In this document: in pieces, positions 1 through 64,000 of the stretch | Layout: every line of letters starts with the position of its first letter | How positions within the stretch are numbered: position 1 is the stretch's first letter | Virus record (IMG/VR): IMGVR_UViG_3300028840_002691 | Span: 1 to 64,000 of that record | Source of the DNA: a virus | Strand: one strand, 5' to 3' | DNA length: 64,000 nucleotides | The notes under the pieces: model-generated | Database searches by the model: none | What the model saw: the letters and a program-made list of their open reading frames with translations, nothing else | What the model was told of the DNA's origin: nothing | Program-made: the position numbers and the translations under genes

Positions 1-1
1 T

Positions 2-568
2 GACAAGCGTGGGCAGAGCAGGGCAAAGGCTTTTAGCCAGGGTATGAGACAAACGACGGGATTGATTGCTGATAAAAAGCTGGCAGTGGTATTTGACAAT
101 CAAGTACGAGATGTGGAAAGACTTTCTGGCAAGTCTTATGATTCTCCTGGTGGCTGGGCCATAAAGCACTATGCGTCTGTGAGGATTAAGTTTAGCTATC
201 CGTCTGAGATAAAGACTGATGACAAAAAGAAGGTTATCGGGGTTAAGATCGGTGCCAAGGTCGTTAAGGATAAGATTGATATTCCGCTTAGATCTTGTGT
301 TTTTACCTTGCTGTTTCAGTATGGGGCGGGGGCTGGTATTGATGATTTGCTTGATTGTGCTTCTTGGTTGAAGGGTAATTCTGATATTCTTTCTTCAAAG
401 CAAGGAATCTTTGAGCTTCCTGGACGGAAGGGAGTAAGAGGACTGTCTAATTTTGTTTCTTATGTTGAGAAGCACGATCTTGAGGAGAAGTTGGTTTCAC
501 TTACTAGGAAAGAATGGATACGGCAGAATGTGGATTCAACACAAAGAAAACCAAGAAAGAGAGTTTGA
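2..568 (+). CDS. recA: RecA-family recombinase, C-terminal part (5' truncated by window edge)
   Basis: The frame is already open at the left edge, so this is the 3' part of a longer gene; the first internal ATG (44) is not a credible start. The translated residues follow the RecA core after Walker B: a SQGMRQTTGLI segment like the RecA SQALRKLTG region, then AVVFDNQVRDV (RecA LLIFINQIR, strand before loop L2), PGGWAIKHYASVRIKF (RecA TGGNALKFYASVRLDI) and KVVKDKI (RecA KVVKNK). The family forms ATP-dependent filaments on single-stranded DNA and drives strand exchange. It opens a recombination module with the downstream SbcCD-like genes. The N-terminal Walker A lies outside the window, and a UvsX-type member cannot be excluded. 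Confidence 0.82.
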   Translation, partial: DKRGQSRAKAFSQGMRQTTGLIADKKLAVVFDNQVRDVERLSGKSYDSPGGWAIKHYASVRIKFSYPSEIKTDDKKKVIGVKIGAKVVKDKIDIPLRSCVFTLLFQYGAGAGIDDLLDCASWLKGNSDILSSKQGIFELPGRKGVRGLSNFVSYVEKHDLEEKLVSLTRKEWIRQNVDSTQRKPRKRV

Positions 569-641
569 GGTTAGGTGTGGTGAAGTGAGGCAAGGTGAGG
601 TTTGGTGAGGTGAGTTGAGGTTTGGTATGGTAAGGTAAGGA
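567..641 (+). repeat. Tandem degenerate pentamer array 1, (NNGGT)15
   Basis: Fifteen consecutive 5-bp units; eleven fit NNGGT exactly and the others are GAAGT, GAGGC, GAGTT and a final AAGGA. The first unit uses the last two bases of the upstream TGA stop as its NN. The array fills most of the gap to the next gene and contains no sensible reading frame. The same architecture recurs at 1242 and 6861. Confidence 0.9.
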
Positions 642-676
642 TTTCTACTAATGATAAGGATAAGTAAAGAAGGAAT

Positions 677-901
677 ATGAAACAACGCAGAACAGTACAG
701 AAGAACAGAAACTGGACCACGCACAACGAGATCCAGTTCCTGAACGGGCTGGGCACCTTCGGGGTGAAGAGAGCAGTGAGCTACACACCGGAGGAGCGTT
801 ACGAGCTGCAGAGGGCTGCTTACAGAAAGCGTGTGGACTGGGCAGACATAGACCGAGAGAAAGTGTTGAAGCACCTGAGTGAGCTGCTGGGGAGGTGTTG
901 A
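677..901 (+). CDS. Small hypothetical phage protein
   Basis: 74 residues, basic and hydrophilic, no recognisable motif. The ATG is preceded by GAAGGA at a good spacing, and three bases separate its stop from the next gene, so the two are probably cotranscribed. It lies just after the first GGT repeat array. Function unknown. Confidence 0.65.
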   Translation: MKQRRTVQKNRNWTTHNEIQFLNGLGTFGVKRAVSYTPEERYELQRAAYRKRVDWADIDREKVLKHLSELLGRC

Positions 902-904
902 AGG

Positions 905-1243
905 ATGGCTATAAAGGTGAGTAGCAGAAAGGGCAAAGCGAGGGTGCTGCAGAACAAAACTCGTGACATGATCTTCAAGGAGTGCCTGAGCCCTATGTGT
1001 GAGGCGGGAGACATACGCTGTGCGCTGATGGGTGAAGTTGGGCCGGATATAGTGATGAGTCCGCTGGCGCAGAAGCATTGGAGGCTTGGAGGAATCGAGT
1101 GCAAGAACCAGGAAAAAATTTCAATTTGGTCAGCACTAAAGCAGGCAGAACAGTACGGCGAGGACAGCCTGCTGGTGTTCAAGAGGAACAGGTCACCTAT
1201 TTATGCTTGCTTGAGGCTTGATGTTTTGCTGAAGCTACTATGA
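905..1243 (+). CDS. Putative PD-(D/E)XK nuclease-like protein
   Basis: 112 residues. A basic N-terminus with RVLQNKTRD is followed by GEVGPDIVMSP (Asp48) and IECKNQEK (Glu65, Lys67), giving a D...ExK arrangement typical of PD-(D/E)XK nucleases, and then ALKQAEQYGEDSLLVFKRNR, which fits the strand and helix after the active site. Small phage proteins of this shape act as Holliday-junction-resolvase-like or repair nucleases. The position beside RecA and ahead of SbcCD fits a recombination role. The fold assignment is by motif only and the substrate is unknown. Confidence 0.6.
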   Translation: MAIKVSSRKGKARVLQNKTRDMIFKECLSPMCEAGDIRCALMGEVGPDIVMSPLAQKHWRLGGIECKNQEKISIWSALKQAEQYGEDSLLVFKRNRSPIYACLRLDVLLKLL

Positions 1244-1321
1244 GGTCTGGTGGGGTCCGGTGTGGTGAGGTTGGGTAAGGCAAGGTCAGGTGAGGCAAGG
1301 TTTGGTAAGGTATGGTAAGGA
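1242..1321 (+). repeat. Tandem degenerate pentamer array 2, (NNGGT)16
   Basis: Sixteen consecutive 5-bp units; thirteen fit NNGGT, the others are AAGGC, GAGGC and the terminal AAGGA. It begins inside the TGA stop of the nuclease-like gene (its GA is the first NN), and its final AAGGA continues into AAGGAG, the probable ribosome binding site of the next gene at 1330. The units differ from array 1 in their NN positions, so this is not a simple block duplication. Confidence 0.9.
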
Positions 1322-1329
1322 GTAACATC

Positions 1330-1605
1330 ATGAACAAGAACTTCTTTTCAGGCATGAGGGCAGCAGTACTAATAAGCATTGTTCTGTGGCTTGGTATAAT
1401 AGGCTTTGCAAGGATGGTGTTTGGCGCTGAGTCCGCCGACTGTGTGAGGATTCAGATTCATGTCATCAGCGAGGAAGAGCAGTACCAGGACGTGCTGTTC
1501 AAGGTTGGCGACGAGTACATTGACTACAGGGAGCTGAAGGCTAGAGGGCTGGAGGTGCCTGAGCTTTTTTTGACTATTGAGAGTGTGGAGGTGGAAGTGA
1601 AATGA
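1330..1605 (+). CDS. Small exported or membrane-anchored protein
   Basis: 91 residues from the ATG at 1330, chosen because AAGGAG lies about 8 bases upstream; an in-frame ATG at 1312 falls inside the repeat array. The N-terminus is basic, then a hydrophobic stretch (roughly residues 11-30, AVLISIVLWLGIIGFARMVF) ends near FGAESA, a plausible signal-peptidase site or membrane anchor. The rest is acidic. It overlaps the next gene by 4 bases, and that gene encodes a lipoprotein, so the pair may act together in the envelope. No family recognised. Confidence 0.6.
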   Translation: MNKNFFSGMRAAVLISIVLWLGIIGFARMVFGAESADCVRIQIHVISEEEQYQDVLFKVGDEYIDYRELKARGLEVPELFLTIESVEVEVK

Positions 1606-1931
1606 AAACACTTGCTGCGGTATATTTCTGCTTGGTCGTGCTGCTTACCGCTGGGTGTTGTACTATTGGATCATCAGGCAGTTCCTCTTGGTTCCCGTAT
1701 GTTGGATGCTCAGAGGAGGAGCTGTTTGAGCACTGGGGCGGTTGCTGTGGCGACTCATACCACAGCTCCTATGGTAACTCAGATGTGTGCTGGTACCACA
1801 AGCAGGGAATCATGCTGGTAGGGGAGGTCATAGGCCCATGCTACAGGGATAGGACAGGGAGCATTTGCAACTACGCAGTCACCATTACTGACGGCAAGGT
1901 GGAGTCGGTGTCAACTCATTACTGTTATTAA
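1602..1931 (+). CDS. Cysteine-rich predicted lipoprotein
   Basis: 109 residues. The N-terminus is a lipoprotein signal peptide with lipobox LLTAGC, so the mature protein would begin at a lipidated Cys near residue 19. The mature part is small, aromatic and rich in Cys and Gly (for example GGCCGD, CWYHK, GPCYRD), suggesting disulfides in an exported protein. It overlaps the upstream exported protein by ATGA. Phage lipoproteins often serve superinfection exclusion or lysis, but nothing specific identifies either here. Confidence 0.6.
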   Translation: MKTLAAVYFCLVVLLTAGCCTIGSSGSSSWFPYVGCSEEELFEHWGGCCGDSYHSSYGNSDVCWYHKQGIMLVGEVIGPCYRDRTGSICNYAVTITDGKVESVSTHYCY

Positions 1932-1946
1932 AATGTGGAGGTAGAA

Positions 1947-2141
1947 ATGTCAGAGTTCAAAGGCAAGGCAGTCAGTGATCTTTTCTACGATCTGAAGGCA
2001 GAGATCACCTATATGGAGAATGATCTTCTGAAGGCGGTTCGTGGCAACAAGGCAGCAGGCATCAGGCTGAGAAAGCGCCTGATGTTAGTGCGCAGAATGG
2101 CTAAGGAGTTGGGAATGCTGTCGCTGAAGGTTGCGAAGTGA
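1947..2141 (+). CDS. HC1/histone H1-like small protein
   Basis: 64 residues from ATG 1947, which has GGAGGT 6 bases upstream; a GTG at 1935 would add four residues. After an acidic-mixed helix comes GNKAAGIRLRKRLMLVRRMA, which matches the signature half of bacterial HC1 histone H1-like proteins (GNKAAGTRxRKALxExKxLA). That family binds DNA or nucleoids in chlamydiae and Bacteroidetes-type bacteria. A phage copy may act on phage or host DNA packaging. The match is by eye and lacks the long lysine tail of some members. Confidence 0.55.
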   Translation: MSEFKGKAVSDLFYDLKAEITYMENDLLKAVRGNKAAGIRLRKRLMLVRRMAKELGMLSLKVAK

Positions 2142-2271
2142 GCCACACTTTACGAGTAATCCAGAGAAAGAGAGCGAGCCAGGAGGTGAGAGAAACACAT
2201 CGTTAAGGAGCGAGCCATTTTATACGAGAAACCTGCCTAAAGGGAGCGCAAAACAAGATTAAGGATCACTA

Positions 2272-3351
2272 ATGTTTAAACAACTACAAATAACTAATTT
2301 CCAAAGCCACAAAGACACCAAACTTAACTTCTGCTCCGGTGTCAATGTGGTGGCTGGCAAGTCTCAGTCAGGCAAGACAGCCATCCTGCGGGCGCTGAAA
2401 CTCCTGACCGAGAACAGGCCGCTCGGCTTCCGCTTCCACAGTAACTTCTCTGACAAGCCGACACAGGTAGGTCTGACGCTGCAGGACGACACAAGGATCG
2501 CGTTCACAAAGGACGAGCAGGGAACCACTTATCGGCTGAACAAGAAGGAGTATGCAAAAGTAGGCAGCAATGTGCCTGACTTGGTAACAAAGGCTCTCAA
2601 CCTGACAGAGATCAACACTCAGGCTCAGCTTGAGGAGCCGTTTCTGATAACAAGTGCACCTGGGCAGGTCGCCAGAGTCATCAACCAGATTGTTCGCATG
2701 GAGGATGCGGACCATTGGACCAGGCAATTGACTACCTTTATAAACTCAACCACGAAGGAGGTCCGACTACTAGAAGACCAGAGGAAAGGCTTAGAGAGCA
2801 AGTTGGATGAATACGGCGACCTGCCTGAACTAGAAAAACTGGTAGAAAAGGCAGAAGCGTTAGATAAAGAGCTGCAAGAGGCAACGCAGGAACGCGACGA
2901 GTTGAAGGACATCTCCTACAGGCTGGGAGAGCTGGACAAGGACATAGAGGACCTGTCCGGCTGGCTGGAGGAAGTGGAAGACCTGCTGCAGAAGGCAGTG
3001 GCGATAGCCGAGCAGCAGAGAAGGGCCACAGACGAGCTGTTATTATTAGAGAGAGCAGTGGAGCTGGACAACGAGGTCAAGGGGCTGGAGGAGTGGCTGC
3101 GCTGTGGCGAGAAGGTAAAGGAGGCAAACAACATAATGAAGAAGCTAGAGAGGCTGGAGGCCGAGAGGTTCGCACTGAACGAGCTGGCCCAGGAGCTTGA
3201 GGACCTGGGCATGGACATTGCAGAGGCCGAGAGCGATGAGCACAAGGCCAAGAAGGCATACGGGGAGCTGCTGGGCAAACTTGGCATTTGCCCCACCTGC
3301 TTCACTGGGATAGGCAAGAAGAAGGCAGCGGAGATAGTGAAACAGTTATGA
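2272..3351 (+). CDS. SbcC/Rad50-like ATPase, N-terminal half (split gene)
   Basis: 359 residues. It begins with the typical Rad50/SbcC strand (LQITNFQSHKDTKLNF) and Walker A GKSQSGKT (29-36). A long coiled coil follows from about 150 to 337, and the protein stops just past a zinc-hook CPTC (Cys340, Cys343). There is no signature motif or Walker B: these are in the separate gene at 6248. The product should therefore be one arm of a split ATPase that partners the SbcD-like nuclease at 3960 in DNA end processing. Splitting at the hook is visible directly; the assembly is inference. Confidence 0.85.
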   Translation: MFKQLQITNFQSHKDTKLNFCSGVNVVAGKSQSGKTAILRALKLLTENRPLGFRFHSNFSDKPTQVGLTLQDDTRIAFTKDEQGTTYRLNKKEYAKVGSNVPDLVTKALNLTEINTQAQLEEPFLITSAPGQVARVINQIVRMEDADHWTRQLTTFINSTTKEVRLLEDQRKGLESKLDEYGDLPELEKLVEKAEALDKELQEATQERDELKDISYRLGELDKDIEDLSGWLEEVEDLLQKAVAIAEQQRRATDELLLLERAVELDNEVKGLEEWLRCGEKVKEANNIMKKLERLEAERFALNELAQELEDLGMDIAEAESDEHKAKKAYGELLGKLGICPTCFTGIGKKKAAEIVKQL

Positions 3352-3369
3352 AAGGAGAGTGATCTAAAA

Positions 3370-3963
3370 ATGCCTACAGGATACACAGCTTGTATTGGTG
3401 ATGGGGTATCGTTTGAGGAATTTGTTCTTGGTTGTGCAAGGGCTTTTGGTGCTTGCGTTACTATGCGTGATGACCCAAGTGACAAACCCATACCTGATAG
3501 ATTTGAACCTTCTGATTATTATTCTAAAGGTATAGTGAGGGCTAATGATAGGATTGAAGAGTTAAAGAAGATGAGTACTGCTGAGGCTGAAGCTGGTGCT
3601 AGAGCTGAATATGAAAAAGAGTTACAGGATAAGGAAGAGGGCATCAGACGTGACAATGAACTTAGAAGCAAGTACGCTGCTATGTTGTCTAAAGTGGAGG
3701 CATGGCGACCACCTACGACAGATCATAAGGAGCTTAAGAAGTTTATGATTGACCAGATAGAAGGATCTATAGATTTCGATTGTGGTGGCGATTATTGGGT
3801 TAAGAAGTCTCCAGTTTTGCTTTCTGCTCAAAGGTGGTTGGAAAAAGAACTTACTAAGGCTATGAAAGATTTGGCTTACTATACAAAAGAAAACATCAAG
3901 GAGAATGAGAGAGTTGAAGGTAGGAATGCTTGGGTAAAAGCATTGAGGGATTCTCTTGAATGA
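3370..3963 (+). CDS. Conserved phage hypothetical protein (MPTGYT family)
   Basis: 197 residues. I recognise this as a protein found in many phages, starting MPTGYT and carrying FVLGCARAFGACVTMRDDP and later KFMIDQIEGSIDFDCGG. The middle and C-terminal parts are predicted helical and charged. Its function is not known. It sits between the SbcC N-half and SbcD and overlaps SbcD by 4 bases, so a role with the recombination nuclease is possible but untested. Codons here are more AT-rich than in its neighbours. Confidence 0.7.
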   Translation: MPTGYTACIGDGVSFEEFVLGCARAFGACVTMRDDPSDKPIPDRFEPSDYYSKGIVRANDRIEELKKMSTAEAEAGARAEYEKELQDKEEGIRRDNELRSKYAAMLSKVEAWRPPTTDHKELKKFMIDQIEGSIDFDCGGDYWVKKSPVLLSAQRWLEKELTKAMKDLAYYTKENIKENERVEGRNAWVKALRDSLE

Positions 3964-4865
3964 AACTGATCTGCCTATCAGACTTACACCTGCTCTACGA
4001 TAGCCCAGTGGCTAGGATGGACGACGTGAAGGGAGCCCAAAAGGAGAAGCTGGAGTATGTGCTAGGTTTTGCTGTAAAGGATGAGGCTATTGTCGTACAG
4101 GCTGGTGACTTTACTCATAAGCCTCGTGGGTGGTATCTGCTGAGGTATTGGTTGGACTTCTTATGCCACAGTGGAGACATGGTTGGTATTTATGCAGTCA
4201 GGGGTCAACATGACAGCTATATGTACGGTGAGCAAAACGCAACTGTGATGGGAGTGCTGGATGAAATCTGCGCTGTTACACAGGTGCCCAATGATGGGCT
4301 GGATTTGGGTGACATAGATTTGTACGGATGCAGTTATGGAGAAGAAGTGCCCAAACCGAGGAAAGCACGAAAGCTGAAAGTGCTCCTCATACACCGTATG
4401 ATCGTGGACAAGCCTATGTGGGCAGGCCAAGAGGACTACGACCTGGCTATTGACTTCCTGAAGGAGCACAAGGGCTACGATCTGATAGTGTGCGGAGACT
4501 GCCACCGGAAGTTTCTGTTCAGAGACAGCAAGAGGATAATACTTAACACAGGCTGCATGACTCGACTGACTGCAGAAGCATACAACTTCAAGCACAAGCC
4601 TGGTTTCTACATTTACGACACAGAGACTAGAAACGCAAGGTGGCACGAGATCCCGCATAGGTCAGCAGAAGAAGTGCTTACCAGAGAACACTTGGAACGA
4701 GAAGAGCAGACAAACGAGATGCTTGAGAACTTCATAGCAGGCATAGGCGAGGGGCAGGAGTTTGGGATGGACTTCGTGAGCAACCTGGAGAAGTTCGTCG
4801 AGGAGAACGACTTGGGCATAGGGGTGAAGAGGATTATAGGGGAGCTGATAAGTGAAGAAAACTGA
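3960..4865 (+). CDS. SbcD/Mre11-like nuclease subunit
   Basis: 301 residues of the calcineurin-like metallophosphoesterase fold. Metal-binding motifs appear in order: DLH (Asp8, His10), GDF (Asp50), GQHD (82-85, standing for GNHD), a His in LLIHRM (145) and GDCH (His182). The C-terminal 100 residues are a mixed-charge helical cap. With the split SbcC genes it should form a Mre11-Rad50-type complex that trims DNA ends and hairpins during replication and recombination. ATGA overlap with the upstream gene and 14-base overlap downstream indicate one operon. Confidence 0.85.
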   Translation: MKLICLSDLHLLYDSPVARMDDVKGAQKEKLEYVLGFAVKDEAIVVQAGDFTHKPRGWYLLRYWLDFLCHSGDMVGIYAVRGQHDSYMYGEQNATVMGVLDEICAVTQVPNDGLDLGDIDLYGCSYGEEVPKPRKARKLKVLLIHRMIVDKPMWAGQEDYDLAIDFLKEHKGYDLIVCGDCHRKFLFRDSKRIILNTGCMTRLTAEAYNFKHKPGFYIYDTETRNARWHEIPHRSAEEVLTREHLEREEQTNEMLENFIAGIGEGQEFGMDFVSNLEKFVEENDLGIGVKRIIGELISEEN

Positions 4866-5091
4866 CCAGCAGCAGTTACAGGAATACAAGGAAGAGGTAG
4901 ACAGGGCCAAGTCCGAGAGGGCAGAGAAGGTAGGAGAGAGAAAGGCTCTTGTGGACAGGCTGAAGAGGGACTATGACACGAAGCCTGAGCAGATCGGCAA
5001 GAGGCTGAAGGCTCTGGAGAAGCAGATCAATGACGGAGATGGCACTCTGTCTACTGTGATGGAAGAGCTGAGGGAGTACTTTGAAGACTGA
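4852..5091 (+). CDS. Small coiled-coil protein, possible detached SbcC arm
   Basis: 79 residues starting at GTG 4852 inside the end of the SbcD-like gene. Almost the whole protein is charged heptad-like coiled coil (KEEVDRAKSERAEKVGERKA and onward). It lies between the two SbcC halves, whose coil lengths are mismatched (about 190 against about 60 residues), so it may supply part of the missing antiparallel arm. That role is inference from position and composition; no catalytic motif is present. Confidence 0.65.
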   Translation: MKKTDQQQLQEYKEEVDRAKSERAEKVGERKALVDRLKRDYDTKPEQIGKRLKALEKQINDGDGTLSTVMEELREYFED

Positions 5092-5326
5092 TAGTGTTTA
5101 TAAACATTTCAACCTGTGTGTAATGAATCCTTTGGAGGAACAGCTTGTGGGATTGGGCCGTTGTCCTTACTGCCACAAGAAATCATTGTCGGGGGTCTAT
5201 TCTGCTGAGGATAGCTGCGATGTAGCTTCTGTGGTAGTGAAGTTTAAGCAGTGTAAAACTTGTCTAAGAGTTTATGTTTTAGAAGAAGATATTAAGACAA
5301 GTCTTACTGGGACAAGAGAAGAATGA
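5081..5326 (+). CDS. Small zinc-ribbon protein
   Basis: 81 residues from TTG 5081 (GGAG just upstream); ATG 5123 is an alternative start giving 67 residues. Two Cys pairs, CPYC and CKTC, about 35 residues apart, form a likely zinc ribbon. It is embedded in the SbcCD operon. No specific family recognised; DNA binding or a structural role would both fit. Confidence 0.6.
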   Translation: MKTDSVYKHFNLCVMNPLEEQLVGLGRCPYCHKKSLSGVYSAEDSCDVASVVVKFKQCKTCLRVYVLEEDIKTSLTGTREE

Positions 5327-5484
5327 TAATGCCGTGGGGCAAGTTCAAGGGTCGCGACATGGAGCGGGTGCCTTCTGGCTATCTGAAGTGGCTGGCTGAG
5401 AACTGCGAAGACGATACAATAGCCACGGCTGCGGACGAGGAGTTCCGGTGGCGCACAGATTGGGACAAACACTTTTGGGATTGA
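5323..5484 (+). CDS. DUF3820-like small protein
   Basis: 53 residues, overlapping the upstream stop by 4 bases (ATGA). MPWGKFKGRDMERVPSGYLK matches the core of DUF3820 proteins (PFGKYKG...PxDYLxWLL), a small domain found alone in phages or attached to exonucleases. Start could be ATG 5323 or 5329. Function unknown; the context again is DNA recombination. Confidence 0.65.
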   Translation: MIMPWGKFKGRDMERVPSGYLKWLAENCEDDTIATAADEEFRWRTDWDKHFWD

Positions 5485-5488
5485 GATA

Positions 5489-5731
5489 ATGATCACAGAG
5501 TTCTGTTACAACTGCCAAAGCTACCAGCCATTCAGGATAAGAAGTGGTTCTGGGTTCAAATCTTATTACTGTGTGACATGTAACACTTTCCTTTACAGCG
5601 AGACTCGCAGTTTGCCCTTCTCCGATGCGTGCCGCTCGGATCAGAATTGCTTTCCTTCCAAGCTCAAGAAACCAAAAAAGGAGCAAAGGTCTGGGCGGTT
5701 ACCGAAGAGAAGGGCAATAAGGAAGATATGA
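5489..5731 (+). CDS. Small zinc-ribbon protein with basic tail
   Basis: 80 residues. CYNC and CVTC, spaced about 22 residues apart, form a probable zinc ribbon, and the last 25 residues are strongly basic (KKPKKEQRSGRLPKRRAIRK), suggesting nucleic-acid binding. The 3' end contains a 22-bp sequence repeated exactly at 31971, at the end of another zinc-ribbon gene. No family name can be given. Confidence 0.55.
   Translation: MITEFCYNCQSYQPFRIRSGSGFKSYYCVTCNTFLYSETRSLPFSDACRSDQNCFPSKLKKPKKEQRSGRLPKRRAIRKI
5701..5722 (+). repeat. 22-bp direct repeat, copy 1
   Basis: An exact 22-bp match (positions 5701-5722 and 31971-31992), each near the 3' end of a small zinc-ribbon gene. The match stops abruptly on both sides. 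A chance match this long is unlikely in 64 kb, so it marks shared ancestry or recombination. Confidence 0.7.
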
Positions 5732-5985
5732 TGAGAAGAAAGGAATACACGCCAAGGCATTTGAGGCCAGTTAAGCCGGAGCCAACCAGAGAACGTATGT
5801 TCGCTATTGGTGAGGAGCATAGACCGCATGAGTTTGGTATGTGGCATGGTCCGAATAGGAAAGAGGAGGAAATGCTTGAGATTGAGGGCAAGTCAAGTAA
5901 ATCCTGCATAATAAGATTCAATGAGGATTATACTGAGGACGTTATTTGGAGATGGCACAGAGACAGATGGATTAGTGTAGAATGA
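5728..5985 (+). CDS. Hypothetical protein
   Basis: 85 residues from ATG 5728 (GGAAG a few bases upstream; overlapping the previous stop). Basic N-terminus with YTPRHLRPVKPEPTRER, acidic middle and an aromatic end (IRFNEDYTEDVIWRWHRDRW). Not recognised. It overlaps the next gene by 4 bases. Confidence 0.5.
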   Translation: MMRRKEYTPRHLRPVKPEPTRERMFAIGEEHRPHEFGMWHGPNRKEEEMLEIEGKSSKSCIIRFNEDYTEDVIWRWHRDRWISVE

Positions 5986-6251
5986 ACTCCTTACAATTTG
6001 AAATACTGACGGGAATGAAAGCTAGAATTGATGAAGATGGTGTTTGGAGACCAAATGTGTTTTATAGATCAACGAAGGAAGATATATACAGGAATTTTGG
6101 AGAAGCTAAGAGAGTTTATAAGGCTGTGTTTCGGATGTTCATAAGTACTTGGATGATTAGATATTGGCGGGGTGAAGTTGATTACGTACCTTCTAGAGAG
6201 TTGGAAGACTTAGTTTTAGAAGTGAATTTGCCTGGGTATTATTTCGGATGA
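5982..6251 (+). CDS. Hypothetical protein
   Basis: 89 residues, soluble, rich in aromatic residues and Arg, no recognised motif. It overlaps both neighbours by 4 bases and is thus translationally coupled to the SbcC C-terminal half at 6248. AT-rich codon use compared with the SbcC genes suggests a different origin. Confidence 0.55.
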   Translation: MNSLQFEILTGMKARIDEDGVWRPNVFYRSTKEDIYRNFGEAKRVYKAVFRMFISTWMIRYWRGEVDYVPSRELEDLVLEVNLPGYYFG

Positions 6252-6862
6252 ACCTACAACAATACAGAGCAGAACTTGAGGACAGGAAGTCAAGGAGAAA
6301 TCTCCTACAGCAGCAGCTAGAGCAATGCGGTGAGAAGATAGCAGAGAAGCAGGAGTACTTGGAAAACCTGAAGAAGAGCAGGTGGGTTATCAGCGAAGTT
6401 GCTCGTAAGACTCAGGCTCATGTCACACAATACATTGAGAGCTTGGGTACCATGGCCATCAGATCAGTATTCGACAGAGACTTCCGGCTCATAGCTGACT
6501 TTGAGATAAAAAGGAACAAGAGCGAGTGCCGACTGCTGGTGCAGGAGGGCGATCAGGAGCCATTCGTGCCCAAGGAGGAGATGGGCGGCGGGATCATAGA
6601 TGTGCTCAGCTTTGCCTTGCGGGTCATCCTGTGGAGTATGCAGAAGCCCAAGAGCAGGAATGTGCTCATAGTGGATGAGCCGCTGAAGTTCGTGGGCAAG
6701 GGCGAGCTATTGGAGAAAGCTGGGGAGATGGTGAGGAAGATTTCTCACAAGCTGAATTTCCAATTAGTTTTGGTCACACATGCAGATGAATTGTCGGCAA
6801 TAGGTGACCGCAATTGGGAAGTCAAGCACAATGGAGTCTGTTCAGAAGTTACAGAACTTTAA
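6248..6862 (+). CDS. SbcC/Rad50-like ATPase, C-terminal half (split gene)
   Basis: 204 residues. A short coiled coil (about 1-60) is followed by the C-terminal ATPase lobe: a signature helix GGGIIDVLSFALR (113-125), Walker B with catalytic Glu in VLIVDEP (139-145) and an H-loop His in LVLVTHAD (178). There is no Walker A and no CxxC hook, both of which are in the gene at 2272. The two halves should join to form a complete Rad50-type head that works with the SbcD-like nuclease. The signature starts GGGII rather than the usual SGGE. Confidence 0.85.
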   Translation: MNLQQYRAELEDRKSRRNLLQQQLEQCGEKIAEKQEYLENLKKSRWVISEVARKTQAHVTQYIESLGTMAIRSVFDRDFRLIADFEIKRNKSECRLLVQEGDQEPFVPKEEMGGGIIDVLSFALRVILWSMQKPKSRNVLIVDEPLKFVGKGELLEKAGEMVRKISHKLNFQLVLVTHADELSAIGDRNWEVKHNGVCSEVTEL

Positions 6863-6930
6863 GGTATGGTATGGTGTGGTACGGTCAGGTAAGGTCCGGT
6901 GAGGTATGGTGCGGTGAGGTAAGGTAAGGA
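6861..6930 (+). repeat. Tandem degenerate pentamer array 3, (NNGGT)14
   Basis: Fourteen consecutive 5-bp units, thirteen perfect NNGGT plus a closing AAGGA. The first NN is the AA of the upstream TAA stop. The spacer bases vary freely (AA, AT, GT, AC, CA, CC, GA, GC) while GGT is kept. Ending in AAGGA followed by a T-rich stretch matches array 1. No coding potential. Confidence 0.9.
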
Positions 6931-6951
6931 TTTTTATTAAGGAAGTGTGCA

Positions 6952-7167
6952 ATGACAAAGAAATCTTACGCGGCAAAATTCAAAATGACTCTGTTAGAGA
7001 AGCTAATAGTGCTGGTTGTGGTGGGGATAATACTGGCCATTGCGGGAGCAAACTACTTGGCCTACAAGGAGAAGTACGTCTGGAAGCGAGGAGGAGGTGG
7101 TGCAAGAATAGAGCTGAGGCAAGAAACAAAGGACACTGTCATAAATGAGGAGGGAGATAGGAAATGA
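6952..7167 (+). CDS. Single-pass small membrane protein
   Basis: 71 residues with one strong membrane segment (about residues 13-34, TLLEKLIVLVVVGIILAIAG) and a basic, polar tail. The segment looks like a type IV pilin N-terminus with a Glu five residues in, but the Gly needed before the cleavage site is a Lys, so I do not call it a pilin. It overlaps the next, secreted, gene by 4 bases. Confidence 0.55.
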   Translation: MTKKSYAAKFKMTLLEKLIVLVVVGIILAIAGANYLAYKEKYVWKRGGGGARIELRQETKDTVINEEGDRK

Positions 7168-7853
7168 AAAAGGTTTTAATTATTGCGTGTATGTTCGTTC
7201 TTATGCTGTTTGCTGTTGGGGCAGCATTTGCTGGGGAGGCCAACATTATTTTTGGTTGGCAGTATCCTGACCCACCTGATGACATGGCTGGGTTCAAGTT
7301 GGATACGAGTTTGGACGGTGTGAATTGGAGAGCCAGGTTTCCAGATGATGAGTTGATAGACATTCCTTTTGTTGTTGGGCAGACGGACTATACTTCTACG
7401 CAGCTGCTCATTTTTCCAGATGGAGTAGTTTCTACTCTTCATGCCAGAATGCTCGCGTATGATGAAGCTGGGAATGAGAGTGATTGGTCAAATGTTATGA
7501 CAGGGGAAATTGATTTGGAGCCACCCATAATTGCTGTTGATGGCCCAATAAATACTACTGATAGCACTCCGCCACTTTCTGGCACAGTCAATGACCCAAC
7601 TGCTACAATTGCAGTCACCATTGCTGGAGCAAACTATTCTGCTGTAAACAACGGGGACGGCACGTGGACGTTGGCGGACAACACAATTGCTGCTTTGGCG
7701 GATGGCACTTATGATGTTGTGGCCTCAGCTACGGACCAGTCGCCGTTTGGGAATATAGGAGTTGATCAGACTAGTGATGAGTTAGTAGTTAATGCCGAGG
7801 CTCCACCAGTTCCGGGTAACTTTACTTTCACTATTCAAGCTGTTGGTGAATAG
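7164..7853 (+). CDS. Secreted protein with FN3-like and bacterial Ig-like domains
   Basis: 229 residues. A clear Sec signal peptide (MKK, hydrophobic core, AAFAGE cleavage near residue 24) precedes a fibronectin III-like region (about 25-115) and a bacterial Ig-like domain (about 120-210) with NTTDSTPPLSGTVNDPTATI and the characteristic NGDGTW...LADGTYDVVASATD. Such domains occur in bacterial adhesins. An exported adhesin-like protein in the early region of a phage is unusual; it could coat infected cells or be displayed, but no virion role is shown. Confidence 0.7.
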   Translation: MKKVLIIACMFVLMLFAVGAAFAGEANIIFGWQYPDPPDDMAGFKLDTSLDGVNWRARFPDDELIDIPFVVGQTDYTSTQLLIFPDGVVSTLHARMLAYDEAGNESDWSNVMTGEIDLEPPIIAVDGPINTTDSTPPLSGTVNDPTATIAVTIAGANYSAVNNGDGTWTLADNTIAALADGTYDVVASATDQSPFGNIGVDQTSDELVVNAEAPPVPGNFTFTIQAVGE

Positions 7854-7865
7854 GAGGAGAGGACG

Positions 7866-8279
7866 ATGTCAGGCAGAGGCAACAACAACAGCTCAATGAG
7901 TCAAGATTTACGCATAGCTCAACAGGTCGTAAAGGAGGCTATGTCCCACACAGACCAGGGCCTGCACATAAACATCATCAACATTGGTCAGCAGATGAGT
8001 TTTGGCAACGACAGCGACTCTGGGCAGCAGGAAAAACTTCTATCGGATATACCGGAAGATCGGCCAAAGCAGATAGCTGACGGCGGCGGTGGTGGGAAGC
8101 GCGTGTTTGACTTAATGGGTTACTTGGAGTCTCTGCCTGAGCCTCGTTGGCAGTCTCTGGAGAAGGAGGTTTATACGCTGGTCTTGGCCGAGCGTGGCAG
8201 TTACAGCAAGGCCAGCGAGTGGTTAGGCTTTGTGAGCCACAATGCTTTGTACGGAAGATGCAAGAAGTATGGCATTTGA
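7866..8279 (+). CDS. Fis-type helix-turn-helix protein
   Basis: 137 residues. The N-terminal half is low-complexity and polar with GGGGG near residue 75; the C-terminal 45 residues carry a Fis-family DNA-binding helix-turn-helix (AERGSYSKASEWLGFVSH followed by ALYGRCKKYGI). This domain occurs in Fis and sigma-54 activators, but no AAA+ domain is present. It lies directly ahead of the sugar cassette and could regulate it; that is inference. Confidence 0.7.
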   Translation: MSGRGNNNSSMSQDLRIAQQVVKEAMSHTDQGLHINIINIGQQMSFGNDSDSGQQEKLLSDIPEDRPKQIADGGGGGKRVFDLMGYLESLPEPRWQSLEKEVYTLVLAERGSYSKASEWLGFVSHNALYGRCKKYGI

Positions 8280-8412
8280 CTACATCTGGGATGAAGACAG
8301 AAAACTGTACGTCTGCACTGAGTGCAAGCAGGAAGTAAAGCGGGAAGGCGGCATGGGCATCTGCGAGGGTGTGGATGATTTTGAGTTGGATATCAGGACG
8401 GAGGGAGAATGA
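8269..8412 (+). CDS. Tiny acidic protein with a CxxC
   Basis: 47 residues in a frame overlapping the end of the Fis-like gene and the start of the cytidylyltransferase (ATGA). It contains CTEC followed 13 residues later by a single Cys, perhaps half a zinc ribbon. The tight overlaps on both sides support its being translated. Function unknown. Confidence 0.5.
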   Translation: MAFDYIWDEDRKLYVCTECKQEVKREGGMGICEGVDDFELDIRTEGE

Positions 8413-9212
8413 TAGTAACAGTTTGCATAGGCCGAGGAGGCAGCAAGGGCTTCCCAGGCAAGAACAAGTACAGGGTGCTCGGCAAGGAGCTGATGGCATG
8501 GCCGTTGCTGGCTGCTAAGTGCTGCAAGGAAATAAACAGGGTGTACTTCAGCACGGATGACGGAGAGCTGGCAGCCATCGCCAAGTGGTACGGTGCAGAG
8601 GTCATAGACCGTCCACCGGAGCTGTCTACGGATGCTGCGTTGGGTGAGGACGTGTTTGCTCACGCTTACCAGAGCATAAAGGCCAGCGCCGAGGACAGGA
8701 TAAAGCTGGTGGTGCTGCTGTTTGCCAATGCGCCTTGTGTCACGAGTCAGATGCTCACCGAGATGATACGCAAGCTTCGCGAGAGCGAGAACATGATGGG
8801 CGGTAGGTATGACTCCATCTGCACCGTGAGCGAGTACGAGATGTTTCATCCTTCAAGGTGCCGAGTCATTGATGGTCCGCTGCTCAGGCCTTTTTGCCCA
8901 TATGTGGCTGCTGGCTCCACCAGCGACCGCAGAAGCGGAGGTGACTCCTGGTTCTACGACTGCTGCGCTGCGGTGGTCCAGCCAAAGAACCTGGAGCACC
9001 TGGACAGAGGTATGCCTCCGCAGAGGTGGCTGGGGACGCTGGTACTGCCGTACAAGCAGCAGTTCCCTGCGCTGGACGTTGACTACAAATGGCAGGTGCC
9101 GCAGGTGGAGGAGTGGCTCCGCAGGTATGCTCAGTATCCAGCATGCGATTTGCCTGGGGATGAGGTGCATACCGTGAAATGGGAGGAGTTCTGCAGTGAT
9201 CAAAATACTTGA
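8409..9212 (+). CDS. Acylneuraminate cytidylyltransferase-like CMP-sugar synthetase
   Basis: 267 residues. The nucleotide-binding signature GRGGSKGFPGKNK (8-20) and the following STDDGELAAIA and VIDRPPELSTD match NeuA/KdsB-type cytidylyltransferases; DVDYKWQV near the end matches the metal-binding IDVDxxxD region. The enzyme class couples CTP to a 3-deoxy-2-keto sugar acid to give CMP-sugar for glycosyl transfer. It is the first gene of the sugar cassette; a second homologue is at 24466. The sugar is unknown. It is fused to neighbours by short overlaps. Confidence 0.82.
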   Translation: MIVTVCIGRGGSKGFPGKNKYRVLGKELMAWPLLAAKCCKEINRVYFSTDDGELAAIAKWYGAEVIDRPPELSTDAALGEDVFAHAYQSIKASAEDRIKLVVLLFANAPCVTSQMLTEMIRKLRESENMMGGRYDSICTVSEYEMFHPSRCRVIDGPLLRPFCPYVAAGSTSDRRSGGDSWFYDCCAAVVQPKNLEHLDRGMPPQRWLGTLVLPYKQQFPALDVDYKWQVPQVEEWLRRYAQYPACDLPGDEVHTVKWEEFCSDQNT

Positions 9213-9984
9213 GAAACTGGTTATTGAAGACGACAAGGAAGTGCTTGAGAAAGCTGCCAAGTATTCTCCTACAGATATGGTTGAGGGCATAATACTAGAT
9301 ACTCGTAGGCTCTATCTTAACCGCTATCATGATCTGCGAGTGGTTTCCAGGGTGGGTGTTGGTACCGATAACATTGACCTCGATGAGTGTAAGGCGAGGG
9401 GTATAAAGGTTTACATTACTCCTTGCCGTGAGCTGACTGATGCTGTGGCTGAGTTTACTTTGTATCTTGCTTTAGCTCTGCTTAGAAAGAACAGCAGGGG
9501 CAGAAACCTGGTGGGCATGACTGTTGGCATATTGGGTTATGGAAGGATAGGCAGCGCAGTGCATGAGCTGTTTCATTCTCTTAGCTGTGATGTCATGCGT
9601 TATGATATTGATGCGTCTGTTGATTACGGACTTGAGCCGAAGGAACAGGTTTTGTCTTGTTCAAGGATAGTAACCATACATTCTTCTGGTAATGAGCAGG
9701 TGATAGGCAAAGAGGAACTGGAACAAATGATGGATGACTCCTACCTTATAAACACAGCGAGGGCTGGCTGCGTGGATGAGTACGCTGTGCTTGATGCTTT
9801 AAGGAGCAAGAAACTGGCAGGGTTCGCTACTGATGTCAATGAGCTGGCTGGCAGGTTCAAACTCTATAACACGGTGGTCACACCGCACATAGCATCCTCT
9901 ACTGTGGAGGCGCGGACAGCCATGGAGCGGATGGCGGTGAAGAACTTGATAAAGGGGCTGAAGAGTGAGAGGAACCGTAGCTAA
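9196..9984 (+). CDS. D-isomer-specific 2-hydroxyacid dehydrogenase (SerA-like)
   Basis: 262 residues from GTG 9196. Shows VGVGTDNIDLDECKARGI, the Rossmann loop GILGYGRIG (about 110-118), INTARAG with the catalytic Arg, and TPHIAS with the catalytic His. These define NAD-dependent D-2-hydroxyacid dehydrogenases such as phosphoglycerate dehydrogenase. It is short (many are 310-330), lacking a regulatory domain. Beside a CMP-sugar synthetase and an epimerase it probably oxidises or reduces a sugar-acid precursor rather than serving serine synthesis. Confidence 0.8.
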   Translation: MIKILEKLVIEDDKEVLEKAAKYSPTDMVEGIILDTRRLYLNRYHDLRVVSRVGVGTDNIDLDECKARGIKVYITPCRELTDAVAEFTLYLALALLRKNSRGRNLVGMTVGILGYGRIGSAVHELFHSLSCDVMRYDIDASVDYGLEPKEQVLSCSRIVTIHSSGNEQVIGKEELEQMMDDSYLINTARAGCVDEYAVLDALRSKKLAGFATDVNELAGRFKLYNTVVTPHIASSTVEARTAMERMAVKNLIKGLKSERNRS

Positions 9985-10132
9985 GAGACTCAGGAACCAG
10001 GCAGCGCAGATGTGGTTTGACTCAAAAAGGGTCAGGGTCAATATGAGAATGACCAACGGTGGCCGCAGGTATGTGGATGGCAGCTACCCAAGAATGTACA
10101 GGGAGTTGAAGAAGGAGTACAAGCAGAAATGA
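9965..10132 (+). CDS. Small basic phage protein
   Basis: 55 residues from GTG 9965, overlapping the dehydrogenase end and the epimerase start (ATGA). Very basic (RGTVAKRLRNQA... KRVRVNMRM... RELKKEYKQK). Similar short KRLR...LKKEY proteins occur in phages. It is a phage gene lodged among sugar genes, which supports the cassette being phage-borne. Confidence 0.55.
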   Translation: MRGTVAKRLRNQAAQMWFDSKRVRVNMRMTNGGRRYVDGSYPRMYRELKKEYKQK

Positions 10133-11061
10133 AAGCTCTAGCCGTAGGAGGTTCAGGTTTCATAGGCAGCCATGTGGTGGAGAGGCTGCTGCTTGAGCAC
10201 TGGGACGTGTTGAATTATGGGTTGCATAATTTTGCGCCAGAAGTGCGGTATGATCCATTTCAGTACAGGTTTGTCGAGGGCAGCATGATGGACTACCCGA
10301 AGCTCTCAAACACCATGTGTGAGTACAGGCCTGATGTGGTTTACAACTTTGCTGCCATTGCCAATATAGAGCAGTGTCAGAAGCGACCGCTGGATGTCGT
10401 GAGAAAGAACATATTGGGCAACACTCATTGCTTGCAGAGTGTGGTAGATGTGATGAGAGAAAATGATCCTGTTGCTGATAATCCTTTCAATGTACATCCT
10501 AAGTTCATCTTCGCCAGCTCGGTGTATGTTTACAACACAGATGCAGGCTTCTACGGCATAGGCAAGAGGGCCTGTGAGGAGCTTATCAGGGAGTACAGCG
10601 AGCAGTTTTGTTTTCCGTTTGTCATCTTGCGTTATGGCACCATTTACGGCCCAAGGGCTAAGGACGACAACAGCATACGCAGCATAGTGAAGCAGGCGCT
10701 GGAGACAAAGGTTATCTCTTATTATGGCACAGGGGAAGAGGTCAGAGAGTACGTGCATGTGAAGGACGTGGCTCGGTGCTCTGTGGAGGTGCTTCATCCA
10801 GAGTACAACAATGAGGCTGTTATCATTTCTGGCACATATCCAGTGAAGGCTAAGGACATGGTGGCGCTGCTGAGCGACATATTAGGCGAGAACTACAGCA
10901 CGGAGTTCCGAGGCGAGGAGCCAGAAGGTCATTACAAGGTCACTCCGTACAGCTTTCAGCCTGATGTCGCGGTGAAGAAGTCCATCAGGGACAGCAGGGA
11001 TCTGGCTTCTGGTTTGTATGATACGGTGCGCAGCATATACGGGGAGATGGTGGTTGAGTAG
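10129..11061 (+). CDS. NAD-dependent sugar epimerase/dehydratase
   Basis: 310 residues of the extended SDR family. GGSGFIGSH (7-15) binds NAD, FASSVYVYN holds the catalytic Ser/Thr strand, and YGIGK (142-146) is the YxxxK catalytic pair, followed by LRYGTIYGPRA. Acts on nucleotide-linked sugars, interconverting C4 or C5 epimers or forming keto intermediates. One of three such genes here (also 16779, 32877). The substrate cannot be read from sequence. Confidence 0.82.
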   Translation: MKALAVGGSGFIGSHVVERLLLEHWDVLNYGLHNFAPEVRYDPFQYRFVEGSMMDYPKLSNTMCEYRPDVVYNFAAIANIEQCQKRPLDVVRKNILGNTHCLQSVVDVMRENDPVADNPFNVHPKFIFASSVYVYNTDAGFYGIGKRACEELIREYSEQFCFPFVILRYGTIYGPRAKDDNSIRSIVKQALETKVISYYGTGEEVREYVHVKDVARCSVEVLHPEYNNEAVIISGTYPVKAKDMVALLSDILGENYSTEFRGEEPEGHYKVTPYSFQPDVAVKKSIRDSRDLASGLYDTVRSIYGEMVVE

Positions 11062-12295
11062 TCGAGATAAATACCTGGAGCTGGTGGCGGAGCTTGGGAA
11101 GCTGTTCCCAAAGCGACTTTGTTGGTGGTACTCCTCTGTGCATGAGAAGAACACCACCACCAGCAGAGCCTACCACATATTGGCGAAAGACCTGCCAGCC
11201 GAGCCAAAAAGGTTTATGTATGTCAGGGCACTGTACAGAGCTGTAAGGAAGTTCGCGTCAATAGCAGTAAAGAAGGCAAGGAGTGAGCCAATAACAGAAG
11301 TTAGGCAGATTGAAAACCTGATTGTGACTTATGACGGCAGTTTTCTCTCCGTGTTTCATCCTTTGCCTAACGCTGGGTTGCTATATCTGGACAGGGTGTT
11401 TGGGTATCTCAGTTGGTGGGATTTCTTTCGGGTGCTTAGGGCTTACTTTGCTGTTGATTTTGACGGCTCTGTTCGCATTGGAGTTATTGTTCTGGTGGCT
11501 AAGATTTTTGGCAGAGACGACGGCTGGGAGATTTTCAAGGAGGACTTTTATGACTCGCTGTTCGGTGGCAAGTGTATAGAGGGACTGTTCTACGAGAGAG
11601 CGTTTGAAAGAGTGGCAGAGAAACACACAACGGTGAACAAGATCATCTACGTTTATGAGGGGTTTGCTTGGGAGAAGGCTTTGTGTAAAGTGTTTGATGG
11701 AGCGACAAAGGTGGGTGTGATGTGCTCGGTGCCTTCGCCCAACCACATGCAGTACTTCTACCTACCTGACGAGTATATGCCAAAGCCGGATTACTTGGGT
11801 GTGCCTGGTCAGGTGGCTTACGAGCTGATGGAGAAAGCGTATCCAGACAAAGTTTTTATTCTTGGTACAGTGAGGCACAGGCACTTGCTTAAGTGGGAGA
11901 AGATGGAAAGGAAAAAGAGTGACTGTACTTTGGTGATATTGACTCCTAATGAAAGACAGAATAGTTTTCTGATAAACTGGGTTTTTAACAACCTTCAAAG
12001 TGACATGATAAAGAGGAATGTGGCACTCAGAGCACATCCAGATCTGCCAAAGGCTGGCGGGTGGAAGACGATACAAGGCAGTTTAGCGTACTGTCTGCAG
12101 CGAGTCAAGAGGATTGTGGTGTATGACTCCACTGTGGCTGTTGAGGCGTTGGCTTTTGGGCTGGATGTCGTGGTGCCTGAGATGCCTCACTTCGTGCGGT
12201 TGTGCCCACTGCAGGCAGGCAGAAACAATCTTAGAGATTACTTTGACTTCTCTAGGGACGAAGAGCAGATGCGAGAGGCGGTGATGGCTCTGTGA
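11054..12295 (+). CDS. GT-B-like surface carbohydrate biosynthesis protein
   Basis: 413 residues if begun at TTG 11054 (GGGGAG 8 bases upstream, overlapping the epimerase stop); an ATG at 11018 would add 12 residues but lacks a ribosome site. The C-terminal half has ALRAHPDLPK and then VYDSTVAVEALAFGLDVVVP, the pattern of capsule or surface polysaccharide glycosyl/glycerophosphotransferases with a GT-B fold (HP motif and S-x-x-x-E-A-x-x-x-G). The N-terminal half is unrecognised. Likely transfers a sugar or sugar acid in the cytoplasm. Donor and acceptor unknown. Confidence 0.6.
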   Translation: MSSRDKYLELVAELGKLFPKRLCWWYSSVHEKNTTTSRAYHILAKDLPAEPKRFMYVRALYRAVRKFASIAVKKARSEPITEVRQIENLIVTYDGSFLSVFHPLPNAGLLYLDRVFGYLSWWDFFRVLRAYFAVDFDGSVRIGVIVLVAKIFGRDDGWEIFKEDFYDSLFGGKCIEGLFYERAFERVAEKHTTVNKIIYVYEGFAWEKALCKVFDGATKVGVMCSVPSPNHMQYFYLPDEYMPKPDYLGVPGQVAYELMEKAYPDKVFILGTVRHRHLLKWEKMERKKSDCTLVILTPNERQNSFLINWVFNNLQSDMIKRNVALRAHPDLPKAGGWKTIQGSLAYCLQRVKRIVVYDSTVAVEALAFGLDVVVPEMPHFVRLCPLQAGRNNLRDYFDFSRDEEQMREAVMAL

Positions 12296-12480
12296 AAAGA
12301 GTTTTGGTGGCCTTGATGGTAGCGGTAGCTTTTCCTCTTGTTGGGCTTGGGTTGGTTGTTGGGCTTAAACTGCTTGCGGATCTTGGTGGAAGATGGTTCT
12401 GGTATGCTTTGGGGTTCCTTTGCTGGTTTGGTTTTGTCTACCATCTTTTGTACTCTGATGATTTTGACTGTGTTCATTAA
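12292..12480 (+). CDS. Two-helix small membrane protein
   Basis: 62 residues with two hydrophobic segments (about 5-30 and 35-54) and a short acidic end. ATGA overlap with the glycosyltransferase-like gene; 2 bases separate it from the sulfotransferase. Possibly a membrane anchor for the sugar enzymes, but nothing diagnostic. Confidence 0.55.
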   Translation: MKRVLVALMVAVAFPLVGLGLVVGLKLLADLGGRWFWYALGFLCWFGFVYHLLYSDDFDCVH

Positions 12481-12482
12481 GG

Positions 12483-13355
12483 ATGAAACACTTACTTAAA
12501 AAACTGCCACTGCTCTACAAGAATCCAAAGCTGATAAAGCAAGCAGGCAGGGAACTGTGTATTGACATGGCTAATGACCTGCAGCGGTGGCCTTACCCAG
12601 AGCACTTGATCAACATAGCTGCATTGCCCAAGAGCGGCAGCACGTGGCTCTTCAACATGCTCTGCAACATACCTGGCTACAATCCGTGTCCAGGACTGCT
12701 TAGATCTCTGCAGCTCACTCAGGAAGAGCTGGATAACCACGATATCTCGCAGCGGATGTTCGACGGCATACCCAAGGACAAGTTCACAGTGCTGAAGCTG
12801 CATACAAGGCCAACCAGGAAGAACATAGAGCTGCTGAGGAAGAACAAGGTGAAGGCGATAGTGCTGATACGTGACCTGAGAACCATGGCGGTGTCTCGCT
12901 ACGTGCACGAGAAGACAGACAGGAGCAGCAGGTTTTACAGGGCATACAATGGGATGACGGTTGAGGACGGCATGTGGCACAACCTGAAGATCGTGGTTGA
13001 GCACTATGCTCCTTGGGTTGAGGATTGGGTCTATGTGTGCAGCAAGGATATTGATACGTTTTTCTATTACAAGTATGAAAGTTTGTTGAAATGGACTAGC
13101 ACTATTCTTCAGGATATACTGATATATTATGGTTTGGATCATTATTTTACTATTCATTTTCTTGGTGAATTAAGTAGAATGAAAAAGAGCAAAGCGGATC
13201 TGGAGAGCAACCTCAACACTCCAACCACTCCGCGCAACAGGTCAACTTATTCTGGTGGCAGGCCTGATTGGAATGATTACTACACCAAGGAGCAACGGCG
13301 GTGGTTCATAGACAAGGTTGGGCATGTAATGGCGATGTGCGGCTATGACTGGTAA
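12483..13355 (+). CDS. Sulfotransferase (PAPS-dependent) 1
   Basis: 290 residues. LPKSGSTWLFNML (PKSGSTW at 49-55) is the 5'-phosphosulfate-binding loop of PAPS sulfotransferases; IVLIRDLRTMAVSRYVHEK is the 3'-phosphate-binding motif (RDxxxxxxS). The family moves sulfate from PAPS to hydroxyls of carbohydrates or small molecules. It overlaps a second sulfotransferase by 11 bases. A roughly 130-bp AT-rich patch (13060-13190) inside the gene differs in codon use from the rest. Confidence 0.82.
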   Translation: MKHLLKKLPLLYKNPKLIKQAGRELCIDMANDLQRWPYPEHLINIAALPKSGSTWLFNMLCNIPGYNPCPGLLRSLQLTQEELDNHDISQRMFDGIPKDKFTVLKLHTRPTRKNIELLRKNKVKAIVLIRDLRTMAVSRYVHEKTDRSSRFYRAYNGMTVEDGMWHNLKIVVEHYAPWVEDWVYVCSKDIDTFFYYKYESLLKWTSTILQDILIYYGLDHYFTIHFLGELSRMKKSKADLESNLNTPTTPRNRSTYSGGRPDWNDYYTKEQRRWFIDKVGHVMAMCGYDW

Positions 13356-14415
13356 GAAAACGATTTGCTTCATTTGTGGGGCACCCAGGTCAGGCACCAC
13401 GTATCTGTGCAACCTGCTGGGCAACCACCAAGAGGTGAGTGTGTTTCCAGGCGAGTGCAAGCTCTACTTTTACTGGAACTACTTTCAGCGCCACGGCAAT
13501 GCCCACAGGTTCTTCAACCGCGATTACCTGAAGACTCAGGAGATACTGAACATTAAGGATTTCTTTTATGCGGTGCAGATGCAGGAGTACAGGAAGAAAG
13601 TCTACGGCGTGCAGAAAGACTTTGAGTGCAGCTATGTCAAGTTTTCTAATGGTGACTGGCGCATAGGGACTGTGGTATCTCATTTGTCGCTGAGGGAGCT
13701 GTATAAAACACTTCTGTCTTCGCTGTCAAATATGGACGGCAAGGTGGTGGTGTTCAAGTGTCCAGTGGGGAATGAGATTGGGGCCATGGAGCTGGAGAAG
13801 GCATTCGGTGTTGACGACGATTACAGGGCCAAGTTCATCCACATCAAAAGGGACTACGCTACAAGGTACATCAGCGCCAAGATGCGCAGGAGGAGAAGGG
13901 GATTTGTGAGGAGTTTGAACGGTAAGGACTTCGCATCAGCGCACGCTGAAGTAGGTATGTTGAGCGATACATTGGCTGAGTTGAATAAGCTGCTTCTGGG
14001 GTCTACGACATATATGGTTACGCATTATGAGAACCTTGCGGAAGATCCTGCTGGGGTGATGTTTTATGTGGATGAGTTCCTGGGGCTGAAGGGGAGGAAG
14101 GAGTTTGAAGTAGACATAGAGGCGGAGCCACGATCTACTTTTGGTGAGCCTGGCAGCACATTGGACAGGAACAGAAGGTACATGAAGCACACCACTCAGG
14201 CTGAGAGAAACATTGTGTCGTTCGTAAGCGGAGTCAAGCCCAGACTGGCTGCTGAGGACTTCTTTCTGCCTCTGAAGTACGAGCACCCATTGGATTATTG
14301 CAGAAATAGAAAGTGGATGCTGGACAATCTCAGGGGTGGATGCGAGAACGTGAAGAGAAAACTCTACTGGCAGATGATGCGCAAATTTGACAGAGGGGAG
14401 GAGGTAACGGATTGA
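13345..14415 (+). CDS. Sulfotransferase (PAPS-dependent) 2
   Basis: 356 residues. GAPRSGTTYLCNLLGNHQEV (PRSGTTY at 14-20) is the PAPS 5' loop, and the FIHIKRDYATRYISAKMRRR region stands where the 3'-phosphate motif should be, with Arg-Asp present. The gene is more divergent than the one upstream. It may sulfate a different position on the same glycan, a sugar nucleotide, or a lipid. Tight overlaps on both sides place it in the cassette operon. Confidence 0.78.
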   Translation: MTGKKTICFICGAPRSGTTYLCNLLGNHQEVSVFPGECKLYFYWNYFQRHGNAHRFFNRDYLKTQEILNIKDFFYAVQMQEYRKKVYGVQKDFECSYVKFSNGDWRIGTVVSHLSLRELYKTLLSSLSNMDGKVVVFKCPVGNEIGAMELEKAFGVDDDYRAKFIHIKRDYATRYISAKMRRRRRGFVRSLNGKDFASAHAEVGMLSDTLAELNKLLLGSTTYMVTHYENLAEDPAGVMFYVDEFLGLKGRKEFEVDIEAEPRSTFGEPGSTLDRNRRYMKHTTQAERNIVSFVSGVKPRLAAEDFFLPLKYEHPLDYCRNRKWMLDNLRGGCENVKRKLYWQMMRKFDRGEEVTD

Positions 14416-15413
14416 AATTCACTATAGGCTTCGAGAAGGAAGACAAGGCAAAACTCTACGGTCACTTCGACAAGATCATAGCCACGGAGCGGTGGTCGGA
14501 GGGACCGTTCACTGAGCTGTTTGAACAGAAATGGGCAGAGTACGTTGGCACAAAGTACGCCGTGGCTTTCAGCAGTTGGTTTGGGGCTGCGATGGCTGCT
14601 CTGGAGTATTTTAATGTGAGGGGTAGAGCAGTTATCTGTCCATCTAACACTTTTATGGCTACACCGTTGTCTGTGCTGAAGGCTGGTGGAGATGTGGAGT
14701 TCTGTGACTGCAATACCCATGACCTTTGTGCTGGTTTGAGAGATGTGATGGGGTGCATGGGCTTGTCTACGGACGACTGGTATGTTGGGCCTGTTGGAGT
14801 GTTCCTGGTGCATATTGGAGGGCATATAGCTTTTGAGGTTGATGGCATAGCCGCTTACTGCAGGCAGAAAGGCATGTTTCTCATTGAGGACTGTGCTCAT
14901 GCCCACGGCGCTATTTTTCAGGAGAAGAAAGCAGGCACCTTTGGTGACTGCGGAGTTTATTCCTTTTACGCCACAAAGACAATAAGCACTGGAGAAGGCG
15001 GTATGCTGGTGACTGATAATAAGTACCTGGACAAGTTCGCCAGAGAGTACAGGAACTACGGCAAGCCCGATTACAGAACCAGAGGTGGCAACCACAGAAT
15101 GAGCGAGTTCACTGCTGCTTTGGGATTGGTGCAGACTGAACGAGTTGAGGATATAGTTGAATGGAAGAACAGATATGTTGAGAAGCATTATGCGGGGAAT
15201 TTTGAAACTGTGGAGTTCCCTAGAACTATGCGCAGTGGTTATTACAAATTTATTATTTTTGATCGTGATGGCTGTTATGGAGGCCCAACCACTGGGGCGG
15301 TGTACGATGAACCGTGCCATTTGATAATGAATGAGAGAGGGAGTTTCCCAGCAACTGATTGGGTGGCTAAGAATCACAAGTGCTTGCCCATTTACTACAG
15401 AGGCGACGAATGA
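14412..15413 (+). CDS. DegT/DnrJ/EryC1-family sugar aminotransferase 1
   Basis: 333 residues from TTG 14412 (ATTGA overlap). IEDCAHAHGA (Asp160) and FYATKTISTGEGG with the PLP Lys189 are the DegT family hallmarks. These PLP enzymes transaminate nucleotide-linked keto-sugars to give amino sugars such as perosamine or the 4-amino precursor of pseudaminic acid. Shorter than the usual 370-400 residues, with a reduced C-terminal domain. A second member is at 25143. Confidence 0.82.
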   Translation: MKFTIGFEKEDKAKLYGHFDKIIATERWSEGPFTELFEQKWAEYVGTKYAVAFSSWFGAAMAALEYFNVRGRAVICPSNTFMATPLSVLKAGGDVEFCDCNTHDLCAGLRDVMGCMGLSTDDWYVGPVGVFLVHIGGHIAFEVDGIAAYCRQKGMFLIEDCAHAHGAIFQEKKAGTFGDCGVYSFYATKTISTGEGGMLVTDNKYLDKFAREYRNYGKPDYRTRGGNHRMSEFTAALGLVQTERVEDIVEWKNRYVEKHYAGNFETVEFPRTMRSGYYKFIIFDRDGCYGGPTTGAVYDEPCHLIMNERGSFPATDWVAKNHKCLPIYYRGDE

Positions 15414-16105
15414 CAGAAAAGCTAGGACCATTTGAGTTAGGCAAAGTGCACTACATTGATGCTGATGAAGGTTGCGAGCAGCTTCCTGATCAATCAGCTG
15501 ATCTTATTTCAATAGATTGCAGTGCGACTACAAGAGGCAGGGATTCTTACAGACTGCTAAAGCCATTGGGGGTTTTGACTCTGTTTTGGACACCGAGGCA
15601 ATTCGATGACGAAGGAAAATCTCATCTTGAGGAAACATCCCCTTATTTTTTGGGTGGGCAATTTAGAGTTGTCGGTACAATCAAAAACTGTGATAGTCCT
15701 TTCATGTCTATTGGAACTCCAGATAGGATTTCTATTTTAGTGAAAGAAAGCAATCCAATTAAAGAGGTCGGGGAAAACATTATCAGGGTCAGAAGGCGTT
15801 GTATTGTGACCAAGAATGAGAGGTCGTTCGTATTTTGCGCACTCCTTATAGAACTGTTTTCTCCTATGGGCGGTGTAGTATTAGACCCTTATGCTGGAAG
15901 CGCAAGCCTTGGTGTGGCAGCTATGTGCTTTGGCAGAAAGTACTTGGGCTTTGATAATGATCCGGCAGTGGTGGAGGCTGCCAATAAAAACTTGGGTCAA
16001 CACGGGGGAATCAGCTTGCCTTCCACCGCGCAGGCTGATGGCAAACTCTACTGCCAGGAGCTGCATCCAGGAAAGGAAGAGTGGTGGGAATTGGACGAAG
16101 AGTGA
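15410..16105 (+). CDS. DNA-methyltransferase-fold protein lacking the DPPY motif, copy 1
   Basis: 231 residues from ATG 15410 (ATGA overlap). The C-terminal part has VVLDPYAGSASLGVAAMCFG and KYLGFDNDP, the SAM-binding motifs of permuted N4/N6 DNA methyltransferases (DPFxGSG...GxE). YRLLKPLGVLTLF matches the helix-strand after motif IV. Yet where DPPY or SPPY belongs the sequence reads ISIDCSATTRG, so the base-flipping catalytic motif is gone. A paralogue at 23829 is similarly degraded. It may be inactive on DNA or retasked, perhaps to sugar methylation. Confidence 0.65.
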   Translation: MTEKLGPFELGKVHYIDADEGCEQLPDQSADLISIDCSATTRGRDSYRLLKPLGVLTLFWTPRQFDDEGKSHLEETSPYFLGGQFRVVGTIKNCDSPFMSIGTPDRISILVKESNPIKEVGENIIRVRRRCIVTKNERSFVFCALLIELFSPMGGVVLDPYAGSASLGVAAMCFGRKYLGFDNDPAVVEAANKNLGQHGGISLPSTAQADGKLYCQELHPGKEEWWELDEE

Positions 16106-16782
16106 TATTGGCTTCTTATCCGAGAAGTGGTACGATGTCCATTGCAGCTTTGTTTGAAAAAGTTGGTGTTAACTCCTTTCACCAGGGCACGAAACCAGGA
16201 GAGAGCACTCCTGCCGACATGAGGATAGTTGGGACTTCTGAGACGAGTGGCATTCACCCAATTAAAAAAACTCCAGAGCGCATAGTTGATAAAGTTAAGG
16301 CAAAGATGTCTAATGTTGGTGATGGAGAAATGTTTGATGCCGATTGGAGAAATTACTGTGTTTTGTACTGGTTAGAGAGATTTGACCCTTCATTGCAGTT
16401 CTTGGTGATGGTACGTGATCCAGTTGATGCCTCTTCCTCTCTGTATGAGTACCATAGGGGCGAAAAGCGGGAGAAGGACCCGAATGATTATTTGAGCAGG
16501 TGGATAGATCTTTATAGTTTTGTTCTTGAGCAGGTTGGGGAGATGACTAGACCAGTGGTTGTGCTAGATTTTGCTGGATATGTAAAGGGTGGTTATACTA
16601 AGTTTCTGCTTGACTTATACGGGAAGGATACCATAGGCAATAGGTTGGAGGTACGAGAGCACTTGAAGGAGAAACTGAACCATTTTGTAGATTACGAGGT
16701 AAAGACTTTCAAGCGCGACCTGGTGAGGAGAGCTAATAAGATAAAGAAGAGACTACTTAAAATGGAGGCACCGAAGACATGA
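16081..16782 (+). CDS. Sulfotransferase-like protein 3
   Basis: 233 residues; starts at GTG 16081 or the adjacent GTG. SYPRSGTMSIAALFEKVGV (PRSGT at 14-18) is a PAPS 5' loop, and LVMVRDPVDASSSLYEYHRG is a good 3'-phosphate motif with Arg-Asp and Ser. It is shorter than typical members. Third sulfotransferase of the cassette and paralogous rather than duplicated: sequence similarity to the other two is low outside the motifs. Confidence 0.75.
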   Translation: MVGIGRRVILASYPRSGTMSIAALFEKVGVNSFHQGTKPGESTPADMRIVGTSETSGIHPIKKTPERIVDKVKAKMSNVGDGEMFDADWRNYCVLYWLERFDPSLQFLVMVRDPVDASSSLYEYHRGEKREKDPNDYLSRWIDLYSFVLEQVGEMTRPVVVLDFAGYVKGGYTKFLLDLYGKDTIGNRLEVREHLKEKLNHFVDYEVKTFKRDLVRRANKIKKRLLKMEAPKT

Positions 16783-17738
16783 GAGCACTAGTAACGGGAG
16801 GCAGTGGGTTTATAGGCAGTCATGTGGTGGACTACTTGAAAGCTGCAGGTTGTAAGGTAAGGATTTTTGATATGCGCAGGCCGTATCAGGAAGAGTGGAG
16901 ATTGAATGATAGTGTTCATGGGGCTGCTAGGTATTATGGGTTAGAAAGCACAGGTATTGAGTACTACCAGGGCAGCTTGTTGGACTATGACGCAGTGAGG
17001 ATGGCACTGGACGACGTGGACGTTGTTTATCACTTGGCCGCTGTGGCCGACGTGAACGTGGTGCAGAAAGACCCAAAGCACTCCCATGACATCAACTGCA
17101 CGGGCACTGTGAACCTGTTGGAGGCAATGCGCTACAACGGACAGCCGAAGCGCATAGTGTACGCAAGCACTGTATGGGTTTACAGTGGTTCAAAGGAGAT
17201 GGATGAGCAGTCTCTGTTGCCTACACCAGAGCACTTCTACACGGCGACAAAGCTGTTCGGGGAGCACGCTTGCATCACCTACAGCAAGATGTACGACCTT
17301 GACTACACCATACTGCGCTATGGCATACCCTATGGACCGCGAGCACGCGGAGCAGCGGTGATACCTCTCTTTGTGGACAAGGCGATGAATGGACAGCCGC
17401 TCACCGTGGCCGGAGACGGCAAGCAGGGCCGCTTCTTTATCTATGTGGAGGACTTGGCCAGGGCTCACGTCTGCGTTCTGGACCATCTTATTGTTTCGAA
17501 GAACCAGATCTACAACCTCGAGAGCAACAGCTACATAAGGATAAAGGATCTGGTCTACCTGCTGAAGGAGCACTTTCCGGAGCTGAAGGTGGAGTACGTT
17601 GAGGGTCGAACTGGCGACTACGAGGCGGCACGCGCAGCGACAGACAAGGCAAAGATCGACTTGGATTGGCAACCTGAGATGGACTTTGAGCACGGATTGC
17701 AGAGGTACATAAAATGGTACGAAAAGCAGTTGAGGTAG
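16779..17738 (+). CDS. NAD-dependent sugar epimerase (GalE/WbpP-like)
   Basis: 319 residues. GGSGFIGSHVVDYL (7-20) binds NAD; VYHLAAVADV, YASTVWVYSG and YTATK (Tyr154, Lys158) complete the extended SDR active site, and RYGIPYGPRARG follows. Most like UDP-hexose 4-epimerases or dehydratases. ATGA overlap with the upstream sulfotransferase and overlap with the NeuB-like gene downstream put it next to nonulosonate synthesis, where a UDP-HexNAc epimerase is often needed. Confidence 0.83.
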   Translation: MRALVTGGSGFIGSHVVDYLKAAGCKVRIFDMRRPYQEEWRLNDSVHGAARYYGLESTGIEYYQGSLLDYDAVRMALDDVDVVYHLAAVADVNVVQKDPKHSHDINCTGTVNLLEAMRYNGQPKRIVYASTVWVYSGSKEMDEQSLLPTPEHFYTATKLFGEHACITYSKMYDLDYTILRYGIPYGPRARGAAVIPLFVDKAMNGQPLTVAGDGKQGRFFIYVEDLARAHVCVLDHLIVSKNQIYNLESNSYIRIKDLVYLLKEHFPELKVEYVEGRTGDYEAARAATDKAKIDLDWQPEMDFEHGLQRYIKWYEKQLR

Positions 17739-18796
17739 ATTGCCGACTGATAGACGACGATCAGCCCGTGTACATAGTGTTTGAGGCTGGTCAGACGCAC
17801 CAGGGGTTTGAGGATGCAAAGCACCTGATAGATGTGGCAGCCAATTCTGGAGCAGATGCCATAAAGTTCCAGATGTACGACGCCGAGAGGCTTATTGCTG
17901 ATGACTTGCCAGACCGCTACTCAGTTCTCACCCCAGAAGGAGAGGTGGAGGAAAGAGAAGAGCTGCTGGTGAAAACTCTGAAGCGGAAGGAGTTCACTAA
18001 GGATGAGTGGAAGGAGCTGAAAGCTTATGCCGACGATATAGGTATCACTTTCTTTTCCACTTTCTGCTTTGAGGAGGAGTTGGACTTTCTTGTCAGCGAG
18101 CTGAGGGTGAAGCTGCTCAAGATCTGCTCTGGCGATATAGACCACTACTGGCTGTTGGAGAAGGCTGCAGACACCGGACTTCCTGTGATGATAGATACAG
18201 GTTCTGCTACTCTTGGTGAGGTGGAGAACGCTGTGGATGTGTTGCGGAGGAGGGGCTGCTGCCAGATTGTCATCAACCACTGTCCTTCTGGTTTTCCGGC
18301 AGACTTGAGCTGTGTGAACTTGAACATGATCACCACATTGAGGCAGATGTTCCGGTGGCCAGTGGCGTTTTCAGATCACAATATGGGCGTGGACATGGAC
18401 ATAGCTGCTGTGGCGCTGGGGGCGAATATGGTAGAGAAAACCATTACTACTGACCAGTTCTGCCAGGAACCTGAGCACATGGTTTCTATGCCTGTTGACC
18501 TGTGCGGTGTGTTCGTAGAAAGAATACGGCAGGTCGCGCAGGCAATGGGCAGGAACAGAGTCGCTATTGCATCGGCTGCCGAGTTGTCTGGAAGAGAAGC
18601 AAAACGCAGGGGCATCTACGCAAAGAGAGACATTACAGCTGGGGAAACGCTAGGCAGAGGAGATATAGAGTTCAGGAGGCCTGTTTGCTGGGTCGCAGCA
18701 AAGCATTATAGATTGGTTATTGGCCGCAAGGCAACTTGCGATTTTTTTGAAGGCGAAGGAATAGACTTAGATTATTTGGTATCAGAAGATGAGTAA
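17714..18796 (+). CDS. NeuB-family sugar-acid synthase with SAF domain
   Basis: 360 residues. EAGQTHQG (24-31) is the NeuB EAGxNHxG motif with changes, then ADAIKFQMYDAERL, KICSGDIDHYWLLEKAADTG, and FSDHNMGVDMDIAAVALGAN with EKTIT complete the TIM-barrel. The last 65 residues (RRGIYAKRDITAGETLGRGDI) are the antifreeze-like SAF domain that closes the active site. NeuB enzymes condense phosphoenolpyruvate with an aldose to make sialic, legionaminic or pseudaminic acid. Length matches the family. The exact product is unknown. Confidence 0.85.
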   Translation: MVRKAVEVDCRLIDDDQPVYIVFEAGQTHQGFEDAKHLIDVAANSGADAIKFQMYDAERLIADDLPDRYSVLTPEGEVEEREELLVKTLKRKEFTKDEWKELKAYADDIGITFFSTFCFEEELDFLVSELRVKLLKICSGDIDHYWLLEKAADTGLPVMIDTGSATLGEVENAVDVLRRRGCCQIVINHCPSGFPADLSCVNLNMITTLRQMFRWPVAFSDHNMGVDMDIAAVALGANMVEKTITTDQFCQEPEHMVSMPVDLCGVFVERIRQVAQAMGRNRVAIASAAELSGREAKRRGIYAKRDITAGETLGRGDIEFRRPVCWVAAKHYRLVIGRKATCDFFEGEGIDLDYLVSEDE

Positions 18797-19481
18797 AGTG
18801 GTCACAATACATCAGCCGGAGCACTTGCCGTGGCTTGGTTTCTTTCATAAGATATTTCAGGCAGACACGGTGGTACTGTTGGACAACGTGCCGTTCCGTA
18901 AGAACTACTTCCAGAACCGCAACAAAGTGCGCACGGCTACAGGGTTGACATGGGTGACTGTACCTGTGAAGAGGCATTTGGATACAAAGATCTGTGATGT
19001 GGAGATTGCTGGTGAGAGGTGGAAAAGAAAATGGTGGGATACTATTTACTACAATTATAAGAGAAGCAAGTTTTTTGAGAAGTATATGGAGGCATACTTT
19101 TGGCCTGATAAACTATTCGATACTTTGGAGGATTTATCTTCTTTTAATGAAGAACTGATATTTGATATGTGCTTAATGTTTGACGTTGAAACTCCAGAAT
19201 TTATTAGTACTGAAAGAGATATGAAAGTTTCTGGTGATGGTACTGATTTACTTCTTGATATTTGTGAAGCTACTATGGCCGACACTTACCTCTCAGGCCC
19301 ATCAGGCAGAGACTACTTGGAGCTGCACAAGTTCAACGAGGCAGACATAGAAGTCAAGTTTGAGGACTTCAAGCACCCAGTCTACAAGCAGCTCTACGAA
19401 CCGTTCATCTACAACACTTCGGCCATTGATCTGCTGTTCAACTACGGGCCGGACAGCTATGGGATTTTGATGGATGAATAA
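18789..19481 (+). CDS. WbqC-like protein
   Basis: 230 residues. The N-terminus (TIHQPEHLPWLGFFHKIFQA, then VLLDNVPFRKNYFQNRN) is the WbqC family signature: conserved HQPxYLPWxGFF and QFxKxxWQNRxKI-like segments. WbqC-like proteins occur in O-antigen loci and are thought to act on amino or formyl/acyl sugars, though the chemistry is poorly known. It overlaps the two NeuB-like genes on either side. The stretch 19050-19275 is markedly AT-rich within the gene. Confidence 0.8.
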   Translation: MSKVVTIHQPEHLPWLGFFHKIFQADTVVLLDNVPFRKNYFQNRNKVRTATGLTWVTVPVKRHLDTKICDVEIAGERWKRKWWDTIYYNYKRSKFFEKYMEAYFWPDKLFDTLEDLSSFNEELIFDMCLMFDVETPEFISTERDMKVSGDGTDLLLDICEATMADTYLSGPSGRDYLELHKFNEADIEVKFEDFKHPVYKQLYEPFIYNTSAIDLLFNYGPDSYGILMDE

Positions 19482-20325
19482 GACAGTCATAATAGCAGAG
19501 GTCGGAGAGTGCTGGAACGGTGAGCTGGAGACTGCCAGAAAGCTGATAAATGCTGCAGCGCATGCTGGCTGTGACTACGTCAAGTTTCAAACCCTAGACA
19601 GCGAAGGCATACGGGACAGCGACCCAGAAGCCAAATGGTTCAGGAAGGTGGCATTGACTCCTGGCCTTATGCACGTTTTTCGCACGTGGGCAGATTTGTA
19701 CAAGATAAAGCTGTTGTTTACTCCAGAGAACGTCAGAACAGCCGAGTGGGTCGCCGACATGAGGCTGCCGGAGGTGAAGGTGGCCAGCTCCTCAATAGTT
19801 GACTATGAGTTGTTGGAGTTTGTGAAGGACAACTTCGACACGATCTTTCTCTCTACTGGTATGGCTTCTGCGGAAGAAGTGTCTGCTGCTGTTGGTTTTC
19901 TTAGTAGTAGTACTTATCTTTATTTAATGCACTGTATTTCTGAATACCCAACTGGTCCTTTATTGGAAAAGAGAGGATTGAAGGCCTTGAATGAGGCAGA
20001 TGTAAATTTGAACATGATGAAAGTTTTGGCTAGCAAATACCTCTGTAAGGTTGGCTACTCAGACCACACGGCTGGCATACTGGCTCCGGTGTCCGCTGTG
20101 GCTATGGGGGCTGAGGTGATAGAAAAGCACATCTGTTGGGACAGGAGGGATGGGCTCGCTTTCCACGACGGCACCGACTACGTGCTCTCTGCTGAGCCTT
20201 GGGAGCTGAAGGAGATGGTAGACCAGATACGCAGGGTGGAGAAGATGAAAGGCAGCGGCAACTGGCAGCGCACAGGGGGTGAATTGCTGCTGAAGGACTT
20301 CTTGAGAGGGAGATTTGACGGATGA
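19474..20325 (+). CDS. NeuB-family sugar-acid synthase, no SAF domain
   Basis: 283 residues, the TIM-barrel only: AEVGECWNGELETARKLI, CDYVKFQTLDSEGI, VKVASSSIVDYELLEF, STGMASAEEV, and GYSDHTAGILAPVSAVAMGA with EVIEKH. The motif normally written EIGxNHxG reads EVGECWNG, and the C-terminal SAF domain is absent, unlike the copy at 17714. It may therefore make a different 2-keto sugar acid or need a partner for closure. Codon use shifts to AT-rich between about 19860 and 20040. Confidence 0.8.
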   Translation: MNKTVIIAEVGECWNGELETARKLINAAAHAGCDYVKFQTLDSEGIRDSDPEAKWFRKVALTPGLMHVFRTWADLYKIKLLFTPENVRTAEWVADMRLPEVKVASSSIVDYELLEFVKDNFDTIFLSTGMASAEEVSAAVGFLSSSTYLYLMHCISEYPTGPLLEKRGLKALNEADVNLNMMKVLASKYLCKVGYSDHTAGILAPVSAVAMGAEVIEKHICWDRRDGLAFHDGTDYVLSAEPWELKEMVDQIRRVEKMKGSGNWQRTGGELLLKDFLRGRFDG

Positions 20326-20672
20326 ACAGCGAGACTAAGATCGTTATGGTGATTGTGATGCTGTTGGTGGGGGCTGTTTGCTTTGCGCCATTTTTTGCTG
20401 GCAGTGGCGAGGATGCTGCCTGTAGCAAGATGCCACCGGAAGTCGAAAAGCAGAGTGATTACTTTGATAGGGTGGAGAAGCTGATAGCCGATACCGACGT
20501 GACCAATACCGAGGAGCTGTTGACTTCAAGCATACTGTGCTGTGCGATGATGGCTAAGGCATTGGGTACTGAGTACCTGCAGCTGCTTTCGGACGCCTGC
20601 GACATGTACATAGAATACATTGAGGAGTTGGCTGAGGTATTAGGCAAGAAAGACAAAGGGGAGCCGATATGA
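20322..20672 (+). CDS. Membrane-anchored small protein
   Basis: 116 residues: an N-terminal hydrophobic helix (about 7-26, VMVIVMLLVGAVCFAPFFAG) then an acidic helical domain with several Cys (ACSKM, ILCC, DACDM). ATGA overlaps at both ends tie it to the sugar operon. It may sit in the inner membrane facing either side. Not recognised. Confidence 0.55.
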   Translation: MNSETKIVMVIVMLLVGAVCFAPFFAGSGEDAACSKMPPEVEKQSDYFDRVEKLIADTDVTNTEELLTSSILCCAMMAKALGTEYLQLLSDACDMYIEYIEELAEVLGKKDKGEPI

Positions 20673-21619
20673 GAAAGGTGCTGTTCGTCACCAGGGCAGA
20701 CAACAAGCAGGGCATGGGCGACCTTATGGGCTCTCTTGCTATAGCCGAGGAGTTCAACAGTCATGGTTGGCACACAGACTTCCGAGTGGAAATGAACGAA
20801 GCTGTGGAGAAGGTGTTCAAGGACGCTGGTTTTGTAGCAGGTTACACTCAGAGCAATGAGTATGATGTTGTGATAGTCAACCAGCTCACCACCAGCCGCG
20901 ACGACTTAACAGTGTTGAAAGAGCAGTATGGCAGGGCAAAGCTGGTAACGATAGATGATGCTGGAGAGGCAGCCGTGCACATGGCCGATCTCAGGATAAA
21001 TCCGCTCTACGATACGTTGACCGCGCACAAGGGCTTCGAGTACGTGCCCATTGACGGGGTGTTCAGAAGCGCACGCAGCGAGATTACTCCAATAAGAAGG
21101 ATGGTTGGCAGGATTCTGGTAACGCTGGGTGGGGCAGACACTTATGGTTTCAACGAGAGGGTGAATAGGTTATTGCTGAAGATACCATTGACTGCCGTTG
21201 TCAAAACAGTACACGGACCTGCCGTTAGGGATGGTGGTGGCGATTATGATGGGGCTGTCGACTATCGGCATCAAGTAAAGTGGTCGTTGACTCAGCGGCA
21301 GATGTGCAAGGCAATGACCTGGGCAGACTTGGTTATCTGCTCCTGTGGGCTGACTGTGTTTCAGGCTTTGTGTGTTGGGGTGCCTGCTGTGGTTGTTTGC
21401 GCTGAGACTTTTGAGGAGGAGACAGCGAAGAGGCTTGAGGAGAAAGGTGTGATAGTGAACTTGGGTTTCGCTGGCATGCTGGACGGATACACTTTCACCG
21501 AGGCTGTGGTGGAACTGGTGAACGACTCCTACAGACGTAAGGAGATGACTGCCAAAGGATTAGACCTTATAGACGGCAAAGGTACGGAGAAGATTTATGC
21601 TCTTATTGCCAGATACTAG
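20669..21619 (+). CDS. PseG-like nucleotide-sugar hydrolase/glycosyltransferase-fold protein
   Basis: 316 residues with two Rossmann-like lobes. LFVTRADNKQGMGDLMGSLA stands for the RxDxxxxxGxGHxxR start of PseG (the His-Arg part is altered), LVTIDDAG and RILVTLGGAD match TIDD and ITLGGSD, and ADLVICSCGLTVFQALCVGV matches ADLAISxGGxTxxELxxLG. PseG removes UDP from a trideoxy amino sugar to feed NeuB-type synthases, so its place near two NeuB genes makes sense. The missing GxGH is odd and could mean a changed substrate. Confidence 0.7.
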   Translation: MRKVLFVTRADNKQGMGDLMGSLAIAEEFNSHGWHTDFRVEMNEAVEKVFKDAGFVAGYTQSNEYDVVIVNQLTTSRDDLTVLKEQYGRAKLVTIDDAGEAAVHMADLRINPLYDTLTAHKGFEYVPIDGVFRSARSEITPIRRMVGRILVTLGGADTYGFNERVNRLLLKIPLTAVVKTVHGPAVRDGGGDYDGAVDYRHQVKWSLTQRQMCKAMTWADLVICSCGLTVFQALCVGVPAVVVCAETFEEETAKRLEEKGVIVNLGFAGMLDGYTFTEAVVELVNDSYRRKEMTAKGLDLIDGKGTEKIYALIARY

Positions 21620-22262
21620 GGTGTTGGTAGTGGCCCCGCATCCAGATGATGAGGTGCTTGGCTGTGGAGGGCTGATTGCCAGGTTCTGTGGTGAGAAGAT
21701 TCTGGTGGCCGTTTGTGTGGCTGGTTATAGGGTGTATAATCACACACCAGATATGGAAGAGGCAAGAGAGCAAGCGTATGCTTTGCAAGTTGCTGCTAAG
21801 ATTTTGAGCAATGGTGTCGGGTATAGGATAAACACTCTCGCTTGCAAAGATGAGGAAATGGGTCAAAAACTCATAGATACTGCAATAAAAATAGAATCAA
21901 CAGTGCACCACTTTAAACCAACTATGGTATTCCTGCCATGGAAAGGCGACACCAACCAGGACCACAAGGCCGTTCACCATGCTGGTATAATAGCCACCAA
22001 GCAGGTGCCCAACATATTCTGCTACGAGGTGCCTTCTTCCACTGAGGTTTACAGCGGGTTTGTGCCGAACTTCTACATGCCGATGACTGCTGATGTTTTG
22101 GAAAAGAAAGTGGAAGCGATGCTATGTTACAAGAGGGAAATGAGAGAGTACCCACATCCAAGATCCGCAAATGGCTTGTGCTCATGGGCAGAGAAAAGAG
22201 GAATGGAATGTGGGCACAATGCTGCAGAAGCATTCATGATGATCAGAGGGGTGTATGGCTAG
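21597..22262 (+). CDS. PIG-L/LmbE-family deacetylase
   Basis: 221 residues from ATG 21597; GTG 21621 is an alternative. APHPDDEVLGCGG (13-25) supplies the zinc-binding His and Asp pair, and DHKAVHHA in the second half supplies the further His. The family hydrolyses N-acetyl groups from GlcNAc-type sugars or mycothiol precursors. In this cassette it would free an amino group for later acylation. Overlaps with both neighbours indicate cotranslation. Confidence 0.83.
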   Translation: MLLLPDTRVLVVAPHPDDEVLGCGGLIARFCGEKILVAVCVAGYRVYNHTPDMEEAREQAYALQVAAKILSNGVGYRINTLACKDEEMGQKLIDTAIKIESTVHHFKPTMVFLPWKGDTNQDHKAVHHAGIIATKQVPNIFCYEVPSSTEVYSGFVPNFYMPMTADVLEKKVEAMLCYKREMREYPHPRSANGLCSWAEKRGMECGHNAAEAFMMIRGVYG

Positions 22263-23829
22263 GCTGATCATAGTTACGGACTACGTGCGGATAGGCAGCG
22301 AGTTCAAGGGCGCAGAGATACTAGCATTGACTCATGGGGCGCAACTGGCCTGCGAGCAGCAAGGCTTTCAGTGCTCAGTGCCGGACAACCTCTACGACTA
22401 CAGAGCGTTCCGCAAGGACTTCCTGCCGATAGCCTGGGAGATAGACCGAGTGCTGGAGAAGCTGGACGAGAGCGGCAAGTGGACATGGTTCCCGTATGCC
22501 TGGAGTGGCAACGAGTACTGGTTCATTGTGTTCTTTGCCAACCTGTTCTACCTGTCAAAGCTGGCTAGGAGGATAAACGAAGTCTACAGAGGCTGCAGGC
22601 CGATAATACTGCACAGTGGTGGGCTGCTTGAGAAGCCGATAGACGAAGGTATAGAGTTCACTCACAGTGACCTGAACCTGCACCGCTTCAGTTTTGGGTT
22701 GAACACAAAGGTCTATTGGCTGAAGAGTCTGCTGGATGACTGTCAGGTTCTCAGGTCCAGCTCGGCTTACAGCTTGCCGGACATGATGGCTCTGCACTAC
22801 AGCAAGATCAGGGGGCTGAAGTACAACTCTGGCGGACACCTGTTTCTGGATATATGCGACCAGGGTGCTCCGGTGTGGGTAGCGCAGGCAGGCTACGAGG
22901 TCAGCAGGCTGAAGAAGCGCCTTCCTGAGTATAAGTACTCATTCCCGCTGGTGGAACTGGAGAACGAGCAGTTGGAATATAGTGGGCTAAGAAGCAGCCC
23001 GTTGACCAAGGACTTCCGTGAGTTCTTGATGAACTACTTCTCTGGGCAGTCACTGGCGCTGAACAGAGCGTACAATGTCTTCTCCAGGTATCATGACTGT
23101 GTGGTCAGGAGGGTGCGCTCGGCGTTTGAGCTGTTGGACAGGATGTTCAGGGAGCAGAGGCCAAAGGCTGTGTTCTACTCAGTGGGCTCCACCAGGCTAC
23201 ACGAGGCGCTGCTTGGGTGGATGGCCAATGAGCGCGGCGTGCCCGTGTTCTACTTTGATCATGGTGGTGGGCAGTTGTTTGCTGAAGATCCGCTGATCAA
23301 CTACCAGGGAGCTAATAACATTGTTTCCAGGCATCACATCAGAAGGAAGCGGTTCGGTTCATTGGCCATGTACGAACTGAGCAAAAAGAAGAAGCCAAGA
23401 ACCAAAGGCATATTGTACTGCCCAGGTCCTCCAGTGTATCATGCTTACAAGGATTTGATGCTGACGTGCTCGGATGCTGAGTCGTTCAAAAAACACAAGA
23501 ACATAGTGGAGTGCGGTAGCGGCAAGGGGCTGGACATAAAGGTGCACCCAGGCGAGGGAGACAGCAACTACCTCTACTTTAGGAATCTGTGCAAGGGCTA
23601 CGACGTGAGGGTTTTGTACGGCTTTCCTGCTGAGGAGATTCTCGGGGAGTACAACTTGATAATGCTGGATTTTCTGCGCTCGGCACTGACGGAGGCTGCT
23701 GTAGCTCAAGGTGTTGCAGTTGAATACTACGGAGAGTCCGTGGAAACGCTACAAGAGAATGGCAAGAGGAAGGAACTACAGGACCCAGGACCAGCGATAG
23801 CTGACTATGTGAGGAGCTTGATAGACTGA
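22255..23829 (+). CDS. Large predicted glycosyltransferase-like protein, unrecognised family
   Basis: 524 residues, soluble. The C-terminal part has features of GT-B polysaccharide enzymes: KAVFYSVGSTRLHEALLGWM, GVPVFYFDHGGGQLF, DIKVHPGEGDSNYL and MLDFLRSALTEAAVAQGVAV (the recurring E-A-x-x-x-G). The N-terminal 250 residues resemble nothing I know. Similar large proteins occur in O-antigen loci as surface-carbohydrate biosynthesis proteins. Assignment rests on layout and neighbours, so treat function as likely but unproven. Confidence 0.55.
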   Translation: MARLIIVTDYVRIGSEFKGAEILALTHGAQLACEQQGFQCSVPDNLYDYRAFRKDFLPIAWEIDRVLEKLDESGKWTWFPYAWSGNEYWFIVFFANLFYLSKLARRINEVYRGCRPIILHSGGLLEKPIDEGIEFTHSDLNLHRFSFGLNTKVYWLKSLLDDCQVLRSSSAYSLPDMMALHYSKIRGLKYNSGGHLFLDICDQGAPVWVAQAGYEVSRLKKRLPEYKYSFPLVELENEQLEYSGLRSSPLTKDFREFLMNYFSGQSLALNRAYNVFSRYHDCVVRRVRSAFELLDRMFREQRPKAVFYSVGSTRLHEALLGWMANERGVPVFYFDHGGGQLFAEDPLINYQGANNIVSRHHIRRKRFGSLAMYELSKKKKPRTKGILYCPGPPVYHAYKDLMLTCSDAESFKKHKNIVECGSGKGLDIKVHPGEGDSNYLYFRNLCKGYDVRVLYGFPAEEILGEYNLIMLDFLRSALTEAAVAQGVAVEYYGESVETLQENGKRKELQDPGPAIADYVRSLID

Positions 23830-24494
23830 TGGAATATGAGTTGGATGTGGTTTACCATGTTGATTGCAATGTTGGGGAGGTAAAGGAGAAACTAGGAGAC
23901 ACTGTGGCAGATTTGATTGTTGTTGACTCACCAAGATGCTCTATGTGGAGCTACTCCTTCGACTTTCTAAAGCGCGGTGGTGTGCTGCTGCAGCTGGCGG
24001 AACTTGATAAGGAGGTTGAAAACTCTGCAATTGATTTGAGCAAGTTCTCTCTGCAGGCGAAGATCTTCAACTACGACTTGCTGAGGTGTGGAAGCGCTGT
24101 AACAGATGGGGATTCTTTCTTTGCTGTGTTTAAGGGTGGGGCCACTCGCACAGAGGACCATTCGCTGGTCTTGCCTAGGTACAACAACTTTTCCAGTTCT
24201 GAGAGGAATCTGGTCTTTGGCCTGTATCTGGTGGAGTCATTCTCTAGTGTTGGTGACTTGGTTATAGACCCGTACGCAGGCAGCGGCACCTTCGGTGTGG
24301 CCAGCTTGCTGCTGGGGAGGCGGTATTTGGGGTTTGATGATAGGAGCGGCAGGTGTGAGCAGGCCAACCAGCGCCTAGACTACGTGAAGAGTATGCATGC
24401 TGCTGGATTTAAGTTGTACCTATCACCTAATGATCTTAATAAAGTGATTTATGATTTGAAGGACTATGGAGACGTTAATCCTGCTGCCAGTTAA
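23829..24494 (+). CDS. DNA-methyltransferase-fold protein lacking the DPPY motif, copy 2
   Basis: 221 residues. LVIDPYAGSGTFGVASLLLG and RRYLGFDDRS are near-perfect SAM-binding motifs of N4/N6 DNA methyltransferases. The position of catalytic DPPY reads VVDSPRCSMWSYSFDFLKRG, so the aromatic residue is lost. Paralogous in order of motifs to the gene at 15410; both lie within runs of sugar genes. It starts on the last base region of the upstream gene (TGATGG). Binding of SAM is likely; the substrate is unknown. Confidence 0.65.
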   Translation: MEYELDVVYHVDCNVGEVKEKLGDTVADLIVVDSPRCSMWSYSFDFLKRGGVLLQLAELDKEVENSAIDLSKFSLQAKIFNYDLLRCGSAVTDGDSFFAVFKGGATRTEDHSLVLPRYNNFSSSERNLVFGLYLVESFSSVGDLVIDPYAGSGTFGVASLLLGRRYLGFDDRSGRCEQANQRLDYVKSMHAAGFKLYLSPNDLNKVIYDLKDYGDVNPAAS

Positions 24495-25167
24495 GGAGCG
24501 ATCAAAAAGGCTACCAAGGAAGAACCTGAGAGAGCTAAACGGCAGGCTTATGTTCAGGCACGTTCTGTACCAGGCTTTGAGGTTCTGTTCATCAGTGAAG
24601 CCGTGTTCGGTAGTGGTATCAACAGAGAGCAGCGAGGTCGAGCATCTTGCAAAGAGGTCGATGGTTGGAATAGTGAAGAGACCACCTTGGCTAGCAGAAG
24701 ATCCGGCCACAGTGATAGATGTCACACTGCACGCACTGTATCAGTTGGAGAGAAGGGGGAAGCCATTCGATACTGTGATGGTGCTGATGCCCAACTGTCC
24801 GTTTACTACTGCTGGTGACATGAAGGCGGCATTCGGTCTCTACACAGCAAACGGAGCAAAGTGGCCAGTGATGTCCACGGTGCAGATCAGCCAACCATAC
24901 AACCCATACTACTCGATGATGGTGGTAATGAGCCGACTGAGGCCGCTGTGGTTTGCGAACATGGAAAAGCTGAGAGACAGGGAGTTTCCGGTGTGTTGGC
25001 ACTTCAATGGGGCGATATTCATCTGTCCAGTTGAGATGTTGAAAGAGGAGAGGAGCTTCTATATTAACGGCACTATACCTTACGAGATGCCTCCGGAGCG
25101 GAGCATAGATGTGGATACGGAGCTGGATTTCAGGATAGCACAATGCTTGATGCAGTCAAAACCATAA
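24466..25167 (+). CDS. NeuA-like cytidylyltransferase 2
   Basis: 233 residues. LILLPVKERSKRLPRKNLRE corresponds to the CTP-binding RxGSKxxPxKN loop with substitutions; VVSTESSEVEHLAKR, RPPWLAEDPATVIDVTLHAL and VMVLMPNCPFTTAGD follow as in PseF/NeuA, and ERSIDVDTELDFRIA is the metal-binding end motif. Activates a nonulosonate or KDO-like sugar as CMP-sugar. Closer to the classic NeuA layout than the copy at 8409, and probably paired with one of the two NeuB-like enzymes. Confidence 0.83.
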   Translation: METLILLPVKERSKRLPRKNLRELNGRLMFRHVLYQALRFCSSVKPCSVVVSTESSEVEHLAKRSMVGIVKRPPWLAEDPATVIDVTLHALYQLERRGKPFDTVMVLMPNCPFTTAGDMKAAFGLYTANGAKWPVMSTVQISQPYNPYYSMMVVMSRLRPLWFANMEKLRDREFPVCWHFNGAIFICPVEMLKEERSFYINGTIPYEMPPERSIDVDTELDFRIAQCLMQSKP

Positions 25168-26354
25168 CAGACGTATTCTTCAGGAAGCGCTTCTACCAGC
25201 ATGACTTCTTCTGCGGCAGCAACACCTGGCAGGAGGTCAAGAACGTGGTTTGTCACATTCTGCTCAGGCATCCATTGGTAAAAGGCGTGTACATAGGGGA
25301 GTATGAGAAGCTGGCCGCACAATGGATGAACTGCCAGTATGGATGTTCATTTGCTACGGGGCGGCAGGCTCTTTATGCAATACTAAAAGCACTAGGGATA
25401 GGTGAAGGGGATGAAGTCATTTTACAGGCTTTTACTTGTGTTGTTGTGCCAAGGGCTATTCTGTACGCTGGTGCTAAGCCGGTTTATGTTGACATCGATG
25501 GTGAGACTTACAACATGGACGCTGCAAAGGTTAGAGCAGCTCTCACACCAAGGACCAGAGCGCTGATCATGCAGCATACTTTTGGTTATCCGGCAGCTGT
25601 CAGGGAGCTGCAGGATATCTGCGTAGAGAACAGCTTGTACTTGATAGAGGACTGCGCCCATGCGGTTGGCAGTAGATACAATGGGGTGAACGTGGGCGGA
25701 TTCGGCACAGCAGGCTTCTACAGCTCTGACCACACAAAGACAATTTCCACGAGCACGGGAGGCATGGCGTTCACTAATGATAAGACACTGGCTGAGAAGA
25801 TACAGCTTTGTGGCAGAGATAATACTCTGTCTCGTCTTGATGTACTTAGAATTGCACTTACATTCGTTGTTGAGACCTTGATCACGTATCCGCAGGTGTA
25901 CTGGCTGTTGAAGCCGTTGAGGCAGCTGTTGAACAGGACGCTATTCTTCTTTTACAAGGACGAGAACGCGGAGCAGAAACCGTTGCGCTACCCGCTAAAG
26001 CTGAGCAACCTGCAGGCTATGATCGGTCTGGACCAGCTGAGCAAGCTGGCTAGCAATTTGGGGCACCGTATGGCAATGAGCAACTGGCTTGGGGAGAACG
26101 AGAATCAACCCCTTCTCCGTTACCCAAGGTACAATGGCAACCCGCAGCTGCTGGTAGACGCCATGTGCAAGTACGTTACCATAGGTCGGTGGTATGACTC
26201 TCCAGTGTTCGGGTGCGAGCGTTTGGACTCTGTTGGCTACAAGAAAGGCTCCTGTCCAGTGGCAGAGCTGGTGGCTAAGCACGTGGTGAACTTTCCCACT
26301 CATTCAAGGACCAATACAAAGATGTTCAACTTCTTGGAGGGCTTTCATGGGTGA
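25143..26354 (+). CDS. DegT/DnrJ/EryC1-family sugar aminotransferase 2
   Basis: 403 residues, full family length. SFATGRQALYAILKALGIGE, DEVILQAFTCVVVPRAILYA, the Asp in LIEDCAHAVGS (170) and SSDHTKTISTSTGG with PLP Lys199 are all present. It should transaminate an NDP-linked or free keto sugar. An insertion of about 40 residues (around 230-270) adds a hydrophobic stretch. Its start lies inside the upstream cytidylyltransferase gene. Confidence 0.82.
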   Translation: MLDAVKTITDVFFRKRFYQHDFFCGSNTWQEVKNVVCHILLRHPLVKGVYIGEYEKLAAQWMNCQYGCSFATGRQALYAILKALGIGEGDEVILQAFTCVVVPRAILYAGAKPVYVDIDGETYNMDAAKVRAALTPRTRALIMQHTFGYPAAVRELQDICVENSLYLIEDCAHAVGSRYNGVNVGGFGTAGFYSSDHTKTISTSTGGMAFTNDKTLAEKIQLCGRDNTLSRLDVLRIALTFVVETLITYPQVYWLLKPLRQLLNRTLFFFYKDENAEQKPLRYPLKLSNLQAMIGLDQLSKLASNLGHRMAMSNWLGENENQPLLRYPRYNGNPQLLVDAMCKYVTIGRWYDSPVFGCERLDSVGYKKGSCPVAELVAKHVVNFPTHSRTNTKMFNFLEGFHG

Positions 26355-26562
26355 CACCAGGCACATAAGTGATATAGTTCCGGAGAGGTACAAAGACACA
26401 GCGCGAAAGCTGGCCGAGAACCATGTGGACTGGCTGCTGGAGATGATGAGGCCGTTGATGATAACGGAGTTTGAGCACGGCTTTCGGCATGGATGGGAGA
26501 GCGCGGAGAATGCCCACGAGGAAGACTTCATAGAAGAAATGAGGCAAAGGAATGAAGAATAG
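26347..26562 (+). CDS. Small acidic hypothetical phage protein
   Basis: 71 residues, helical and charged, with a His/Trp-rich centre (FEHGFRHGWESAENAHEEDF) typical of short phage proteins. Overlaps both neighbours. A phage-type gene inside the sugar cassette. Function unknown. Confidence 0.55.
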   Translation: MGDTRHISDIVPERYKDTARKLAENHVDWLLEMMRPLMITEFEHGFRHGWESAENAHEEDFIEEMRQRNEE

Positions 26563-27445
26563 AGTAGCAGTAGTTATCTCATGTTACAACCACGAGCCTT
26601 TCATCAAGGAGTGCATAAACAGCGTAAAGGGTCAAACATACAAGGACTTCACCATCCACTTCTGGGACAACAACTCCACAGATGGCAGCTTCAAGGAGGC
26701 ATTCAAGCACCTGATACCGGAGGCGAGCATATCGGACTTCGGGCTGAAGAAGGTGCTGCCCATAGGGATAGCAAGATGGCTTATGGTCACAGAGGTGCCT
26801 GCGCAGTATTCACACATAGCCATACTGGACGCAGACGACCAGTGGGGCAAGTACAAACTGGAGAGGCAGATGCCCCTGTTCGACGACCCAGAGGTGAAGA
26901 TGGTCTTTTCGGACTGCTATTACCTGCACTGGAGAAAAGAAACGGTGCAGGTGGGTGGATTTCCAGCATTTACAACAGAAAAGATATACACGAGAGTAAA
27001 AGGAACATTTCACGAAAAGTATCCCCCAAAGTCTGGAGACGTGTTCTTTGATTTACTTTACGGTGATAGATTTGGTATTGCTGGGCATAATTTTATGCCT
27101 TGTCCTACGTTGGTATTTGATAGAAAAGCACTAATGGATGTTATAGGCAACCCGATGCATTATACAAGTGCGGAAGATTATGACTGGTGTTTAAAAATGA
27201 CTGCAAAATATAAGTGTGCTTATGCTAAAGAGCCTTTGGCTTATTACAGAATACATGACACGCAAATAACACAGAAGACTCCGGCACGGTGCACGGCAGA
27301 GGAGATAGACGTAGTGAGGACAGCTATGCACTACAGACTGCTGACAAGCAGACAGAAGCGCAAAGTGTACAGGCATCTGCTCTGGCTGTACGCAAAACTC
27401 ATTTATAAGGAGGTTCAAGGACTTAAAAATGAACGGAACAGTTAA
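26552..27445 (+). CDS. Family 2 glycosyltransferase
   Basis: 297 residues. VVISCYNHEPFIKECINSV, the Asp pair in FWDNNSTDGS and the DxD-like ILDADDQWGKYKLERQMPLF are the GT-A family 2 core; SAEDYDWCLKM provides the later ED motif. It transfers a sugar from an NDP-sugar to a growing glycan or lipid on the cytoplasmic face. No membrane helices. The segment 27000-27260 is AT-rich compared with both ends, a sign of mosaic exchange. Confidence 0.83.
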   Translation: MKNRVAVVISCYNHEPFIKECINSVKGQTYKDFTIHFWDNNSTDGSFKEAFKHLIPEASISDFGLKKVLPIGIARWLMVTEVPAQYSHIAILDADDQWGKYKLERQMPLFDDPEVKMVFSDCYYLHWRKETVQVGGFPAFTTEKIYTRVKGTFHEKYPPKSGDVFFDLLYGDRFGIAGHNFMPCPTLVFDRKALMDVIGNPMHYTSAEDYDWCLKMTAKYKCAYAKEPLAYYRIHDTQITQKTPARCTAEEIDVVRTAMHYRLLTSRQKRKVYRHLLWLYAKLIYKEVQGLKNERNS

Positions 27446-27743
27446 GACAATAGCACTTATATTGGGAATAGTGGCTACGGCTTTTGGCGGGTATTCCTTT
27501 ATTGACTCCACCTACGCTAGCAAGACAGAGACGGTGGCTGCCTTTTACCAGTTCAAGAGGGACATGGAGACCAACCAGATGTACTATCGCCTGCGCTACC
27601 TGGAGGACTTGGCCATGAACATACGGTGGCACCTGTCGCAGTTCCCGAATGACAGGGCGGCAGCAATGCAGCTGCACAAAGTGGAGCAGGAGATACAGGT
27701 GATTCAGAAGCGCATCAATGACCTTATGTACCACGGAGGTTAA
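27429..27743 (+). CDS. Single-pass membrane protein with coiled coil
   Basis: 104 residues: one N-terminal membrane helix (about 5-25) then a polar helical domain with coiled-coil character (LHKVEQEIQVIQKRINDLM). The layout is seen in holin accessory proteins, spanins and Wzz-like chain regulators, but no signature distinguishes these. Overlaps the glycosyltransferase by 17 bases. Confidence 0.55.
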   Translation: MNGTVKTIALILGIVATAFGGYSFIDSTYASKTETVAAFYQFKRDMETNQMYYRLRYLEDLAMNIRWHLSQFPNDRAAAMQLHKVEQEIQVIQKRINDLMYHGG

Positions 27744-27745
27744 GA

Positions 27746-28093
27746 ATGATGAGAGAGATAAAGTTTAGGTGCTGGCACAGATTGGCAGATAAAATGTTAT
27801 ATGATGAGAAGCCAGGAGATTGTCTAGTTTGGAAAAATCAAGGTCAAGACATTGAAGCTGTCATGCAATACACCGGCCTTAAGGACAAGAACGGTGTGGA
27901 GATTTACGAGGAGGACATTTTAAGATGTTATGATAAAACAACTAATAATGTTTTTACACTTCCCTTATACTGGTCTAAAACACAACCTGGATTTTTTTAC
28001 GGATTATATCATTTGAATACGGTTATGATCAAAGAGCATGAAATTAAAATCATCGGCAATATCTACGAGAACCCAGAACTGGTGAAAACATGA
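27746..28093 (+). CDS. YopX-family phage protein
   Basis: 115 residues. The start (MREIKFRCWHRLADKMLYD), the centre (MQYTGLKDKNGVEIYEEDIL) and the end (IIGNIYENPEL) are the classic YopX/DUF1653-like phage signature. Function of the family is unknown. It is a firmly phage-type gene lying between two sugar genes and overlapping the aminotransferase by ATGA, so the cassette and phage genes share an operon. Confidence 0.85.
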   Translation: MMREIKFRCWHRLADKMLYDEKPGDCLVWKNQGQDIEAVMQYTGLKDKNGVEIYEEDILRCYDKTTNNVFTLPLYWSKTQPGFFYGLYHLNTVMIKEHEIKIIGNIYENPELVKT

Positions 28094-29379
28094 GGACAAT
28101 AGAGAAGTCATTGAAGCTGTACGACAGAGCACAAAAAGTGATACCTGGCGCCGCACAGACCATGAGCAAGATGTACGGCAGGTTCGCACAGGGTGTGGCT
28201 CCACCGTTCATAAGTGGAGGTTCTGGGGCGTATGTATTCGACTGCGACGGCAACAAATACCTAGACTGGACCGCTGCACTAGGGCCTGTGATTCTGGGTT
28301 ACGGGGCGTTGGGGCCTAAGACCAATGCACCAAAGCTCAGGCCGTCTTTACCGTTGCCGCACTTGTACGAGGTGGAATTGGCCGAGAAACTGGTAGAAAA
28401 GATCCCCTGCGCCGAGATGGTACGGTTCGGCAAAACGGGCAGCGACGTCACCAGCGCCGCTGTGAGGTTGGCCAGGCACGTGACAGGCAGAGGTGGAGTT
28501 GTGTGCATGGGCTATCATGGATGGCACGACTGGTACGCTGGCACTTTGCCCAGCCCAAGATCAGACGGAGTGCCATGGGGAGTTAGAGAGTATGTGCACA
28601 AGATAGACTACAGTGATTTGACGACATTGAAAAATCTATTTGAAGACCCTGAGAAGCACATTGCCTGCTTGATATTGGAGCCGATGTCTCGTTACGCCCC
28701 AGAGCAGGCCAACAGGCAGCACCTGCTAAAGTTGAAAGAGATGTGCGCTAAGCACAGAGTTGTCTTGGTGTTTGACGAGATGATCATGGGCTTCAGGCAC
28801 GCTGTCGGTGGCGGTGGGGAGTTGTTTGGTGTGGAGCCGGATTTGGCTTGCTTTGGCAAGGCGATGGGCAATGGATATTCTATTTCGGCTCTAGTGGGCA
28901 GGAGGGACCTGATGCAGGAGTTGGAGCACCTGCATTTTTCGGGCACGTTCTTTGGTGAGACTATTGGGCTGGCTGCAGCGCTGGACACGATAGAGTTCAT
29001 CCACATGAATGATGTGATTTCCAGGCTTTGGGACAAGGGCACGCTGCTGAATCCAAAGATCCGTCGTCTCATCAACAAACACAACCTCGGCAACAACGGT
29101 GACAGCTGTGTGCACTTGAAGGGGTACGGACCGTGGTCGTCTTTTGAGTGGAAAGAGGAATGCTTTGAGGAGCAGTGTCTGTTCCTGCAGGAAGTGGTGA
29201 AGCGAGGCATTCTGTACAGCAGGGATCATTTCATAATGCACGCGCACACCGAGGAGGACATAAAGAAAACACTCAACGTCTATGACGAGGTATTCGGCTA
29301 CATCAGGGACTGCATGGACAAGGGCACGGTGAACCAAAACCTGGAAGGACGAATAGAGAAGGAGAAGTTTCCGCGATGA
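28090..29379 (+). CDS. Class III aminotransferase (glutamate-1-semialdehyde aminomutase-like)
   Basis: 429 residues. RFGKTGSDVTSAAVRLARHV, GYHGWHDWY, VFDEMIMGFR (Asp229 contacts PLP) and the PLP Lys257 in CFGKAMGNGYSISALVG follow the GSAM pattern. True GSAM makes 5-aminolevulinate, but copies in polysaccharide loci act on sugar or polyketide-like keto groups. With NeuB, NeuA and PseG-like neighbours a role in the glycan is more likely than in heme synthesis. Length is normal. Confidence 0.82.
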   Translation: MRTIEKSLKLYDRAQKVIPGAAQTMSKMYGRFAQGVAPPFISGGSGAYVFDCDGNKYLDWTAALGPVILGYGALGPKTNAPKLRPSLPLPHLYEVELAEKLVEKIPCAEMVRFGKTGSDVTSAAVRLARHVTGRGGVVCMGYHGWHDWYAGTLPSPRSDGVPWGVREYVHKIDYSDLTTLKNLFEDPEKHIACLILEPMSRYAPEQANRQHLLKLKEMCAKHRVVLVFDEMIMGFRHAVGGGGELFGVEPDLACFGKAMGNGYSISALVGRRDLMQELEHLHFSGTFFGETIGLAAALDTIEFIHMNDVISRLWDKGTLLNPKIRRLINKHNLGNNGDSCVHLKGYGPWSSFEWKEECFEEQCLFLQEVVKRGILYSRDHFIMHAHTEEDIKKTLNVYDEVFGYIRDCMDKGTVNQNLEGRIEKEKFPR

Positions 29380-29594
29380 AAGCCATACTAGAGTTCAATC
29401 TGCCGGAGGACCAGGATGATTACAGACTCCACTGCGCCGCCAGGGAAATGTATCTGGCACTGTGGGACATTGGTGCGTGGTTGAGGGACCAGGAAAAATA
29501 TCATCCTGACGATGAGTGGCCAAAGCTGGATAAGATCAGGGATAGGTTTTACGAGATACTGGACACTAGGAACATCGATCTAGACTCGTTATGA
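29376..29594 (+). CDS. Conserved small phage protein
   Basis: 72 residues. KAILEFNLPEDQDDYRLHCA and LWDIGAWLRDQEKY followed by KLDKIRDRFYEIL is a pattern I know from many unrelated phages, always of unknown function. ATGA overlap with the aminotransferase. Another clear phage gene inside the cassette. Confidence 0.75.
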   Translation: MKAILEFNLPEDQDDYRLHCAAREMYLALWDIGAWLRDQEKYHPDDEWPKLDKIRDRFYEILDTRNIDLDSL

Positions 29595-29604
29595 GCAGCT
29601 TGAC

Positions 29605-30750
29605 ATGAGAATACTGCGGATCATAACTCGTTTGAATACTGGTGGCCCAGCCATTCAGGCAATAGACCTGACCAGGGAATTGCACAAACGTGGGCATGAG
29701 TGTGAACTGGTTGTTGGGTTAGCGAGCAGAGAAGAAGGACAGCAGTTTCAGGCAAAAGCAATGGGGCAATTAGGAGATAAACTTGGCTTTTCTTCTACTT
29801 TACAAAGGGAACTAAATTGGTATTGTGACAGGTGTGCCTTCAAAGCTATAAGGAAGAAGATACAGGACTTCCAGCCAGACATCGTGCACACTCATACCGC
29901 AAAGGCTGGCTTCTTGGGCAGGTTGGCTGCTATTACAATCAGGCCCAGGCCGAAGCTGGTGCATACTTTTCATGGGCATGTATTCCACTCCTATTTCAAT
30001 AAGTACAGGAGCTGGTTCTATCTGTTCTTGGAACGGTGGCTGGCGGGGTGGACGGACAAATTGATAGCTGTAAGCAGAAGCCAGATGGACGAGCTGATCA
30101 ACTATCACCTGTTCCCAAGGTACGGTTATGAGGTGATTCCTTTGGGCTTTGACTTGGAGCCGTTTCTGAAAGTGCCCATGTGGAAATACAAGAAGAGGCT
30201 GAACGTAGGGATAGTCGGTAGGTTGACGGCAGTGAAGGACCATGAGCTGTTTTTTGAGTTCGTAAATGCACTAAGAAGGATTACATCTGTAGAGGTTAAG
30301 GCTTTTGTCATTGGCAGTGGTGAGAGAAGGGCCGAACTGCAACGCAAGTATAAGGATGCACTTTTTATGGGAGAAGTGAGGCACAGTGCTCTATCAGCAG
30401 TTTATGAGAACTTGGACCTGGTTGTTTGCAGCAGTAAGAATGAGGGTACTCCGGTGGCGTTGATAGAGGCTATGGCGGCAGGCAGGCCAGTTCTGGGCAC
30501 TTCTGTAGGCGGAGTGAAAGACCTTATAGGCAGGGACGATAGATATGAGTATCCGCCGTTCTCAATAGGCACAATGAGAGGGTTTTACTTGTATAGCCCA
30601 CAGCAAGCAGCTAATGATATCACTCATTCTTTGGACTTGGAATCCTACCACTTCATGATTGCAAGGGCCAGAGAGTATGTGAAGAAGACCTATTCCTTGG
30701 ACAGGCTGGTAGACAGCATTGAGCACTGTTACAGGAGCATACCCAGGTGA
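29605..30750 (+). CDS. Family 4 glycosyltransferase
   Basis: 381 residues of GT-B fold. ILRIITRLNTGGPAIQAIDL is the N-terminal acceptor-binding loop, DIVHTHTAKAGFLGRLAA and FHGHVFHSYF follow, and SSKNEGTPVALIEAMAAGRP is the retaining GT4 Glu-x7-Glu donor site. The family includes EpsF and WbnK-type enzymes. It would extend the surface glycan using a nucleotide sugar. No membrane segment. Confidence 0.85.
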   Translation: MRILRIITRLNTGGPAIQAIDLTRELHKRGHECELVVGLASREEGQQFQAKAMGQLGDKLGFSSTLQRELNWYCDRCAFKAIRKKIQDFQPDIVHTHTAKAGFLGRLAAITIRPRPKLVHTFHGHVFHSYFNKYRSWFYLFLERWLAGWTDKLIAVSRSQMDELINYHLFPRYGYEVIPLGFDLEPFLKVPMWKYKKRLNVGIVGRLTAVKDHELFFEFVNALRRITSVEVKAFVIGSGERRAELQRKYKDALFMGEVRHSALSAVYENLDLVVCSSKNEGTPVALIEAMAAGRPVLGTSVGGVKDLIGRDDRYEYPPFSIGTMRGFYLYSPQQAANDITHSLDLESYHFMIARAREYVKKTYSLDRLVDSIEHCYRSIPR

Positions 30751-31184
30751 ACGCTGTTGAGACGATAGACTGGACTGAGCTGAAGACGGAAGTCGAAAAG
30801 CGGAAGGGCACCAAGCTTTACAGCACAGCCGATATGTTCCACTATCTGTACTGGAGGCAGGGGATGTCTCTCAGCGAGATTGGGGCTTTTCTTGGTGTAA
30901 GCGGAAGGACAGTGTCGTTGAAGATGCAGACCTTCGGCATCAAGATCAGGCCGAAAGGCGGCAACAATGCAAAGTTCAAACCGCTGCTACCAAAGGAGCA
31001 TTCCTGCAAAGCTGAGAAAGAAGCACTTCTGAGGTGGAAGATAGAGGAAAAGAGGAGCGACTTGGACATAGCGAAACTGCTAAAGAGGCTGTACGGCGTA
31101 AGGGTCAACCAGCAAATTGTGGCTAGAAGGCTGCGTATGGCTAGGAGGGATGAGGAGTATGTTCTCAGAGATCGAGTGGTTTGA
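30747..31184 (+). CDS. Helix-turn-helix DNA-binding protein
   Basis: 145 residues from GTG 30747. GMSLSEIGAFLGVSGRTVSL is a typical helix-turn-helix; a second similar unit may follow in KRSDLDIAKLLKRLYGVRV with QIVARRLRMARRDE. Two HTH-like segments recall small phage regulators or terminase-small-like proteins. It ends the first part of the sugar cassette and could regulate it. Confidence 0.65.
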   Translation: MNAVETIDWTELKTEVEKRKGTKLYSTADMFHYLYWRQGMSLSEIGAFLGVSGRTVSLKMQTFGIKIRPKGGNNAKFKPLLPKEHSCKAEKEALLRWKIEEKRSDLDIAKLLKRLYGVRVNQQIVARRLRMARRDEEYVLRDRVV

Positions 31185-31344
31185 TTGCCTGGTTTTTTCT
31201 GTGTGGGGACTGGTTTTTTTCTGGTTTGGGAAAACTTATGGTATAATGGTAGAAAGGACTCTCAGGTATTGGTGGCTGAGGCTGAAGAGGCTCTGCCAGG
31301 GCAGGTACATAACCACGCCTGACGACATAAACATAGCTAGGTGA
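31159..31344 (+). CDS. Small membrane protein
   Basis: 61 residues from ATG 31159 (GAGGAG directly upstream), overlapping the HTH gene. One membrane segment (about 9-30, CLVFSVWGLVFFWFGKTYG) followed by a basic tail. Unrecognised. Confidence 0.5.
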   Translation: MFSEIEWFDCLVFSVWGLVFFWFGKTYGIMVERTLRYWWLRLKRLCQGRYITTPDDINIAR

Positions 31345-31360
31345 GGAAACAAGTGATCTT

Positions 31361-31579
31361 ATGAAGTTAGGGATTTCAAATACCTGGATACGCATCACCA
31401 CCCCGTACTTTGTAGCTGGTGCAGAACTTGATGATGATAGAAAGATAGTTAGATGCGCGCCCATCCTGATGTGGATGAAAAGGAAGGATATGAATCTGAG
31501 GGATATTATGTACTATTGCCATGTCAACCCGAAGTACAGGCTGGAGGTGTACCATGGCCCTGTTGAAAGAGTATTGTAA
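31361..31579 (+). CDS. Hypothetical protein
   Basis: 72 residues, mixed charge, no motif. The ATG has no strong ribosome site. It overlaps the next gene by 26 bases. This begins a more AT-rich accessory stretch (31.3-32.9 kb). Confidence 0.45.
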   Translation: MKLGISNTWIRITTPYFVAGAELDDDRKIVRCAPILMWMKRKDMNLRDIMYYCHVNPKYRLEVYHGPVERVL

Positions 31580-31997
31580 GATGTGGCTCTCAGCCCCGCA
31601 GGAAGCGAAAAGGGGGTTTGAGCCAGATGAGCAGAATAAGTGGATGTGTCCTGGTTGCTTAGTGTATTCAGACTTCATACCGGAGAAACCCTACAGGTTT
31701 CATTGCCGGACGTGCCAAGGCGAAACATTTCTCCAACCCATCCCCAGACTCGACCAGTTGTTGAAGATGGTGAAAAATGGATATATCGACATCGGCAGAA
31801 GAATCATACATAAATCTTTTACCCCTTCGGGAGAAACAGGAACATTATTCAATATTCTTGTGGCCGGTAAAAAGTATTTTGTGGGTGATAGTTTTGAAGA
31901 AGCCGTCCTGCACGGCATCGGGTGGGAGAGAGGTTATCAATGGAAGGAGGGGAAATGGGTATCTACGAAGACCGAAGAGAAGGGCAATAAGGGATAA
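31554..31997 (+). CDS. Zinc-ribbon hypothetical protein
   Basis: 147 residues from ATG 31554, chosen for GGAGGT 7 bases upstream. WMCPGCLVYSDF and HCRTCQGETFL form a CxxC...CxxC zinc ribbon about 22 residues apart; the rest is unrecognised. The gene ends with the 22-bp sequence shared with 5701, and the IS605-like end follows at once. Confidence 0.5.
   Translation: MALLKEYCKMWLSAPQEAKRGFEPDEQNKWMCPGCLVYSDFIPEKPYRFHCRTCQGETFLQPIPRLDQLLKMVKNGYIDIGRRIIHKSFTPSGETGTLFNILVAGKKYFVGDSFEEAVLHGIGWERGYQWKEGKWVSTKTEEKGNKG
31971..31992 (+). repeat. 22-bp direct repeat, copy 2
   Basis: Exact copy of 5701-5722, at the 3' end of a zinc-ribbon gene and immediately upstream of the IS605-like end. Confidence 0.7.
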
Positions 31998-31999
31998 GG

Positions 32000-32118
32000 A
32001 ATGATTTTAGGTAAAGGCGTAGACCTGTTAGTGAGGAGATGTAAGCCTATGCAGCAGTATGGTAGCGATTTCCGTTTGAGCTTAGAATCCTGTCGTTAAA
32101 ACGACAGGAGTACGTCAA
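32000..32118 (+). mobile_element. Orphan IS200/IS605-type right end (omegaRNA-like), no transposase gene
   Basis: The segment ends with TTAGAATCC, a perfect 10-bp stem (32088-32097 with 32100-32109, loop AA) and GAGTACGTCAA. GAATCC-hairpin-GAGTACGTCAA is the usual right terminus of TnpB-carrying IS605-family elements, whose 3' region also encodes the guide-type omegaRNA. No TnpA or TnpB reading frame is nearby, so this is a remnant, a solo end or a nonautonomous element. The left boundary is not determined; 32000 is set at the preceding stop. Confidence 0.6.
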
Positions 32119-32179
32119 TTTAGTAAAAGTTTAAGGCAGACAGACATGTAAAAGTGAAAGAGACAGAAAGGAGATAGAT

Positions 32180-32560
32180 ATGTACTTAAAGATAGCATGG
32201 CATGTGGAAGAGGATGGAATTATAGTGCCGTCGAGTTTTGAAACTGCCCCGCCTACGTTGGTGGCACCTAGACAGCACTATATGTTTGAAACTGACAGAG
32301 CCAGGTACAAAAAAGCCCGGGTTTTATCAATGAACGCATTTTGGGAATGGTTGATGAAATCCTTCCGGCGTAGTCATCATGTGGTGGGGCCGGAAATACC
32401 GCAAGAATTGTCAGAGGGAGAGGGTTTTGAGTTCCTTGTTATTGATATCCCAAATGCTCTTGAGGACAGTGGTTGGGAAACTATCTTAGCTCCTAACTGT
32501 TCATTATATGTGATGAATAGTAAGGGAAAGACGATCGATACGTTGATTTGTAGTCCATAG
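32180..32560 (+). CDS. Hypothetical protein
   Basis: 126 residues. AAAGGAGATAGAT gives a good ribosome site. Mixed alpha/beta composition, no recognised motif (APPTLVAPRQHYMFETDRAR, FEFLVIDIPNALED). It follows the IS605-like end and has AT-richer codons than the cassette genes, so it may have come in separately. Confidence 0.5.
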   Translation: MYLKIAWHVEEDGIIVPSSFETAPPTLVAPRQHYMFETDRARYKKARVLSMNAFWEWLMKSFRRSHHVVGPEIPQELSEGEGFEFLVIDIPNALEDSGWETILAPNCSLYVMNSKGKTIDTLICSP

Positions 32561-32620
32561 ATGTGAAGTGTCTGTTTGCCTTAAAAACCCTAGCAAGACG
32601 GTGGAGGAGGTAGGTAAGTA

Positions 32621-32770
32621 ATGAGCTACAAAGGGGATCTACATCGGACAATATTGAGCATGAGAGAGGTTATATGTAATTATCCACCATTCCCGTATCT
32701 TTATTGGGACAAGTTTGCTGTAATGCGTTTTTTAGAGAAGAGGGGCTTAGATATAAAAAACCTCTCATAA
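32621..32770 (+). CDS. Tiny hypothetical protein
   Basis: 49 residues with GGAGGAGG about 10 bases before the ATG. Aromatic-rich middle (CNYPPFPYLYWDKF). No match. The 106 bases after it hold nothing I can identify before the next epimerase. Confidence 0.4.
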   Translation: MSYKGDLHRTILSMREVICNYPPFPYLYWDKFAVMRFLEKRGLDIKNLS

Positions 32771-32876
32771 GATTTACAGACCCATTAGCAAGAGACATAG
32801 TGTTCTTGCAAGAAAGTGTGGGTATGAGAGGAAAGAAGGGAAATGGGTGAGCCACGAGTGAGAAAGAGGAAGAAAA

Positions 32877-33806
32877 GTGAAAACACTAGTCACCGGAGGA
32901 GCAGGGTTCATAGGCTCGGCATTGGCTAGGAGGCTGCTACGGCTGGGGCACGAGGTGTATGTTGTAGACGACCTCTCCAACAGCACCAGAGAAAACGTAC
33001 CGGAAGGCGTGAAAGAGTTCTGGCGCATGGACTTCTTTGACGTTGCTGCTTACAATGCTGTGCAGTTTGACTGCATATTTCACCTGGCTGCACCATCTTC
33101 CGGAAGCAAGTCTTTTGAGAACCCACATAAGGAGCTGGAAGAGCATGTTTGGAAAACTTACGAGCTTCTCGAGTGGGCTTACAGTGTGAGCTCAAGGATG
33201 AAGTTCATCTACACAAGCTCTGCCACCGTGTACGGCAACCAAGCTGAGCCAGTGGACGAACTAGAGCCTCTGAGCCCAAAGACACCATACGCTGCAGGCA
33301 AGGCTGCTGCGGAGGCCTACGTGAAGTATTTTGCCAACAGAGGGCTACAGGCCAATGTGGTGCGGCTGCCTGCGGTCTACGGGCCTGGGCAGAACCTCCA
33401 AAACCGAGAGCAGGGCATGGTGAGCATCTACCTCTCATACATTCTAGCCAAGAAGCGGGTGCTAGTAAAAGGGCTGCCGATACGGTACAGGGACTTCATC
33501 TACGTAGAGGATGCGGTGGAGGGGATGCTGGCCGTGATGGACAACACCATGTGCCGACGCACCTACAACCTCTCGACAGGCATCGGCACAACGGTGCACG
33601 ACCTGCTAATGCTGATGTTCCGGATCTCCGGTCACCAGGAGGGCTACGAGGTTGACGAGAGGGGCACTCCTGGTGACCAGTTCGGCATAGTGCTTGATCC
33701 TGCCAGGGCAAGGGACGAGCTGGACTGGGAGGCTAAGACTGATCTTATTACTGGGTTGAAGCTGATGTATGCTTTTGAAAAAGAAAGGAGTGAGCAAAAT
33801 GGCTAA
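32877..33806 (+). CDS. NAD-dependent sugar epimerase 3
   Basis: 309 residues from GTG 32877. GGAGFIGSALARRL (7-20), VDDLSNS, IYTSSATVYG and YAAGK (Tyr138, Lys142) make this an extended SDR epimerase of the GalE/UXS type; VVRLPAVYGPGQ follows. It resumes the sugar cassette after the 31-33 kb accessory interval. The downstream methyltransferase gene begins inside its 3' end. Confidence 0.83.
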   Translation: MKTLVTGGAGFIGSALARRLLRLGHEVYVVDDLSNSTRENVPEGVKEFWRMDFFDVAAYNAVQFDCIFHLAAPSSGSKSFENPHKELEEHVWKTYELLEWAYSVSSRMKFIYTSSATVYGNQAEPVDELEPLSPKTPYAAGKAAAEAYVKYFANRGLQANVVRLPAVYGPGQNLQNREQGMVSIYLSYILAKKRVLVKGLPIRYRDFIYVEDAVEGMLAVMDNTMCRRTYNLSTGIGTTVHDLLMLMFRISGHQEGYEVDERGTPGDQFGIVLDPARARDELDWEAKTDLITGLKLMYAFEKERSEQNG

Positions 33807-34749
33807 ATGTCCATTGTGCAAAAGTGAGGATATGTTCCTGATAACAAATAAGGTCAGGTTCGGCAAAGAGGCTGACGTTTACCGTTGCAATGACTGCTCC
33901 CTGGTGTTTCTGGACCAGGATTCGTTTGAGTTCCCGAAGGACTTCTATGAGAAGGAGTACCACCAGACCTACCTGACCCATGTGGAGCCTGATGCCTTGG
34001 ACCCCGAGAAGTATTTTGAGAAGGCCAGCAAGACGACCAAGAAGTGGGCTGATAAATTCTTATATCAGTTCCCACATTGTATGGAAGCAACAGTGCTCGA
34101 CGTTGGATGCTCTACTGGTCATTTCATGTGCCAGATAAAACCAAAAGTGAGAGCCGTTATAGGTGTAGAGCTGAACGAGAAGGAGCTGAAGTTCTGTAAG
34201 GAGGAAAAGAAGCTGGAAGTGTATAATGTTATAAAGACGGTTTTGGCAAACAAGCACTTCATCACCATGATCTATGTTCTGGAGCACATAGCGGACCCAG
34301 TGACTTTCTTGAAAGACTGCAGGAAGAAACTTATAGTCCCGAACGGTAGAATCGTGCTCCTGGTGCCATGTATAAATGATGCTCTGCTGTGGCTGTACAA
34401 GATACCTGAGTACAAAGAGTTCCACTTCTGCATTGAGCACCTGTACTACTTCAACAAAAAGACTCTGAATCTGGTTCTGGAGCAGGCTGGCTTCAATGAC
34501 ATACAGATAGAGATGCTTCAGGAGTACCCGTTGACAAACCACCTGAAGTGGCTGTACCAACGAGCACCTGGAGGCCTGTTGGAGTCAAGGGAAGGTGAGC
34601 CACCTATACATCCGAGCATGTTTCTGGATACCACAGATGTTGAAACGGCATGGACTCAACTATGGGCCAGGTTCAACATTGACTACAAACACTTCTTATG
34701 GCGTTTTGGATACGGAGACAGATTATGGGCAACAGCAAGCTACGCATAG
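33799..34749 (+). CDS. SAM methyltransferase with N-terminal zinc motif
   Basis: 316 residues from ATG 33799 (AGGAG 9 bases upstream). CPLC and CNDC near residues 4 and 30 form a zinc ribbon, as in sugar C-methyltransferases and some cassette methyltransferases. VLDVGCSTGHFMCQI is the SAM-binding motif I, with YVLEHIADPVTFLKD and the later IEHLYYFNKKTLNLVLEQAG typical of Methyltransf_23 proteins acting on sugars. Probably methylates a glycan precursor. Confidence 0.78.
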   Translation: MAKCPLCKSEDMFLITNKVRFGKEADVYRCNDCSLVFLDQDSFEFPKDFYEKEYHQTYLTHVEPDALDPEKYFEKASKTTKKWADKFLYQFPHCMEATVLDVGCSTGHFMCQIKPKVRAVIGVELNEKELKFCKEEKKLEVYNVIKTVLANKHFITMIYVLEHIADPVTFLKDCRKKLIVPNGRIVLLVPCINDALLWLYKIPEYKEFHFCIEHLYYFNKKTLNLVLEQAGFNDIQIEMLQEYPLTNHLKWLYQRAPGGLLESREGEPPIHPSMFLDTTDVETAWTQLWARFNIDYKHFLWRFGYGDRLWATASYA

Positions 34750-35774
34750 CAATTACAGGCCTAGGTAATAGGGCTTTGCCAAAAGACCCAGACAGCAGCA
34801 ACTGGGATGGCTGGGTGAAGCAGATCCAAAATCATCCCGGCTATGAGTTGATAGCAGCCCACGATCCTGTTGAGAAGAACATTGATTGCAGACAATACGA
34901 GCACCTTTCACACATGCTCTTTGTGGAGAGTGTGGATGTGCTATTGGTGTGCAGCCCCATCAGATATCACGACTCAGGAATACTGGCTGCGCTGAACAGT
35001 CTGCGTGAGCGTGGCAGTCGGCCAACAGGACTGATAGTGGAGAAGCCATTCTGCTGGAATATCCATCAGGGCGAAGTGCTGTTGGAAGACATCAAGGAAC
35101 TGGGCGTAAAGACCTGTATTGTGCAGAACTGGCGCTTCAAGGACGTGGGCCAAACACTAAGAGCCAATCTGAAGAATGAGGAAGTAGCTCACATATTCTT
35201 CTGTTACACAAGAAACAGAGAAAACCCAAACTACCCAGACTACATATTCAAGGAACCTTATCCACCACTGTACGCTATGGGCATACACCACCTGGACTTG
35301 TTCCGGTACATTCTGCGGGATGAGGTTGAGTGGGTCACTGGGCAGGCTTTTAGGCCGGAGTGGTCGCTGTATGAGTCTTATACGGGAGTAAACCTGTTTC
35401 TGCAGATGAAGAGCGGAGTGCCTGTGGTTTATACTAGTACGTTTTCCAGCCCTGGATACGATTTGAATCAAGAGAACCTGCTCATCGAAGGAAGGGGTTT
35501 TGATTGGAATTTGTTGGGAGATTGGGGTGACGGATATTTGTTCATGAGCACTAGCCAAATGAATACTCCGCCAAAATGTCTTCCTTTTGAGAAAACAAAA
35601 GAACAGTACGACAAAGCAGACAAATATATCTTGGACAGCTTTTACGAAACCATGATACACGGAGCACCAGAGATCTGCTCGGCTGAGGACGCCTTCAAGT
35701 CTGTGCTAGTGGTGGAGGCGGCTAGAAAGGCTTGCGAAACAGGGGAGAAAGTCTACATAAAGGAGTTAAGCTAA
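34725..35774 (+). CDS. Gfo/Idh/MocA-family oxidoreductase
   Basis: 349 residues from ATG 34725 (GGAGA upstream; overlapping the methyltransferase by 25 bases). LRIAITGLGNRALP binds NAD(P), VLLVCSPIRYHDSGILAAL and LIVEKPFCWN (the EKP catalytic Lys motif) identify the family, and YAMGIHHLDLFRYIL fits its (beta/alpha) C-terminal domain. Such enzymes oxidise sugar hydroxyls, often at C3, before transamination by a DegT enzyme. Good fit to this cassette. Confidence 0.8.
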   Translation: MGNSKLRIAITGLGNRALPKDPDSSNWDGWVKQIQNHPGYELIAAHDPVEKNIDCRQYEHLSHMLFVESVDVLLVCSPIRYHDSGILAALNSLRERGSRPTGLIVEKPFCWNIHQGEVLLEDIKELGVKTCIVQNWRFKDVGQTLRANLKNEEVAHIFFCYTRNRENPNYPDYIFKEPYPPLYAMGIHHLDLFRYILRDEVEWVTGQAFRPEWSLYESYTGVNLFLQMKSGVPVVYTSTFSSPGYDLNQENLLIEGRGFDWNLLGDWGDGYLFMSTSQMNTPPKCLPFEKTKEQYDKADKYILDSFYETMIHGAPEICSAEDAFKSVLVVEAARKACETGEKVYIKELS

Positions 35775-36292
35775 TGTACTGGTTCACAGCCGACGAGCAC
35801 TACAAACACAGCAGGATCATAGACTACTGCAACAGGCCATTTGACTCAATAGATGAGAATGATTTAATGTTAATGGCTAACCACAATAGTGTAGTGAGTA
35901 AAGATGATACTACTGTGCATGTTGGGGACTTTGGCTTTTTCAGGACAAAGAAGGAGGCTGGAGAGTACATACGATGCCTGAACGGCAATCACATCTTTGT
36001 CAGGGGTAGTCATGATCGCTGGGCACCAAAGTCTATGCGTGAGATATGGAAGAACAAGATAGATGGGCAGACAGTAGTAGCCTGCCATTATGCTATGCGC
36101 ACTTGGCCTGCATCCCATCACAACAGCTGGCTCCTCTATGGCCACAGCCATGGCAGGCTGCCTCCGCAGGGCAAGAGCTGGGACGTTGGGGTTGACTGCA
36201 ATGGGTATTTTCCTGTCTCCTGGGACACGGTGAAGAAAATAATGGAGGGGAGGCCGGACAACTTTAACTATGTTCACAAAACTAAAGCATAA
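35774..36292 (+). CDS. Calcineurin-like metallophosphoesterase
   Basis: 172 residues from ATG 35774 (TAATG overlap). Metal motifs: DEH (Asp7, His9), VGDFGF, GSHD (for GNHD), CHYAM and GHSHGR. This compact phosphoesterase group occurs widely in phages and bacteria; substrates include nucleotides and phospho-sugars. It might be a phage gene of nucleotide metabolism rather than part of the glycan pathway. Confidence 0.78.
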   Translation: MYWFTADEHYKHSRIIDYCNRPFDSIDENDLMLMANHNSVVSKDDTTVHVGDFGFFRTKKEAGEYIRCLNGNHIFVRGSHDRWAPKSMREIWKNKIDGQTVVACHYAMRTWPASHHNSWLLYGHSHGRLPPQGKSWDVGVDCNGYFPVSWDTVKKIMEGRPDNFNYVHKTKA

Positions 36293-37094
36293 GCTGGCTA
36301 TCTGGTCTATCAGAAAAGCCTTAAAAGAACAGAACCTCATGCCCATTTACGAGGAGCTGGAAGAGATCTTGCCCGACATCAGAGACCAGTACTCGTTTGC
36401 CGAGGTCAACTCGGAGTACAAGATCACCAATATAAGGGCGATGCATGCGTTTCAGATGGACTTTTTGTCAAAGGCAATAGAAAGGGTAGGGGAAAGGGCG
36501 ATCGTCGTTTCTATGGTGTCTGAGGACGTCTCAGGGGCTTTGAAGGGTATCGATATCGGAGACAGCTCAGGCAACCACACTCTGTATCTGAAAGGGCTGT
36601 TTCCGGCCACCAGGTTCAAGATGCTCAGCGTGAACGCCGACGAGAACGCTGTGAACAAGATCGCTGCAAAAGGCCTGAACGCCATATTGTGCTCGCTGGA
36701 AGATCTGGTGATGTTTGAGAAGTACGAGCCGTATGACTTCGGGATGATGTTTGAGGTTCTGGAGCACATAGAGAATCCGGTGGACGTGCTGCGGAAGCTG
36801 AAAAAGATGTGCATAGACAAGTTCATAATCACGGTGCCCTACCTGAGAAAGAGCCGAGTCGGGCTGCACCAGATACGGCAAGGCTCTGGTGGGTACAATT
36901 TGGAGAATACGCATATCTTTGAATTGTGCCCAGAGGATTGGAAGCTGCTGTTCGCCTACACGGGATGGGAGGTGGTAAGAGAAGCTGTCTATTTGCAGTA
37001 CCCGAGGTGGTGTCTGCCGCTGAGATACTTGTGGCGGAAGAAGGACTTTGAGGGCTTTTGGGGATGTGTGCTGGGAAGGAAAGATGAAACTTAA
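36270..37094 (+). CDS. SAM-dependent methyltransferase-like protein
   Basis: 274 residues. KGIDIGDSSGNHTLYLKGLF stands for motif I (usually DxGxGxG, here GDSSGN), MMFEVLEHIENPVDVLRKLK is the conserved post-motif helix, and FIITVPYLRKSRVG follows. The altered glycine loop suggests a divergent member. It is the last gene of the large sugar cassette before the purZ region. Confidence 0.7.
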   Translation: MFTKLKHKLAIWSIRKALKEQNLMPIYEELEEILPDIRDQYSFAEVNSEYKITNIRAMHAFQMDFLSKAIERVGERAIVVSMVSEDVSGALKGIDIGDSSGNHTLYLKGLFPATRFKMLSVNADENAVNKIAAKGLNAILCSLEDLVMFEKYEPYDFGMMFEVLEHIENPVDVLRKLKKMCIDKFIITVPYLRKSRVGLHQIRQGSGGYNLENTHIFELCPEDWKLLFAYTGWEVVREAVYLQYPRWCLPLRYLWRKKDFEGFWGCVLGRKDET

Positions 37095-37120
37095 CGACGC
37101 TGATAAAGCACTATGAGCGG

Positions 37121-37201
37121 ATGTATTTTCGAGGACTGGTGAAGACCTTCGTCTTCATAGTGCTAATATTGGCGCTGCTGGTATTTGGGAAGATGTTCTG
37201 A
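37121..37201 (+). CDS. Possible 26-residue membrane peptide
   Basis: A short frame with a hydrophobic run (VKTFVFIVLILALLVFG) ending at a TGA shared with the start of a repeated leader. Ribosome site weak. It may be a real mini-membrane protein or chance. Confidence 0.3.
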   Translation: MYFRGLVKTFVFIVLILALLVFGKMF

Positions 37202-37220
37202 AAGGCAGGTGATGCTGGAA

Positions 37221-37568
37221 ATGAGTTGGTGGGTAGATCTCAGCGACGAAAATGGCATTGTCCAAGTGGACAGGCACAGCGAAGGAGGCACGTACGCTCT
37301 TGGTGGTACTCCTCAAGCTGATCTTAACATCACCTACAACTACTCTGAGCACTATTATAAGCACTTGAACGAAGAAGAGGGTCTGCAGTGGTTGCACGGA
37401 AAAAGGGCCAAAGACACAATAGCTGCTCTGGAGAGCGCCGTCAACAAGTTAGGCACGAAAACCAGTTCAGATTATTGGAAGCCCACGAAAGGCAACGCTG
37501 GCTATGCTTTGTCTATTCTGCTTTCTTGGGCCAGGCAGTATCCAGAAGCAGTTTGGGACGTTAGTTGA
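37221..37568 (+). CDS. Conserved phage hypothetical protein
   Basis: 115 residues from ATG 37221. SWWVDLSDENG, EGGTYALGGTPQADLNITYNY and SDYWKPTKGNAGYALSILLS belong to a phage protein family I recognise, function unknown. Its central segment encoded by 37407-37467 is duplicated word for word downstream of purZ (39019-39079). The leader just before its ATG is also repeated before the next gene (37567). Confidence 0.7.
   Translation: MSWWVDLSDENGIVQVDRHSEGGTYALGGTPQADLNITYNYSEHYYKHLNEEEGLQWLHGKRAKDTIAALESAVNKLGTKTSSDYWKPTKGNAGYALSILLSWARQYPEAVWDVS
37407..37467 (+). repeat. 61-bp direct repeat flanking purZ, left copy
   Basis: Identical over 61 bp to 39019-39079. Here it lies in frame inside the conserved phage gene (encoding AKDTIAALESAVNKLGTKTS), which is its native context because the surrounding protein family contains it. 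The pair bracket about 1.55 kb including the purZ-like gene. Confidence 0.95.
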
Positions 37569-37587
37569 AAGGCAGGTGATACTGAAA

Positions 37588-37698
37588 ATGAGCAAACCGT
37601 TATCGGTGTTGTTGCAGTTGGTGGGGCTGGTCTGGGTGGTGTGGGCGGCAGAGATGCAACCTGAAGAAGTGGCAGAGGTGAGGGAATGGCTAGGGTGA
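37588..37698 (+). CDS. Tiny membrane protein
   Basis: 36 residues from ATG 37588; a hydrophobic helix (SVLLQLVGLVWVVWAA) and an acidic end. It follows a leader (37567-37587) nearly identical to that before the gene at 37221. The WVVWAA part (37634-37650) recurs exactly at 39080-39096, fused to other sequence. Confidence 0.4.
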   Translation: MSKPLSVLLQLVGLVWVVWAAEMQPEEVAEVREWLG

Positions 37699-37708
37699 AG
37701 TTCCCACT

Positions 37709-37921
37709 GTGGCGCGAGTTGACATCAGTTGGTACAGCGAGCAGCACACCTTCTGGACTCATGCTAAGACTGAGGTGAGCGCCAAATGGCGCGCAGCATC
37801 CAAACTGGCCAAGCTGCTGGGCTGGGGACCTGGTGCTGTGTTCGCTAAGATGGAGACTGGCAGTGGGCCTGTACAATGCGAATGTTTTAAGAAGGAGAAG
37901 GAGGACATGAAATGCCTGTAA
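37709..37921 (+). CDS. Hypothetical protein upstream of purZ
   Basis: 70 residues from GTG 37709. Soluble, with SKLAKLLGWGPGAVFAKMET and a Cys-containing basic end. Its 3' end overlaps the purZ-like start by 10 bases and carries AAGGAGGAC, the probable purZ ribosome site. Unrecognised. Confidence 0.45.
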   Translation: MARVDISWYSEQHTFWTHAKTEVSAKWRAASKLAKLLGWGPGAVFAKMETGSGPVQCECFKKEKEDMKCL

Positions 37922-38946
37922 CCGTAGTCGTTGGCGGCCAATTTGGTTCGGAAGGCAAGGGCAAAGTCGCCCACTACCTTGCCAAAGAGATGAATGCCTC
38001 TGTGGCTATCCGATGCGGTGGGCCAAATTCGGGTCATACGGTCATCGATCCAAATGGCGAGCCAATCATTTTTCAACAACTCCCCGCAGCCTCAATACTG
38101 CCTGATATCAACATTGTCCTTTGTGCCGGCTCCTATATAGACATAGATATCTTAACAAAGGAAATCGAAATAGCTGGATTGAGTCCGGATCGTTTGTGGA
38201 TCGATCCCAACGCCATTGTCATTACCCCCGCAATGAAAAAGGCTGAGCAGCATGCAGGCCTGATGGATTCCATCGGTTCGACGGGTAGCGGAACAGGCGA
38301 GGCTGTTATACAAAGAATTCGGAGAGAAAATCTGCGGTTACTTGCCGAATCGTTTCCCGACCTCACTCCTTTGGTCAAAGAAACCAAACCTTTTCTGAGA
38401 TGCTATCTCGAAAATAGAGAGAGGATTATCATTGAAGGAACGCAAGGTTTTGGCCTTTCTCTACTGCATTCGCAACATTATCCTTATGTCACTAGTCGCG
38501 ACACAACAGCGGCAGCATTTGTATCTGAGGCTGGCTTGAGTCCCTTAGATGTTGATGATGTGGTGCTGACTATTAGAGCATTACCGATACGCGTGGCTGG
38601 AAATTCAGGCCCATTAGCGGATGAAATCGATTGGGAGACGGTCACTGTGGAAGGCGGTGGTAGTCAACTCATCGAAGAGATAACAAGTGTTACAAAATGC
38701 GTTCGCAGAGTCGGCAGATTTAATCCGGAAGTTGTGCGGACAGCTATTGAGGTTAATAGGCCAACAAGAATCGTGCTCAATCATCTTGATTGCATAGATT
38801 GGAGTGCGAGATCCGAAGGACCGACTTTCAAAATCCTTCAGTTTGTTAAACAGGTGAATTCTCTCATCGGACGGTCTGTCGACTATTGTGGTTATGGTCC
38901 AAGTTCAGATGCTCTCCAAGCCTCAGCCATTTGGCTTCGAAACTAA
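37912..38946 (+). CDS. purZ: PurZ-like adenylosuccinate synthetase homologue (2-aminoadenine DNA pathway)
   Basis: 344 residues, the short archaeal/phage size (bacterial PurA is about 430). GTP/IMP motifs of the family are all here: GSEGKGK (12-18), GGPNSGHT (36-43), GSTGSGTGEA (122-131), EGTQGFGLSLLHSQHYPYVT (175-194) and NHLDCID. The catalytic Asp of PurA (GDEGKGK) is Ser13, the known hallmark of phage PurZ, which joins dGMP and aspartate to make the dZ precursor N6-succino-2-aminodeoxyadenylate. Codon use (Ile ATC/ATT, Arg CGN) is unlike neighbours, so it was acquired recently. Partner genes datZ, mazZ and dpoZ are not in this window. Catalytic identity is inferred. Confidence 0.78.
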   Translation: MPVTVVVGGQFGSEGKGKVAHYLAKEMNASVAIRCGGPNSGHTVIDPNGEPIIFQQLPAASILPDINIVLCAGSYIDIDILTKEIEIAGLSPDRLWIDPNAIVITPAMKKAEQHAGLMDSIGSTGSGTGEAVIQRIRRENLRLLAESFPDLTPLVKETKPFLRCYLENRERIIIEGTQGFGLSLLHSQHYPYVTSRDTTAAAFVSEAGLSPLDVDDVVLTIRALPIRVAGNSGPLADEIDWETVTVEGGGSQLIEEITSVTKCVRRVGRFNPEVVRTAIEVNRPTRIVLNHLDCIDWSARSEGPTFKILQFVKQVNSLIGRSVDYCGYGPSSDALQASAIWLRN

Positions 38947-38988
38947 TGTCCTCTTAAGGACAAATCATAAAATAAGGCGGACATTGCC

Positions 38989-39204
38989 ATGAATACCGTT
39001 TTAAACGATTTAGATTATGCCAAAGACACAATAGCTGCTCTGGAGAGCGCCGTCAACAAGTTAGGCACGAAAACCAGTTGGGTGGTGTGGGCGGCAGGCG
39101 TGTTCGGCAATGGGCACATTGTCAAGGGCATTTGGTACGTGGCAGTGGGTTTGGGGTTTGTGGCTGTTGGGGGCATAGGGTTCCGGAGGAGGATAAAGAG
39201 GTGA
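38989..39204 (+). CDS. Chimeric small membrane protein
   Basis: 71 residues. Residues about 11-31 come from the 61-bp duplication of the gene at 37221, directly joined to a WVVWAA stretch shared with 37588, then a membrane segment (GIWYVAVGLGFVAVGGIGF) and a basic end. It looks assembled by recombination around the purZ insertion. Whether the product is functional is unknown. Confidence 0.5.
   Translation: MNTVLNDLDYAKDTIAALESAVNKLGTKTSWVVWAAGVFGNGHIVKGIWYVAVGLGFVAVGGIGFRRRIKR
39019..39079 (+). repeat. 61-bp direct repeat flanking purZ, right copy
   Basis: Identical to 37407-37467; here it is out of its native protein context, fused to the start of a membrane protein. The next 17 bp (39080-39096) match 37634-37650, so two donor segments abut exactly. 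Confidence 0.95.
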
Positions 39205-39371
39205 AGCGCAAGAACAGAAGCCGAAAGAGCAGAAAGCACCGCAGCCACGTGAACGGGCCACGGGGCAGCAACCTGTTCCTGGAGCGTCTGGTGGCTAAGT
39301 TGGCTCGCCGAGAGCGTTATCTGATGAAACAAAAGAAAAGGAGGCAACAACAAAATGAAAAAGCTAATTGA
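39201..39371 (+). CDS. Small very basic protein
   Basis: 56 residues from GTG 39201 (4-base overlap upstream, 17-base overlap downstream). Rich in Arg, Lys and Gln (KRKNRSRKSRKHRSH, LMKQKKRRQQQ), so probably nucleic-acid binding. Unrecognised. Confidence 0.5.
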   Translation: MKRKNRSRKSRKHRSHVNGPRGSNLFLERLVAKLARRERYLMKQKKRRQQQNEKAN

Positions 39372-39615
39372 ATGTGCTGACAAAGAAGGCTTGGAAAAGT
39401 TAGTGGGGGAACGTATTACCCTGTTTTGCATGAACTACATCTATACAGGCAAACTTGTGGGTATCAATGACAACTGTGTGCTGCTCAAAGGCCCTGCTAT
39501 AGTGTATGAGACAGGACCGTTTTCAGAAAAGGACTGGAAGGATGCCCAGTTTTTGCCTAACGATGAGTGGTATGTGATGCTTTCTGCGGTTGAGAGTTTT
39601 GGGGTGATGAAATGA
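39355..39615 (+). CDS. Conserved phage protein (YTGKL family)
   Basis: 86 residues. GLEKLVGERITLFCMNYIYT, GKLVGINDNCVLLKGPAIVY and ETGPFSEKDWKDAQFLP form a pattern I recognise from many phages; it reads like a small beta-barrel (Sm-like or SH3-like) but the function is unknown. AAGGAGG upstream. Overlaps the following dipeptide-repeat frame by ATGA. Confidence 0.75.
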   Translation: MKKLIECADKEGLEKLVGERITLFCMNYIYTGKLVGINDNCVLLKGPAIVYETGPFSEKDWKDAQFLPNDEWYVMLSAVESFGVMK

Positions 39616-39767
39616 TAAGAAGTAAAAGACAAAAGCGGTCTTGGTCTTGGTCTGGGTCTCGGTCTCGGTCTTGGTCTTGGTCTGGGTCTCGGTCTCGGTC
39701 TGGGTCTTGGTCTGGGTCTGGGTCTTGGTCTGGGTCTCGGTCTCGGTCTTGGTCTTGGTCTTGCTAA
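39612..39767 (+). CDS. Ser-Trp/Arg/Gly dipeptide-repeat protein
   Basis: 51 residues. The ATG overlaps the upstream stop as ATGA, the coupling used throughout this genome. After MIRSKRQK come 21 dipeptides (W, R or G alternating with Ser), then Cys and a TAA. Every even residue is Ser coded by TCT; the odd residue is TGG, CGG or GGG. AGG, the favourite Arg codon elsewhere, never occurs. It resembles RS-type RNA-binding or protamine-like tails. Coding is not proven; the array could be a DNA or RNA element instead. Confidence 0.45.
   Translation: MIRSKRQKRSWSWSGSRSRSWSWSGSRSRSGSWSGSGSWSGSRSRSWSWSC
39637..39762 (+). repeat. Tandem hexamer array (GGTCTN)21
   Basis: Exactly 21 uninterrupted 6-bp units of GGTCTN; the sixth base is T, G or C, never A. 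Five bases are invariant in all units while the sixth changes, so slippage alone does not explain it. In frame it encodes the Ser-x repeat above. GGT cores at fixed spacing also link it to the pentamer arrays at 567, 1242 and 6861. Confidence 0.95.
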
Positions 39768-39819
39768 AAATAAATACAAAAACAATACAGAAACACCCTA
39801 AAAAGAAGGTCAAAAGAAT

Positions 39820-40419
39820 ATGCCGAAGAAAAAAGAAATAAAACGCCGTAAGCCAGGCACCACAATGGATCGCAGAAAAAAGAACCCAGGCCGACCGAGT
39901 TTAATTGACCTGGAGGAGTTGACCGACGAAATGAGAGCGCTGGCGAAGTTGAAAGCCAGAGGGGTGAGCGACAAGTACATTCGGGAGCGCCTCAACCTCA
40001 GCAAGTACAAGGTGACCACCTATCTGGGACACCCGCTGGTGCAGGAGAAGATCCACGAGTACGCCCAAGAGGCCCAGGAGGAGGACATTGAGCGTTTCTG
40101 CCGCAAGCACGACGAGGCCCTGGACCACCTTATGGACAGCCTTATACGGCAGGCCGATGAGGACAAAGTGTCGCCTACAACCATAAAGGGCTTCATGGAT
40201 GACAAGATAGCCAGCTTCAAGCTCAAGGACCCCGAGGAGCAAGAGACGCAGACACTGCAGATCACGGCCACAAAGAAGAGGATGATCACGGGGGACATAA
40301 CGCCGGAGGAGAGAAAGCGGCTGCTGCCAGCGGACGCGGTGATACCGGAGGACACAGACGAGCCACTGGACGCCGAGTTCGAGGAAGAAGAAGGGACAGA
40401 AGACGATGAAGGCGATTAG
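39820..40419 (+). CDS. Putative terminase small subunit
   Basis: 199 residues. A basic start, then a helical DNA-binding-like region (LAKLKARGVSDKYIRERLNL with SKYKVTTYLGHPLVQEKIHE) like the HTH of small terminases that recognise packaging sites, a middle oligomerisation helix and a very acidic end. Its place ahead of the large terminase (43273) agrees, though 2.9 kb of tiny genes lie between. Could be another HTH regulator. Confidence 0.55.
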   Translation: MPKKKEIKRRKPGTTMDRRKKNPGRPSLIDLEELTDEMRALAKLKARGVSDKYIRERLNLSKYKVTTYLGHPLVQEKIHEYAQEAQEEDIERFCRKHDEALDHLMDSLIRQADEDKVSPTTIKGFMDDKIASFKLKDPEEQETQTLQITATKKRMITGDITPEERKRLLPADAVIPEDTDEPLDAEFEEEEGTEDDEGD

Positions 40420-40702
40420 ACTGGGCACCACGGAGCACGGAGTATTCCTAAGCCAGACAAAACGGCAGAGGGAAAAGAACCTCTTCCGCATACAGGTGAC
40501 AGAGGCAGGCACAGAACGGATAAGGGCGGTGTGGCCGGTGGAGATGCTGGTGTCTGTGTTGGTGCTGATCAGCAGGCAGCCAGGTTCACTAAAGGAAACA
40601 ATGCGGGAGATGCTGGAGGTGACCACGGAGGTGGGCTGCTGGGGGAGGATAGCCGCCATACTTCAAGATCCAGAAATCAGGCGGCTGAACTGGGATGAAT
40701 AG
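40406..40702 (+). CDS. Hypothetical protein
   Basis: 98 residues, overlapping the putative small terminase by 14 bases and the next gene by 8. Mixed alpha/beta (MKAIRLGTTEHGVFLSQTKR, FRIQVTEAGTERIRAVWPVE). Unrecognised. Confidence 0.5.
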   Translation: MKAIRLGTTEHGVFLSQTKRQREKNLFRIQVTEAGTERIRAVWPVEMLVSVLVLISRQPGSLKETMREMLEVTTEVGCWGRIAAILQDPEIRRLNWDE

Positions 40703-40907
40703 GGAGATTAAAATAAATATAGGCTTCGGTTTGTGCCTGGCCACCATGATTAGCGGTGCGTTTACTATTCTCAATCTATGGTGGTTTGTGCCCACCTGTG
40801 TACTGGCTCTAGTTACAAGGCAGTACGTTAGGGCACAGTGTACGGGAAAGAAAAGAGAAGGGAGGAGCAGCAAAGAGGACAAAGGAAGAGGGTGTGACAT
40901 TGGATAA
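40695..40907 (+). CDS. Small two-segment membrane protein
   Basis: 70 residues with a hydrophobic region (GFGLCLATMISGAFTILNLW and WFVPTCVLALVTRQ) and a basic tail. Size and layout fit a holin-like or envelope protein, without specific proof. Confidence 0.45.
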   Translation: MNREIKINIGFGLCLATMISGAFTILNLWWFVPTCVLALVTRQYVRAQCTGKKREGRSSKEDKGRGCDIG

Positions 40908-40974
40908 GGCAATGGATGGGTTGGAGGAGAAGAAGGCTAAGTATCTGTTTATGGCTAACTGTGTATATCAATAG
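40894..40974 (+). CDS. Short possible gene fragment
   Basis: 26 residues from GTG 40894 ending at TAG; in the +1 frame the sequence carries on as SIVLGYVQKSIMYKLKEEAL up to a TAG at about 41057. One gene broken by a frameshift is possible. Low support either way. Confidence 0.25.
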   Translation: MTLDKAMDGLEEKKAKYLFMANCVYQ

Positions 40975-41097
40975 TGCTGGGCTATGTGCAGAAGTCTATT
41001 ATGTACAAGCTGAAGGAGGAGGCACTGGATAGGTATGATCCTTATCGAGATATGTAGAGAATGTTGGGGAATAAAATAAAGAGGGAGGACTAAAGAG

Positions 41098-41226
41098 ATG
41101 ACGTTCACAATTTGGGCAGCGGCACTACTGGCTCTGCTACTTGTCGGGGTGCCGTTTGCGGTGTGGTTGGTATATGTGTTGGATGATGACAATGATCCAG
41201 GGCAGGTACACGGATTCGATTGTTGA
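41098..41226 (+). CDS. Tiny membrane protein
   Basis: 42 residues after GGGAGGAC. One membrane helix (IWAAALLALLLVGVPFAVWL) and an acidic end (DDDNDPGQ). Similar in size to holin-like or cytochrome-subunit-like peptides. Unrecognised. Confidence 0.45.
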   Translation: MTFTIWAAALLALLLVGVPFAVWLVYVLDDDNDPGQVHGFDC

Positions 41227-41263
41227 GAATGTGCAGGGAAAAGAAAGGAGAACTGAAAGAGAG

Positions 41264-41335
41264 ATGACACTACTGGAGTGGATAGCGGCAGGGGATGTGT
41301 TCTGGATGGCTTTCTGGCTGGGGTTTCTGCTGTAA
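41264..41335 (+). CDS. Possible 23-residue membrane peptide
   Basis: Short frame MTLLEWIAAGDVFWMAFWLG plus three residues; hydrophobic. Too short to be certain, but it lies among several tiny membrane frames. Confidence 0.25.
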   Translation: MTLLEWIAAGDVFWMAFWLGFLL

Positions 41336-41630
41336 AAGGAGAACAGATATGAGCTACGCCTGACTGAGGAAGGACAAAGAGAGAGAGAAGGCAGGCCAGA
41401 AACAGAAGGAAGAACCGCAGTGACAAAGAGGGAAGGGGGCTAAGAGATAGTGCTAACACAATAGCAGTGGTAATGATAGCAGTGTGCTGCTCTGGGGTAT
41501 TATGGGGACACGCTGATGGCCCTGTTGGTGATGATTAGGTTGGGTTTGTTGTAGTGAGTAGAAATATAAAAGGGGATAGGGTAGAAATGAACTGGGTTCT
41601 GGGTGCTGATATCTGTGGGCGGATCTGGCC
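41336..41630 (+). other. Gap with no clear gene
   Basis: About 295 bases holding only very short frames (23 residues or fewer), some hydrophobic. I see no RNA gene, repeat or strong promoter in it. It may be decayed coding sequence. Confidence 0.5.
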
Positions 41631-41894
41631 ATGACCCACACAGCCCAACCCCCACCCCTCAACCAGCAGGAAGAAGGGGAACCAAGAATGCCGACGAACA
41701 CAGAAACAGAAGGTAAGGAGTCCAGGGTAGTGGTGGTGCCGGACATCAGGTGCTCAGAGTGCGGTGGGCAGTTGAGTTATAGTGCTGTGTTCCGCAGAGG
41801 AGTCTGGACCCTGGAGGTGGACCCCTGCCAGCGCTGTGTTCAGAAGTCTTATAAAGAAGGTCAGGTGTCGTGGGGAGCGCCCTGGAATGGATAG
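41631..41894 (+). CDS. Small zinc-ribbon protein
   Basis: 87 residues (ATG 41631; ATG 41688 is an alternative with a better ribosome site). Pro-rich start, then CSECGGQLSYS and CQRCVQKSYK, two Cys pairs forming a zinc ribbon. Several similar ribbons occur in this phage (5081, 5489, 31554). Function unknown. Confidence 0.5.
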   Translation: MTHTAQPPPLNQQEEGEPRMPTNTETEGKESRVVVVPDIRCSECGGQLSYSAVFRRGVWTLEVDPCQRCVQKSYKEGQVSWGAPWNG

Positions 41895-41900
41895 TCTGAG

Positions 41901-41984
41901 GTGTTTTGGTTGGGGGAGGCTTTGTGGTGGATCTGTGCGTTTGGTCTTGGTGTCTGTTTGCTGGTGCTGATGTGGGGAGAATGA
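41901..41984 (+). CDS. Possible 27-residue membrane peptide
   Basis: From GTG 41901: a single hydrophobic helix (ALWWICAFGLGVCLLVLMWG). Follows the zinc-ribbon gene. Low confidence because of size and start codon. Confidence 0.25.
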   Translation: MFWLGEALWWICAFGLGVCLLVLMWGE

Positions 41985-42102
41985 GTGGGCACGGGGTTGG
42001 GGGGCGGGGTGTTGGAAAACTTTTGACGGTCGGCGGGCCTGGGTGGGGGAGGTTGAATTTGCAGAATTTGAATTTTTTTGCTTAAACCCCAAAAACTGAA
42101 AA

Positions 42103-42108
42103 TATAAT
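42103..42108 (+). promoter_or_regulatory. Candidate -10 box (TATAAT) ahead of the packaging genes
   Basis: A perfect TATAAT in an AT-rich noncoding stretch (about 42040-42130); the best -35 candidates nearby (TTGCTT, 19 bases upstream, or CTTAAA, 16) are weak. It would serve the small membrane genes and terminase downstream. Suggestive only. Confidence 0.25.
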
Positions 42109-42193
42109 ATAGGAATTTTTTTGACAGAAAAAGGGAGGACTCAAAAAGATGAAAACAACAGCCTCAGTATAGGGAGAGGGACTTGAGGACACG

Positions 42194-42520
42194 ATGACTA
42201 CCTCCGAAAAACTCTACCTACTGCTCTGGTACCTGAACAGGGAACTGCGTCTCAGGGTTGCCGTATGGTGGTCTGAGTATCGGTGGGCTGTTGTGCTGGT
42301 GGTTCACTCTTTTTCTTTCTGTAGACTTTCTGCTTTTTCTCTATTCATAAACCTGCTGCCACAGAGTGGAGGTTGTGACACTATGAAAGAAGCGCTCAAA
42401 ATCATTTTATCGGTTTTCGTGTTCATCATTCTTCTGCCGCTGTGGGTGGTGGTGTGGCTGCTGTTCAGCTACGACCTCCACTGGCACCTGACTAGGGAAG
42501 GAGGGCTGTACAGGAGATGA
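42194..42520 (+). CDS. Small membrane protein
   Basis: 108 residues; a moderately hydrophobic first half and a strong membrane helix near the end (IILSVFVFIILLPLWVVVWL). An internal ATG at 42383 would give a 45-residue protein with only that helix, and may be the true start. ATGA overlap with the next gene. Confidence 0.45.
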   Translation: MTTSEKLYLLLWYLNRELRLRVAVWWSEYRWAVVLVVHSFSFCRLSAFSLFINLLPQSGGCDTMKEALKIILSVFVFIILLPLWVVVWLLFSYDLHWHLTREGGLYRR

Positions 42521-42795
42521 CCACCTGGCAGGACCTGGTCAACGGCACCTTTGAACTGAGCGGTGGGGCGTTCATACTGATGAGCATACTCAGAGTTTTG
42601 AAGGACAAAGCGGTGCATGGCGTCAACTGGGTGCACCCGGCGTTTTTCAGCGCCTGGGGCTTCTGGAACCTCTACTACTACCCGCACCTGGGCCAGTGGC
42701 TCAGCTTCTGGGGTGGAGCTGGAGTGGTCACCGCCAACACCGTGTGGGTCATTTTGCTGATTCGGTACAGGGGGAGGGAAAATGATGAGTATTGA
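42517..42795 (+). CDS. Conserved phage membrane protein
   Basis: 92 residues with three hydrophobic segments. TWQDLVNGTFELSGGAFILM, then FFSAWGFWNLYYYPHLGQWL and VVTANTVWVILLIRY; I recognise this from several phages, usually near the packaging genes. Function unknown; holin-like activity is possible. Confidence 0.65.
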   Translation: MTTWQDLVNGTFELSGGAFILMSILRVLKDKAVHGVNWVHPAFFSAWGFWNLYYYPHLGQWLSFWGGAGVVTANTVWVILLIRYRGRENDEY

Positions 42796-42973
42796 AGAAG
42801 TCCTAGAACAAATGCGCTACATAGACTGCAAATACTACCAGAGCAATTTCCGAGATTTTGATGGTTGCCCAGGTTTAGACTATGCTGGGGATGATGAGGA
42901 CTGTGGTGACTGCCCCTACAGGCTGTTCAAAGTTCAATCAGCACCAGAAAGAGGGTCTGGGCGGCTGATGTGA
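42782..42973 (+). CDS. Small Cys-rich protein
   Basis: 63 residues with Cys at about 16, 29, 41 and 44 (IDCKYY, DGCPGL, DCGDCPYR), perhaps a zinc site. Overlaps the membrane protein by 14 bases. Unrecognised. Confidence 0.45.
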   Translation: MMSIEEVLEQMRYIDCKYYQSNFRDFDGCPGLDYAGDDEDCGDCPYRLFKVQSAPERGSGRLM

Positions 42974-43012
42974 TATTAGTGTAGTGATCTAGCAAGGATG
43001 ACGGATTAGAAA

Positions 43013-43276
43013 ATGACCCCAGAAGAGCAACAGCTCATGGAGTTCATACGGGATGTGGTCACAGAGAACATCAAGCTCCACCTGCGCGAGATCGTGAAGC
43101 TCACCATCGAAAAAGGGGCCGAGGAAATGAGCAAAGCCGTGCACGAGAACTACACCGCACACCTGGAGAACCTGCTGGGCCGATTGGAGATGCTGGAGCT
43201 GCAGGTGCGCCAGCTCCAGAGCATCATCGACCAGGAGGCAAAAGAAGAGTTCCGGAGGTACTACAAGCTGCAATGA
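43013..43276 (+). CDS. Small coiled-coil protein
   Basis: 87 residues, almost all amphipathic helix ([40 protein letters not shown]). ATGA overlap with the large terminase suggests an accessory in packaging or head assembly, but there is no family match. Confidence 0.55.
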
Positions 43277-44964
43277 GAGACAAACCCACAGACGAGCTAA
43301 TAGGCTTTCTAATCAGCTATATGAAGAGGCCGCCCACCGATGCCCGTGACCGCAGCGTGCTCAACTCGGCCATCGGAGCATTTTACAGCCGTGAGGTCAC
43401 CGCCGGAGAGCTGAAAGCCCTGTGGAACGCTTTCGGCGAGCACGGCATTTATCATTCTGATCTGTTGCACTTCTACATACGGGTGTTCCTGGGCTACGAC
43501 ATACCGCGCAAGAGGTTCTGCCGTCAGCACATTGCTCCCTTTACCTTCATAGAGCAGATGTTCTTTGAGCGAGTGAGGAACGCCATCGCCTTCGCCAATC
43601 GCACGGGGGGCAAGACCATCAACGTGGCCATTCTCAACCACCTGAACATGCGCTTCAAGCCGGAGTGCGAGATAGCCTCCGCGGGGGCCATTCAGGCGCA
43701 GGCCGACCGCATGTACGGGTACTTCCAGAGCTTCCACAAGGGGGAGCTGTTTGCCCCGCTGCTGGACGGCGACATGACCAAGAGTAGGAGCTTTTACCAG
43801 AACGGCTCAAAGATAGAGATCATCACGGGCAGCGTCAAGGGCCTAAACAGCCCCCATCCGCACAAGGCAATCATAGACGAGGTGGAGCTGATGGACTGGG
43901 CCGTGCTGCAGGAGGGCCTGAGCATGACTATCAGCTCCAAAGACATCATGGCGCAGCAGATCTTCTGCTCCACCCGCAAGTACGAGCTGGGCACCTTCCA
44001 GCGCTTATTAGACAAGGCCAAGAAGACCTCGGGTGAGCAGGGCTACGTCATATTCAAGTGGTGCATTTGGGAGATACTGGAGAAGTGCAGAAGGAAATGC
44101 AAAAAGGACCCGCGCTACGGCGACTGCCCCATTGAGCACGTCTGCCACGGCAGGGCGCACAAGTGTTCTGGTTTCTATGATCTTTCTGATTTCATAGATA
44201 AGGTGCTCACACTGGACAAGGACACTCTGGACGCGCAGTGGTTCAACCGTAGACCATCAAGGAGTCTGCTGGTCTACGGCGACTACTGGAACAAGGCAGT
44301 GCACTTTATACCCCGCAGGCAGATCCAGGGCACGGTGGTGAAGATCGCTTCCTTGGACTTCGGCTCCAGCCCAGGGCACGACTTCGTGTTTCAGGTGTGG
44401 GAGGTGGACGTAAGCAAACTAAAGGCCCAGCTGGAGGAGCTGGGGCCTGGAGAGATACCCACCGCCAAGCCTGTGTTCTACCTCACTTACGAGTACAGGG
44501 CCGGAGGCTCTCCGCTGGAGAACCATGCGCGGTGGATAAAGAGCTGTCCGTTTTGGGATGAGGACTTGATCATATTCGCCGACCCTTCGGCCAAGCAGCA
44601 GCGCCTGGACCTGGAGGCCACCTACGGCATCAGCACCTTTGAGGCCAACAACGCCGTGACCGCAGGCATAGACTCCGTGCGCAGCCACATGCAGATCCGT
44701 GGCGACAATGAGACCTACTTCTACATCTTCAACGACTACCTGGACAAGACCGATAAGAAGCTCAAGGGCACGCATGAGGAGTTCGCCCTTTACCGATACA
44801 AGATAACCCCAGACGGCAGGCCTGATCCCGAGAAGCCCATGCAGGTGAACGATCACGGCATGGACGCCACTCGGTACGCCATAGCCAGCGCCGTGCCCTA
44901 CTTTGTGGAGATGTTTACCCCAGTGTTTGAGGACATCGTTGAAGACGAGGAGTGGCCATTCTGA
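43273..44964 (+). CDS. terL: Terminase large subunit
   Basis: 563 residues, the motor and nuclease that pumps DNA into the prohead. ATPase: Walker A ANRTGGKT (108-115) and Walker B KAIIDEVE (198-205) with catalytic Glu. RNase H-type nuclease: Asp362 in [12 protein letters not shown], Asp437 in IIFADPSAK and Asp531 in [12 protein letters not shown] Cys-rich insertion (272-298, with [17 protein letters not shown] and HKC) between the domains may bind zinc and is unusual. Length is normal. Confidence 0.9.
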
Positions 44965-45563
44965 TGAATGAAGAACTGAAAGCCGAGTGCGCAGAACTGA
45001 TCCGAAAGTACCAGTGCTACAAATATGAGTCTTACAAGGTGAGGTGTAGGAATGCGTTGTTTGTAAAAATGCAGCCTTGGATGACAAAGTGGATTAAGAA
45101 AATATGTGTCTCCTGGAATAAGCGCGAAACCAATGAGGAAGTGCTCTCTTTGAGTTGGGACGCCTTCTACTACTGTCTGGAAAACTACAAATGGGGTGGC
45201 AACAACATACCTGAACACTTTTACAAGTACACTCGCTATTGGATGCTCAACCACTACGCAGTGAAAGACACCGTGAGAGTACCGTTAGAGGAATTTGAGG
45301 AAATAATGAAACTGGCCGAAGAGCCAGCAACTAGAGCTTTTTCAATCTTGGCCAAGCTGCATAGGCTAAAGTTGGCGGTTCCTGAGAAGTACAGAGTGAT
45401 GTTGGATGATGCTCTCCTTTCTTTACATAATGAATCTGTTTATTCTAATAAAGGAAAGAAGTCAAAATGCCCAGGAGTTAGGAGTTCTGCGTATTATGAA
45501 ATAAAGGAGATTTTTAAAAGCATTATAACTACTTATGTATTAGGAATAAAGAAGACAAAATAG
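44964..45563 (+). CDS. Possible sigma-70-like transcription factor
   Basis: 199 residues from ATG 44964, overlapping the terL stop. WDAFYYCLENYKWGGNNIPE and HFYKYTRYWMLNHYA read like sigma region 2 (core binding and -10 recognition: a helical DxxQEAxxGLLxAxxxF...YxxxxIRxxI). The end (SSAYYEIKEIFKSIITTY) could be a weak region 4. In several phages a sigma-like gene follows terL and directs late transcription. AT-rich second half. Plausible, not certain. Confidence 0.5.
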   Translation: MNEELKAECAELIRKYQCYKYESYKVRCRNALFVKMQPWMTKWIKKICVSWNKRETNEEVLSLSWDAFYYCLENYKWGGNNIPEHFYKYTRYWMLNHYAVKDTVRVPLEEFEEIMKLAEEPATRAFSILAKLHRLKLAVPEKYRVMLDDALLSLHNESVYSNKGKKSKCPGVRSSAYYEIKEIFKSIITTYVLGIKKTK

Positions 45564-45647
45564 GTAAACAGCGTTTTTTCTTTTATATTATCAAAAGAGG
45601 GTATTTCTTTTGGTATTTTTTTGTCCTAAGAGCAGGAAATGAAATAG

Positions 45648-47240
45648 ATGCTTAAAAACATAAAGGGATCACTCAAGCTCAGGCGTGCACAGAAGCAGCT
45701 TGAGCTGAAGCAAGCCGAGTACGCCACAAAGCAGTACGAGCTGGCTATTGAGCAAATTACCGAGGCCACCAACATAGTCCAGGACGAAGACCGCATGTCT
45801 GGGTGGTTTGCCCACGGAGAGAGCGGCAACGTCGGCATGAGCGTCGAGGAGCACAGCGACATGCTCCAGAACGCCTACAGGCTCTACCACAACAATCCGC
45901 ACGCCAGGGCCGTGGTGCGCAACCTTTCCAAGTTCATTCTGGGCAAGGGGCCGAACGTCATCCCCGAGGACGACAACGAGAGCAACCGCAAGAAGGCCCA
46001 GGAAGCCTGGACAGAGTTCCGCAAACTCAACAAGTTCAACCGCAGGGAAAAGGAACTGGTCAACCGCCTGTTCAGGGACGGAGAGGTGTTTCTGCGCTGC
46101 TTTGAGGACACTGCGGAAGGTGCTGTGAAGATCCGCTTTATCAGAGCAGACCTTGTAGCCGAACCACGAGACAAGAAGAACGTTATAAAGAACGGCTCCT
46201 TTGGCATCGTCACGGACCCAGACGACATCGAGGAGGTGCTCGGCTACATACGCTGCGACCGTGAGGGCAACTACAAGGAGCGGCTGAAACCTGAGGAAGT
46301 GATCCACATAAAGATCTTCTGCGACTCCGACCAGAAGCGCGGCGTGTCGGTCTACAGGGTCTGTGCCAAGCGCCTGAAGCAGTACGAGGAGTGGCTTGAG
46401 GATCGAGTGGTGCTGAACAAGATACGCAGCGCCATAGCACTGGTCAGGCAGATAGACAGCTCCGCAGCAAAGGTCAAGGCCATAAGGGACGAGAGCCTCA
46501 GTGACCAGTACTCCACAGGCAAGCGCCGAGTGCGAACTCCGCATCGAGGCACTGTGATCACTGCCTCCAAGGGCATAGAGTACAAAATGCTCACCCCGAA
46601 CATCAACGCCAGCGACTCCGCAGATGATGGCAAGGCCATACTGCTAGCGGTGGCCGCTGCGGTAGGGTTTCCTGAGCAGATACTCACTGGAGACTACTCT
46701 AACATCAATTACAGCTCCTCGCTGGTGGCGCAGAACCCGTTCGTGCGGGAGATAGAGGACTGGCAGGACTTCCTCAGCGACTTCTACACCGATATGTATG
46801 AGCGGGTGATCAAGGCGAAAATCAAAGCAAACAAACTCCCCAACAACACCAAGGCTACATGCAAGGTCGAGTTCCCGCCGATGATACTGGCCGAGCTGGA
46901 GAAGCTGGCCAAGGCTTATGAGATAATGTTCAAGTACAAGATCATCAGCAAGAAGACCTGGCGCGGCAAACAGGGCCTGGATGATGAGGTAGAGAGCCAG
47001 AACATCGAGGATGAGGAAGGCGATGAGGTCTACGGACAGCCGCCAGCAGGACACCCGAACCAGTACCCAATGGGCAGGCCTGGACCTGGCGGGCAGTTTA
47101 ACATGCCTTTGGCACCTATGAACCAACTCGGCAAAGCAGTTGTGCAACTTTGGGAGGCGTTTAGGAGGGAGGATTGGGACAAGGTGATAGAGATAGGGGA
47201 GGAGCTGAAAGGGACTGCCAATGCGGAGACTAATGAGTGA
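45648..47240 (+). CDS. Portal protein
   Basis: 530 residues. The gene lies directly after terL. HNNPHARAVVRNLSKFILGK, LVNRLFRDGEVFLRCFEDTA, EVIHIKIFCDSDQKRGVSVY and AVGFPEQILTGDYSNINYSS are standard portal features (stem and clip with a conserved VG-x-P-x-x-x-L-TGDYS region). The C-terminus is Pro/Gly-rich, then acidic. Forms the dodecameric ring for DNA entry and exit. A T-rich 85-base gap before it may hold a promoter. Confidence 0.88.
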   Translation: MLKNIKGSLKLRRAQKQLELKQAEYATKQYELAIEQITEATNIVQDEDRMSGWFAHGESGNVGMSVEEHSDMLQNAYRLYHNNPHARAVVRNLSKFILGKGPNVIPEDDNESNRKKAQEAWTEFRKLNKFNRREKELVNRLFRDGEVFLRCFEDTAEGAVKIRFIRADLVAEPRDKKNVIKNGSFGIVTDPDDIEEVLGYIRCDREGNYKERLKPEEVIHIKIFCDSDQKRGVSVYRVCAKRLKQYEEWLEDRVVLNKIRSAIALVRQIDSSAAKVKAIRDESLSDQYSTGKRRVRTPHRGTVITASKGIEYKMLTPNINASDSADDGKAILLAVAAAVGFPEQILTGDYSNINYSSSLVAQNPFVREIEDWQDFLSDFYTDMYERVIKAKIKANKLPNNTKATCKVEFPPMILAELEKLAKAYEIMFKYKIISKKTWRGKQGLDDEVESQNIEDEEGDEVYGQPPAGHPNQYPMGRPGPGGQFNMPLAPMNQLGKAVVQLWEAFRREDWDKVIEIGEELKGTANAETNE

Positions 47241-47331
47241 TGAAGCGATTGAGCTTCGTGCTGATGTTGAGAAGACTGCTGAAAGCTCTTTTCTGCCTAC
47301 GGAGGGAAAGACCACCAATGGCTGCTACTGA
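47233..47331 (+). CDS. Tiny acidic protein
   Basis: 32 residues from ATG 47233, overlapping the portal stop; acidic (SDEAIELRADVEKTAE). It competes with a longer frame starting at GTG 47237. The codons suit it, so a short coupled product is possible. Confidence 0.3.
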   Translation: MSDEAIELRADVEKTAESSFLPTEGKTTNGCY

Positions 47332-48013
47332 ATACTGCCCAGATCCAACCTGTGCTATTGATTTTTGGGCTTCTAAGGGGATTGGTTGGTCGCATGATGC
47401 TGCGAATAATGAGTTTGATTGTGATGGATCGATGCCAGGTTTTCCACCCGGTCTGACTACAACACTGAGTGTTTATAATCTTCCGACCGATGATAGCAAT
47501 GTAAATATTGGTGGTACGTTTAGGACAGAGTTTACAGTCAGGAATTATGTTTCTGGGACTATATGGTTTGAAATAGCAGCGGAGGACGGAACTGTTCGGT
47601 CAGCCAATGGCACTTATATTGAAGACATAACAGACCCTGGTGGTAGACGCTATGGTTTTTGGGGTATTACCGGAGATGGTGATTTTGTAGGCAGTATCAC
47701 TAATATCCACATTCAACTTTACTCTGAACTGTACGGCTGTGACACGGAGTCAGATGTTGGTCGACTACGGTTGCTGACTGGGTTGTGTAGAGGCAGTGAG
47801 GTCGAACTCTTCACGAACGAGGAGCTGGAGCAGGTGCTTTCTATCAGTGATGATGATATTGATATGGCTGCTGCTGCAGTAATGGCCAGCAAGGCAGCCA
47901 GAAGGGCAGAAAGTACTTGCAGTTTGTCTTTGGGCAAGCAGGATCTTGACGTTGATAGGTGCACGTCAACAGAGCAAATGATAAAGACAAGGAAGCAGTT
48001 TTTTGATAAATGA
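47318..48013 (+). CDS. Head-tail connector-like protein with extra N-terminal beta domain
   Basis: 231 residues from ATG 47318 (GGAGG upstream). About 1-150 is a beta-rich, Cys-containing domain (LTTTLSVYNLPTDDSNVNIG, GTIWFEIAAEDGTV) resembling carbohydrate-binding sandwich folds. The rest (VGRLRLLTGLC, LFTNEELEQVLSISDDDIDM, AAAAVMASKAARRAES) follows the head-tail adaptor pattern (R-x-L-I...FTDEEL...AAAxxLE). This is a domain fusion if both parts are read correctly. GTG 47237 would add 27 residues. Confidence 0.5.
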   Translation: MAATEYCPDPTCAIDFWASKGIGWSHDAANNEFDCDGSMPGFPPGLTTTLSVYNLPTDDSNVNIGGTFRTEFTVRNYVSGTIWFEIAAEDGTVRSANGTYIEDITDPGGRRYGFWGITGDGDFVGSITNIHIQLYSELYGCDTESDVGRLRLLTGLCRGSEVELFTNEELEQVLSISDDDIDMAAAAVMASKAARRAESTCSLSLGKQDLDVDRCTSTEQMIKTRKQFFDK

Positions 48014-48118
48014 ATCTGATGATTGTTGATGGGACGGAGACTTGTCTGGTGTGATACAGGGCTTTGGCTGAGCGGATGACAGGCACATATCCTAAAGTGT
48101 AAACAGAGAGGGGGAATA

Positions 48119-49447
48119 ATGAAACAACTCATACTCGCAATCGGGCTGGTGCTGGTGCTGGCGTGTTCGGCCAACTCAACAACATATTATGTTGATGAAA
48201 CACAAGCACTTGAGCAGGTTATAGCTAATCTTGTCTCTGGCGATCATGTGCTGTTTAAGCGTGGGGATAGATGGGCTGGGCAGGTTGAGGTTCCTTGCTC
48301 CAATCTTACATTCGGCTCTTATGGAGTAGGCCCAAAACCCATCATTGACGGTGAAAACAACATCAACTGGATATTCAAGATTGTTGATGTATCAGACATT
48401 ACGATTGACGGCCTTGAGTTGATGAATGTTGATAGTCCCACTCAGTCTGGAAATCTTATCTATGTGGGTGCCTTTAAGTTTACTCGGTCTTCTAACAATA
48501 TTCACCTAAAGAACCTCACTCTTCATGGCGCTAAGACCCGTGGCATCGCTCTCATGGGTTACAGTGAAACAGATTATGCTGACGGCATAGTGATTGAGAA
48601 TTGCGAGATATACGATATCGGTGATTGGGGAGATACTGCCGCTGCTGATATTTGTATCATGCACCATGTCAGGGCGGTAACGATTAGAAATTGTCTGCTC
48701 TACGGGAACGCTCTTGATAGAGGCGTAGATGGTATAACATTTGATATGACACAGGCTTCTGGGCATCTGATTGAAAACAACCATATCTGGGGCCATGAAG
48801 AAAACGAGCTGGACTTCAAGTGGGTATTTGAGGCTGGGAATGAGGGCAGGACACAGGTTGTCAACAACCATTTGAGCAACACTAAGAATACGACAATAGT
48901 TATCCACCGTGGCTCAAACGGGATTGATTTTGTTGGTAATCGGCTTTCGGGAGCCAATCTTGGCGTTGCTATTATAAACCATGACAGTCCTGCCTACGAA
49001 TACTGTGATGGTCAAGAGGGAGACATCTTGTTTGAGTGCAATATCGTCACCAACATGCTTCGCTCACCATTCTTTGACACTGGCCTGACGGCTGGTGGTA
49101 ATAGGCTTTACAACAATATCTTTGCCAACAACGGTACCCAATACAATCCTACGTCTTGGTATGTGAATATCAACTCGCCTAACTGGACTGTTCGAGGCAA
49201 TGCCTTTTACAAGAATGGTCAGGGAAGAGTGGATGCTGGCAAGATGGCTTATCAGGTATGGTGTAGAGTCGATGAGGGTTTAGTAATGTCAAATAACCTG
49301 TACTGGCACCCGAACGAACAAACTGGACAAGGTGTGATTCGTCACAGTGGCGTAAGAACTTTGGCCTGGATGCAGGACAATACACCGTTCTGCGCTGGCT
49401 CTGTTGAGGCCAATCCCGCCTTTGTTGGTTGTGTTTTAGGAGAGTGA
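48119..49447 (+). CDS. Exported right-handed beta-helix protein 1
   Basis: 442 residues. A Sec signal peptide (MKQLILAIGLVLVLACSANS, cleavage near 22, or a lipobox at LACS) is followed by a long beta-helix with Asn ladders and recurring coils: ITIDGLELMNV, IHLKNLTLHG, IVIENCEIYD, VTIRNCLLYG, HLIENNHIWG, TQVVNNHLSN. The fold is used by polysaccharide lyases and tailspikes. Placed between portal and MuF-like genes. An exported polysaccharide-degrading or -binding enzyme is likely; activity unproven. Confidence 0.7.
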   Translation: MKQLILAIGLVLVLACSANSTTYYVDETQALEQVIANLVSGDHVLFKRGDRWAGQVEVPCSNLTFGSYGVGPKPIIDGENNINWIFKIVDVSDITIDGLELMNVDSPTQSGNLIYVGAFKFTRSSNNIHLKNLTLHGAKTRGIALMGYSETDYADGIVIENCEIYDIGDWGDTAAADICIMHHVRAVTIRNCLLYGNALDRGVDGITFDMTQASGHLIENNHIWGHEENELDFKWVFEAGNEGRTQVVNNHLSNTKNTTIVIHRGSNGIDFVGNRLSGANLGVAIINHDSPAYEYCDGQEGDILFECNIVTNMLRSPFFDTGLTAGGNRLYNNIFANNGTQYNPTSWYVNINSPNWTVRGNAFYKNGQGRVDAGKMAYQVWCRVDEGLVMSNNLYWHPNEQTGQGVIRHSGVRTLAWMQDNTPFCAGSVEANPAFVGCVLGE

Positions 49448-49449
49448 AC

Positions 49450-50508
49450 ATGCTAAAGAAACTCGGTTTGATCTTACTATTGCTGCTCTTGCCAGCTTTT
49501 TGCTCTGCTGCTGATAAAACTGTTGGATCGGCTGGTGCGGACTACACACAGGTTGGAACGGCCCTTACGAGTCATGCTTTTATGCCTGGGGATACAATTA
49601 CGCTTATTACAGACGTAACTGAGGCGAATAAGTGTCTTTGGGGAAATATGGACGACGGGGCAGCCGGGGTCTACGTTACTCTCGATCTAAATAGTTACAC
49701 TTGGGACATGACGGCAGCCGATGATTATATACTGGGACTGGCTGCTACAACCTACACAAGGATAAAAGGGCCTGGAACAGTTAAAACCACTGCCTCCACG
49801 AATGGCGCAATAGAAATAAGTGGGGGTAATAACATTATTATTGAAAACTGCACGATAGAGTACGTTGCTGGTGACTGGAGCGATTCCGGCATTAGGCTTC
49901 GGGCTTCTGCCGATACAACCACTATACAAAGAGTAATCTTTACTAGCCTGACTGCGGATAGTGGTGTTGGGGTGTTTGTAAGAGATGACTCAAACAATAC
50001 CACAGTTAAGTATTGTCTTTTCAATAATTGCTCCAGGGGTGTTTATTTCTACGACGTTGACGGAGTGAATCCCCCAACCGGTTTGTTTCTTTACAACAAT
50101 ACACTTTACGATTATGATTTGGCTGGTCTTTGGATAGACGCCAACACGGATGCGTCTGAGGTTACTGCTCGGAATAATATTTTTTACGGCGACGGCTCCT
50201 GTAACGGCGTTGATGATGATGGAGCAAATGAAGCTGATCTCAACTACAATTGCTACTACAACAACGCGACTGATGTGGCTGGATCAAGCTCGGTTGGCGG
50301 AAACGGTTTAGCGAACACCGATCCACTTATGGTTGATCCCGCAAACGGCAACTACCGCTTGCAGGCGTTGTCACCGTGCAGGGATAATGGTGACGCCACG
50401 CTAGGTTTAACCAGCGACATCACAGGCCGACTTGTGCCACTAGGCTCTGCTCCAGACATAGGAGCGTATGAGTACATGAAGCCGAGATGGTGGAGGTTCT
50501 GGAGATAA
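49450..50508 (+). CDS. Exported right-handed beta-helix protein 2
   Basis: 352 residues from ATG 49450 (AGGAGAG upstream). Signal peptide (LGLILLLLLLPAFCSAAD), then beta-helix repeats (IIIENCTIEYV, TTIQRVIFTSL, TTVKYCLFNNC, EVTARNNIFYG) and a bacterial end motif (TDPLMVDPANGNYRLQALSP, GSAPDIGAYEY) common in secreted cellular parallel beta-helix proteins. It follows the first such gene by two bases, so they are paired. Origin from a cellular genome is likely. Confidence 0.68.
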   Translation: MLKKLGLILLLLLLPAFCSAADKTVGSAGADYTQVGTALTSHAFMPGDTITLITDVTEANKCLWGNMDDGAAGVYVTLDLNSYTWDMTAADDYILGLAATTYTRIKGPGTVKTTASTNGAIEISGGNNIIIENCTIEYVAGDWSDSGIRLRASADTTTIQRVIFTSLTADSGVGVFVRDDSNNTTVKYCLFNNCSRGVYFYDVDGVNPPTGLFLYNNTLYDYDLAGLWIDANTDASEVTARNNIFYGDGSCNGVDDDGANEADLNYNCYYNNATDVAGSSSVGGNGLANTDPLMVDPANGNYRLQALSPCRDNGDATLGLTSDITGRLVPLGSAPDIGAYEYMKPRWWRFWR

Positions 50509-50534
50509 ATGAATGCAAATAGGAGAACATAATC

Positions 50535-50858
50535 ATGGCTGTAACAGCAGTTTGCAACGCTAACGTTATTCACGTTACAAATCTCAATGCGGATTGGGCC
50601 TGGTCTACGACCTTGCCAGCGAGAGGCAGTGGAATACGGGTAGAGAGCATACAGTTTAACCCGACTGCCGCCTCTGATAGGTGTGTTATGCTGGATGGGG
50701 CCAGTGGTACCACCATAATGGATGTCACCTGCGCTGATACAACCGATTCCAGGGTGAAGTATTTCTATGGGCAGAAGTTGAGGCCTGTTTTTGACTTCTC
50801 GCAGAGCGTTATCAGTGGCACTTCCACCGACGGTCACATTATCATCATGACGAGGTAA
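50535..50858 (+). CDS. Conserved phage structural protein
   Basis: 107 residues, beta-rich. RGSGIRVESIQFNPTAASDR, MLDGASGTTIMDVTCADTTD and RVKYFYGQKLRPVFDFSQSV resemble a small virion protein in other phages (head fibre or adaptor). It sits between beta-helix genes and the MuF-like gene. Good ribosome site (AGGAGAA). Confidence 0.55.
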   Translation: MAVTAVCNANVIHVTNLNADWAWSTTLPARGSGIRVESIQFNPTAASDRCVMLDGASGTTIMDVTCADTTDSRVKYFYGQKLRPVFDFSQSVISGTSTDGHIIIMTR

Positions 50859-50888
50859 GGCAGCTGGTGATTCTGTTGAAAGGGCTAA

Positions 50889-51947
50889 ATGGCAAAGACA
50901 GCGAATGAGATCTTTAGGGACTGGCTCTTACGTCACTCACACTACTTGGGCAGGGTTGAAAATGGGGCAATCCGCGAGATGGTTGCTCCGTACCAGCGAG
51001 CGAGGCAGGAGATATATGACAGGCTGGCAGATCAAGCAAAATGGACAGGCAGGACACGAGAATGGAGAATAGCACGGCTCAATGCTCAGCTTGCGGAGGT
51101 GGAGGGTGCTCTGCAGGCTGCGGCGCTGGACTCGGCTGGCTCACTGCAGCAGACTCTGAGGGAGCTGGCCTATACGGAGGCCGACCTGCAGGCTGCGATG
51201 CTTGCTGGGCCATTTGGACGGGTGGGGGTGGATATCGTCAGCCTGCCCTATGCGCAAATAGAGCAGATACTGGACGAACCGTTGATATACCAATACAGGG
51301 GCATGACTCCAGCAGACAGTATGCTCTGGGGCAACAAGAAGGCTGTTGACGCTATGAGGCAGGAGCTGACACAGGCTGTTATTTCTGGGGAGGATATGGC
51401 TAGGGCTTCTAAAAGACTTGTGAACCCACTGACTGCAACTATGAAAGGTGTTGCCTACGAACAAATAGCACGGAGGGCGACGATAATAGCACGCTCTGAG
51501 ATAATGCACGTGAGTAACTCGGTGTCCAGAAGGGTCTTTAACGAGAACCAGGACGTCATGAAGGGCTGCATGTACACAGCCACTCTTGACAGGAGGACTT
51601 GTTTGATCTGCGCTTCTGACGATGGTCGGTTCTTTCCATACAAGGACGGCATCGATCACGAAGGTCCACTTTTGCCTAGGCATCCGCTGTGTCGGTGCTG
51701 TTACAGCCCCGTGACTAAATCCTGGACTGAACTCGGCGCAGACGCTAAAACTCAGACAGGCAAGGATTACTTCTCAGGCAAGAGGCCAGAGGTGATCACC
51801 TACAGTGACTGGCTGAAGAAGCAGCCTGATGATGTGCTGAAGGAGATACTTGGGCCTGCAAGAATGAAGCTCTGGAAGGAAGGCAAGATCACTCTTTCCA
51901 AGATGGCTACTGACAAGAAAGTGATTGCTGTAAAGGATTTGAAATAA
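50889..51947 (+). CDS. MuF-like minor head protein
   Basis: 352 residues. The end contains the Mu gpF domain: ARRATIIARSEIMHVSNSVS, CLICASDDGRFFPYKDG and LLPRHPLCRCCYSPVTKSW with the conserved Cys and His. These proteins sit at the portal, assist head assembly and may be ejected with the DNA. The first 200 residues are helical. Its stop overlaps the ATG of a truncated gene (TAATG). Confidence 0.85.
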   Translation: MAKTANEIFRDWLLRHSHYLGRVENGAIREMVAPYQRARQEIYDRLADQAKWTGRTREWRIARLNAQLAEVEGALQAAALDSAGSLQQTLRELAYTEADLQAAMLAGPFGRVGVDIVSLPYAQIEQILDEPLIYQYRGMTPADSMLWGNKKAVDAMRQELTQAVISGEDMARASKRLVNPLTATMKGVAYEQIARRATIIARSEIMHVSNSVSRRVFNENQDVMKGCMYTATLDRRTCLICASDDGRFFPYKDGIDHEGPLLPRHPLCRCCYSPVTKSWTELGADAKTQTGKDYFSGKRPEVITYSDWLKKQPDDVLKEILGPARMKLWKEGKITLSKMATDKKVIAVKDLK

Positions 51948-51979
51948 TGCCAGTCCACACAGGAAAAGACAACAATTAA
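51947..51979 (+). pseudogene. Stranded 5' fragment of the small gene split by the homing endonuclease
   Basis: A 10-residue frame (MPVHTGKDNN) starting in TAATG at the MuF stop and ending at a TAA just before the endonuclease ATG. It is the normal N-terminus of the protein that resumes at 52875 (MPVEVGNDSRG...). So the endonuclease gene sits inside or just behind this gene's start, and the intact gene now begins from a second, divergent copy of the N-terminus. Confidence 0.75.
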
Positions 51980-52885
51980 ATGATTAAAAAGAAAAAATAT
52001 CGTAAACTCAAAATGAGACTTTGCCAATGTGGATGCGGCCAAGCTTGCTATAATAGATTTGTCAAAGGTCATGCAAATAAAGGTAAAAAATTTTCCAAGC
52101 TACATAAAGATAGAATAGCTATCTCTCATAAGAAAAGATCCAAAGAAACAAGTAGACGTGTAAAAGCTCAATGGGAGGATGATAATTATAGAAGTAGAAT
52201 TTGTAAATCTATGAGTATTTATGCTCAAAATAGATCTAATCACCATAAATTTAATTTACAAAAATCTATTTCGACAGAGGAATGTAAAAATAAACAATCT
52301 ATTGAGGCTAAAAGACGGTGGAAAGATCCTGATTATCGGAATAGAGTGTCTTTAGGGGTATCACAATCTGTTAAAAAAAATTGGGATGATAATCCTGACA
52401 GGAAAATTAAAACTAGCAGAAGGATGAAAGAACTGTGGGCTGATCCAGATAGTATTTATAATTCAGATTGGTTTCATAATATGAATTCTAAGAAAGTAAC
52501 TAATTTGTATATTGAAGGTAAACTTTGCAAAGTTGGCAAAGGTAAATCAGGCTATTTCTTTTCCAAAAAGAACAATAAAAAACTTTGGTATAGATCTTCT
52601 TACGAATTAATAGCTTATGAATTGTTAGAACAATTATCTAAAGTGAAAAGTTATGAAGTAGAACCATTTAGTATTCAATATGAATGGAAAAATTCAATCC
52701 ATAGAACTATACCAGATATTTTGGTTACTTATATTGATAATAGTAAGGAATTAATTGAAGTTAAACCACGTTTTAAATTTGATATTAAGAAAGAACAGAT
52801 TAAATTAAATGCTATGAAAGAATATGCAGAAAATCAAGATTGGTCTTTTTCTATATGGTCTGAAAAGGAATTAGATGCCGGTTGA
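51980..52885 (+). CDS. Homing endonuclease (NUMOD3 motifs, PD-(D/E)XK-like C-terminus)
   Basis: 301 residues. An N-terminal Cys cluster (CQCGCGQACYNRF), then NUMOD3-type DNA-binding segments (HANKGKKFSKLHKDRIAISH; KNKQSIEAKRRWKDPDY), and a nuclease end (IPDILVTYIDNSKELIEVKP: PD...ExK as in TnsA-like nucleases). The gene is far more AT-rich than its neighbours, a sign of transfer. Free-standing homing enzymes cut uninserted relatives and copy themselves in. It overlaps the resumed host gene by 11 bases. Confidence 0.8.
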   Translation: MIKKKKYRKLKMRLCQCGCGQACYNRFVKGHANKGKKFSKLHKDRIAISHKKRSKETSRRVKAQWEDDNYRSRICKSMSIYAQNRSNHHKFNLQKSISTEECKNKQSIEAKRRWKDPDYRNRVSLGVSQSVKKNWDDNPDRKIKTSRRMKELWADPDSIYNSDWFHNMNSKKVTNLYIEGKLCKVGKGKSGYFFSKKNNKKLWYRSSYELIAYELLEQLSKVKSYEVEPFSIQYEWKNSIHRTIPDILVTYIDNSKELIEVKPRFKFDIKKEQIKLNAMKEYAENQDWSFSIWSEKELDAG

Positions 52886-53381
52886 GGTTGGTAATGATAG
52901 TAGGGGATGTTTTGCAAGATGGGGTAATAGCGGGAAGAAGTACTACTACTCATGCGGCAACACAGCAGCCATGGACAAGGCCAAGCAAAAGGCTCATATA
53001 CAGGGTGCAGCAATAGGAAAGGAAACAATGAAGGAAGCTGAACTCAAAGAAGCAGAACTTGAACTCACAGCGGAAGGCTATCTGGTTGAGGCCACAAGGC
53101 CACAGGACAAGCCAGGTGGCTCCAGTGTGGGCAAGTACAAAGGGGTGAAGACATTTTGTGGGCCAGCCGGAGGAGCACCAAAGGGCAGCTTTCCGGTGAA
53201 TACTCGTAAACGAGCGGTCGCGGCATTGGCCTATGCACGCAACGCTCCCAACCCAGCAGGCATAAAGGCTTGCGTCTGTAGGCACTATCCGGATCTGCCT
53301 GCCTGCAAGAAGAAGGCAACGGCTAGTGAGAAACCTGATCTAATCGTGGAGGCAATAAGCAGAGGGAACTGGAATGGCTAA
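52875..53381 (+). CDS. Conserved phage protein (MPVHTG N-terminus, DUF6582-like end), interrupted by homing endonuclease
   Basis: 168 residues. The N-terminus MPVEVGNDSRGCFARWGNSG, KKYYYSC and a helical linker lead to KTFCGPAGGAPKGSFPVNT and RKRAVAALAYARNAPNPAGI, the DUF6582-like module of many phages. Codons for the first 18 or so residues are T-rich like the endonuclease, then switch to the normal phage style at about 52930. This suggests the start was co-converted from a divergent phage during homing. Location between MuF and protease implies a head role. Confidence 0.68.
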   Translation: MPVEVGNDSRGCFARWGNSGKKYYYSCGNTAAMDKAKQKAHIQGAAIGKETMKEAELKEAELELTAEGYLVEATRPQDKPGGSSVGKYKGVKTFCGPAGGAPKGSFPVNTRKRAVAALAYARNAPNPAGIKACVCRHYPDLPACKKKATASEKPDLIVEAISRGNWNG

Positions 53382-53502
53382 GTGCTTATGCAGTTATGGT
53401 TGTGGTAGGGTTGGAAGATATTTGTTCAAGAATGGCAAATGGTGTTGTGAGAAAAATGCTGCACAGTGTCCAGTTTCACCGAGGAGCACCAACATAAAAT
53501 GA
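53374..53502 (+). CDS. N-terminal zinc-finger part of a homing endonuclease, frame-separated
   Basis: 42 residues overlapping the upstream stop. CLCSYGCGRVGRYLFKNGKW with CCEKNAAQCP is the Cys-rich start usual in phage homing endonucleases (FKNGKWCCS). It ends by TGA after the next frame has begun (53466), so a frameshift probably broke one gene in two, or the two are translated by overlap. Confidence 0.5.
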   Translation: MAKCLCSYGCGRVGRYLFKNGKWCCEKNAAQCPVSPRSTNIK

Positions 53503-53819
53503 GAAAGGCATTTTCACTTAAACCGAACAAACCAGAAAGGAAGTTAAATCGGATCTTACAAAAAATGTTTCCAAATGAGTATAGATATGTTGGTGACTTC
53601 CAATTTTTTCTTGGTGGGAAGAACCCAGACTTTATGAATATAAACGGACAGAAAAAGTTGATTGAAGTTTTTGGCGATTATTGGCACAGAAATGATAATC
53701 CTGAAGACAGGATAAATCATTTCAAAAAATATGGCTTTAGCACTTTGGTTATTTGGCAAAGAGAATTAGAGAATAAGGAACATTTGGTGAAAACTTTAAC
53801 TGAATTTCATAAGAGGTAA
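53466..53819 (+). CDS. Vsr-like homing endonuclease, C-terminal nuclease part
   Basis: 117 residues (GTG 53466). NKPERKLNRILQKMFPNEYR, GGKNPDFMNINGQKKLIEVF and GDYWHRN match Vsr/DUF559-type nucleases, with Asp in NPDF, Glu in IEVF and a His after GDYW; FGFSTLVIW-type end (YGFSTLVIWQREL). AT-rich like the endonuclease at 51980. With the upstream zinc-finger fragment it would form a complete enzyme of about 150 residues. Confidence 0.65.
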   Translation: MSSFTEEHQHKMRKAFSLKPNKPERKLNRILQKMFPNEYRYVGDFQFFLGGKNPDFMNINGQKKLIEVFGDYWHRNDNPEDRINHFKKYGFSTLVIWQRELENKEHLVKTLTEFHKR

Positions 53820-53824
53820 GGGGA

Positions 53825-55225
53825 ATGGATAAAAAAGTTTTACAAACAAGGGAGATGACTGAGGAAGTAGAAGCCCCTTTTTCTGCTGTAACTGAAGCAG
53901 GTATAGATACTGATAACCACATGCTTAGCGGTGTGTGTATTTTTGGGACTAAAAAGAGCAAAAACAATCGTATCTATACAAACAAAGCAGTAGAATCTCT
54001 GGCTTCTCTTACAGAGGGAGCAAAATGTTATGTTGACCATCCTACACATGACGAGTTAAAGCAGCGGGACGGAACTCGTTCGATTAAGGACTGGATCGGT
54101 GTGTTTGAATCTTCTAGAAGGCAGGGAGACAAAGTTTTTGCAAACCTTCGCTGTAGAGAAGCATATTTCGATCTCCTTAAGGACGTTGCGTTACTCCAGC
54201 CTAAAGGCGTCGGAATGAGTATTAATGCTCGTGTAAAGGTTTTTGCTGATGAAAAGGGCATGGAAAGTGTTGAAGATATTGATTTTTTGAAGTCGGCAGA
54301 TTTAGTTTCGTCAGCGGCCTGCACATCTTCTATCTGGGAGGGTCTACAAGAAAAAGTAGAAGAAGAGAACAATAAACCTGAACAAAGGGAACGTCTTGTC
54401 ATTGTGCCCGAGGCAGTGGAGCGGAACGTTGAGTTGCTCTTCGTGCAGGAGGGCATCATACAGGACAAGTTGAACAATGACAAAATCAGAAGCGAGATAA
54501 ACGATATCGCTTACACGGCCAACAGGCTCATAGAAAATATCGTTTACGACGAGAAGCTCTCAATCACTGACAAGAAGAAGAAGGTGATCGCAGTGTTTGA
54601 CGACCTGAGCAAGGAAGTCAAGAAGAGGGTTTCTGGAATCAAGGAGTCTAAGGACTACTACGAAGAGGAGGATGAAGAGATGGATCTAAATAAACTGAAG
54701 ACTGAACATCAGGACCTTGTCGAGGCAATCATCGCTGAGTACAAGGAGACCGAAGAGGTCAAGAGCATGAAAGCTGATCTCTCCGAGGCCCAGGATCAAC
54801 TGAAGGCCAAGGACGAGACCATTGAAACACAAACCAAACAGATCGAGGAGCTCAAGAAAGAGAACACCGATCTGAAGACTCGTATGGACGAGATTGAGCT
54901 TCAGGAGAAGGTCTCCGAGAAGAAAGATCTCATGAACCGCCTCATCAAGGAAGCACAGCTCAAGGACGAGTATGTGTCCGACATCTTCATGGCTAACCTT
55001 ATGGCCCTGGAGGAGTACAAGAACGATGAGGAAGAGGCTGTTACGGTCGAAGAGCAGGCCAAGGCCATGATCACCGACCGCAAGCAGCTGGCCGAGAGCG
55101 GCTCCGGCAAGGTCAAGGGCTCAGGTGACGAATTCACAGAGGGGAACGAGGACGAAAAAGAGAAAGCCCAAAAGGTCACCGAGCAGGATGTGGATGACTT
55201 TGCTGGCAAGATCAACAAACGCTAA
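53825..55225 (+). CDS. Prohead protease with fused scaffold
   Basis: 466 residues. About 15-175 is a capsid-maturation-protease-like domain: CYVDHPTHDE (His72), GVGMSINARV (Ser132) and SADLVSSAA (Asp159), with KNNRIYTNKAVESLASLTEG before. About 290-420 is strongly coiled coil (the scaffold), e.g. LKTRMDEIELQEKVSEKKDL. In such fusions the protease cleaves the scaffold during head maturation. The first 540 bp or so are AT-rich like the adjacent endonuclease; the rest has normal composition. Confidence 0.75.
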   Translation: MDKKVLQTREMTEEVEAPFSAVTEAGIDTDNHMLSGVCIFGTKKSKNNRIYTNKAVESLASLTEGAKCYVDHPTHDELKQRDGTRSIKDWIGVFESSRRQGDKVFANLRCREAYFDLLKDVALLQPKGVGMSINARVKVFADEKGMESVEDIDFLKSADLVSSAACTSSIWEGLQEKVEEENNKPEQRERLVIVPEAVERNVELLFVQEGIIQDKLNNDKIRSEINDIAYTANRLIENIVYDEKLSITDKKKKVIAVFDDLSKEVKKRVSGIKESKDYYEEEDEEMDLNKLKTEHQDLVEAIIAEYKETEEVKSMKADLSEAQDQLKAKDETIETQTKQIEELKKENTDLKTRMDEIELQEKVSEKKDLMNRLIKEAQLKDEYVSDIFMANLMALEEYKNDEEEAVTVEEQAKAMITDRKQLAESGSGKVKGSGDEFTEGNEDEKEKAQKVTEQDVDDFAGKINKR

Positions 55226-55276
55226 ACCACACTGGATAGATACTCTCTTAATAGGGGATACTATCTCTGTTATTCG

Positions 55277-55309
55277 GTATCGTGGTTTAAGTGATTCTAT
55301 TCTAGGAGG
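55277..55309 (+). repeat. 33-bp leader repeat, copy 1
   Basis: Identical to 55937-55969 and ending in AGGAGG, the ribosome site of the following decoration-like gene. Partial similarity (TTAATAGG...) extends about 35 bases further upstream in both. It is a duplicated 5' leader, possibly regulatory. Confidence 0.85.
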
Positions 55310-55324
55310 TTGAAAGAAACGACT

Positions 55325-55891
55325 ATGTCAGGAAACAACAGACATCTCAGAGGAGATGTAAACGCTATCAAGATGCCCGTCCACGGCGCTACGGTTGTGG
55401 AGCCTGGGGATTTGCTGGTCTACGGTGGCGATACAAACATCTGGACCGCTCACAGCGACTCCAGGGCCGACTACTATGCGTATCCGGTCAGCGGCATCAC
55501 CGGCTCAGCTGGTATGGGCGGCACGGGAACGCTTTGCATCGCTAAGAACCATTTCTGCGGCATTGCCCTGTCAGGTTCGAAGAGTGGCACCACAGAGGAC
55601 ATCACGGTGGCTCTTACGGGTACGTTCCGCTATCCGCTGCGCAACATACCAGGCAAGGACGGCTCCAAGACCTGCGGCACCACAGTGGGGCTGAAGGTAT
55701 CGATGGTGACTCCGGCCTCCGTCACGGTGGCTGGGCCTTCGGACCAGGCTGTGTGCATCGCTACTCACAGCGGCACCAGTGCCTACATCGGCTACTGCAT
55801 TATGAACAGCAGCGGCGGTGGCACAAAGGGTGGTACCAGCTATGTGGACTTCGTGCTGAAGAGCAAGTGGGGTCTTGGGCTGGCTACCTAA
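55325..55891 (+). CDS. Head decoration-like protein A1
   Basis: 188 residues from ATG 55325 (AGGAGG 13 bases upstream; TTG 55310 also in frame). GDVNAIKMPVHGATVVEPGD, ALTGTFRYPLRNIPGK and GGTSYVDFVLKSKWG; beta-rich, Gly/Thr-rich, Cys pair. Clearly paralogous to the gene at 55978 and more distantly to 56570. Position ahead of the major capsid protein and fold character suggest a capsid decoration protein (DUF2190-like). Confidence 0.6.
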   Translation: MSGNNRHLRGDVNAIKMPVHGATVVEPGDLLVYGGDTNIWTAHSDSRADYYAYPVSGITGSAGMGGTGTLCIAKNHFCGIALSGSKSGTTEDITVALTGTFRYPLRNIPGKDGSKTCGTTVGLKVSMVTPASVTVAGPSDQAVCIATHSGTSAYIGYCIMNSSGGGTKGGTSYVDFVLKSKWGLGLAT

Positions 55892-55936
55892 GCAGTGAAG
55901 AATAGGTACTTAATAGGAGATGCTTTTTCTATTCAA

Positions 55937-55969
55937 GTATCGTGGTTTAAGTGATTCTATTCTAGGAGG
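55937..55969 (+). repeat. 33-bp leader repeat, copy 2
   Basis: Exact repeat of 55277-55309, again placed just before a decoration-like gene and ending in AGGAGG. Shows that the gene and its leader were duplicated together. Confidence 0.85.
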
Positions 55970-55977
55970 AAAAGAAA

Positions 55978-56565
55978 ATGTCAGGAAACAACCGATATCT
56001 CAAAGGAGATATCAATTCAATTAAGCTACCAGTCCACGGAGCCACTGTGGTGGAACCTGGTGACTTGCTTATATTGGGAGCTACTACGGAGACCCAACAG
56101 CACCGTAAAGCAGAGGGTGTGGCTGATTACTATGCGTATCCGTTCAGCGGTGTCACCCGTGAAACTGGTGAGGGAGTCATCCGACTCTGTAAGAACTGGT
56201 TCATCGGTGTGGCGATGAGCGGCTCGGCAAGTGGCACTACCAATGAGGTTACAGTGGCCACTTCGGGCATGTTCCGCTATCCGCTGCGTAACATTACTGC
56301 CAAAGAGGGTGCTTTGACCTGCGGCACAACGGTTGGCTACATAGTCAGTGCTGCTACGCCTACGGCTTCCACAACGAGTGGCTGTTCGGCGCAGGCGGTA
56401 ATGATCCAAGGCCATGGCGGGGCGTCGGCTGCTGTTGATGGTGGTTCTACTGCCTTCTTAGGCTACTGTGTGATCACCAAGCCAGCAGGCACCAAGACTG
56501 GCGGCGCAAGCTATGTGGACTTCACTATCAGGACCAAGTACGGGCCTGGAGGACTGGTAACGTAA
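55978..56565 (+). CDS. Head decoration-like protein A2
   Basis: 195 residues, paralogue of A1 (shared MSGNNR.LKGDINSIKLPVHG-type start, SGMFRYPLRNITAKEGALTC, GGASYVDFTIRTKYG end) with about half the residues alike by eye. It differs most in the loops between strands. Duplicate decoration proteins may give mixed or alternate capsid surfaces. Confidence 0.6.
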   Translation: MSGNNRYLKGDINSIKLPVHGATVVEPGDLLILGATTETQQHRKAEGVADYYAYPFSGVTRETGEGVIRLCKNWFIGVAMSGSASGTTNEVTVATSGMFRYPLRNITAKEGALTCGTTVGYIVSAATPTASTTSGCSAQAVMIQGHGGASAAVDGGSTAFLGYCVITKPAGTKTGGASYVDFTIRTKYGPGGLVT

Positions 56566-56569
56566 GAAG

Positions 56570-57088
56570 ATGGCTAATGTTCAACGCTGGGACCACGGAG
56601 CAAAGCATGTAATTCACGTCACTGTGAAAAGTGGCACCACCGTGGAGACGGGGGACTTGATGTTCCTGGATGACACTGACGGTCTGCGTGAGGAGGGCGC
56701 TTCCACAGCAGACTTCAGCGCTTACCCTATGGAGCACCTGAGGCCGTCGGCAACTCTCAGCACAAACAAAGGCTACCTGGAAACGCGCTTTCTGGGTGTG
56801 GCATTGACCGACAAAGACGGTGGCACCAACAAGCCGCAGGAGGCAATGGCTATCGCCACGGGAGGTATTTTTGAGTTTGACCTCAAGCCAGCAAGAACTG
56901 TGAAGGTGGGTTACTATGCTGGGCCGTCGGGTACGACGAGCGGGTCAAACATGTTCAACCAGAAGATGATGGTTGAAGCAGAAGCAAATAAAGCCCACTG
57001 TTATGGATATTTCGTTGAGTACAAGACCCATGCCCAATCGGCTTTGGTCGAAATAAAAACGCAACATGGGGATGGGATGATATCGTAA
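56570..57088 (+). CDS. Head decoration-like protein B
   Basis: 172 residues, 4 bases after A2 and without the leader repeat. VIHVTVKSGTTVETGDLMFL, ADFSAYPMEHLRPSA and RFLGVALTDKDGGTN share the layout of A1 and A2 (a start of HVxVxxGTxVExGDLxxL) but are diverged. Possibly an older copy or a distinct cement protein. Confidence 0.55.
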   Translation: MANVQRWDHGAKHVIHVTVKSGTTVETGDLMFLDDTDGLREEGASTADFSAYPMEHLRPSATLSTNKGYLETRFLGVALTDKDGGTNKPQEAMAIATGGIFEFDLKPARTVKVGYYAGPSGTTSGSNMFNQKMMVEAEANKAHCYGYFVEYKTHAQSALVEIKTQHGDGMIS

Positions 57089-57106
57089 CAAGGAGGGTAT
57101 AGAACA

Positions 57107-58183
57107 ATGGCACTAAATCCTACAGGTTCTCCGATCAAGGAGCTTGTGGAATCGAAAGGGGCGCAAGGTGCTCAGGAAGTGATCCGCGAGGGTCTGAAGC
57201 AGAAGAAGTTCCAGCCGGAGCACTTCTCACTTCAAGAGATCTGGGAAGCCACCTGCGGGCCTGTGAGTCAAATACAGGAGCAAGTGGTTGCGGACTCCTT
57301 TCCGAAGATCACCGGAGAGCTTATCAACGCAAAGATCATCGCTGGCTACGACAGCGTGGCGATGATTGGCGACCAGCTCTGCACCACGGTTCCAAGCAAG
57401 CTGAAGACCGAGACCGTAGCAGGCTTTACGGATGCTGAGGTTCCGGACTTCATTCCTGAAGCCGGAGAGTACAACGACTCCACAGTGACAGAGAAATACG
57501 TCACCATGCGCAATAAAAAGTATGGGAAGTTGATCTCCATCACCGAGGAGATGATCCTCTTCGATCAGTCTGGTCAGGTGATGACCAGAGCGCAGAGGAT
57601 CGGCGAGAAGGCAGCGCAGTACAGAGAGAAGACCATAGTGGAGGGCGTTCAGGACATCAACAGCTCAGTCTGGAACCCATCCGGCGTGGCTACGGCTTTC
57701 TACAGCGCCACCAACGGCAACCTCGCCACCAGCAACGCTTTCAATGAAGGCGGGCTGGAAGCCGTGCGCAAGCTGATGCAGCAGATGAAGGACGACTCCG
57801 AGCACAGCGACAGCAACGACTACATCCTCATCAACGAGGCCAACATGATCCTGTTGGTTCCTGTGGATCTGGAGCTTGAGGCGTGGCAGATGGTTAACTC
57901 TACTCTGACGCCCGAGTCGGCTGAGAATGCGTCCAACTTTTTCCGTGGGCGGTATCGGGTGCTGACCAGTCCTTACGTCACAAACCAAAGCGCCACCACG
58001 TGGTTCCTGGGCGACTTTAGGCAGGACTTCTGGTGGAGCGAGGTATGGCCGCTGCAGACATTTTCACGCGCGGCTGGCAACAGCGACGAGTTCAAGCGAG
58101 ACATCAAGAGCATGCACAAGGTCCGCTACTATGGCACGATCGGTGCCGTGGACGTAAGGCATAGCTTCAAATCTACTGCTTAA
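57107..58183 (+). CDS. Major capsid protein (HK97 fold)
   Basis: 358 residues with a strong ribosome site (AAGGAGGG). Features: an N-terminal helical arm, ADSFPKITGELINAKIIAGY, VPDFIPEAGEYNDSTVTEKY (E-loop region), MRNKKYGKLISITEEMILFD (spine) and GRYRVLTSPYVTNQSATTWF with LGDFRQDFWWSEVWPLQTF in the A domain. Length is normal, with no protease-cleaved delta domain visible. It is the most abundant virion protein by analogy. Confidence 0.87.
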   Translation: MALNPTGSPIKELVESKGAQGAQEVIREGLKQKKFQPEHFSLQEIWEATCGPVSQIQEQVVADSFPKITGELINAKIIAGYDSVAMIGDQLCTTVPSKLKTETVAGFTDAEVPDFIPEAGEYNDSTVTEKYVTMRNKKYGKLISITEEMILFDQSGQVMTRAQRIGEKAAQYREKTIVEGVQDINSSVWNPSGVATAFYSATNGNLATSNAFNEGGLEAVRKLMQQMKDDSEHSDSNDYILINEANMILLVPVDLELEAWQMVNSTLTPESAENASNFFRGRYRVLTSPYVTNQSATTWFLGDFRQDFWWSEVWPLQTFSRAAGNSDEFKRDIKSMHKVRYYGTIGAVDVRHSFKSTA

Positions 58184-58334
58184 TCTCGTGTAGCTGTGTG
58201 TTACACGTAGGCAAGAGAGATAGGGAGGAGTTTTGTAGCCGGAACTTCACTCTGTGCGGCTGGGCTTCTTCTCCTTCCTAGTCTTTCTTTACAGCAATTA
58301 GAAGAAGACAACATAGCACGAGGAGGACTATATT
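58184..58334 (+). promoter_or_regulatory. 151-base leader with hairpins after the capsid gene
   Basis: Holds a 6-bp stem CGTGTA/TACACG with a 9-base loop (58187-58207) and, further on, CTTCTTCT paired with AGAAGAAG (about 58266-58310). It may end capsid transcripts or adjust translation of the next gene, whose ribosome site is GAGGAGGAC. Structure is only inferred from the sequence. Confidence 0.4.
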
Positions 58335-58847
58335 ATGGCTAGACGAGGACCAGGACGAGGATCTCGCATGGGCAAGGGTGTGCTTTCGGGCAGCACTCTG
58401 GCTGTGCACCCGTCCGGCGTAACGATAGACAAACAGGGTATCGAGTATACTGCTGGTGTTGTTGTAACTCCAACTGAACTTGGTTACTTGGATGGGCAGG
58501 CGGGGTATGGGCTTGCTTATACTTCAGCAGCAGGGTACAGAATTGCCTATGGACTGACGGACTTCGCAGGCAGCGGCAAGCCTCTTGAAGGCACCCTGTC
58601 CGTGAGCAACGTGCTGTCCGTAGACACAGGGCTGACAACGGTGTTGGGTTTTTGGCCTAGCATTTATGATGCCACTTCTGACATGCACAAGCTGTCGGCA
58701 AGTGCATTTCTGACCTGGCAGAAGAACCTGACCACGACTTCAGAGGTGACGGTGATCTCTTTGATTGATGCTGGTGCGGCAGGCACAACGCCGTACTTCT
58801 TGTTCAATAAGGGAGTTTCCTGTTCGTGGATCGCTTTCGGCACATAA
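58335..58847 (+). CDS. Capsid-associated repeat protein C1
   Basis: 170 residues. Basic Gly-Arg start (RRGPGRGSRMGKGVL), then beta-rich GSTLAVHPSGVTIDKQGIEY, TELGYLDGQAGYG and DATSDMHKLSASAFLTWQKN. Tandem paralogue of 58866. Position after the major capsid protein suggests a head fibre or decoration protein. No named family. Confidence 0.55.
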   Translation: MARRGPGRGSRMGKGVLSGSTLAVHPSGVTIDKQGIEYTAGVVVTPTELGYLDGQAGYGLAYTSAAGYRIAYGLTDFAGSGKPLEGTLSVSNVLSVDTGLTTVLGFWPSIYDATSDMHKLSASAFLTWQKNLTTTSEVTVISLIDAGAAGTTPYFLFNKGVSCSWIAFGT

Positions 58848-58865
58848 TACAAGGAGGACTACATT

Positions 58866-59393
58866 ATGGCGAGTACATGGAGAAGAGGCCCTGGACGTGG
58901 ATCACGTATGGGCAAAGGTGTGCTTTCGGGCAGCACTCTCGCTGTGGTGCCTTCGGGTGTTACGATCGACAAACAGGGCATTGAGTATTCAGCAGGCACG
59001 TTCATAACACCTACTGAAATCGGATATCTAGACGGTCAGGCTGGCTACGGGGTCGCCTACACCACTGCGGCAGGGTACAGAGTGGCCTATGGGTTGACAG
59101 ATGTGGCTAACAGCGGTGTAAGCCAGGGCACTGGCTCTGTGAGCAGTATTCTGGAAGTGGCCACTGGGTTGACAACGGTGCTTGGCTTTTGGGGTAGTGT
59201 TTACGATGCCACTTCAGATATGCACAAGTCATCTGTTAGCATATACCTGGATTGGCAGAAGAACGCGACATACACTTCCAGGGTGACTGTGGTGACCGCT
59301 GTAGAGGCTGCTGCAGCTGGTACTGGTGGTGCAACTCCGTACAATTTGTTCAACACAGGGGTGTCACTGTCTTGGCTGGCTTTTGGGACATAA
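58866..59393 (+). CDS. Capsid-associated repeat protein C2
   Basis: 175 residues, a close tandem paralogue of C1 (same GRGSRMGKGVLSGSTLAV and GVTIDKQGIEY, DATSDMHKSS). Both are preceded by the same GGAGGACTAyATTATGGC box. It is followed by a strong terminator-like hairpin, so these end a capsid transcript. Confidence 0.55.
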   Translation: MASTWRRGPGRGSRMGKGVLSGSTLAVVPSGVTIDKQGIEYSAGTFITPTEIGYLDGQAGYGVAYTTAAGYRVAYGLTDVANSGVSQGTGSVSSILEVATGLTTVLGFWGSVYDATSDMHKSSVSIYLDWQKNATYTSRVTVVTAVEAAAAGTGGATPYNLFNTGVSLSWLAFGT

Positions 59394-59401
59394 ACCACAG
59401 C

Positions 59402-59439
59402 GCAGAGAACCACAGTCTGTGCACACTGTGGTTCTCTGC
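59402..59439 (+). terminator. Strong stem-loop at the end of the capsid genes
   Basis: A perfect 14-bp stem (59402-59415 with 59426-59439), loop of 10, followed by TTAATATATAT. The stem-loop stands eight bases after a stop. The tail is AT-rich but not a pure T run, so it could be a terminator or an mRNA processing/stability hairpin that limits transcription of the next gene. Confidence 0.65.
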
Positions 59440-59488
59440 TTAATATATATCTGAACTGCTGGTTGCATGTTTTTGAAGGGGGGCAAAA

Positions 59489-61573
59489 TTGGAATGGGTA
59501 CTTGCTTGTTTTACACTGACGCTGATAGCAGCACCTCTGGTGTTTGCTCCGTTGAAGTTTATTGATGGCTACATATTACCACAGCTGGCAGTGCACGCCA
59601 TTGGGTTGGGGGTTGCCTTTGTGGGCATGGTGCAGTTGGGAGTGTTCCCACTGAGCTTGCTGTCATTGCTGGTATGTCTTTACTTTGTCTATATGGTTAT
59701 GACTACTTTCTGGTCTACAGCTACTCACGCCTCTTTACGGGATCTGCCTCTCGTGTTCAACGGGTTGGCTGCCTTTCTTGTGGCCTCTGTGCTCTTCCGC
59801 AGTAGCGCGCTGAACATGGTCACGGTTTCCTTGGGTGTTTTCTTTGTTAGCACTATCACTTGTATTTACTGCATTGGGCAGCGGTTGCGTATTGATCCTG
59901 TGTTCAAGGAGCGGCTGGTGTCAGCGGCGGTGGACTTCAAAGGCTTGCCCAGACAGAGGATACCCAAGTGGTTCAGGAACAAGAACTTTATTGACTCCAG
60001 ACCGATAGGCACGATAGGCAATACGAATTTTGTCTCAGGTTACTTGGGCTCTACTGTACCGTTCTTGGTTTTTTTGTCTGTGGAGGTGTCGCCGTGGTTC
60101 CTGTTGAGCATTCTGTTGGTTGTGGTCACTGTAACTATGGCCGAATGCAGGGCGGCGCTGCTGGGCATGTTTTGTAGTGGTCTGGTATTTCTGCTGATTG
60201 CCTCAAGGGCAGGGCTGGTGATTGACTTTGTGGTGTGGTTGTTTTCTTTTGAGTTGGTGCGACTGCTTTCTGTAATCGGTGCAGTGTATGTGCTGTTGTT
60301 TCTTGTGGATGCGATATGCAGGCTGCACAAGGGAGGAGTGTTCAGGATGTTGAACGCAGAGACTCCTCTCACCTCGGAGTTGTCAGTGGAGAGCGAGGAC
60401 CAGGAGGACCTTGTGGCTCACTTGCGGTACAGGTTCCGCTATTGGAAGGCGGCGTGGGAGTTGCTGAAGCAGAAACCGTTGCAGGGTTTTGGGCTCAGGA
60501 CGTTTAGGAAAGAAGTATATCAAGCACAAGCAACTTTACACAACAGGGACGGCAAGTTCTTAGGTCTTGGCTACCAGACTCCACAGCCCAGGGAGTGCCA
60601 CAATGACTATGTGGAGAACTTTGTTGAAGGTGGGTTGGTCGGTGGGTTGATGTTTCTGGCTATACTTGCGGTTGTGTTTTACAATGCCTGGGTCTACTTG
60701 TCTTCGGTGGTTGCGGTAGACTTCTTGCTGGTGGCTGGAGTGCTGTCTGGTTTCCTCTGCCTGCTTGTGGTGGCGTTCTTCTTTTTCCCGTTCAGGCTAC
60801 CAGCATCAGCGGTGCTGTTCTGGGTTGGGCTGGCGTTGCTGGACTCCATGACTACCGATGTAGCAATAGTGACATTTGAGTCGAACATCTTTCTGACTCT
60901 GCTGGTGGCTGGTGTGTTGGCTGCGCTGTTGTGGGAGGGGAGCATAAAGCCGAACGCAGCGAACTTCTACTTCAACAAGTACAGCTTCTCACGTGACATG
61001 ATGCTGCGGGAGAAGTTTCTGATAAAGGCGACGGACTTCTCGCCTAGAGAAACGATATTCAGAACTCATGCTGCGGTAAACTACTCGGAGACAGTGCCGT
61101 CGTTTGCCGAAAAGCATGCCAATGTGATGAGCTACTTCTATGACGGCATGACTCCGGCTTGGATGATGTTCTACAATGTGGCTATGGTGAAGGCAGCCAA
61201 TGGTAAGTTTGAAGAGGCCATAGAATATTTGAACCATTCACTTTACTACTTTCCGAGGTTTAAGCCCGCCTTGCAGTTCATGCAGATGATCTGGGCTGAA
61301 GCAAAGATGCCAGAAAGGAGGATCTTGATGAAGAGGATGACTAAGGAGGGCCTGCTTGCTATCAAGCTGCATCGCACGGAGGCCGAAAAGCACAACATGG
61401 CGATAGAGAACATCATCTTGCAGGAGAAGGTGAAATCGAACATACCGATAGAGTGGTCCTTTGACCTGAAGGAGGGTGTATTTCTGACTCCTACTGAAGC
61501 AGAAAACCTACGTAGAGAGAGACAGAAAGAAATGGGCGGAGGATTGAGTCTGGTACCTGGAACAAATGCTTAG
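59489..61573 (+). CDS. O-antigen polymerase/ligase-like (Wzy_C) membrane protein with TPR-like tail
   Basis: 694 residues from TTG 59489 (AAGGGGGG upstream). About twelve membrane segments fill residues 1-490. Between them LLKQKPLQGFGLRTFRKEVY, ECHNDYVENFVEGGLVGGLM carry the Wzy_C signature (GxGxxxF...HNxYxxxxxExG) of periplasmic-loop O-antigen ligases and polymerases. The last 190 residues are soluble with a TPR-like repeat (AMVKAANGKFEEAIEYLNHS). In bacteria these enzymes join glycan units to lipid A, to each other or to proteins (PglL). Sitting between capsid and connector genes is striking. It likely uses the glycan made by the 8-37 kb cassette. Confidence 0.78.
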   Translation: MEWVLACFTLTLIAAPLVFAPLKFIDGYILPQLAVHAIGLGVAFVGMVQLGVFPLSLLSLLVCLYFVYMVMTTFWSTATHASLRDLPLVFNGLAAFLVASVLFRSSALNMVTVSLGVFFVSTITCIYCIGQRLRIDPVFKERLVSAAVDFKGLPRQRIPKWFRNKNFIDSRPIGTIGNTNFVSGYLGSTVPFLVFLSVEVSPWFLLSILLVVVTVTMAECRAALLGMFCSGLVFLLIASRAGLVIDFVVWLFSFELVRLLSVIGAVYVLLFLVDAICRLHKGGVFRMLNAETPLTSELSVESEDQEDLVAHLRYRFRYWKAAWELLKQKPLQGFGLRTFRKEVYQAQATLHNRDGKFLGLGYQTPQPRECHNDYVENFVEGGLVGGLMFLAILAVVFYNAWVYLSSVVAVDFLLVAGVLSGFLCLLVVAFFFFPFRLPASAVLFWVGLALLDSMTTDVAIVTFESNIFLTLLVAGVLAALLWEGSIKPNAANFYFNKYSFSRDMMLREKFLIKATDFSPRETIFRTHAAVNYSETVPSFAEKHANVMSYFYDGMTPAWMMFYNVAMVKAANGKFEEAIEYLNHSLYYFPRFKPALQFMQMIWAEAKMPERRILMKRMTKEGLLAIKLHRTEAEKHNMAIENIILQEKVKSNIPIEWSFDLKEGVFLTPTEAENLRRERQKEMGGGLSLVPGTNA

Positions 61574-61600
61574 AAAGAGAAAGGAAGGAGACACGAGAAA

Positions 61601-62023
61601 ATGACCTTGATGGATGATTTGAGAGAAAAGGCAGCCAAGGGAACAAAAATCACTTCCGAAGAGCTGGAAGAGGCCCGCAAGGAGATGGCAATAGGCAATG
61701 CGGCTGACGCTAAGGAGGAGAAAGAAGAAAACCAGAAAGAGGAGCAAAAACCTGAGAAGGCACCACCTCCTCCTGAGCCAGAACCCGAGAAGCCTATAGT
61801 GTTTTCCTTTGACGAGTTTGTGCAGAAGAACTTAGGCACATTTAACAGGGTTACACGTTCCGTGTGGAGGAGCAACGTCACGCTGCTGGCTAATATGTTC
61901 CTCTCCATAGAGATAAGAAATGAGTTGAAGGCTATCAGACGTCTTTTGGAAGTAAAGCAAACCACAAAGCCAGAAGAATTAGCAACAGGAAAGGAGAAGC
62001 CAAAAAGGAAACCTAAAAAATGA
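61601..62023 (+). CDS. Charged low-complexity protein with C-terminal helix domain
   Basis: 140 residues. An acidic/Lys-rich, Pro-rich first half (KEEKEENQKEEQKPEKAPPP) then a compact helical end (FSFDEFVQKNLGTFNRVTRS). Lies between the Wzy-like gene and the connectors. Perhaps structural or a tether; unrecognised. ATGA overlap with the next gene. Confidence 0.5.
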   Translation: MTLMDDLREKAAKGTKITSEELEEARKEMAIGNAADAKEEKEENQKEEQKPEKAPPPPEPEPEKPIVFSFDEFVQKNLGTFNRVTRSVWRSNVTLLANMFLSIEIRNELKAIRRLLEVKQTTKPEELATGKEKPKRKPKK

Positions 62024-62421
62024 GCTATACTCATTCACCAGAGACCGACGAGGGGCGTCTCCGTATACTTTTATATGACGTAGTACCAAGCGGAACCAGC
62101 GCAGCTATAGGCTCAAACTACCACTTTGAGGACGCCGATCTGTCTGCCCTGCTGGATATGAACAGTGACGACCTTTGGGCTAGTGCTGCTGATGGATGCC
62201 GAGCTATGGCTGCAAAGCTCGCTGACGAGGCCATAGCCTTGGGACTTGGAAAGACAGACATCTACGTAGACAAGAGAAAGAAGCCGGACTTTTACCTAAA
62301 ACTGGCAGCAGAGTACCAGGAACGTTCCTACACTGACGTTGACGAGTACATTGACTCAATAAACTACGGCGTGAGCTACACGGGATTTGACGATACAGAG
62401 TACTTTGGTGACTACGAATAA
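62020..62421 (+). CDS. Head-tail connector (adaptor)
   Basis: 133 residues. RLRILLYDVVPSG, FEDADLSALLDMNSDDLWAS and AADGCRAMAAKLADEAIALG is the pattern of gp6-like adaptors (FxDxELxxxL...AAAxxxExxA). It would seal the portal and attach the neck. ATG/stop junction with the next gene. Note the similar C-terminus of the gene at 47318. Confidence 0.68.
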   Translation: MSYTHSPETDEGRLRILLYDVVPSGTSAAIGSNYHFEDADLSALLDMNSDDLWASAADGCRAMAAKLADEAIALGLGKTDIYVDKRKKPDFYLKLAAEYQERSYTDVDEYIDSINYGVSYTGFDDTEYFGDYE

Positions 62422-62831
62422 TGTCGATACTGACTTCTCAGGAGATAGCGGACATCACAAGCGACATACATGAGATAGTGACTGATGTCGAGCTGAGCAC
62501 CAGGATCACTTACAGGCTGGCTGGGGTGACAGCGGAGACCTCCTACGATCCGACCACTCAAGCCATACCGAGCATGTTTTCGACCAGCTCCGTGAGCGCG
62601 TTCAAGGGCACTTACAGCCTGGACGAGGCTGCCCAGTCAGGCGGACTGATAGAGTATGGGGATGTGAAGTTCATCGTAATGCGCTCTCATGTCACTGGTA
62701 TTTTGGGCACAATAGACCAGGTGTTCGAGAGCGGCAGCAGCGTGCAGAGCGGCACCACATACCAGGTAGTTGGTTCGCTGAGCTATGATCCGTTGAAGAT
62801 CTGCTACTTCATACATTGCAGGGCGGTATGA
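62421..62831 (+). CDS. Head-closure/neck protein
   Basis: 136 residues, beta-rich, with an ordered set of features of stopper proteins (YGDVKFIVMRSHVTG, SGTTYQVVGSLSYDPLKICY). Order adaptor, stopper, gp10-like, terminator fits the usual neck operon. Family by position and composition. Confidence 0.58.
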   Translation: MSILTSQEIADITSDIHEIVTDVELSTRITYRLAGVTAETSYDPTTQAIPSMFSTSSVSAFKGTYSLDEAAQSGGLIEYGDVKFIVMRSHVTGILGTIDQVFESGSSVQSGTTYQVVGSLSYDPLKICYFIHCRAV

Positions 62832-63310
62832 AAGTTACCATTGATGTTGAGACGGAAAAGTTTAACAGGAAACTGAAAAAGTTTTTGAAGAACAGCAATG
62901 TTGAGGTAGGAAAAGGAGTAAGAAAAGCAGCTTTGGATTTGCTCTTTATGATTCATAGGCCAAAACCTCACGGCACTCATCCGGTCGAGACCGGTAGAGC
63001 GAGAGGCGCTTGGGCAGCATCGATGGAGGGTCTTGGTGGCAGGTTCAATTACCATAAAGGAGTAGATCCATCAAGAGATCAAGTAGCCATGGGGAGAAAA
63101 GAAGGCGGCTTCGTAAACAAACTCAAGAACAAGTACTTCAAATATGTGGAGCTTATAAATGGCTGCCCATACATCATATATCTTGAATACGGACATAGCA
63201 AGAGCGCCCCTGCTGGAATGGTCAGGATATCTTTACGCGAGATGCGGGGTATGAAAATCACCGACAAGTACTTCAAGCCAGTTTTTCTGAAGGAGTGGAA
63301 TAAACTGTAA
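62828..63310 (+). CDS. HK97 gp10-like neck/tail-completion protein
   Basis: 160 residues from ATG 62828 (ATGA overlap). FNRKLKKFLKNSNVEVGKGV, PVETGRARGAWAAS and IIYLEYGHSKSAPAGMVRIS match HK97 gp10-type proteins (TGRLR...YxxYxExG...P.g.P). Helps join head and tail. Confidence 0.75.
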   Translation: MKVTIDVETEKFNRKLKKFLKNSNVEVGKGVRKAALDLLFMIHRPKPHGTHPVETGRARGAWAASMEGLGGRFNYHKGVDPSRDQVAMGRKEGGFVNKLKNKYFKYVELINGCPYIIYLEYGHSKSAPAGMVRISLREMRGMKITDKYFKPVFLKEWNKL

Positions 63311-63801
63311 TGGCACTGGACATACTGGCAGAACGAGCAAACGTAAAGCGCAGCCTTGAGAGCTACTTTCATGGTATCTTTGGTCCCTCCGGCAAGGACT
63401 TCTACGTGGACTACGAGGGCGTGCCGTTTGAGACGAAAGAGAAGCGTGAGTGGCTGCAGCCACGAGTGATGGACTTCAGCGGCGAGTTCCTGCGACAAGG
63501 CTCCGCAACACAGTACGCCACCAATGTGAACATGATGTTCAATGTGAATATACTGGTTACAAAAAGCGGCACCACAATAGCCGACAGACACTACGTGCTC
63601 AGGGACAAAGTCGTAGAGCATTTTAAGATAGGGCAGACCATAAACATACGCAACTGGACCAGCGGCACCACTCCGCTGGCGATTTTAGGCAAGATGAAAG
63701 TGAGGCAGCTGATAACCGACCGCCCAATCGAGGATGAGCATTTTCTGCAGTACTCACTAACGTGGGAACTTGATTGGTTAGATTTAACAACTAATCCATA
63801 A
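63310..63801 (+). CDS. Tail terminator-like protein
   Basis: 163 residues, starting at the stop of the previous gene. Alpha/beta with a long beta hairpin (ATNVNMMFNVNILVTKSGTT, HFLQYSLTWELDWLDLTTNP). Order and size suit the tail terminator, which caps the tail tube. Motif evidence is weak. Confidence 0.58.
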   Translation: MALDILAERANVKRSLESYFHGIFGPSGKDFYVDYEGVPFETKEKREWLQPRVMDFSGEFLRQGSATQYATNVNMMFNVNILVTKSGTTIADRHYVLRDKVVEHFKIGQTINIRNWTSGTTPLAILGKMKVRQLITDRPIEDEHFLQYSLTWELDWLDLTTNP

Positions 63802-63816
63802 GGGAGATGTAATAAA

Positions 63817-64000
63817 ATGATAGAGCAAAGTGAACTCGTAAACCTACTGGCAGGCAACTCTGGCTTTTCGACAAAGCGCTGTGTGAAGACAGCCCAGACA
63901 ATGCTGGCTCCACTCAACAAACTGATCGATGAGAAGCTTGCTAAGAAGAAGAGGATAGTAAAGAAGACAAGGACAGAGGACATCACCGAACCACTCAGTG
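63817..64000 (+). CDS. Hypothetical protein, 3' truncated by window edge
   Basis: At least 61 residues after GGGAGA. Begins MIEQSELVNLLAGNSGFSTK then a basic helical stretch (KLAKKKRIVKKTRTE). Next to tail genes. The end is outside the window, so no family can be given. Confidence 0.5.
   Translation, partial: MIEQSELVNLLAGNSGFSTKRCVKTAQTMLAPLNKLIDEKLAKKKRIVKKTRTEDITEPLS

Follow-up and report, generated by a model that had tools for sequence, protein, structure and literature searches.

The apparently closed phage genome of IMG/VR record IMGVR_UViG_3300028840_002691 encodes a seemingly entire nonulosonate-and-sulfation pathway together with an O-antigen-ligase-type enzyme. We analysed a window of 64,000 nucleotides (positions 1 to 64,000 of the record, numbered accordingly). 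Tentatively, and with slightly less than even confidence, we propose that nonulosonate sugars are put on lipid-linked glycan of the host, which the host exports and the phage Wzy_C enzyme then ligates or polymerises.

The sugar cassette (8,409-37,094) contains 35 open reading frames, about 25 of which were assigned to sugar or methyltransferase families with Pfam and NCBIfam profiles. The genes are intact, located on the plus strand and tightly overlapping: 27 of the 34 junctions are overlaps, versus 32 of 94 elsewhere. The first-pass annotation had described some 25 overlapping sugar genes in one direction here, which the profile searches and junction counts confirmed. Its calls of two NeuB-like, two NeuA-like, two DegT, one class III aminotransferase, three epimerase, SerA-like, WbqC, PIG-L, MocA, glycosyltransferase and methyltransferase genes were also borne out; by profile the epimerases are SDR proteins, the SerA-like one a 2-hydroxyacid dehydrogenase, the glycosyltransferases GT2 and GT4, and the methyltransferases two of Methyltransf_23 type and two small ones of N6_N4_Mtase type. 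The predicted sugar-precursor enzymes are:

9196..9984 (+), 2-hydroxyacid dehydrogenase, SerA-like (PF02826 3e-28)
10129..11061 (+), SDR sugar dehydratase/epimerase 1 (PF01370 4.5e-37; GGSGFIG and YGIGK motifs)
14412..15413 (+), DegT/PseC/LegC-like aminotransferase 1 (PF01041 1e-59; PLP lysine kept, ATK)
16779..17738 (+), SDR sugar dehydratase/epimerase 2 (PF01370 2.8e-55)
20669..21619 (+), PseG-like NDP-sugar hydrolase/transferase (PseG 1.1e-19, below cut-off; PF04101 marginal)
21597..22262 (+), PIG-L deacetylase (PF02585 2e-16; HPDDE motif)
25143..26354 (+), DegT-like aminotransferase 2 (PF01041 1e-56; PLP lysine kept)
28090..29379 (+), class III (HemL/PRK06209-like) aminotransferase (PF00202 2e-34)
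32877..33806 (+), SDR sugar dehydratase/epimerase 3 (PF01370 5e-48)
34698..35774 (+), GFO/IDH/MocA oxidoreductase (PF22725 5e-7; TIGR04380 1e-15, below cut-off)

The earlier PseG-like call holds marginally in Pfam (22.3 vs 22.0 bits) and falls under the NCBIfam cut-off. Among bacterial relatives of the HemL-type aminotransferase, NeuB was located no more than 10 kb away in 52 of 80 loci, which favours the host-envelope reading.

The synthase and CMP-activation genes are:

8409..9212 (+), NeuA/PseF-like cytidylyltransferase 1 (PF02348 1.4e-14; PseF 7.7e-21, below equivalog cut-off)
17714..18796 (+), NeuB1, NeuB-like with SAF domain (PF03102 2e-63, PF08666)
19474..20325 (+), NeuB2, NeuB-like without SAF domain (PF03102 3e-53)
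24466..25167 (+), NeuA/PseF-like cytidylyltransferase 2 (PF02348 1.5e-9; PseF 2e-22)

In alignments, NeuB2 retains the SDH and IEKH motifs, with the metal-binding His present, and NeuB1 has the metal-ligand His of IEKH replaced (VEKT). Every tandem NeuB pair examined in phages had one member without some metal ligands. The metal-defective, SAF-bearing NeuB1 perhaps acts as partner of NeuB2, and an intact NeuB beside a metal-defective one makes a simple biochemical prediction, checkable in vitro. The nonulosonate pathway content is present, comprising NeuB-type synthase, CMP-transferase and upstream amino-sugar enzymes (PseG-like, DegT, SDR). None of the cassette proteins reached an NCBIfam equivalog cut-off (NeuB 250 of 400 bits; PseF 75-80 of 206 bits), and therefore the exact sugar, whether sialic, pseudaminic or legionaminic acid, cannot be named.

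Decorating, transferring and remaining proteins of the cassette are:

11018..12295 (+), U425, putative surface-carbohydrate protein/transferase (TIGR04326 7e-13, below cut-off; no Pfam match)
12483..13355 (+), sulfotransferase 1 (PF00685 2.8e-12; KSGST loop)
13345..14415 (+), sulfotransferase 2 (PF13469 2.7e-12; RSGTT loop)
15380..16105 (+), small N6_N4_Mtase-type methyltransferase a, without DPPY motif (PF01555 C-terminal part 1e-9)
16081..16782 (+), probable sulfotransferase 3 (PF17784/PF00685 just below cut-off; YPRSGT loop)
18789..19481 (+), WbqC-like protein (PF08889 1e-60; phage relatives at 20-40%)
20322..20672 (+), small one-TM protein (hydropathy; no Pfam match)
22255..23829 (+), 524-aa protein, possible glycosyltransferase (no family match)
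23829..24494 (+), small N6_N4_Mtase-type methyltransferase b (PF01555 1.5e-10), 31% paralogue of 15380
26552..27445 (+), GT2 glycosyltransferase (PF00535 2e-15)
27746..28093 (+), YopX phage protein (PF09643 2e-19)
29605..30750 (+), GT4 glycosyltransferase (PF13439 7e-29, PF13692 1e-20)
33769..34749 (+), SAM methyltransferase, MT23 type (PF13489 6e-16)
35732..36292 (+), calcineurin-like metallophosphoesterase, weak (PF12850 0.0024, below cut-off)
36270..37094 (+), SAM methyltransferase, MT23 type, weak (PF13489 3e-5, below cut-off)

Of the three sulfotransferases annotated at first, two exceed the Pfam cut-off, and the one at 16081 lies just below it with its loop recognisable. The theme of a nonulosonate-type, probably sulfated glycan is supported by the gene families. 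The 22255 protein had no relatives in the genomes or viral contigs searched, and AF2 models of it and of the 11018 protein, built from single sequences, were useless (pLDDT 34). The 36270 methyltransferase has a 43% relative within a Brocadiaceae locus; a host guess through HemL-type and MT23-type matches (Brocadiaceae locus L105) was too thin to use. The YopX call was upheld, with relatives in 538 phage records, and the genes at 29376 and 9965, earlier called conserved phage genes, had no match among 50,697 phage records. Uniform decay of the cassette was rejected: the reading frames are intact, and so are the checked motifs of both DegT, NeuB2, PIG-L (HPDDE), the SDRs and the sulfotransferases.

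The cassette is the phage's own. The source contig (105,094 bp), of metagenomic origin, has an exact 18-nt overlap of its ends within one recA reading frame, and for this reason the genome appears complete. It also encodes terminase, portal, tail and replication genes, including:

43273..44964 (+), terminase large subunit, TerL (phrog_2 1e-13)
45648..47240 (+), portal protein (phrog_21 1e-39)

Backbone genes matched PHROGs of PolA, DnaB, the tape measure and further head families of non-T4 type. TerL and NeuB1 as single queries gave no useful close relatives of the phage. Composition is continuous, the tetranucleotide distance from cassette to rest (0.349) being below that within the rest (0.401), so there is no sign of a foreign splice. 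Circular closure, this continuity and hallmark phage genes on both flanks sustain the earlier claim of phage ownership. Contamination or misassembly was rejected as far as sequence allows, through closure in recA, composition and gene overlaps.

The cassette might serve another use, such as glycosylating a host protein like flagellin, or be mostly head-filling cargo. Nonulosonates are common flagellin sugars, which speaks for the former. Large LPS clusters are carried by cyanophages S-SSM7 and P-SSM2, and stuffer DNA was considered for clusters of this type (PMC3037559). Against both stand genes that are without exception intact, overlap tightly and match the rest of the genome in composition, and a core module that recurs in other lineages; we regard such a use as improbable.

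This core module (DegT, paired NeuB, WbqC, NeuA and PIG-L) recurs in other phages. NeuB is encoded in at least 507 IMG/VR contigs, and P-SSM2 has 24 LPS genes, proposed to alter the host surface (PMC2984593), so that the first-pass annotation was too strong in calling the extent of the cassette very unusual. In two other lineages the module is located just upstream of the terminase: in L091/L099, PIG-L is followed directly by TerL, portal and head morphogenesis genes, and in Vibrio phages V-YDF132 and PG28, PIG-L and WbqC lie a few genes ahead of TerL. In the studied phage it precedes PurZ and TerL, all in the same orientation. The recurring module comes without a recognised flippase. Wzx, searched with PF01943 only, was missing from all 49 phage records (the studied phage and 48 others with NulO/WbqC genes), and present in 13 of 14 control genomes; FPLJ01000048, which is a contig of Moritella and carries bacterial capsule genes, was left out of the phage records. 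Since no flippase was recognised, glycan export would rest wholly on the host.

The missing flippase match and the place of the module near TerL also suit virion glycosylation, in which CMP-nonulosonate would be transferred in the cytoplasm directly onto subunits of the head or tail that are yet to be assembled, giving an acidic sulfated coat. Maf/FlmG-type systems transfer sugars in the cytoplasm directly onto flagellin. The virion region has Ser/Thr-rich gene duplicates (58335/58866 and 55310/55978) that could encode acceptors, although the virion place of their products is itself presumed. Mycobacteriophage virion glycosylation uses a few glycosyltransferases, not a sugar-making pathway. 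As in chloroviruses and mycobacteriophages, virus-encoded glycosyltransferases acting on the own particle are one possible use here; unlike in those, the acceptors here are candidates. A precedent is the glycosylated capsid and tail tube of mycobacteriophages (Freeman 2023, as cited in PMC12619734). No Maf/FlmG-type protein glycosyltransferase was recognised, however, and the Wzy_C membrane protein would be left unexplained, which makes virion glycosylation a serious but doubtful possibility.

The choice tips to the host envelope because of an O-antigen-ligase-type protein in the window. It is listed with two probably exported proteins:

48119..49447 (+), beta-helix protein, probably exported, lipobox-like signal (PF13229 8e-11)
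49429..50508 (+), beta-helix protein, probably exported, signal-like N-terminus (PF17161, PF13229)
59489..61573 (+), Wzy_C O-antigen ligase/polymerase-type membrane protein (PF04932 1.1e-14, above cut-off)

The Wzy_C protein has about 13 hydrophobic segments, a TPR-like tail and a CHNDYVENFVEGG stretch. The signal-like N-termini of the beta-helix proteins, together with a further signal-bearing protein at 7164, also point to the envelope. Viral record G020 (L017) likewise joins nonulosonate genes with Wzy_C, carrying three NeuB-like, NeuA-like, SDR, DegT and GT4 genes, a terminase and an 8-segment Wzy_C protein, which favours the same reading. It is weakened because there is no Wzx match, no initiating sugar-phosphate transferase was recognised in the phage, and Wzy_C is rare and distant. 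Only one of 48 comparable phage records had a Wzy_C match; the other 47 lacked it, and the sugar module therefore works without Wzy_C in most phages. The 59489 protein may serve some other purpose. It had no relatives among 50,697 phage records and a weak relative in one deltaproteobacterium only. Its gene is located 22 kb off the cassette, among virion genes. The first-pass annotation had offered host surface and own virion as uses, and both are kept as readings; it had missed Wzy_C, the recurrence of the module and the DNA-glycan option.

For remodelling of the host surface, we infer the following substrates and order of steps. A cytoplasmic pathway would make one or two activated sialic-acid-like sugars. 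SDR dehydratase with DegT and class III aminotransferases would give an amino-deoxy sugar, to be released or deacetylated by the PseG-like step and PIG-L. NeuB2, perhaps with NeuB1 as partner, would condense it with phosphoenolpyruvate, and NeuA-type enzymes would convert the product to CMP-sugar. WbqC, methyltransferases and sulfotransferases would decorate the sugar, and the GT2, GT4 and U425 proteins would transfer sugars to a host lipid-linked oligosaccharide, presumably exported by a host flippase. In the periplasm, the Wzy_C-type enzyme 59489 would ligate or polymerise the exported glycan. The infected cell would obtain an altered, acidic, sulfated surface, and the likely benefit would be a superinfection block, or progeny not stuck on old receptors.

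Adjoining the cassette, and not part of it, is a gene that suggests DNA modification:

37912..38946 (+), PurZ-like 2-aminoadenylosuccinate synthetase (phrog_1211 1.6e-76)

Its product has 7vf6 as best PDB match, an FGSEGKGK motif and the PurA catalytic Asp replaced by Ser, and scored 255 of 300 bits with NCBIfam PurZ, under the cut-off. A ThyA-family protein (98440 of the record) carries Asp where ThyA has N177, like T4 gp42, and is dCMP-hydroxymethylase-like, although a dCMP methylase is the other candidate; dUTPase-family, dCMP deaminase and DNA polymerase genes are close to it. The PurZ-like and the dCMP-hydroxymethylase-like gene together hint at hypermodification of the DNA, and sugars might be attached to hydroxymethylcytosine in a genome also containing 2-aminoadenine. 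Phage glycosyltransferases modifying DNA with diverse glycans are a precedent (Pyle 2024, as cited in PMC12619734). The ThyA family, however, was found in 0 of 41 other NeuB-bearing viral records (positive control run) and the PurZ/PurA family in only 4 of 46, so DNA modification is not a companion of the sugar module. Bacterial NeuB loci hold relatives of cassette parts, and we know of no DNA sugar that is a nonulosonate. A DNA glycan is thus quite improbable, and a doubly modified genome, with sulfated nonulosonate-type sugars on hydroxymethylcytosine plus 2-aminoadenine, very improbable; if true, it would be an acidic glycan hitherto not known from any DNA. The phage resembles T-even hydroxymethylcytosine and PurZ-type Z genomes in its dCMP-hydroxymethylase-like and PurZ-like genes; unlike in T-even glycosylation, the sugar module occurs elsewhere in phages without the hydroxymethylase family.

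Large sugar clusters of phages are already known, and we found no description of this gene combination or of the recurring module; the joining of nonulosonate and sulfation genes with Wzy_C, and the module, are undescribed as far as we found. The purpose of such clusters is a long-open question, now directly testable, as the envelope, virion and DNA readings each predict another place for the same unusual sugar. The T4-like cyanophages P-SSM2 and S-SSM7 likewise have about two dozen clustered surface-sugar genes; the studied 105-kb phage differs, probably, in its backbone and also in its paired NeuB with NeuA, WbqC, PIG-L, three sulfotransferases and Wzy_C, and in having one main cassette broken by a few small genes. 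Bacterial sialic, pseudaminic and legionaminic acid loci cluster the same enzyme families, with the HemL-type aminotransferase near NeuB; unlike them, the cassette has no Wzx match, scores below all equivalog cut-offs and has a NeuB pair with a metal-defective copy. Wzy-beta of Pseudomonas phage D3 has an O-antigen ligase motif and is part of a serotype-converting unit (PMC4815439), a precedent for the host-envelope reading. The studied phage similarly encodes a putative O-antigen-modifying membrane protein with such a motif. The D3 unit has three genes, whereas our phage, whose searched genes included no integrase or lysogeny gene, carries a whole sugar-making pathway.

The IMG/VR record comprises 105,094 bp, of which the window covers bases 1–64,000; the remainder was also analysed. 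Because the two halves of recA at the record ends join in frame and the contig ends have in common an exact 18-nt overlap (TGACAAGCGTGGGCAGAG, inside recA), the phage genome, known from a single contig, is by its sequence a closed circle of about 105,076 bp. No close relatives of this phage were found.

Gene order of the circular genome (L004 and L005 are stretches from the rest of the same record)
Window 1–568 and L005:9545–10095, + strand: recA, spanning the contig ends; start of the gene order
2.3–4.9 kb, + strand: SbcC/SbcD-like genes, between recA and the sugar cassette
8,409–37,094, + strand: sugar cassette, followed by PurZ-like, TerL, portal, head morphogenesis and head protease genes
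66 kb, + strand: tape measure, after the head protease; DnaB helicase and primase next
After the primase, + strand: AsnB-like, dUTPase-family, UDG, DNA methyltransferase, ThyA-family, dCMP deaminase and DNA polymerase genes
L004:9660–11000 (record 93660–95000): the AsnB-like (asparagine-synthase/glutamine-amidotransferase-like) gene, among DNA metabolism genes

All recognised genes of the genome are located on the + strand, in agreement with the single direction described for the sugar genes in the first-pass annotation. The 39–42 kb region contained no recognised genes and long ORFs on both strands; seven consecutive − strand ORFs (39015–42092) may be spurious, as purine skew remains + strand-like. 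Duplicated neighbouring genes, some Ser/Thr-rich, were observed in the virion region (window 58335–59393 and 55310–57088; L003:46–1308 and 11307–12717, L003 being another stretch of the record), with identities of 73%, 53%, 52% and 40%.

The cassette contained 35 ORFs. Through profile searches, 20 were assigned to sugar families (two of them, sulfotransferase 3 and the PseG-like protein, by marginal scores) and four to methyltransferases, and the protein starting at 11018 weakly matched a surface-carbohydrate family, which bears out the earlier count of about 25 sugar genes. These searches gave no function-naming match for the proteins starting at 11018 and 22255. Neighbouring genes overlapped far more densely in the cassette (27 of 34 junctions) than elsewhere (32 of 94). 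The cassette agreed with the remaining genome in codon usage and tetranucleotides, and the expected motif residues were seen in most cassette enzymes checked. The data support a nonulosonate-type sugar; a choice between sialic, pseudaminic and legionaminic acid would be guesswork, because no cassette protein reached an NCBIfam equivalog cut-off.

NeuB1 (17714–18796, +) kept SDH and contained a SAF domain, with IEKH changed to VEKT; NeuB2 (19474–20325, +) lacked a SAF domain and had both SDH and IEKH. In the NeuB pairs of four other viral loci (L091, L024, L035 and L042), one copy kept both metal-binding His residues and the other had lost them, SDH being changed to AAD, SAD or SSP and EKH/ETH to EKR. 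In NeuB dimers, each active site is covered by the SAF domain of the partner subunit, so a NeuB1/NeuB2 mixed dimer would be a natural hypothesis.

The extent of the cassette had been called very unusual, which was an overstatement: at least 507 IMG/VR contigs contained NeuB in a profile search, and cyanophages have LPS clusters of comparable size (PMC3037559, PMC2984593). Among the NeuB loci compared (the best 79 of the at least 507 contigs; collection searches retain the best 80 loci), L091, L018, L021, L024 and L035 largely had one gene order in common with L099, found via WbqC: SDR, DegT, NeuB, NeuB, WbqC, methyltransferase-like protein, NeuA and PIG-L. Their proteins showed roughly 22–39% identity with those of the window, and L035 and L099 are apparently near-identical copies of one locus. 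IMG/VR yielded ten contigs with WbqC, nine of which have PIG-L within a few genes of it; the remaining one (L035/L098) breaks off ahead of the expected PIG-L position. One contig filed among phage records (L015, FPLJ01000048.1) was rejected as a Moritella contig with a capsule locus.

In L091 and L099, PIG-L is followed directly by terminase, portal and head morphogenesis genes, and in the Vibrio phages V-YDF132 and vB_VpS_PG28, terminase is preceded at a distance of a few genes by PIG-L and WbqC. Wzx flippase (PF01943) was found in 13 of 14 control genomes and in neither this genome nor 48 other phage records, though such viral records are fragmentary and absence is no proof. By hydropathy, the cassette encoded no multi-pass membrane protein. 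Because no flippase was found and the module precedes head genes elsewhere, glycosylation of the virion, as in the mycobacteriophage virion glycans of Freeman 2023 (as cited in PMC12619734), is a close second among the readings, possible if rather doubtful. We tentatively favour a change of the host envelope as the single most economical reading for this genome, because a Wzy_C enzyme and probably exported beta-helix proteins are joined by the precedent of phage D3, whose O-antigen-modifying enzyme we liken to the Wzy_C protein (PMC4815439). The latter (59489–61573, +) lies among virion genes and has a significant Wzy_C domain and about 13 hydrophobic segments; among the 48 other records only G020 matched, and this record also carries terminase along with three NeuB-like and two NeuA-like genes. 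Signal-like N-termini were seen in two beta-helix proteins (48119–50508) and one Ig-like protein (7164–7853), membrane segments and signal peptides being called by simple hydropathy and by eye.

The sugar might also be attached to phage DNA, and phage DNA glycans are reported by Pyle 2024 (as cited in PMC12619734). The PurZ-like protein (37912–38946, +) contains FGSEGKGK, with Ser in place of the PurA catalytic Asp; its best solved relative, 7vf6, is a PurA-like synthetase with the same change, and its score is under the NCBIfam PurZ cut-off. 2-Aminoadenine (Z) DNA is thus possible in this phage. The ThyA-family protein (L004:14440–15141; record 98440–99141) has Asp at the ThyA N177 position, as T4 gp42 does, and is a candidate dCMP hydroxymethylase; the proteins most closely related to it come from the human-gut phage records MT836181 and MT121964. 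Judging from these two substitutions, both A and C may carry modifications in the phage DNA. However, in other phages these genes do not accompany the sugar module: the ThyA family was found in none of 41 other NeuB-bearing viral records (fragmentary, so that absence is no proof), and the PurZ family in just four of 46, by a profile that matches ordinary PurA too. A DNA glycan is therefore improbable. Also in L004 (6953–7891; record 90953–91891), we observed a protein made of many YGDAQVSGDA-type repeats.
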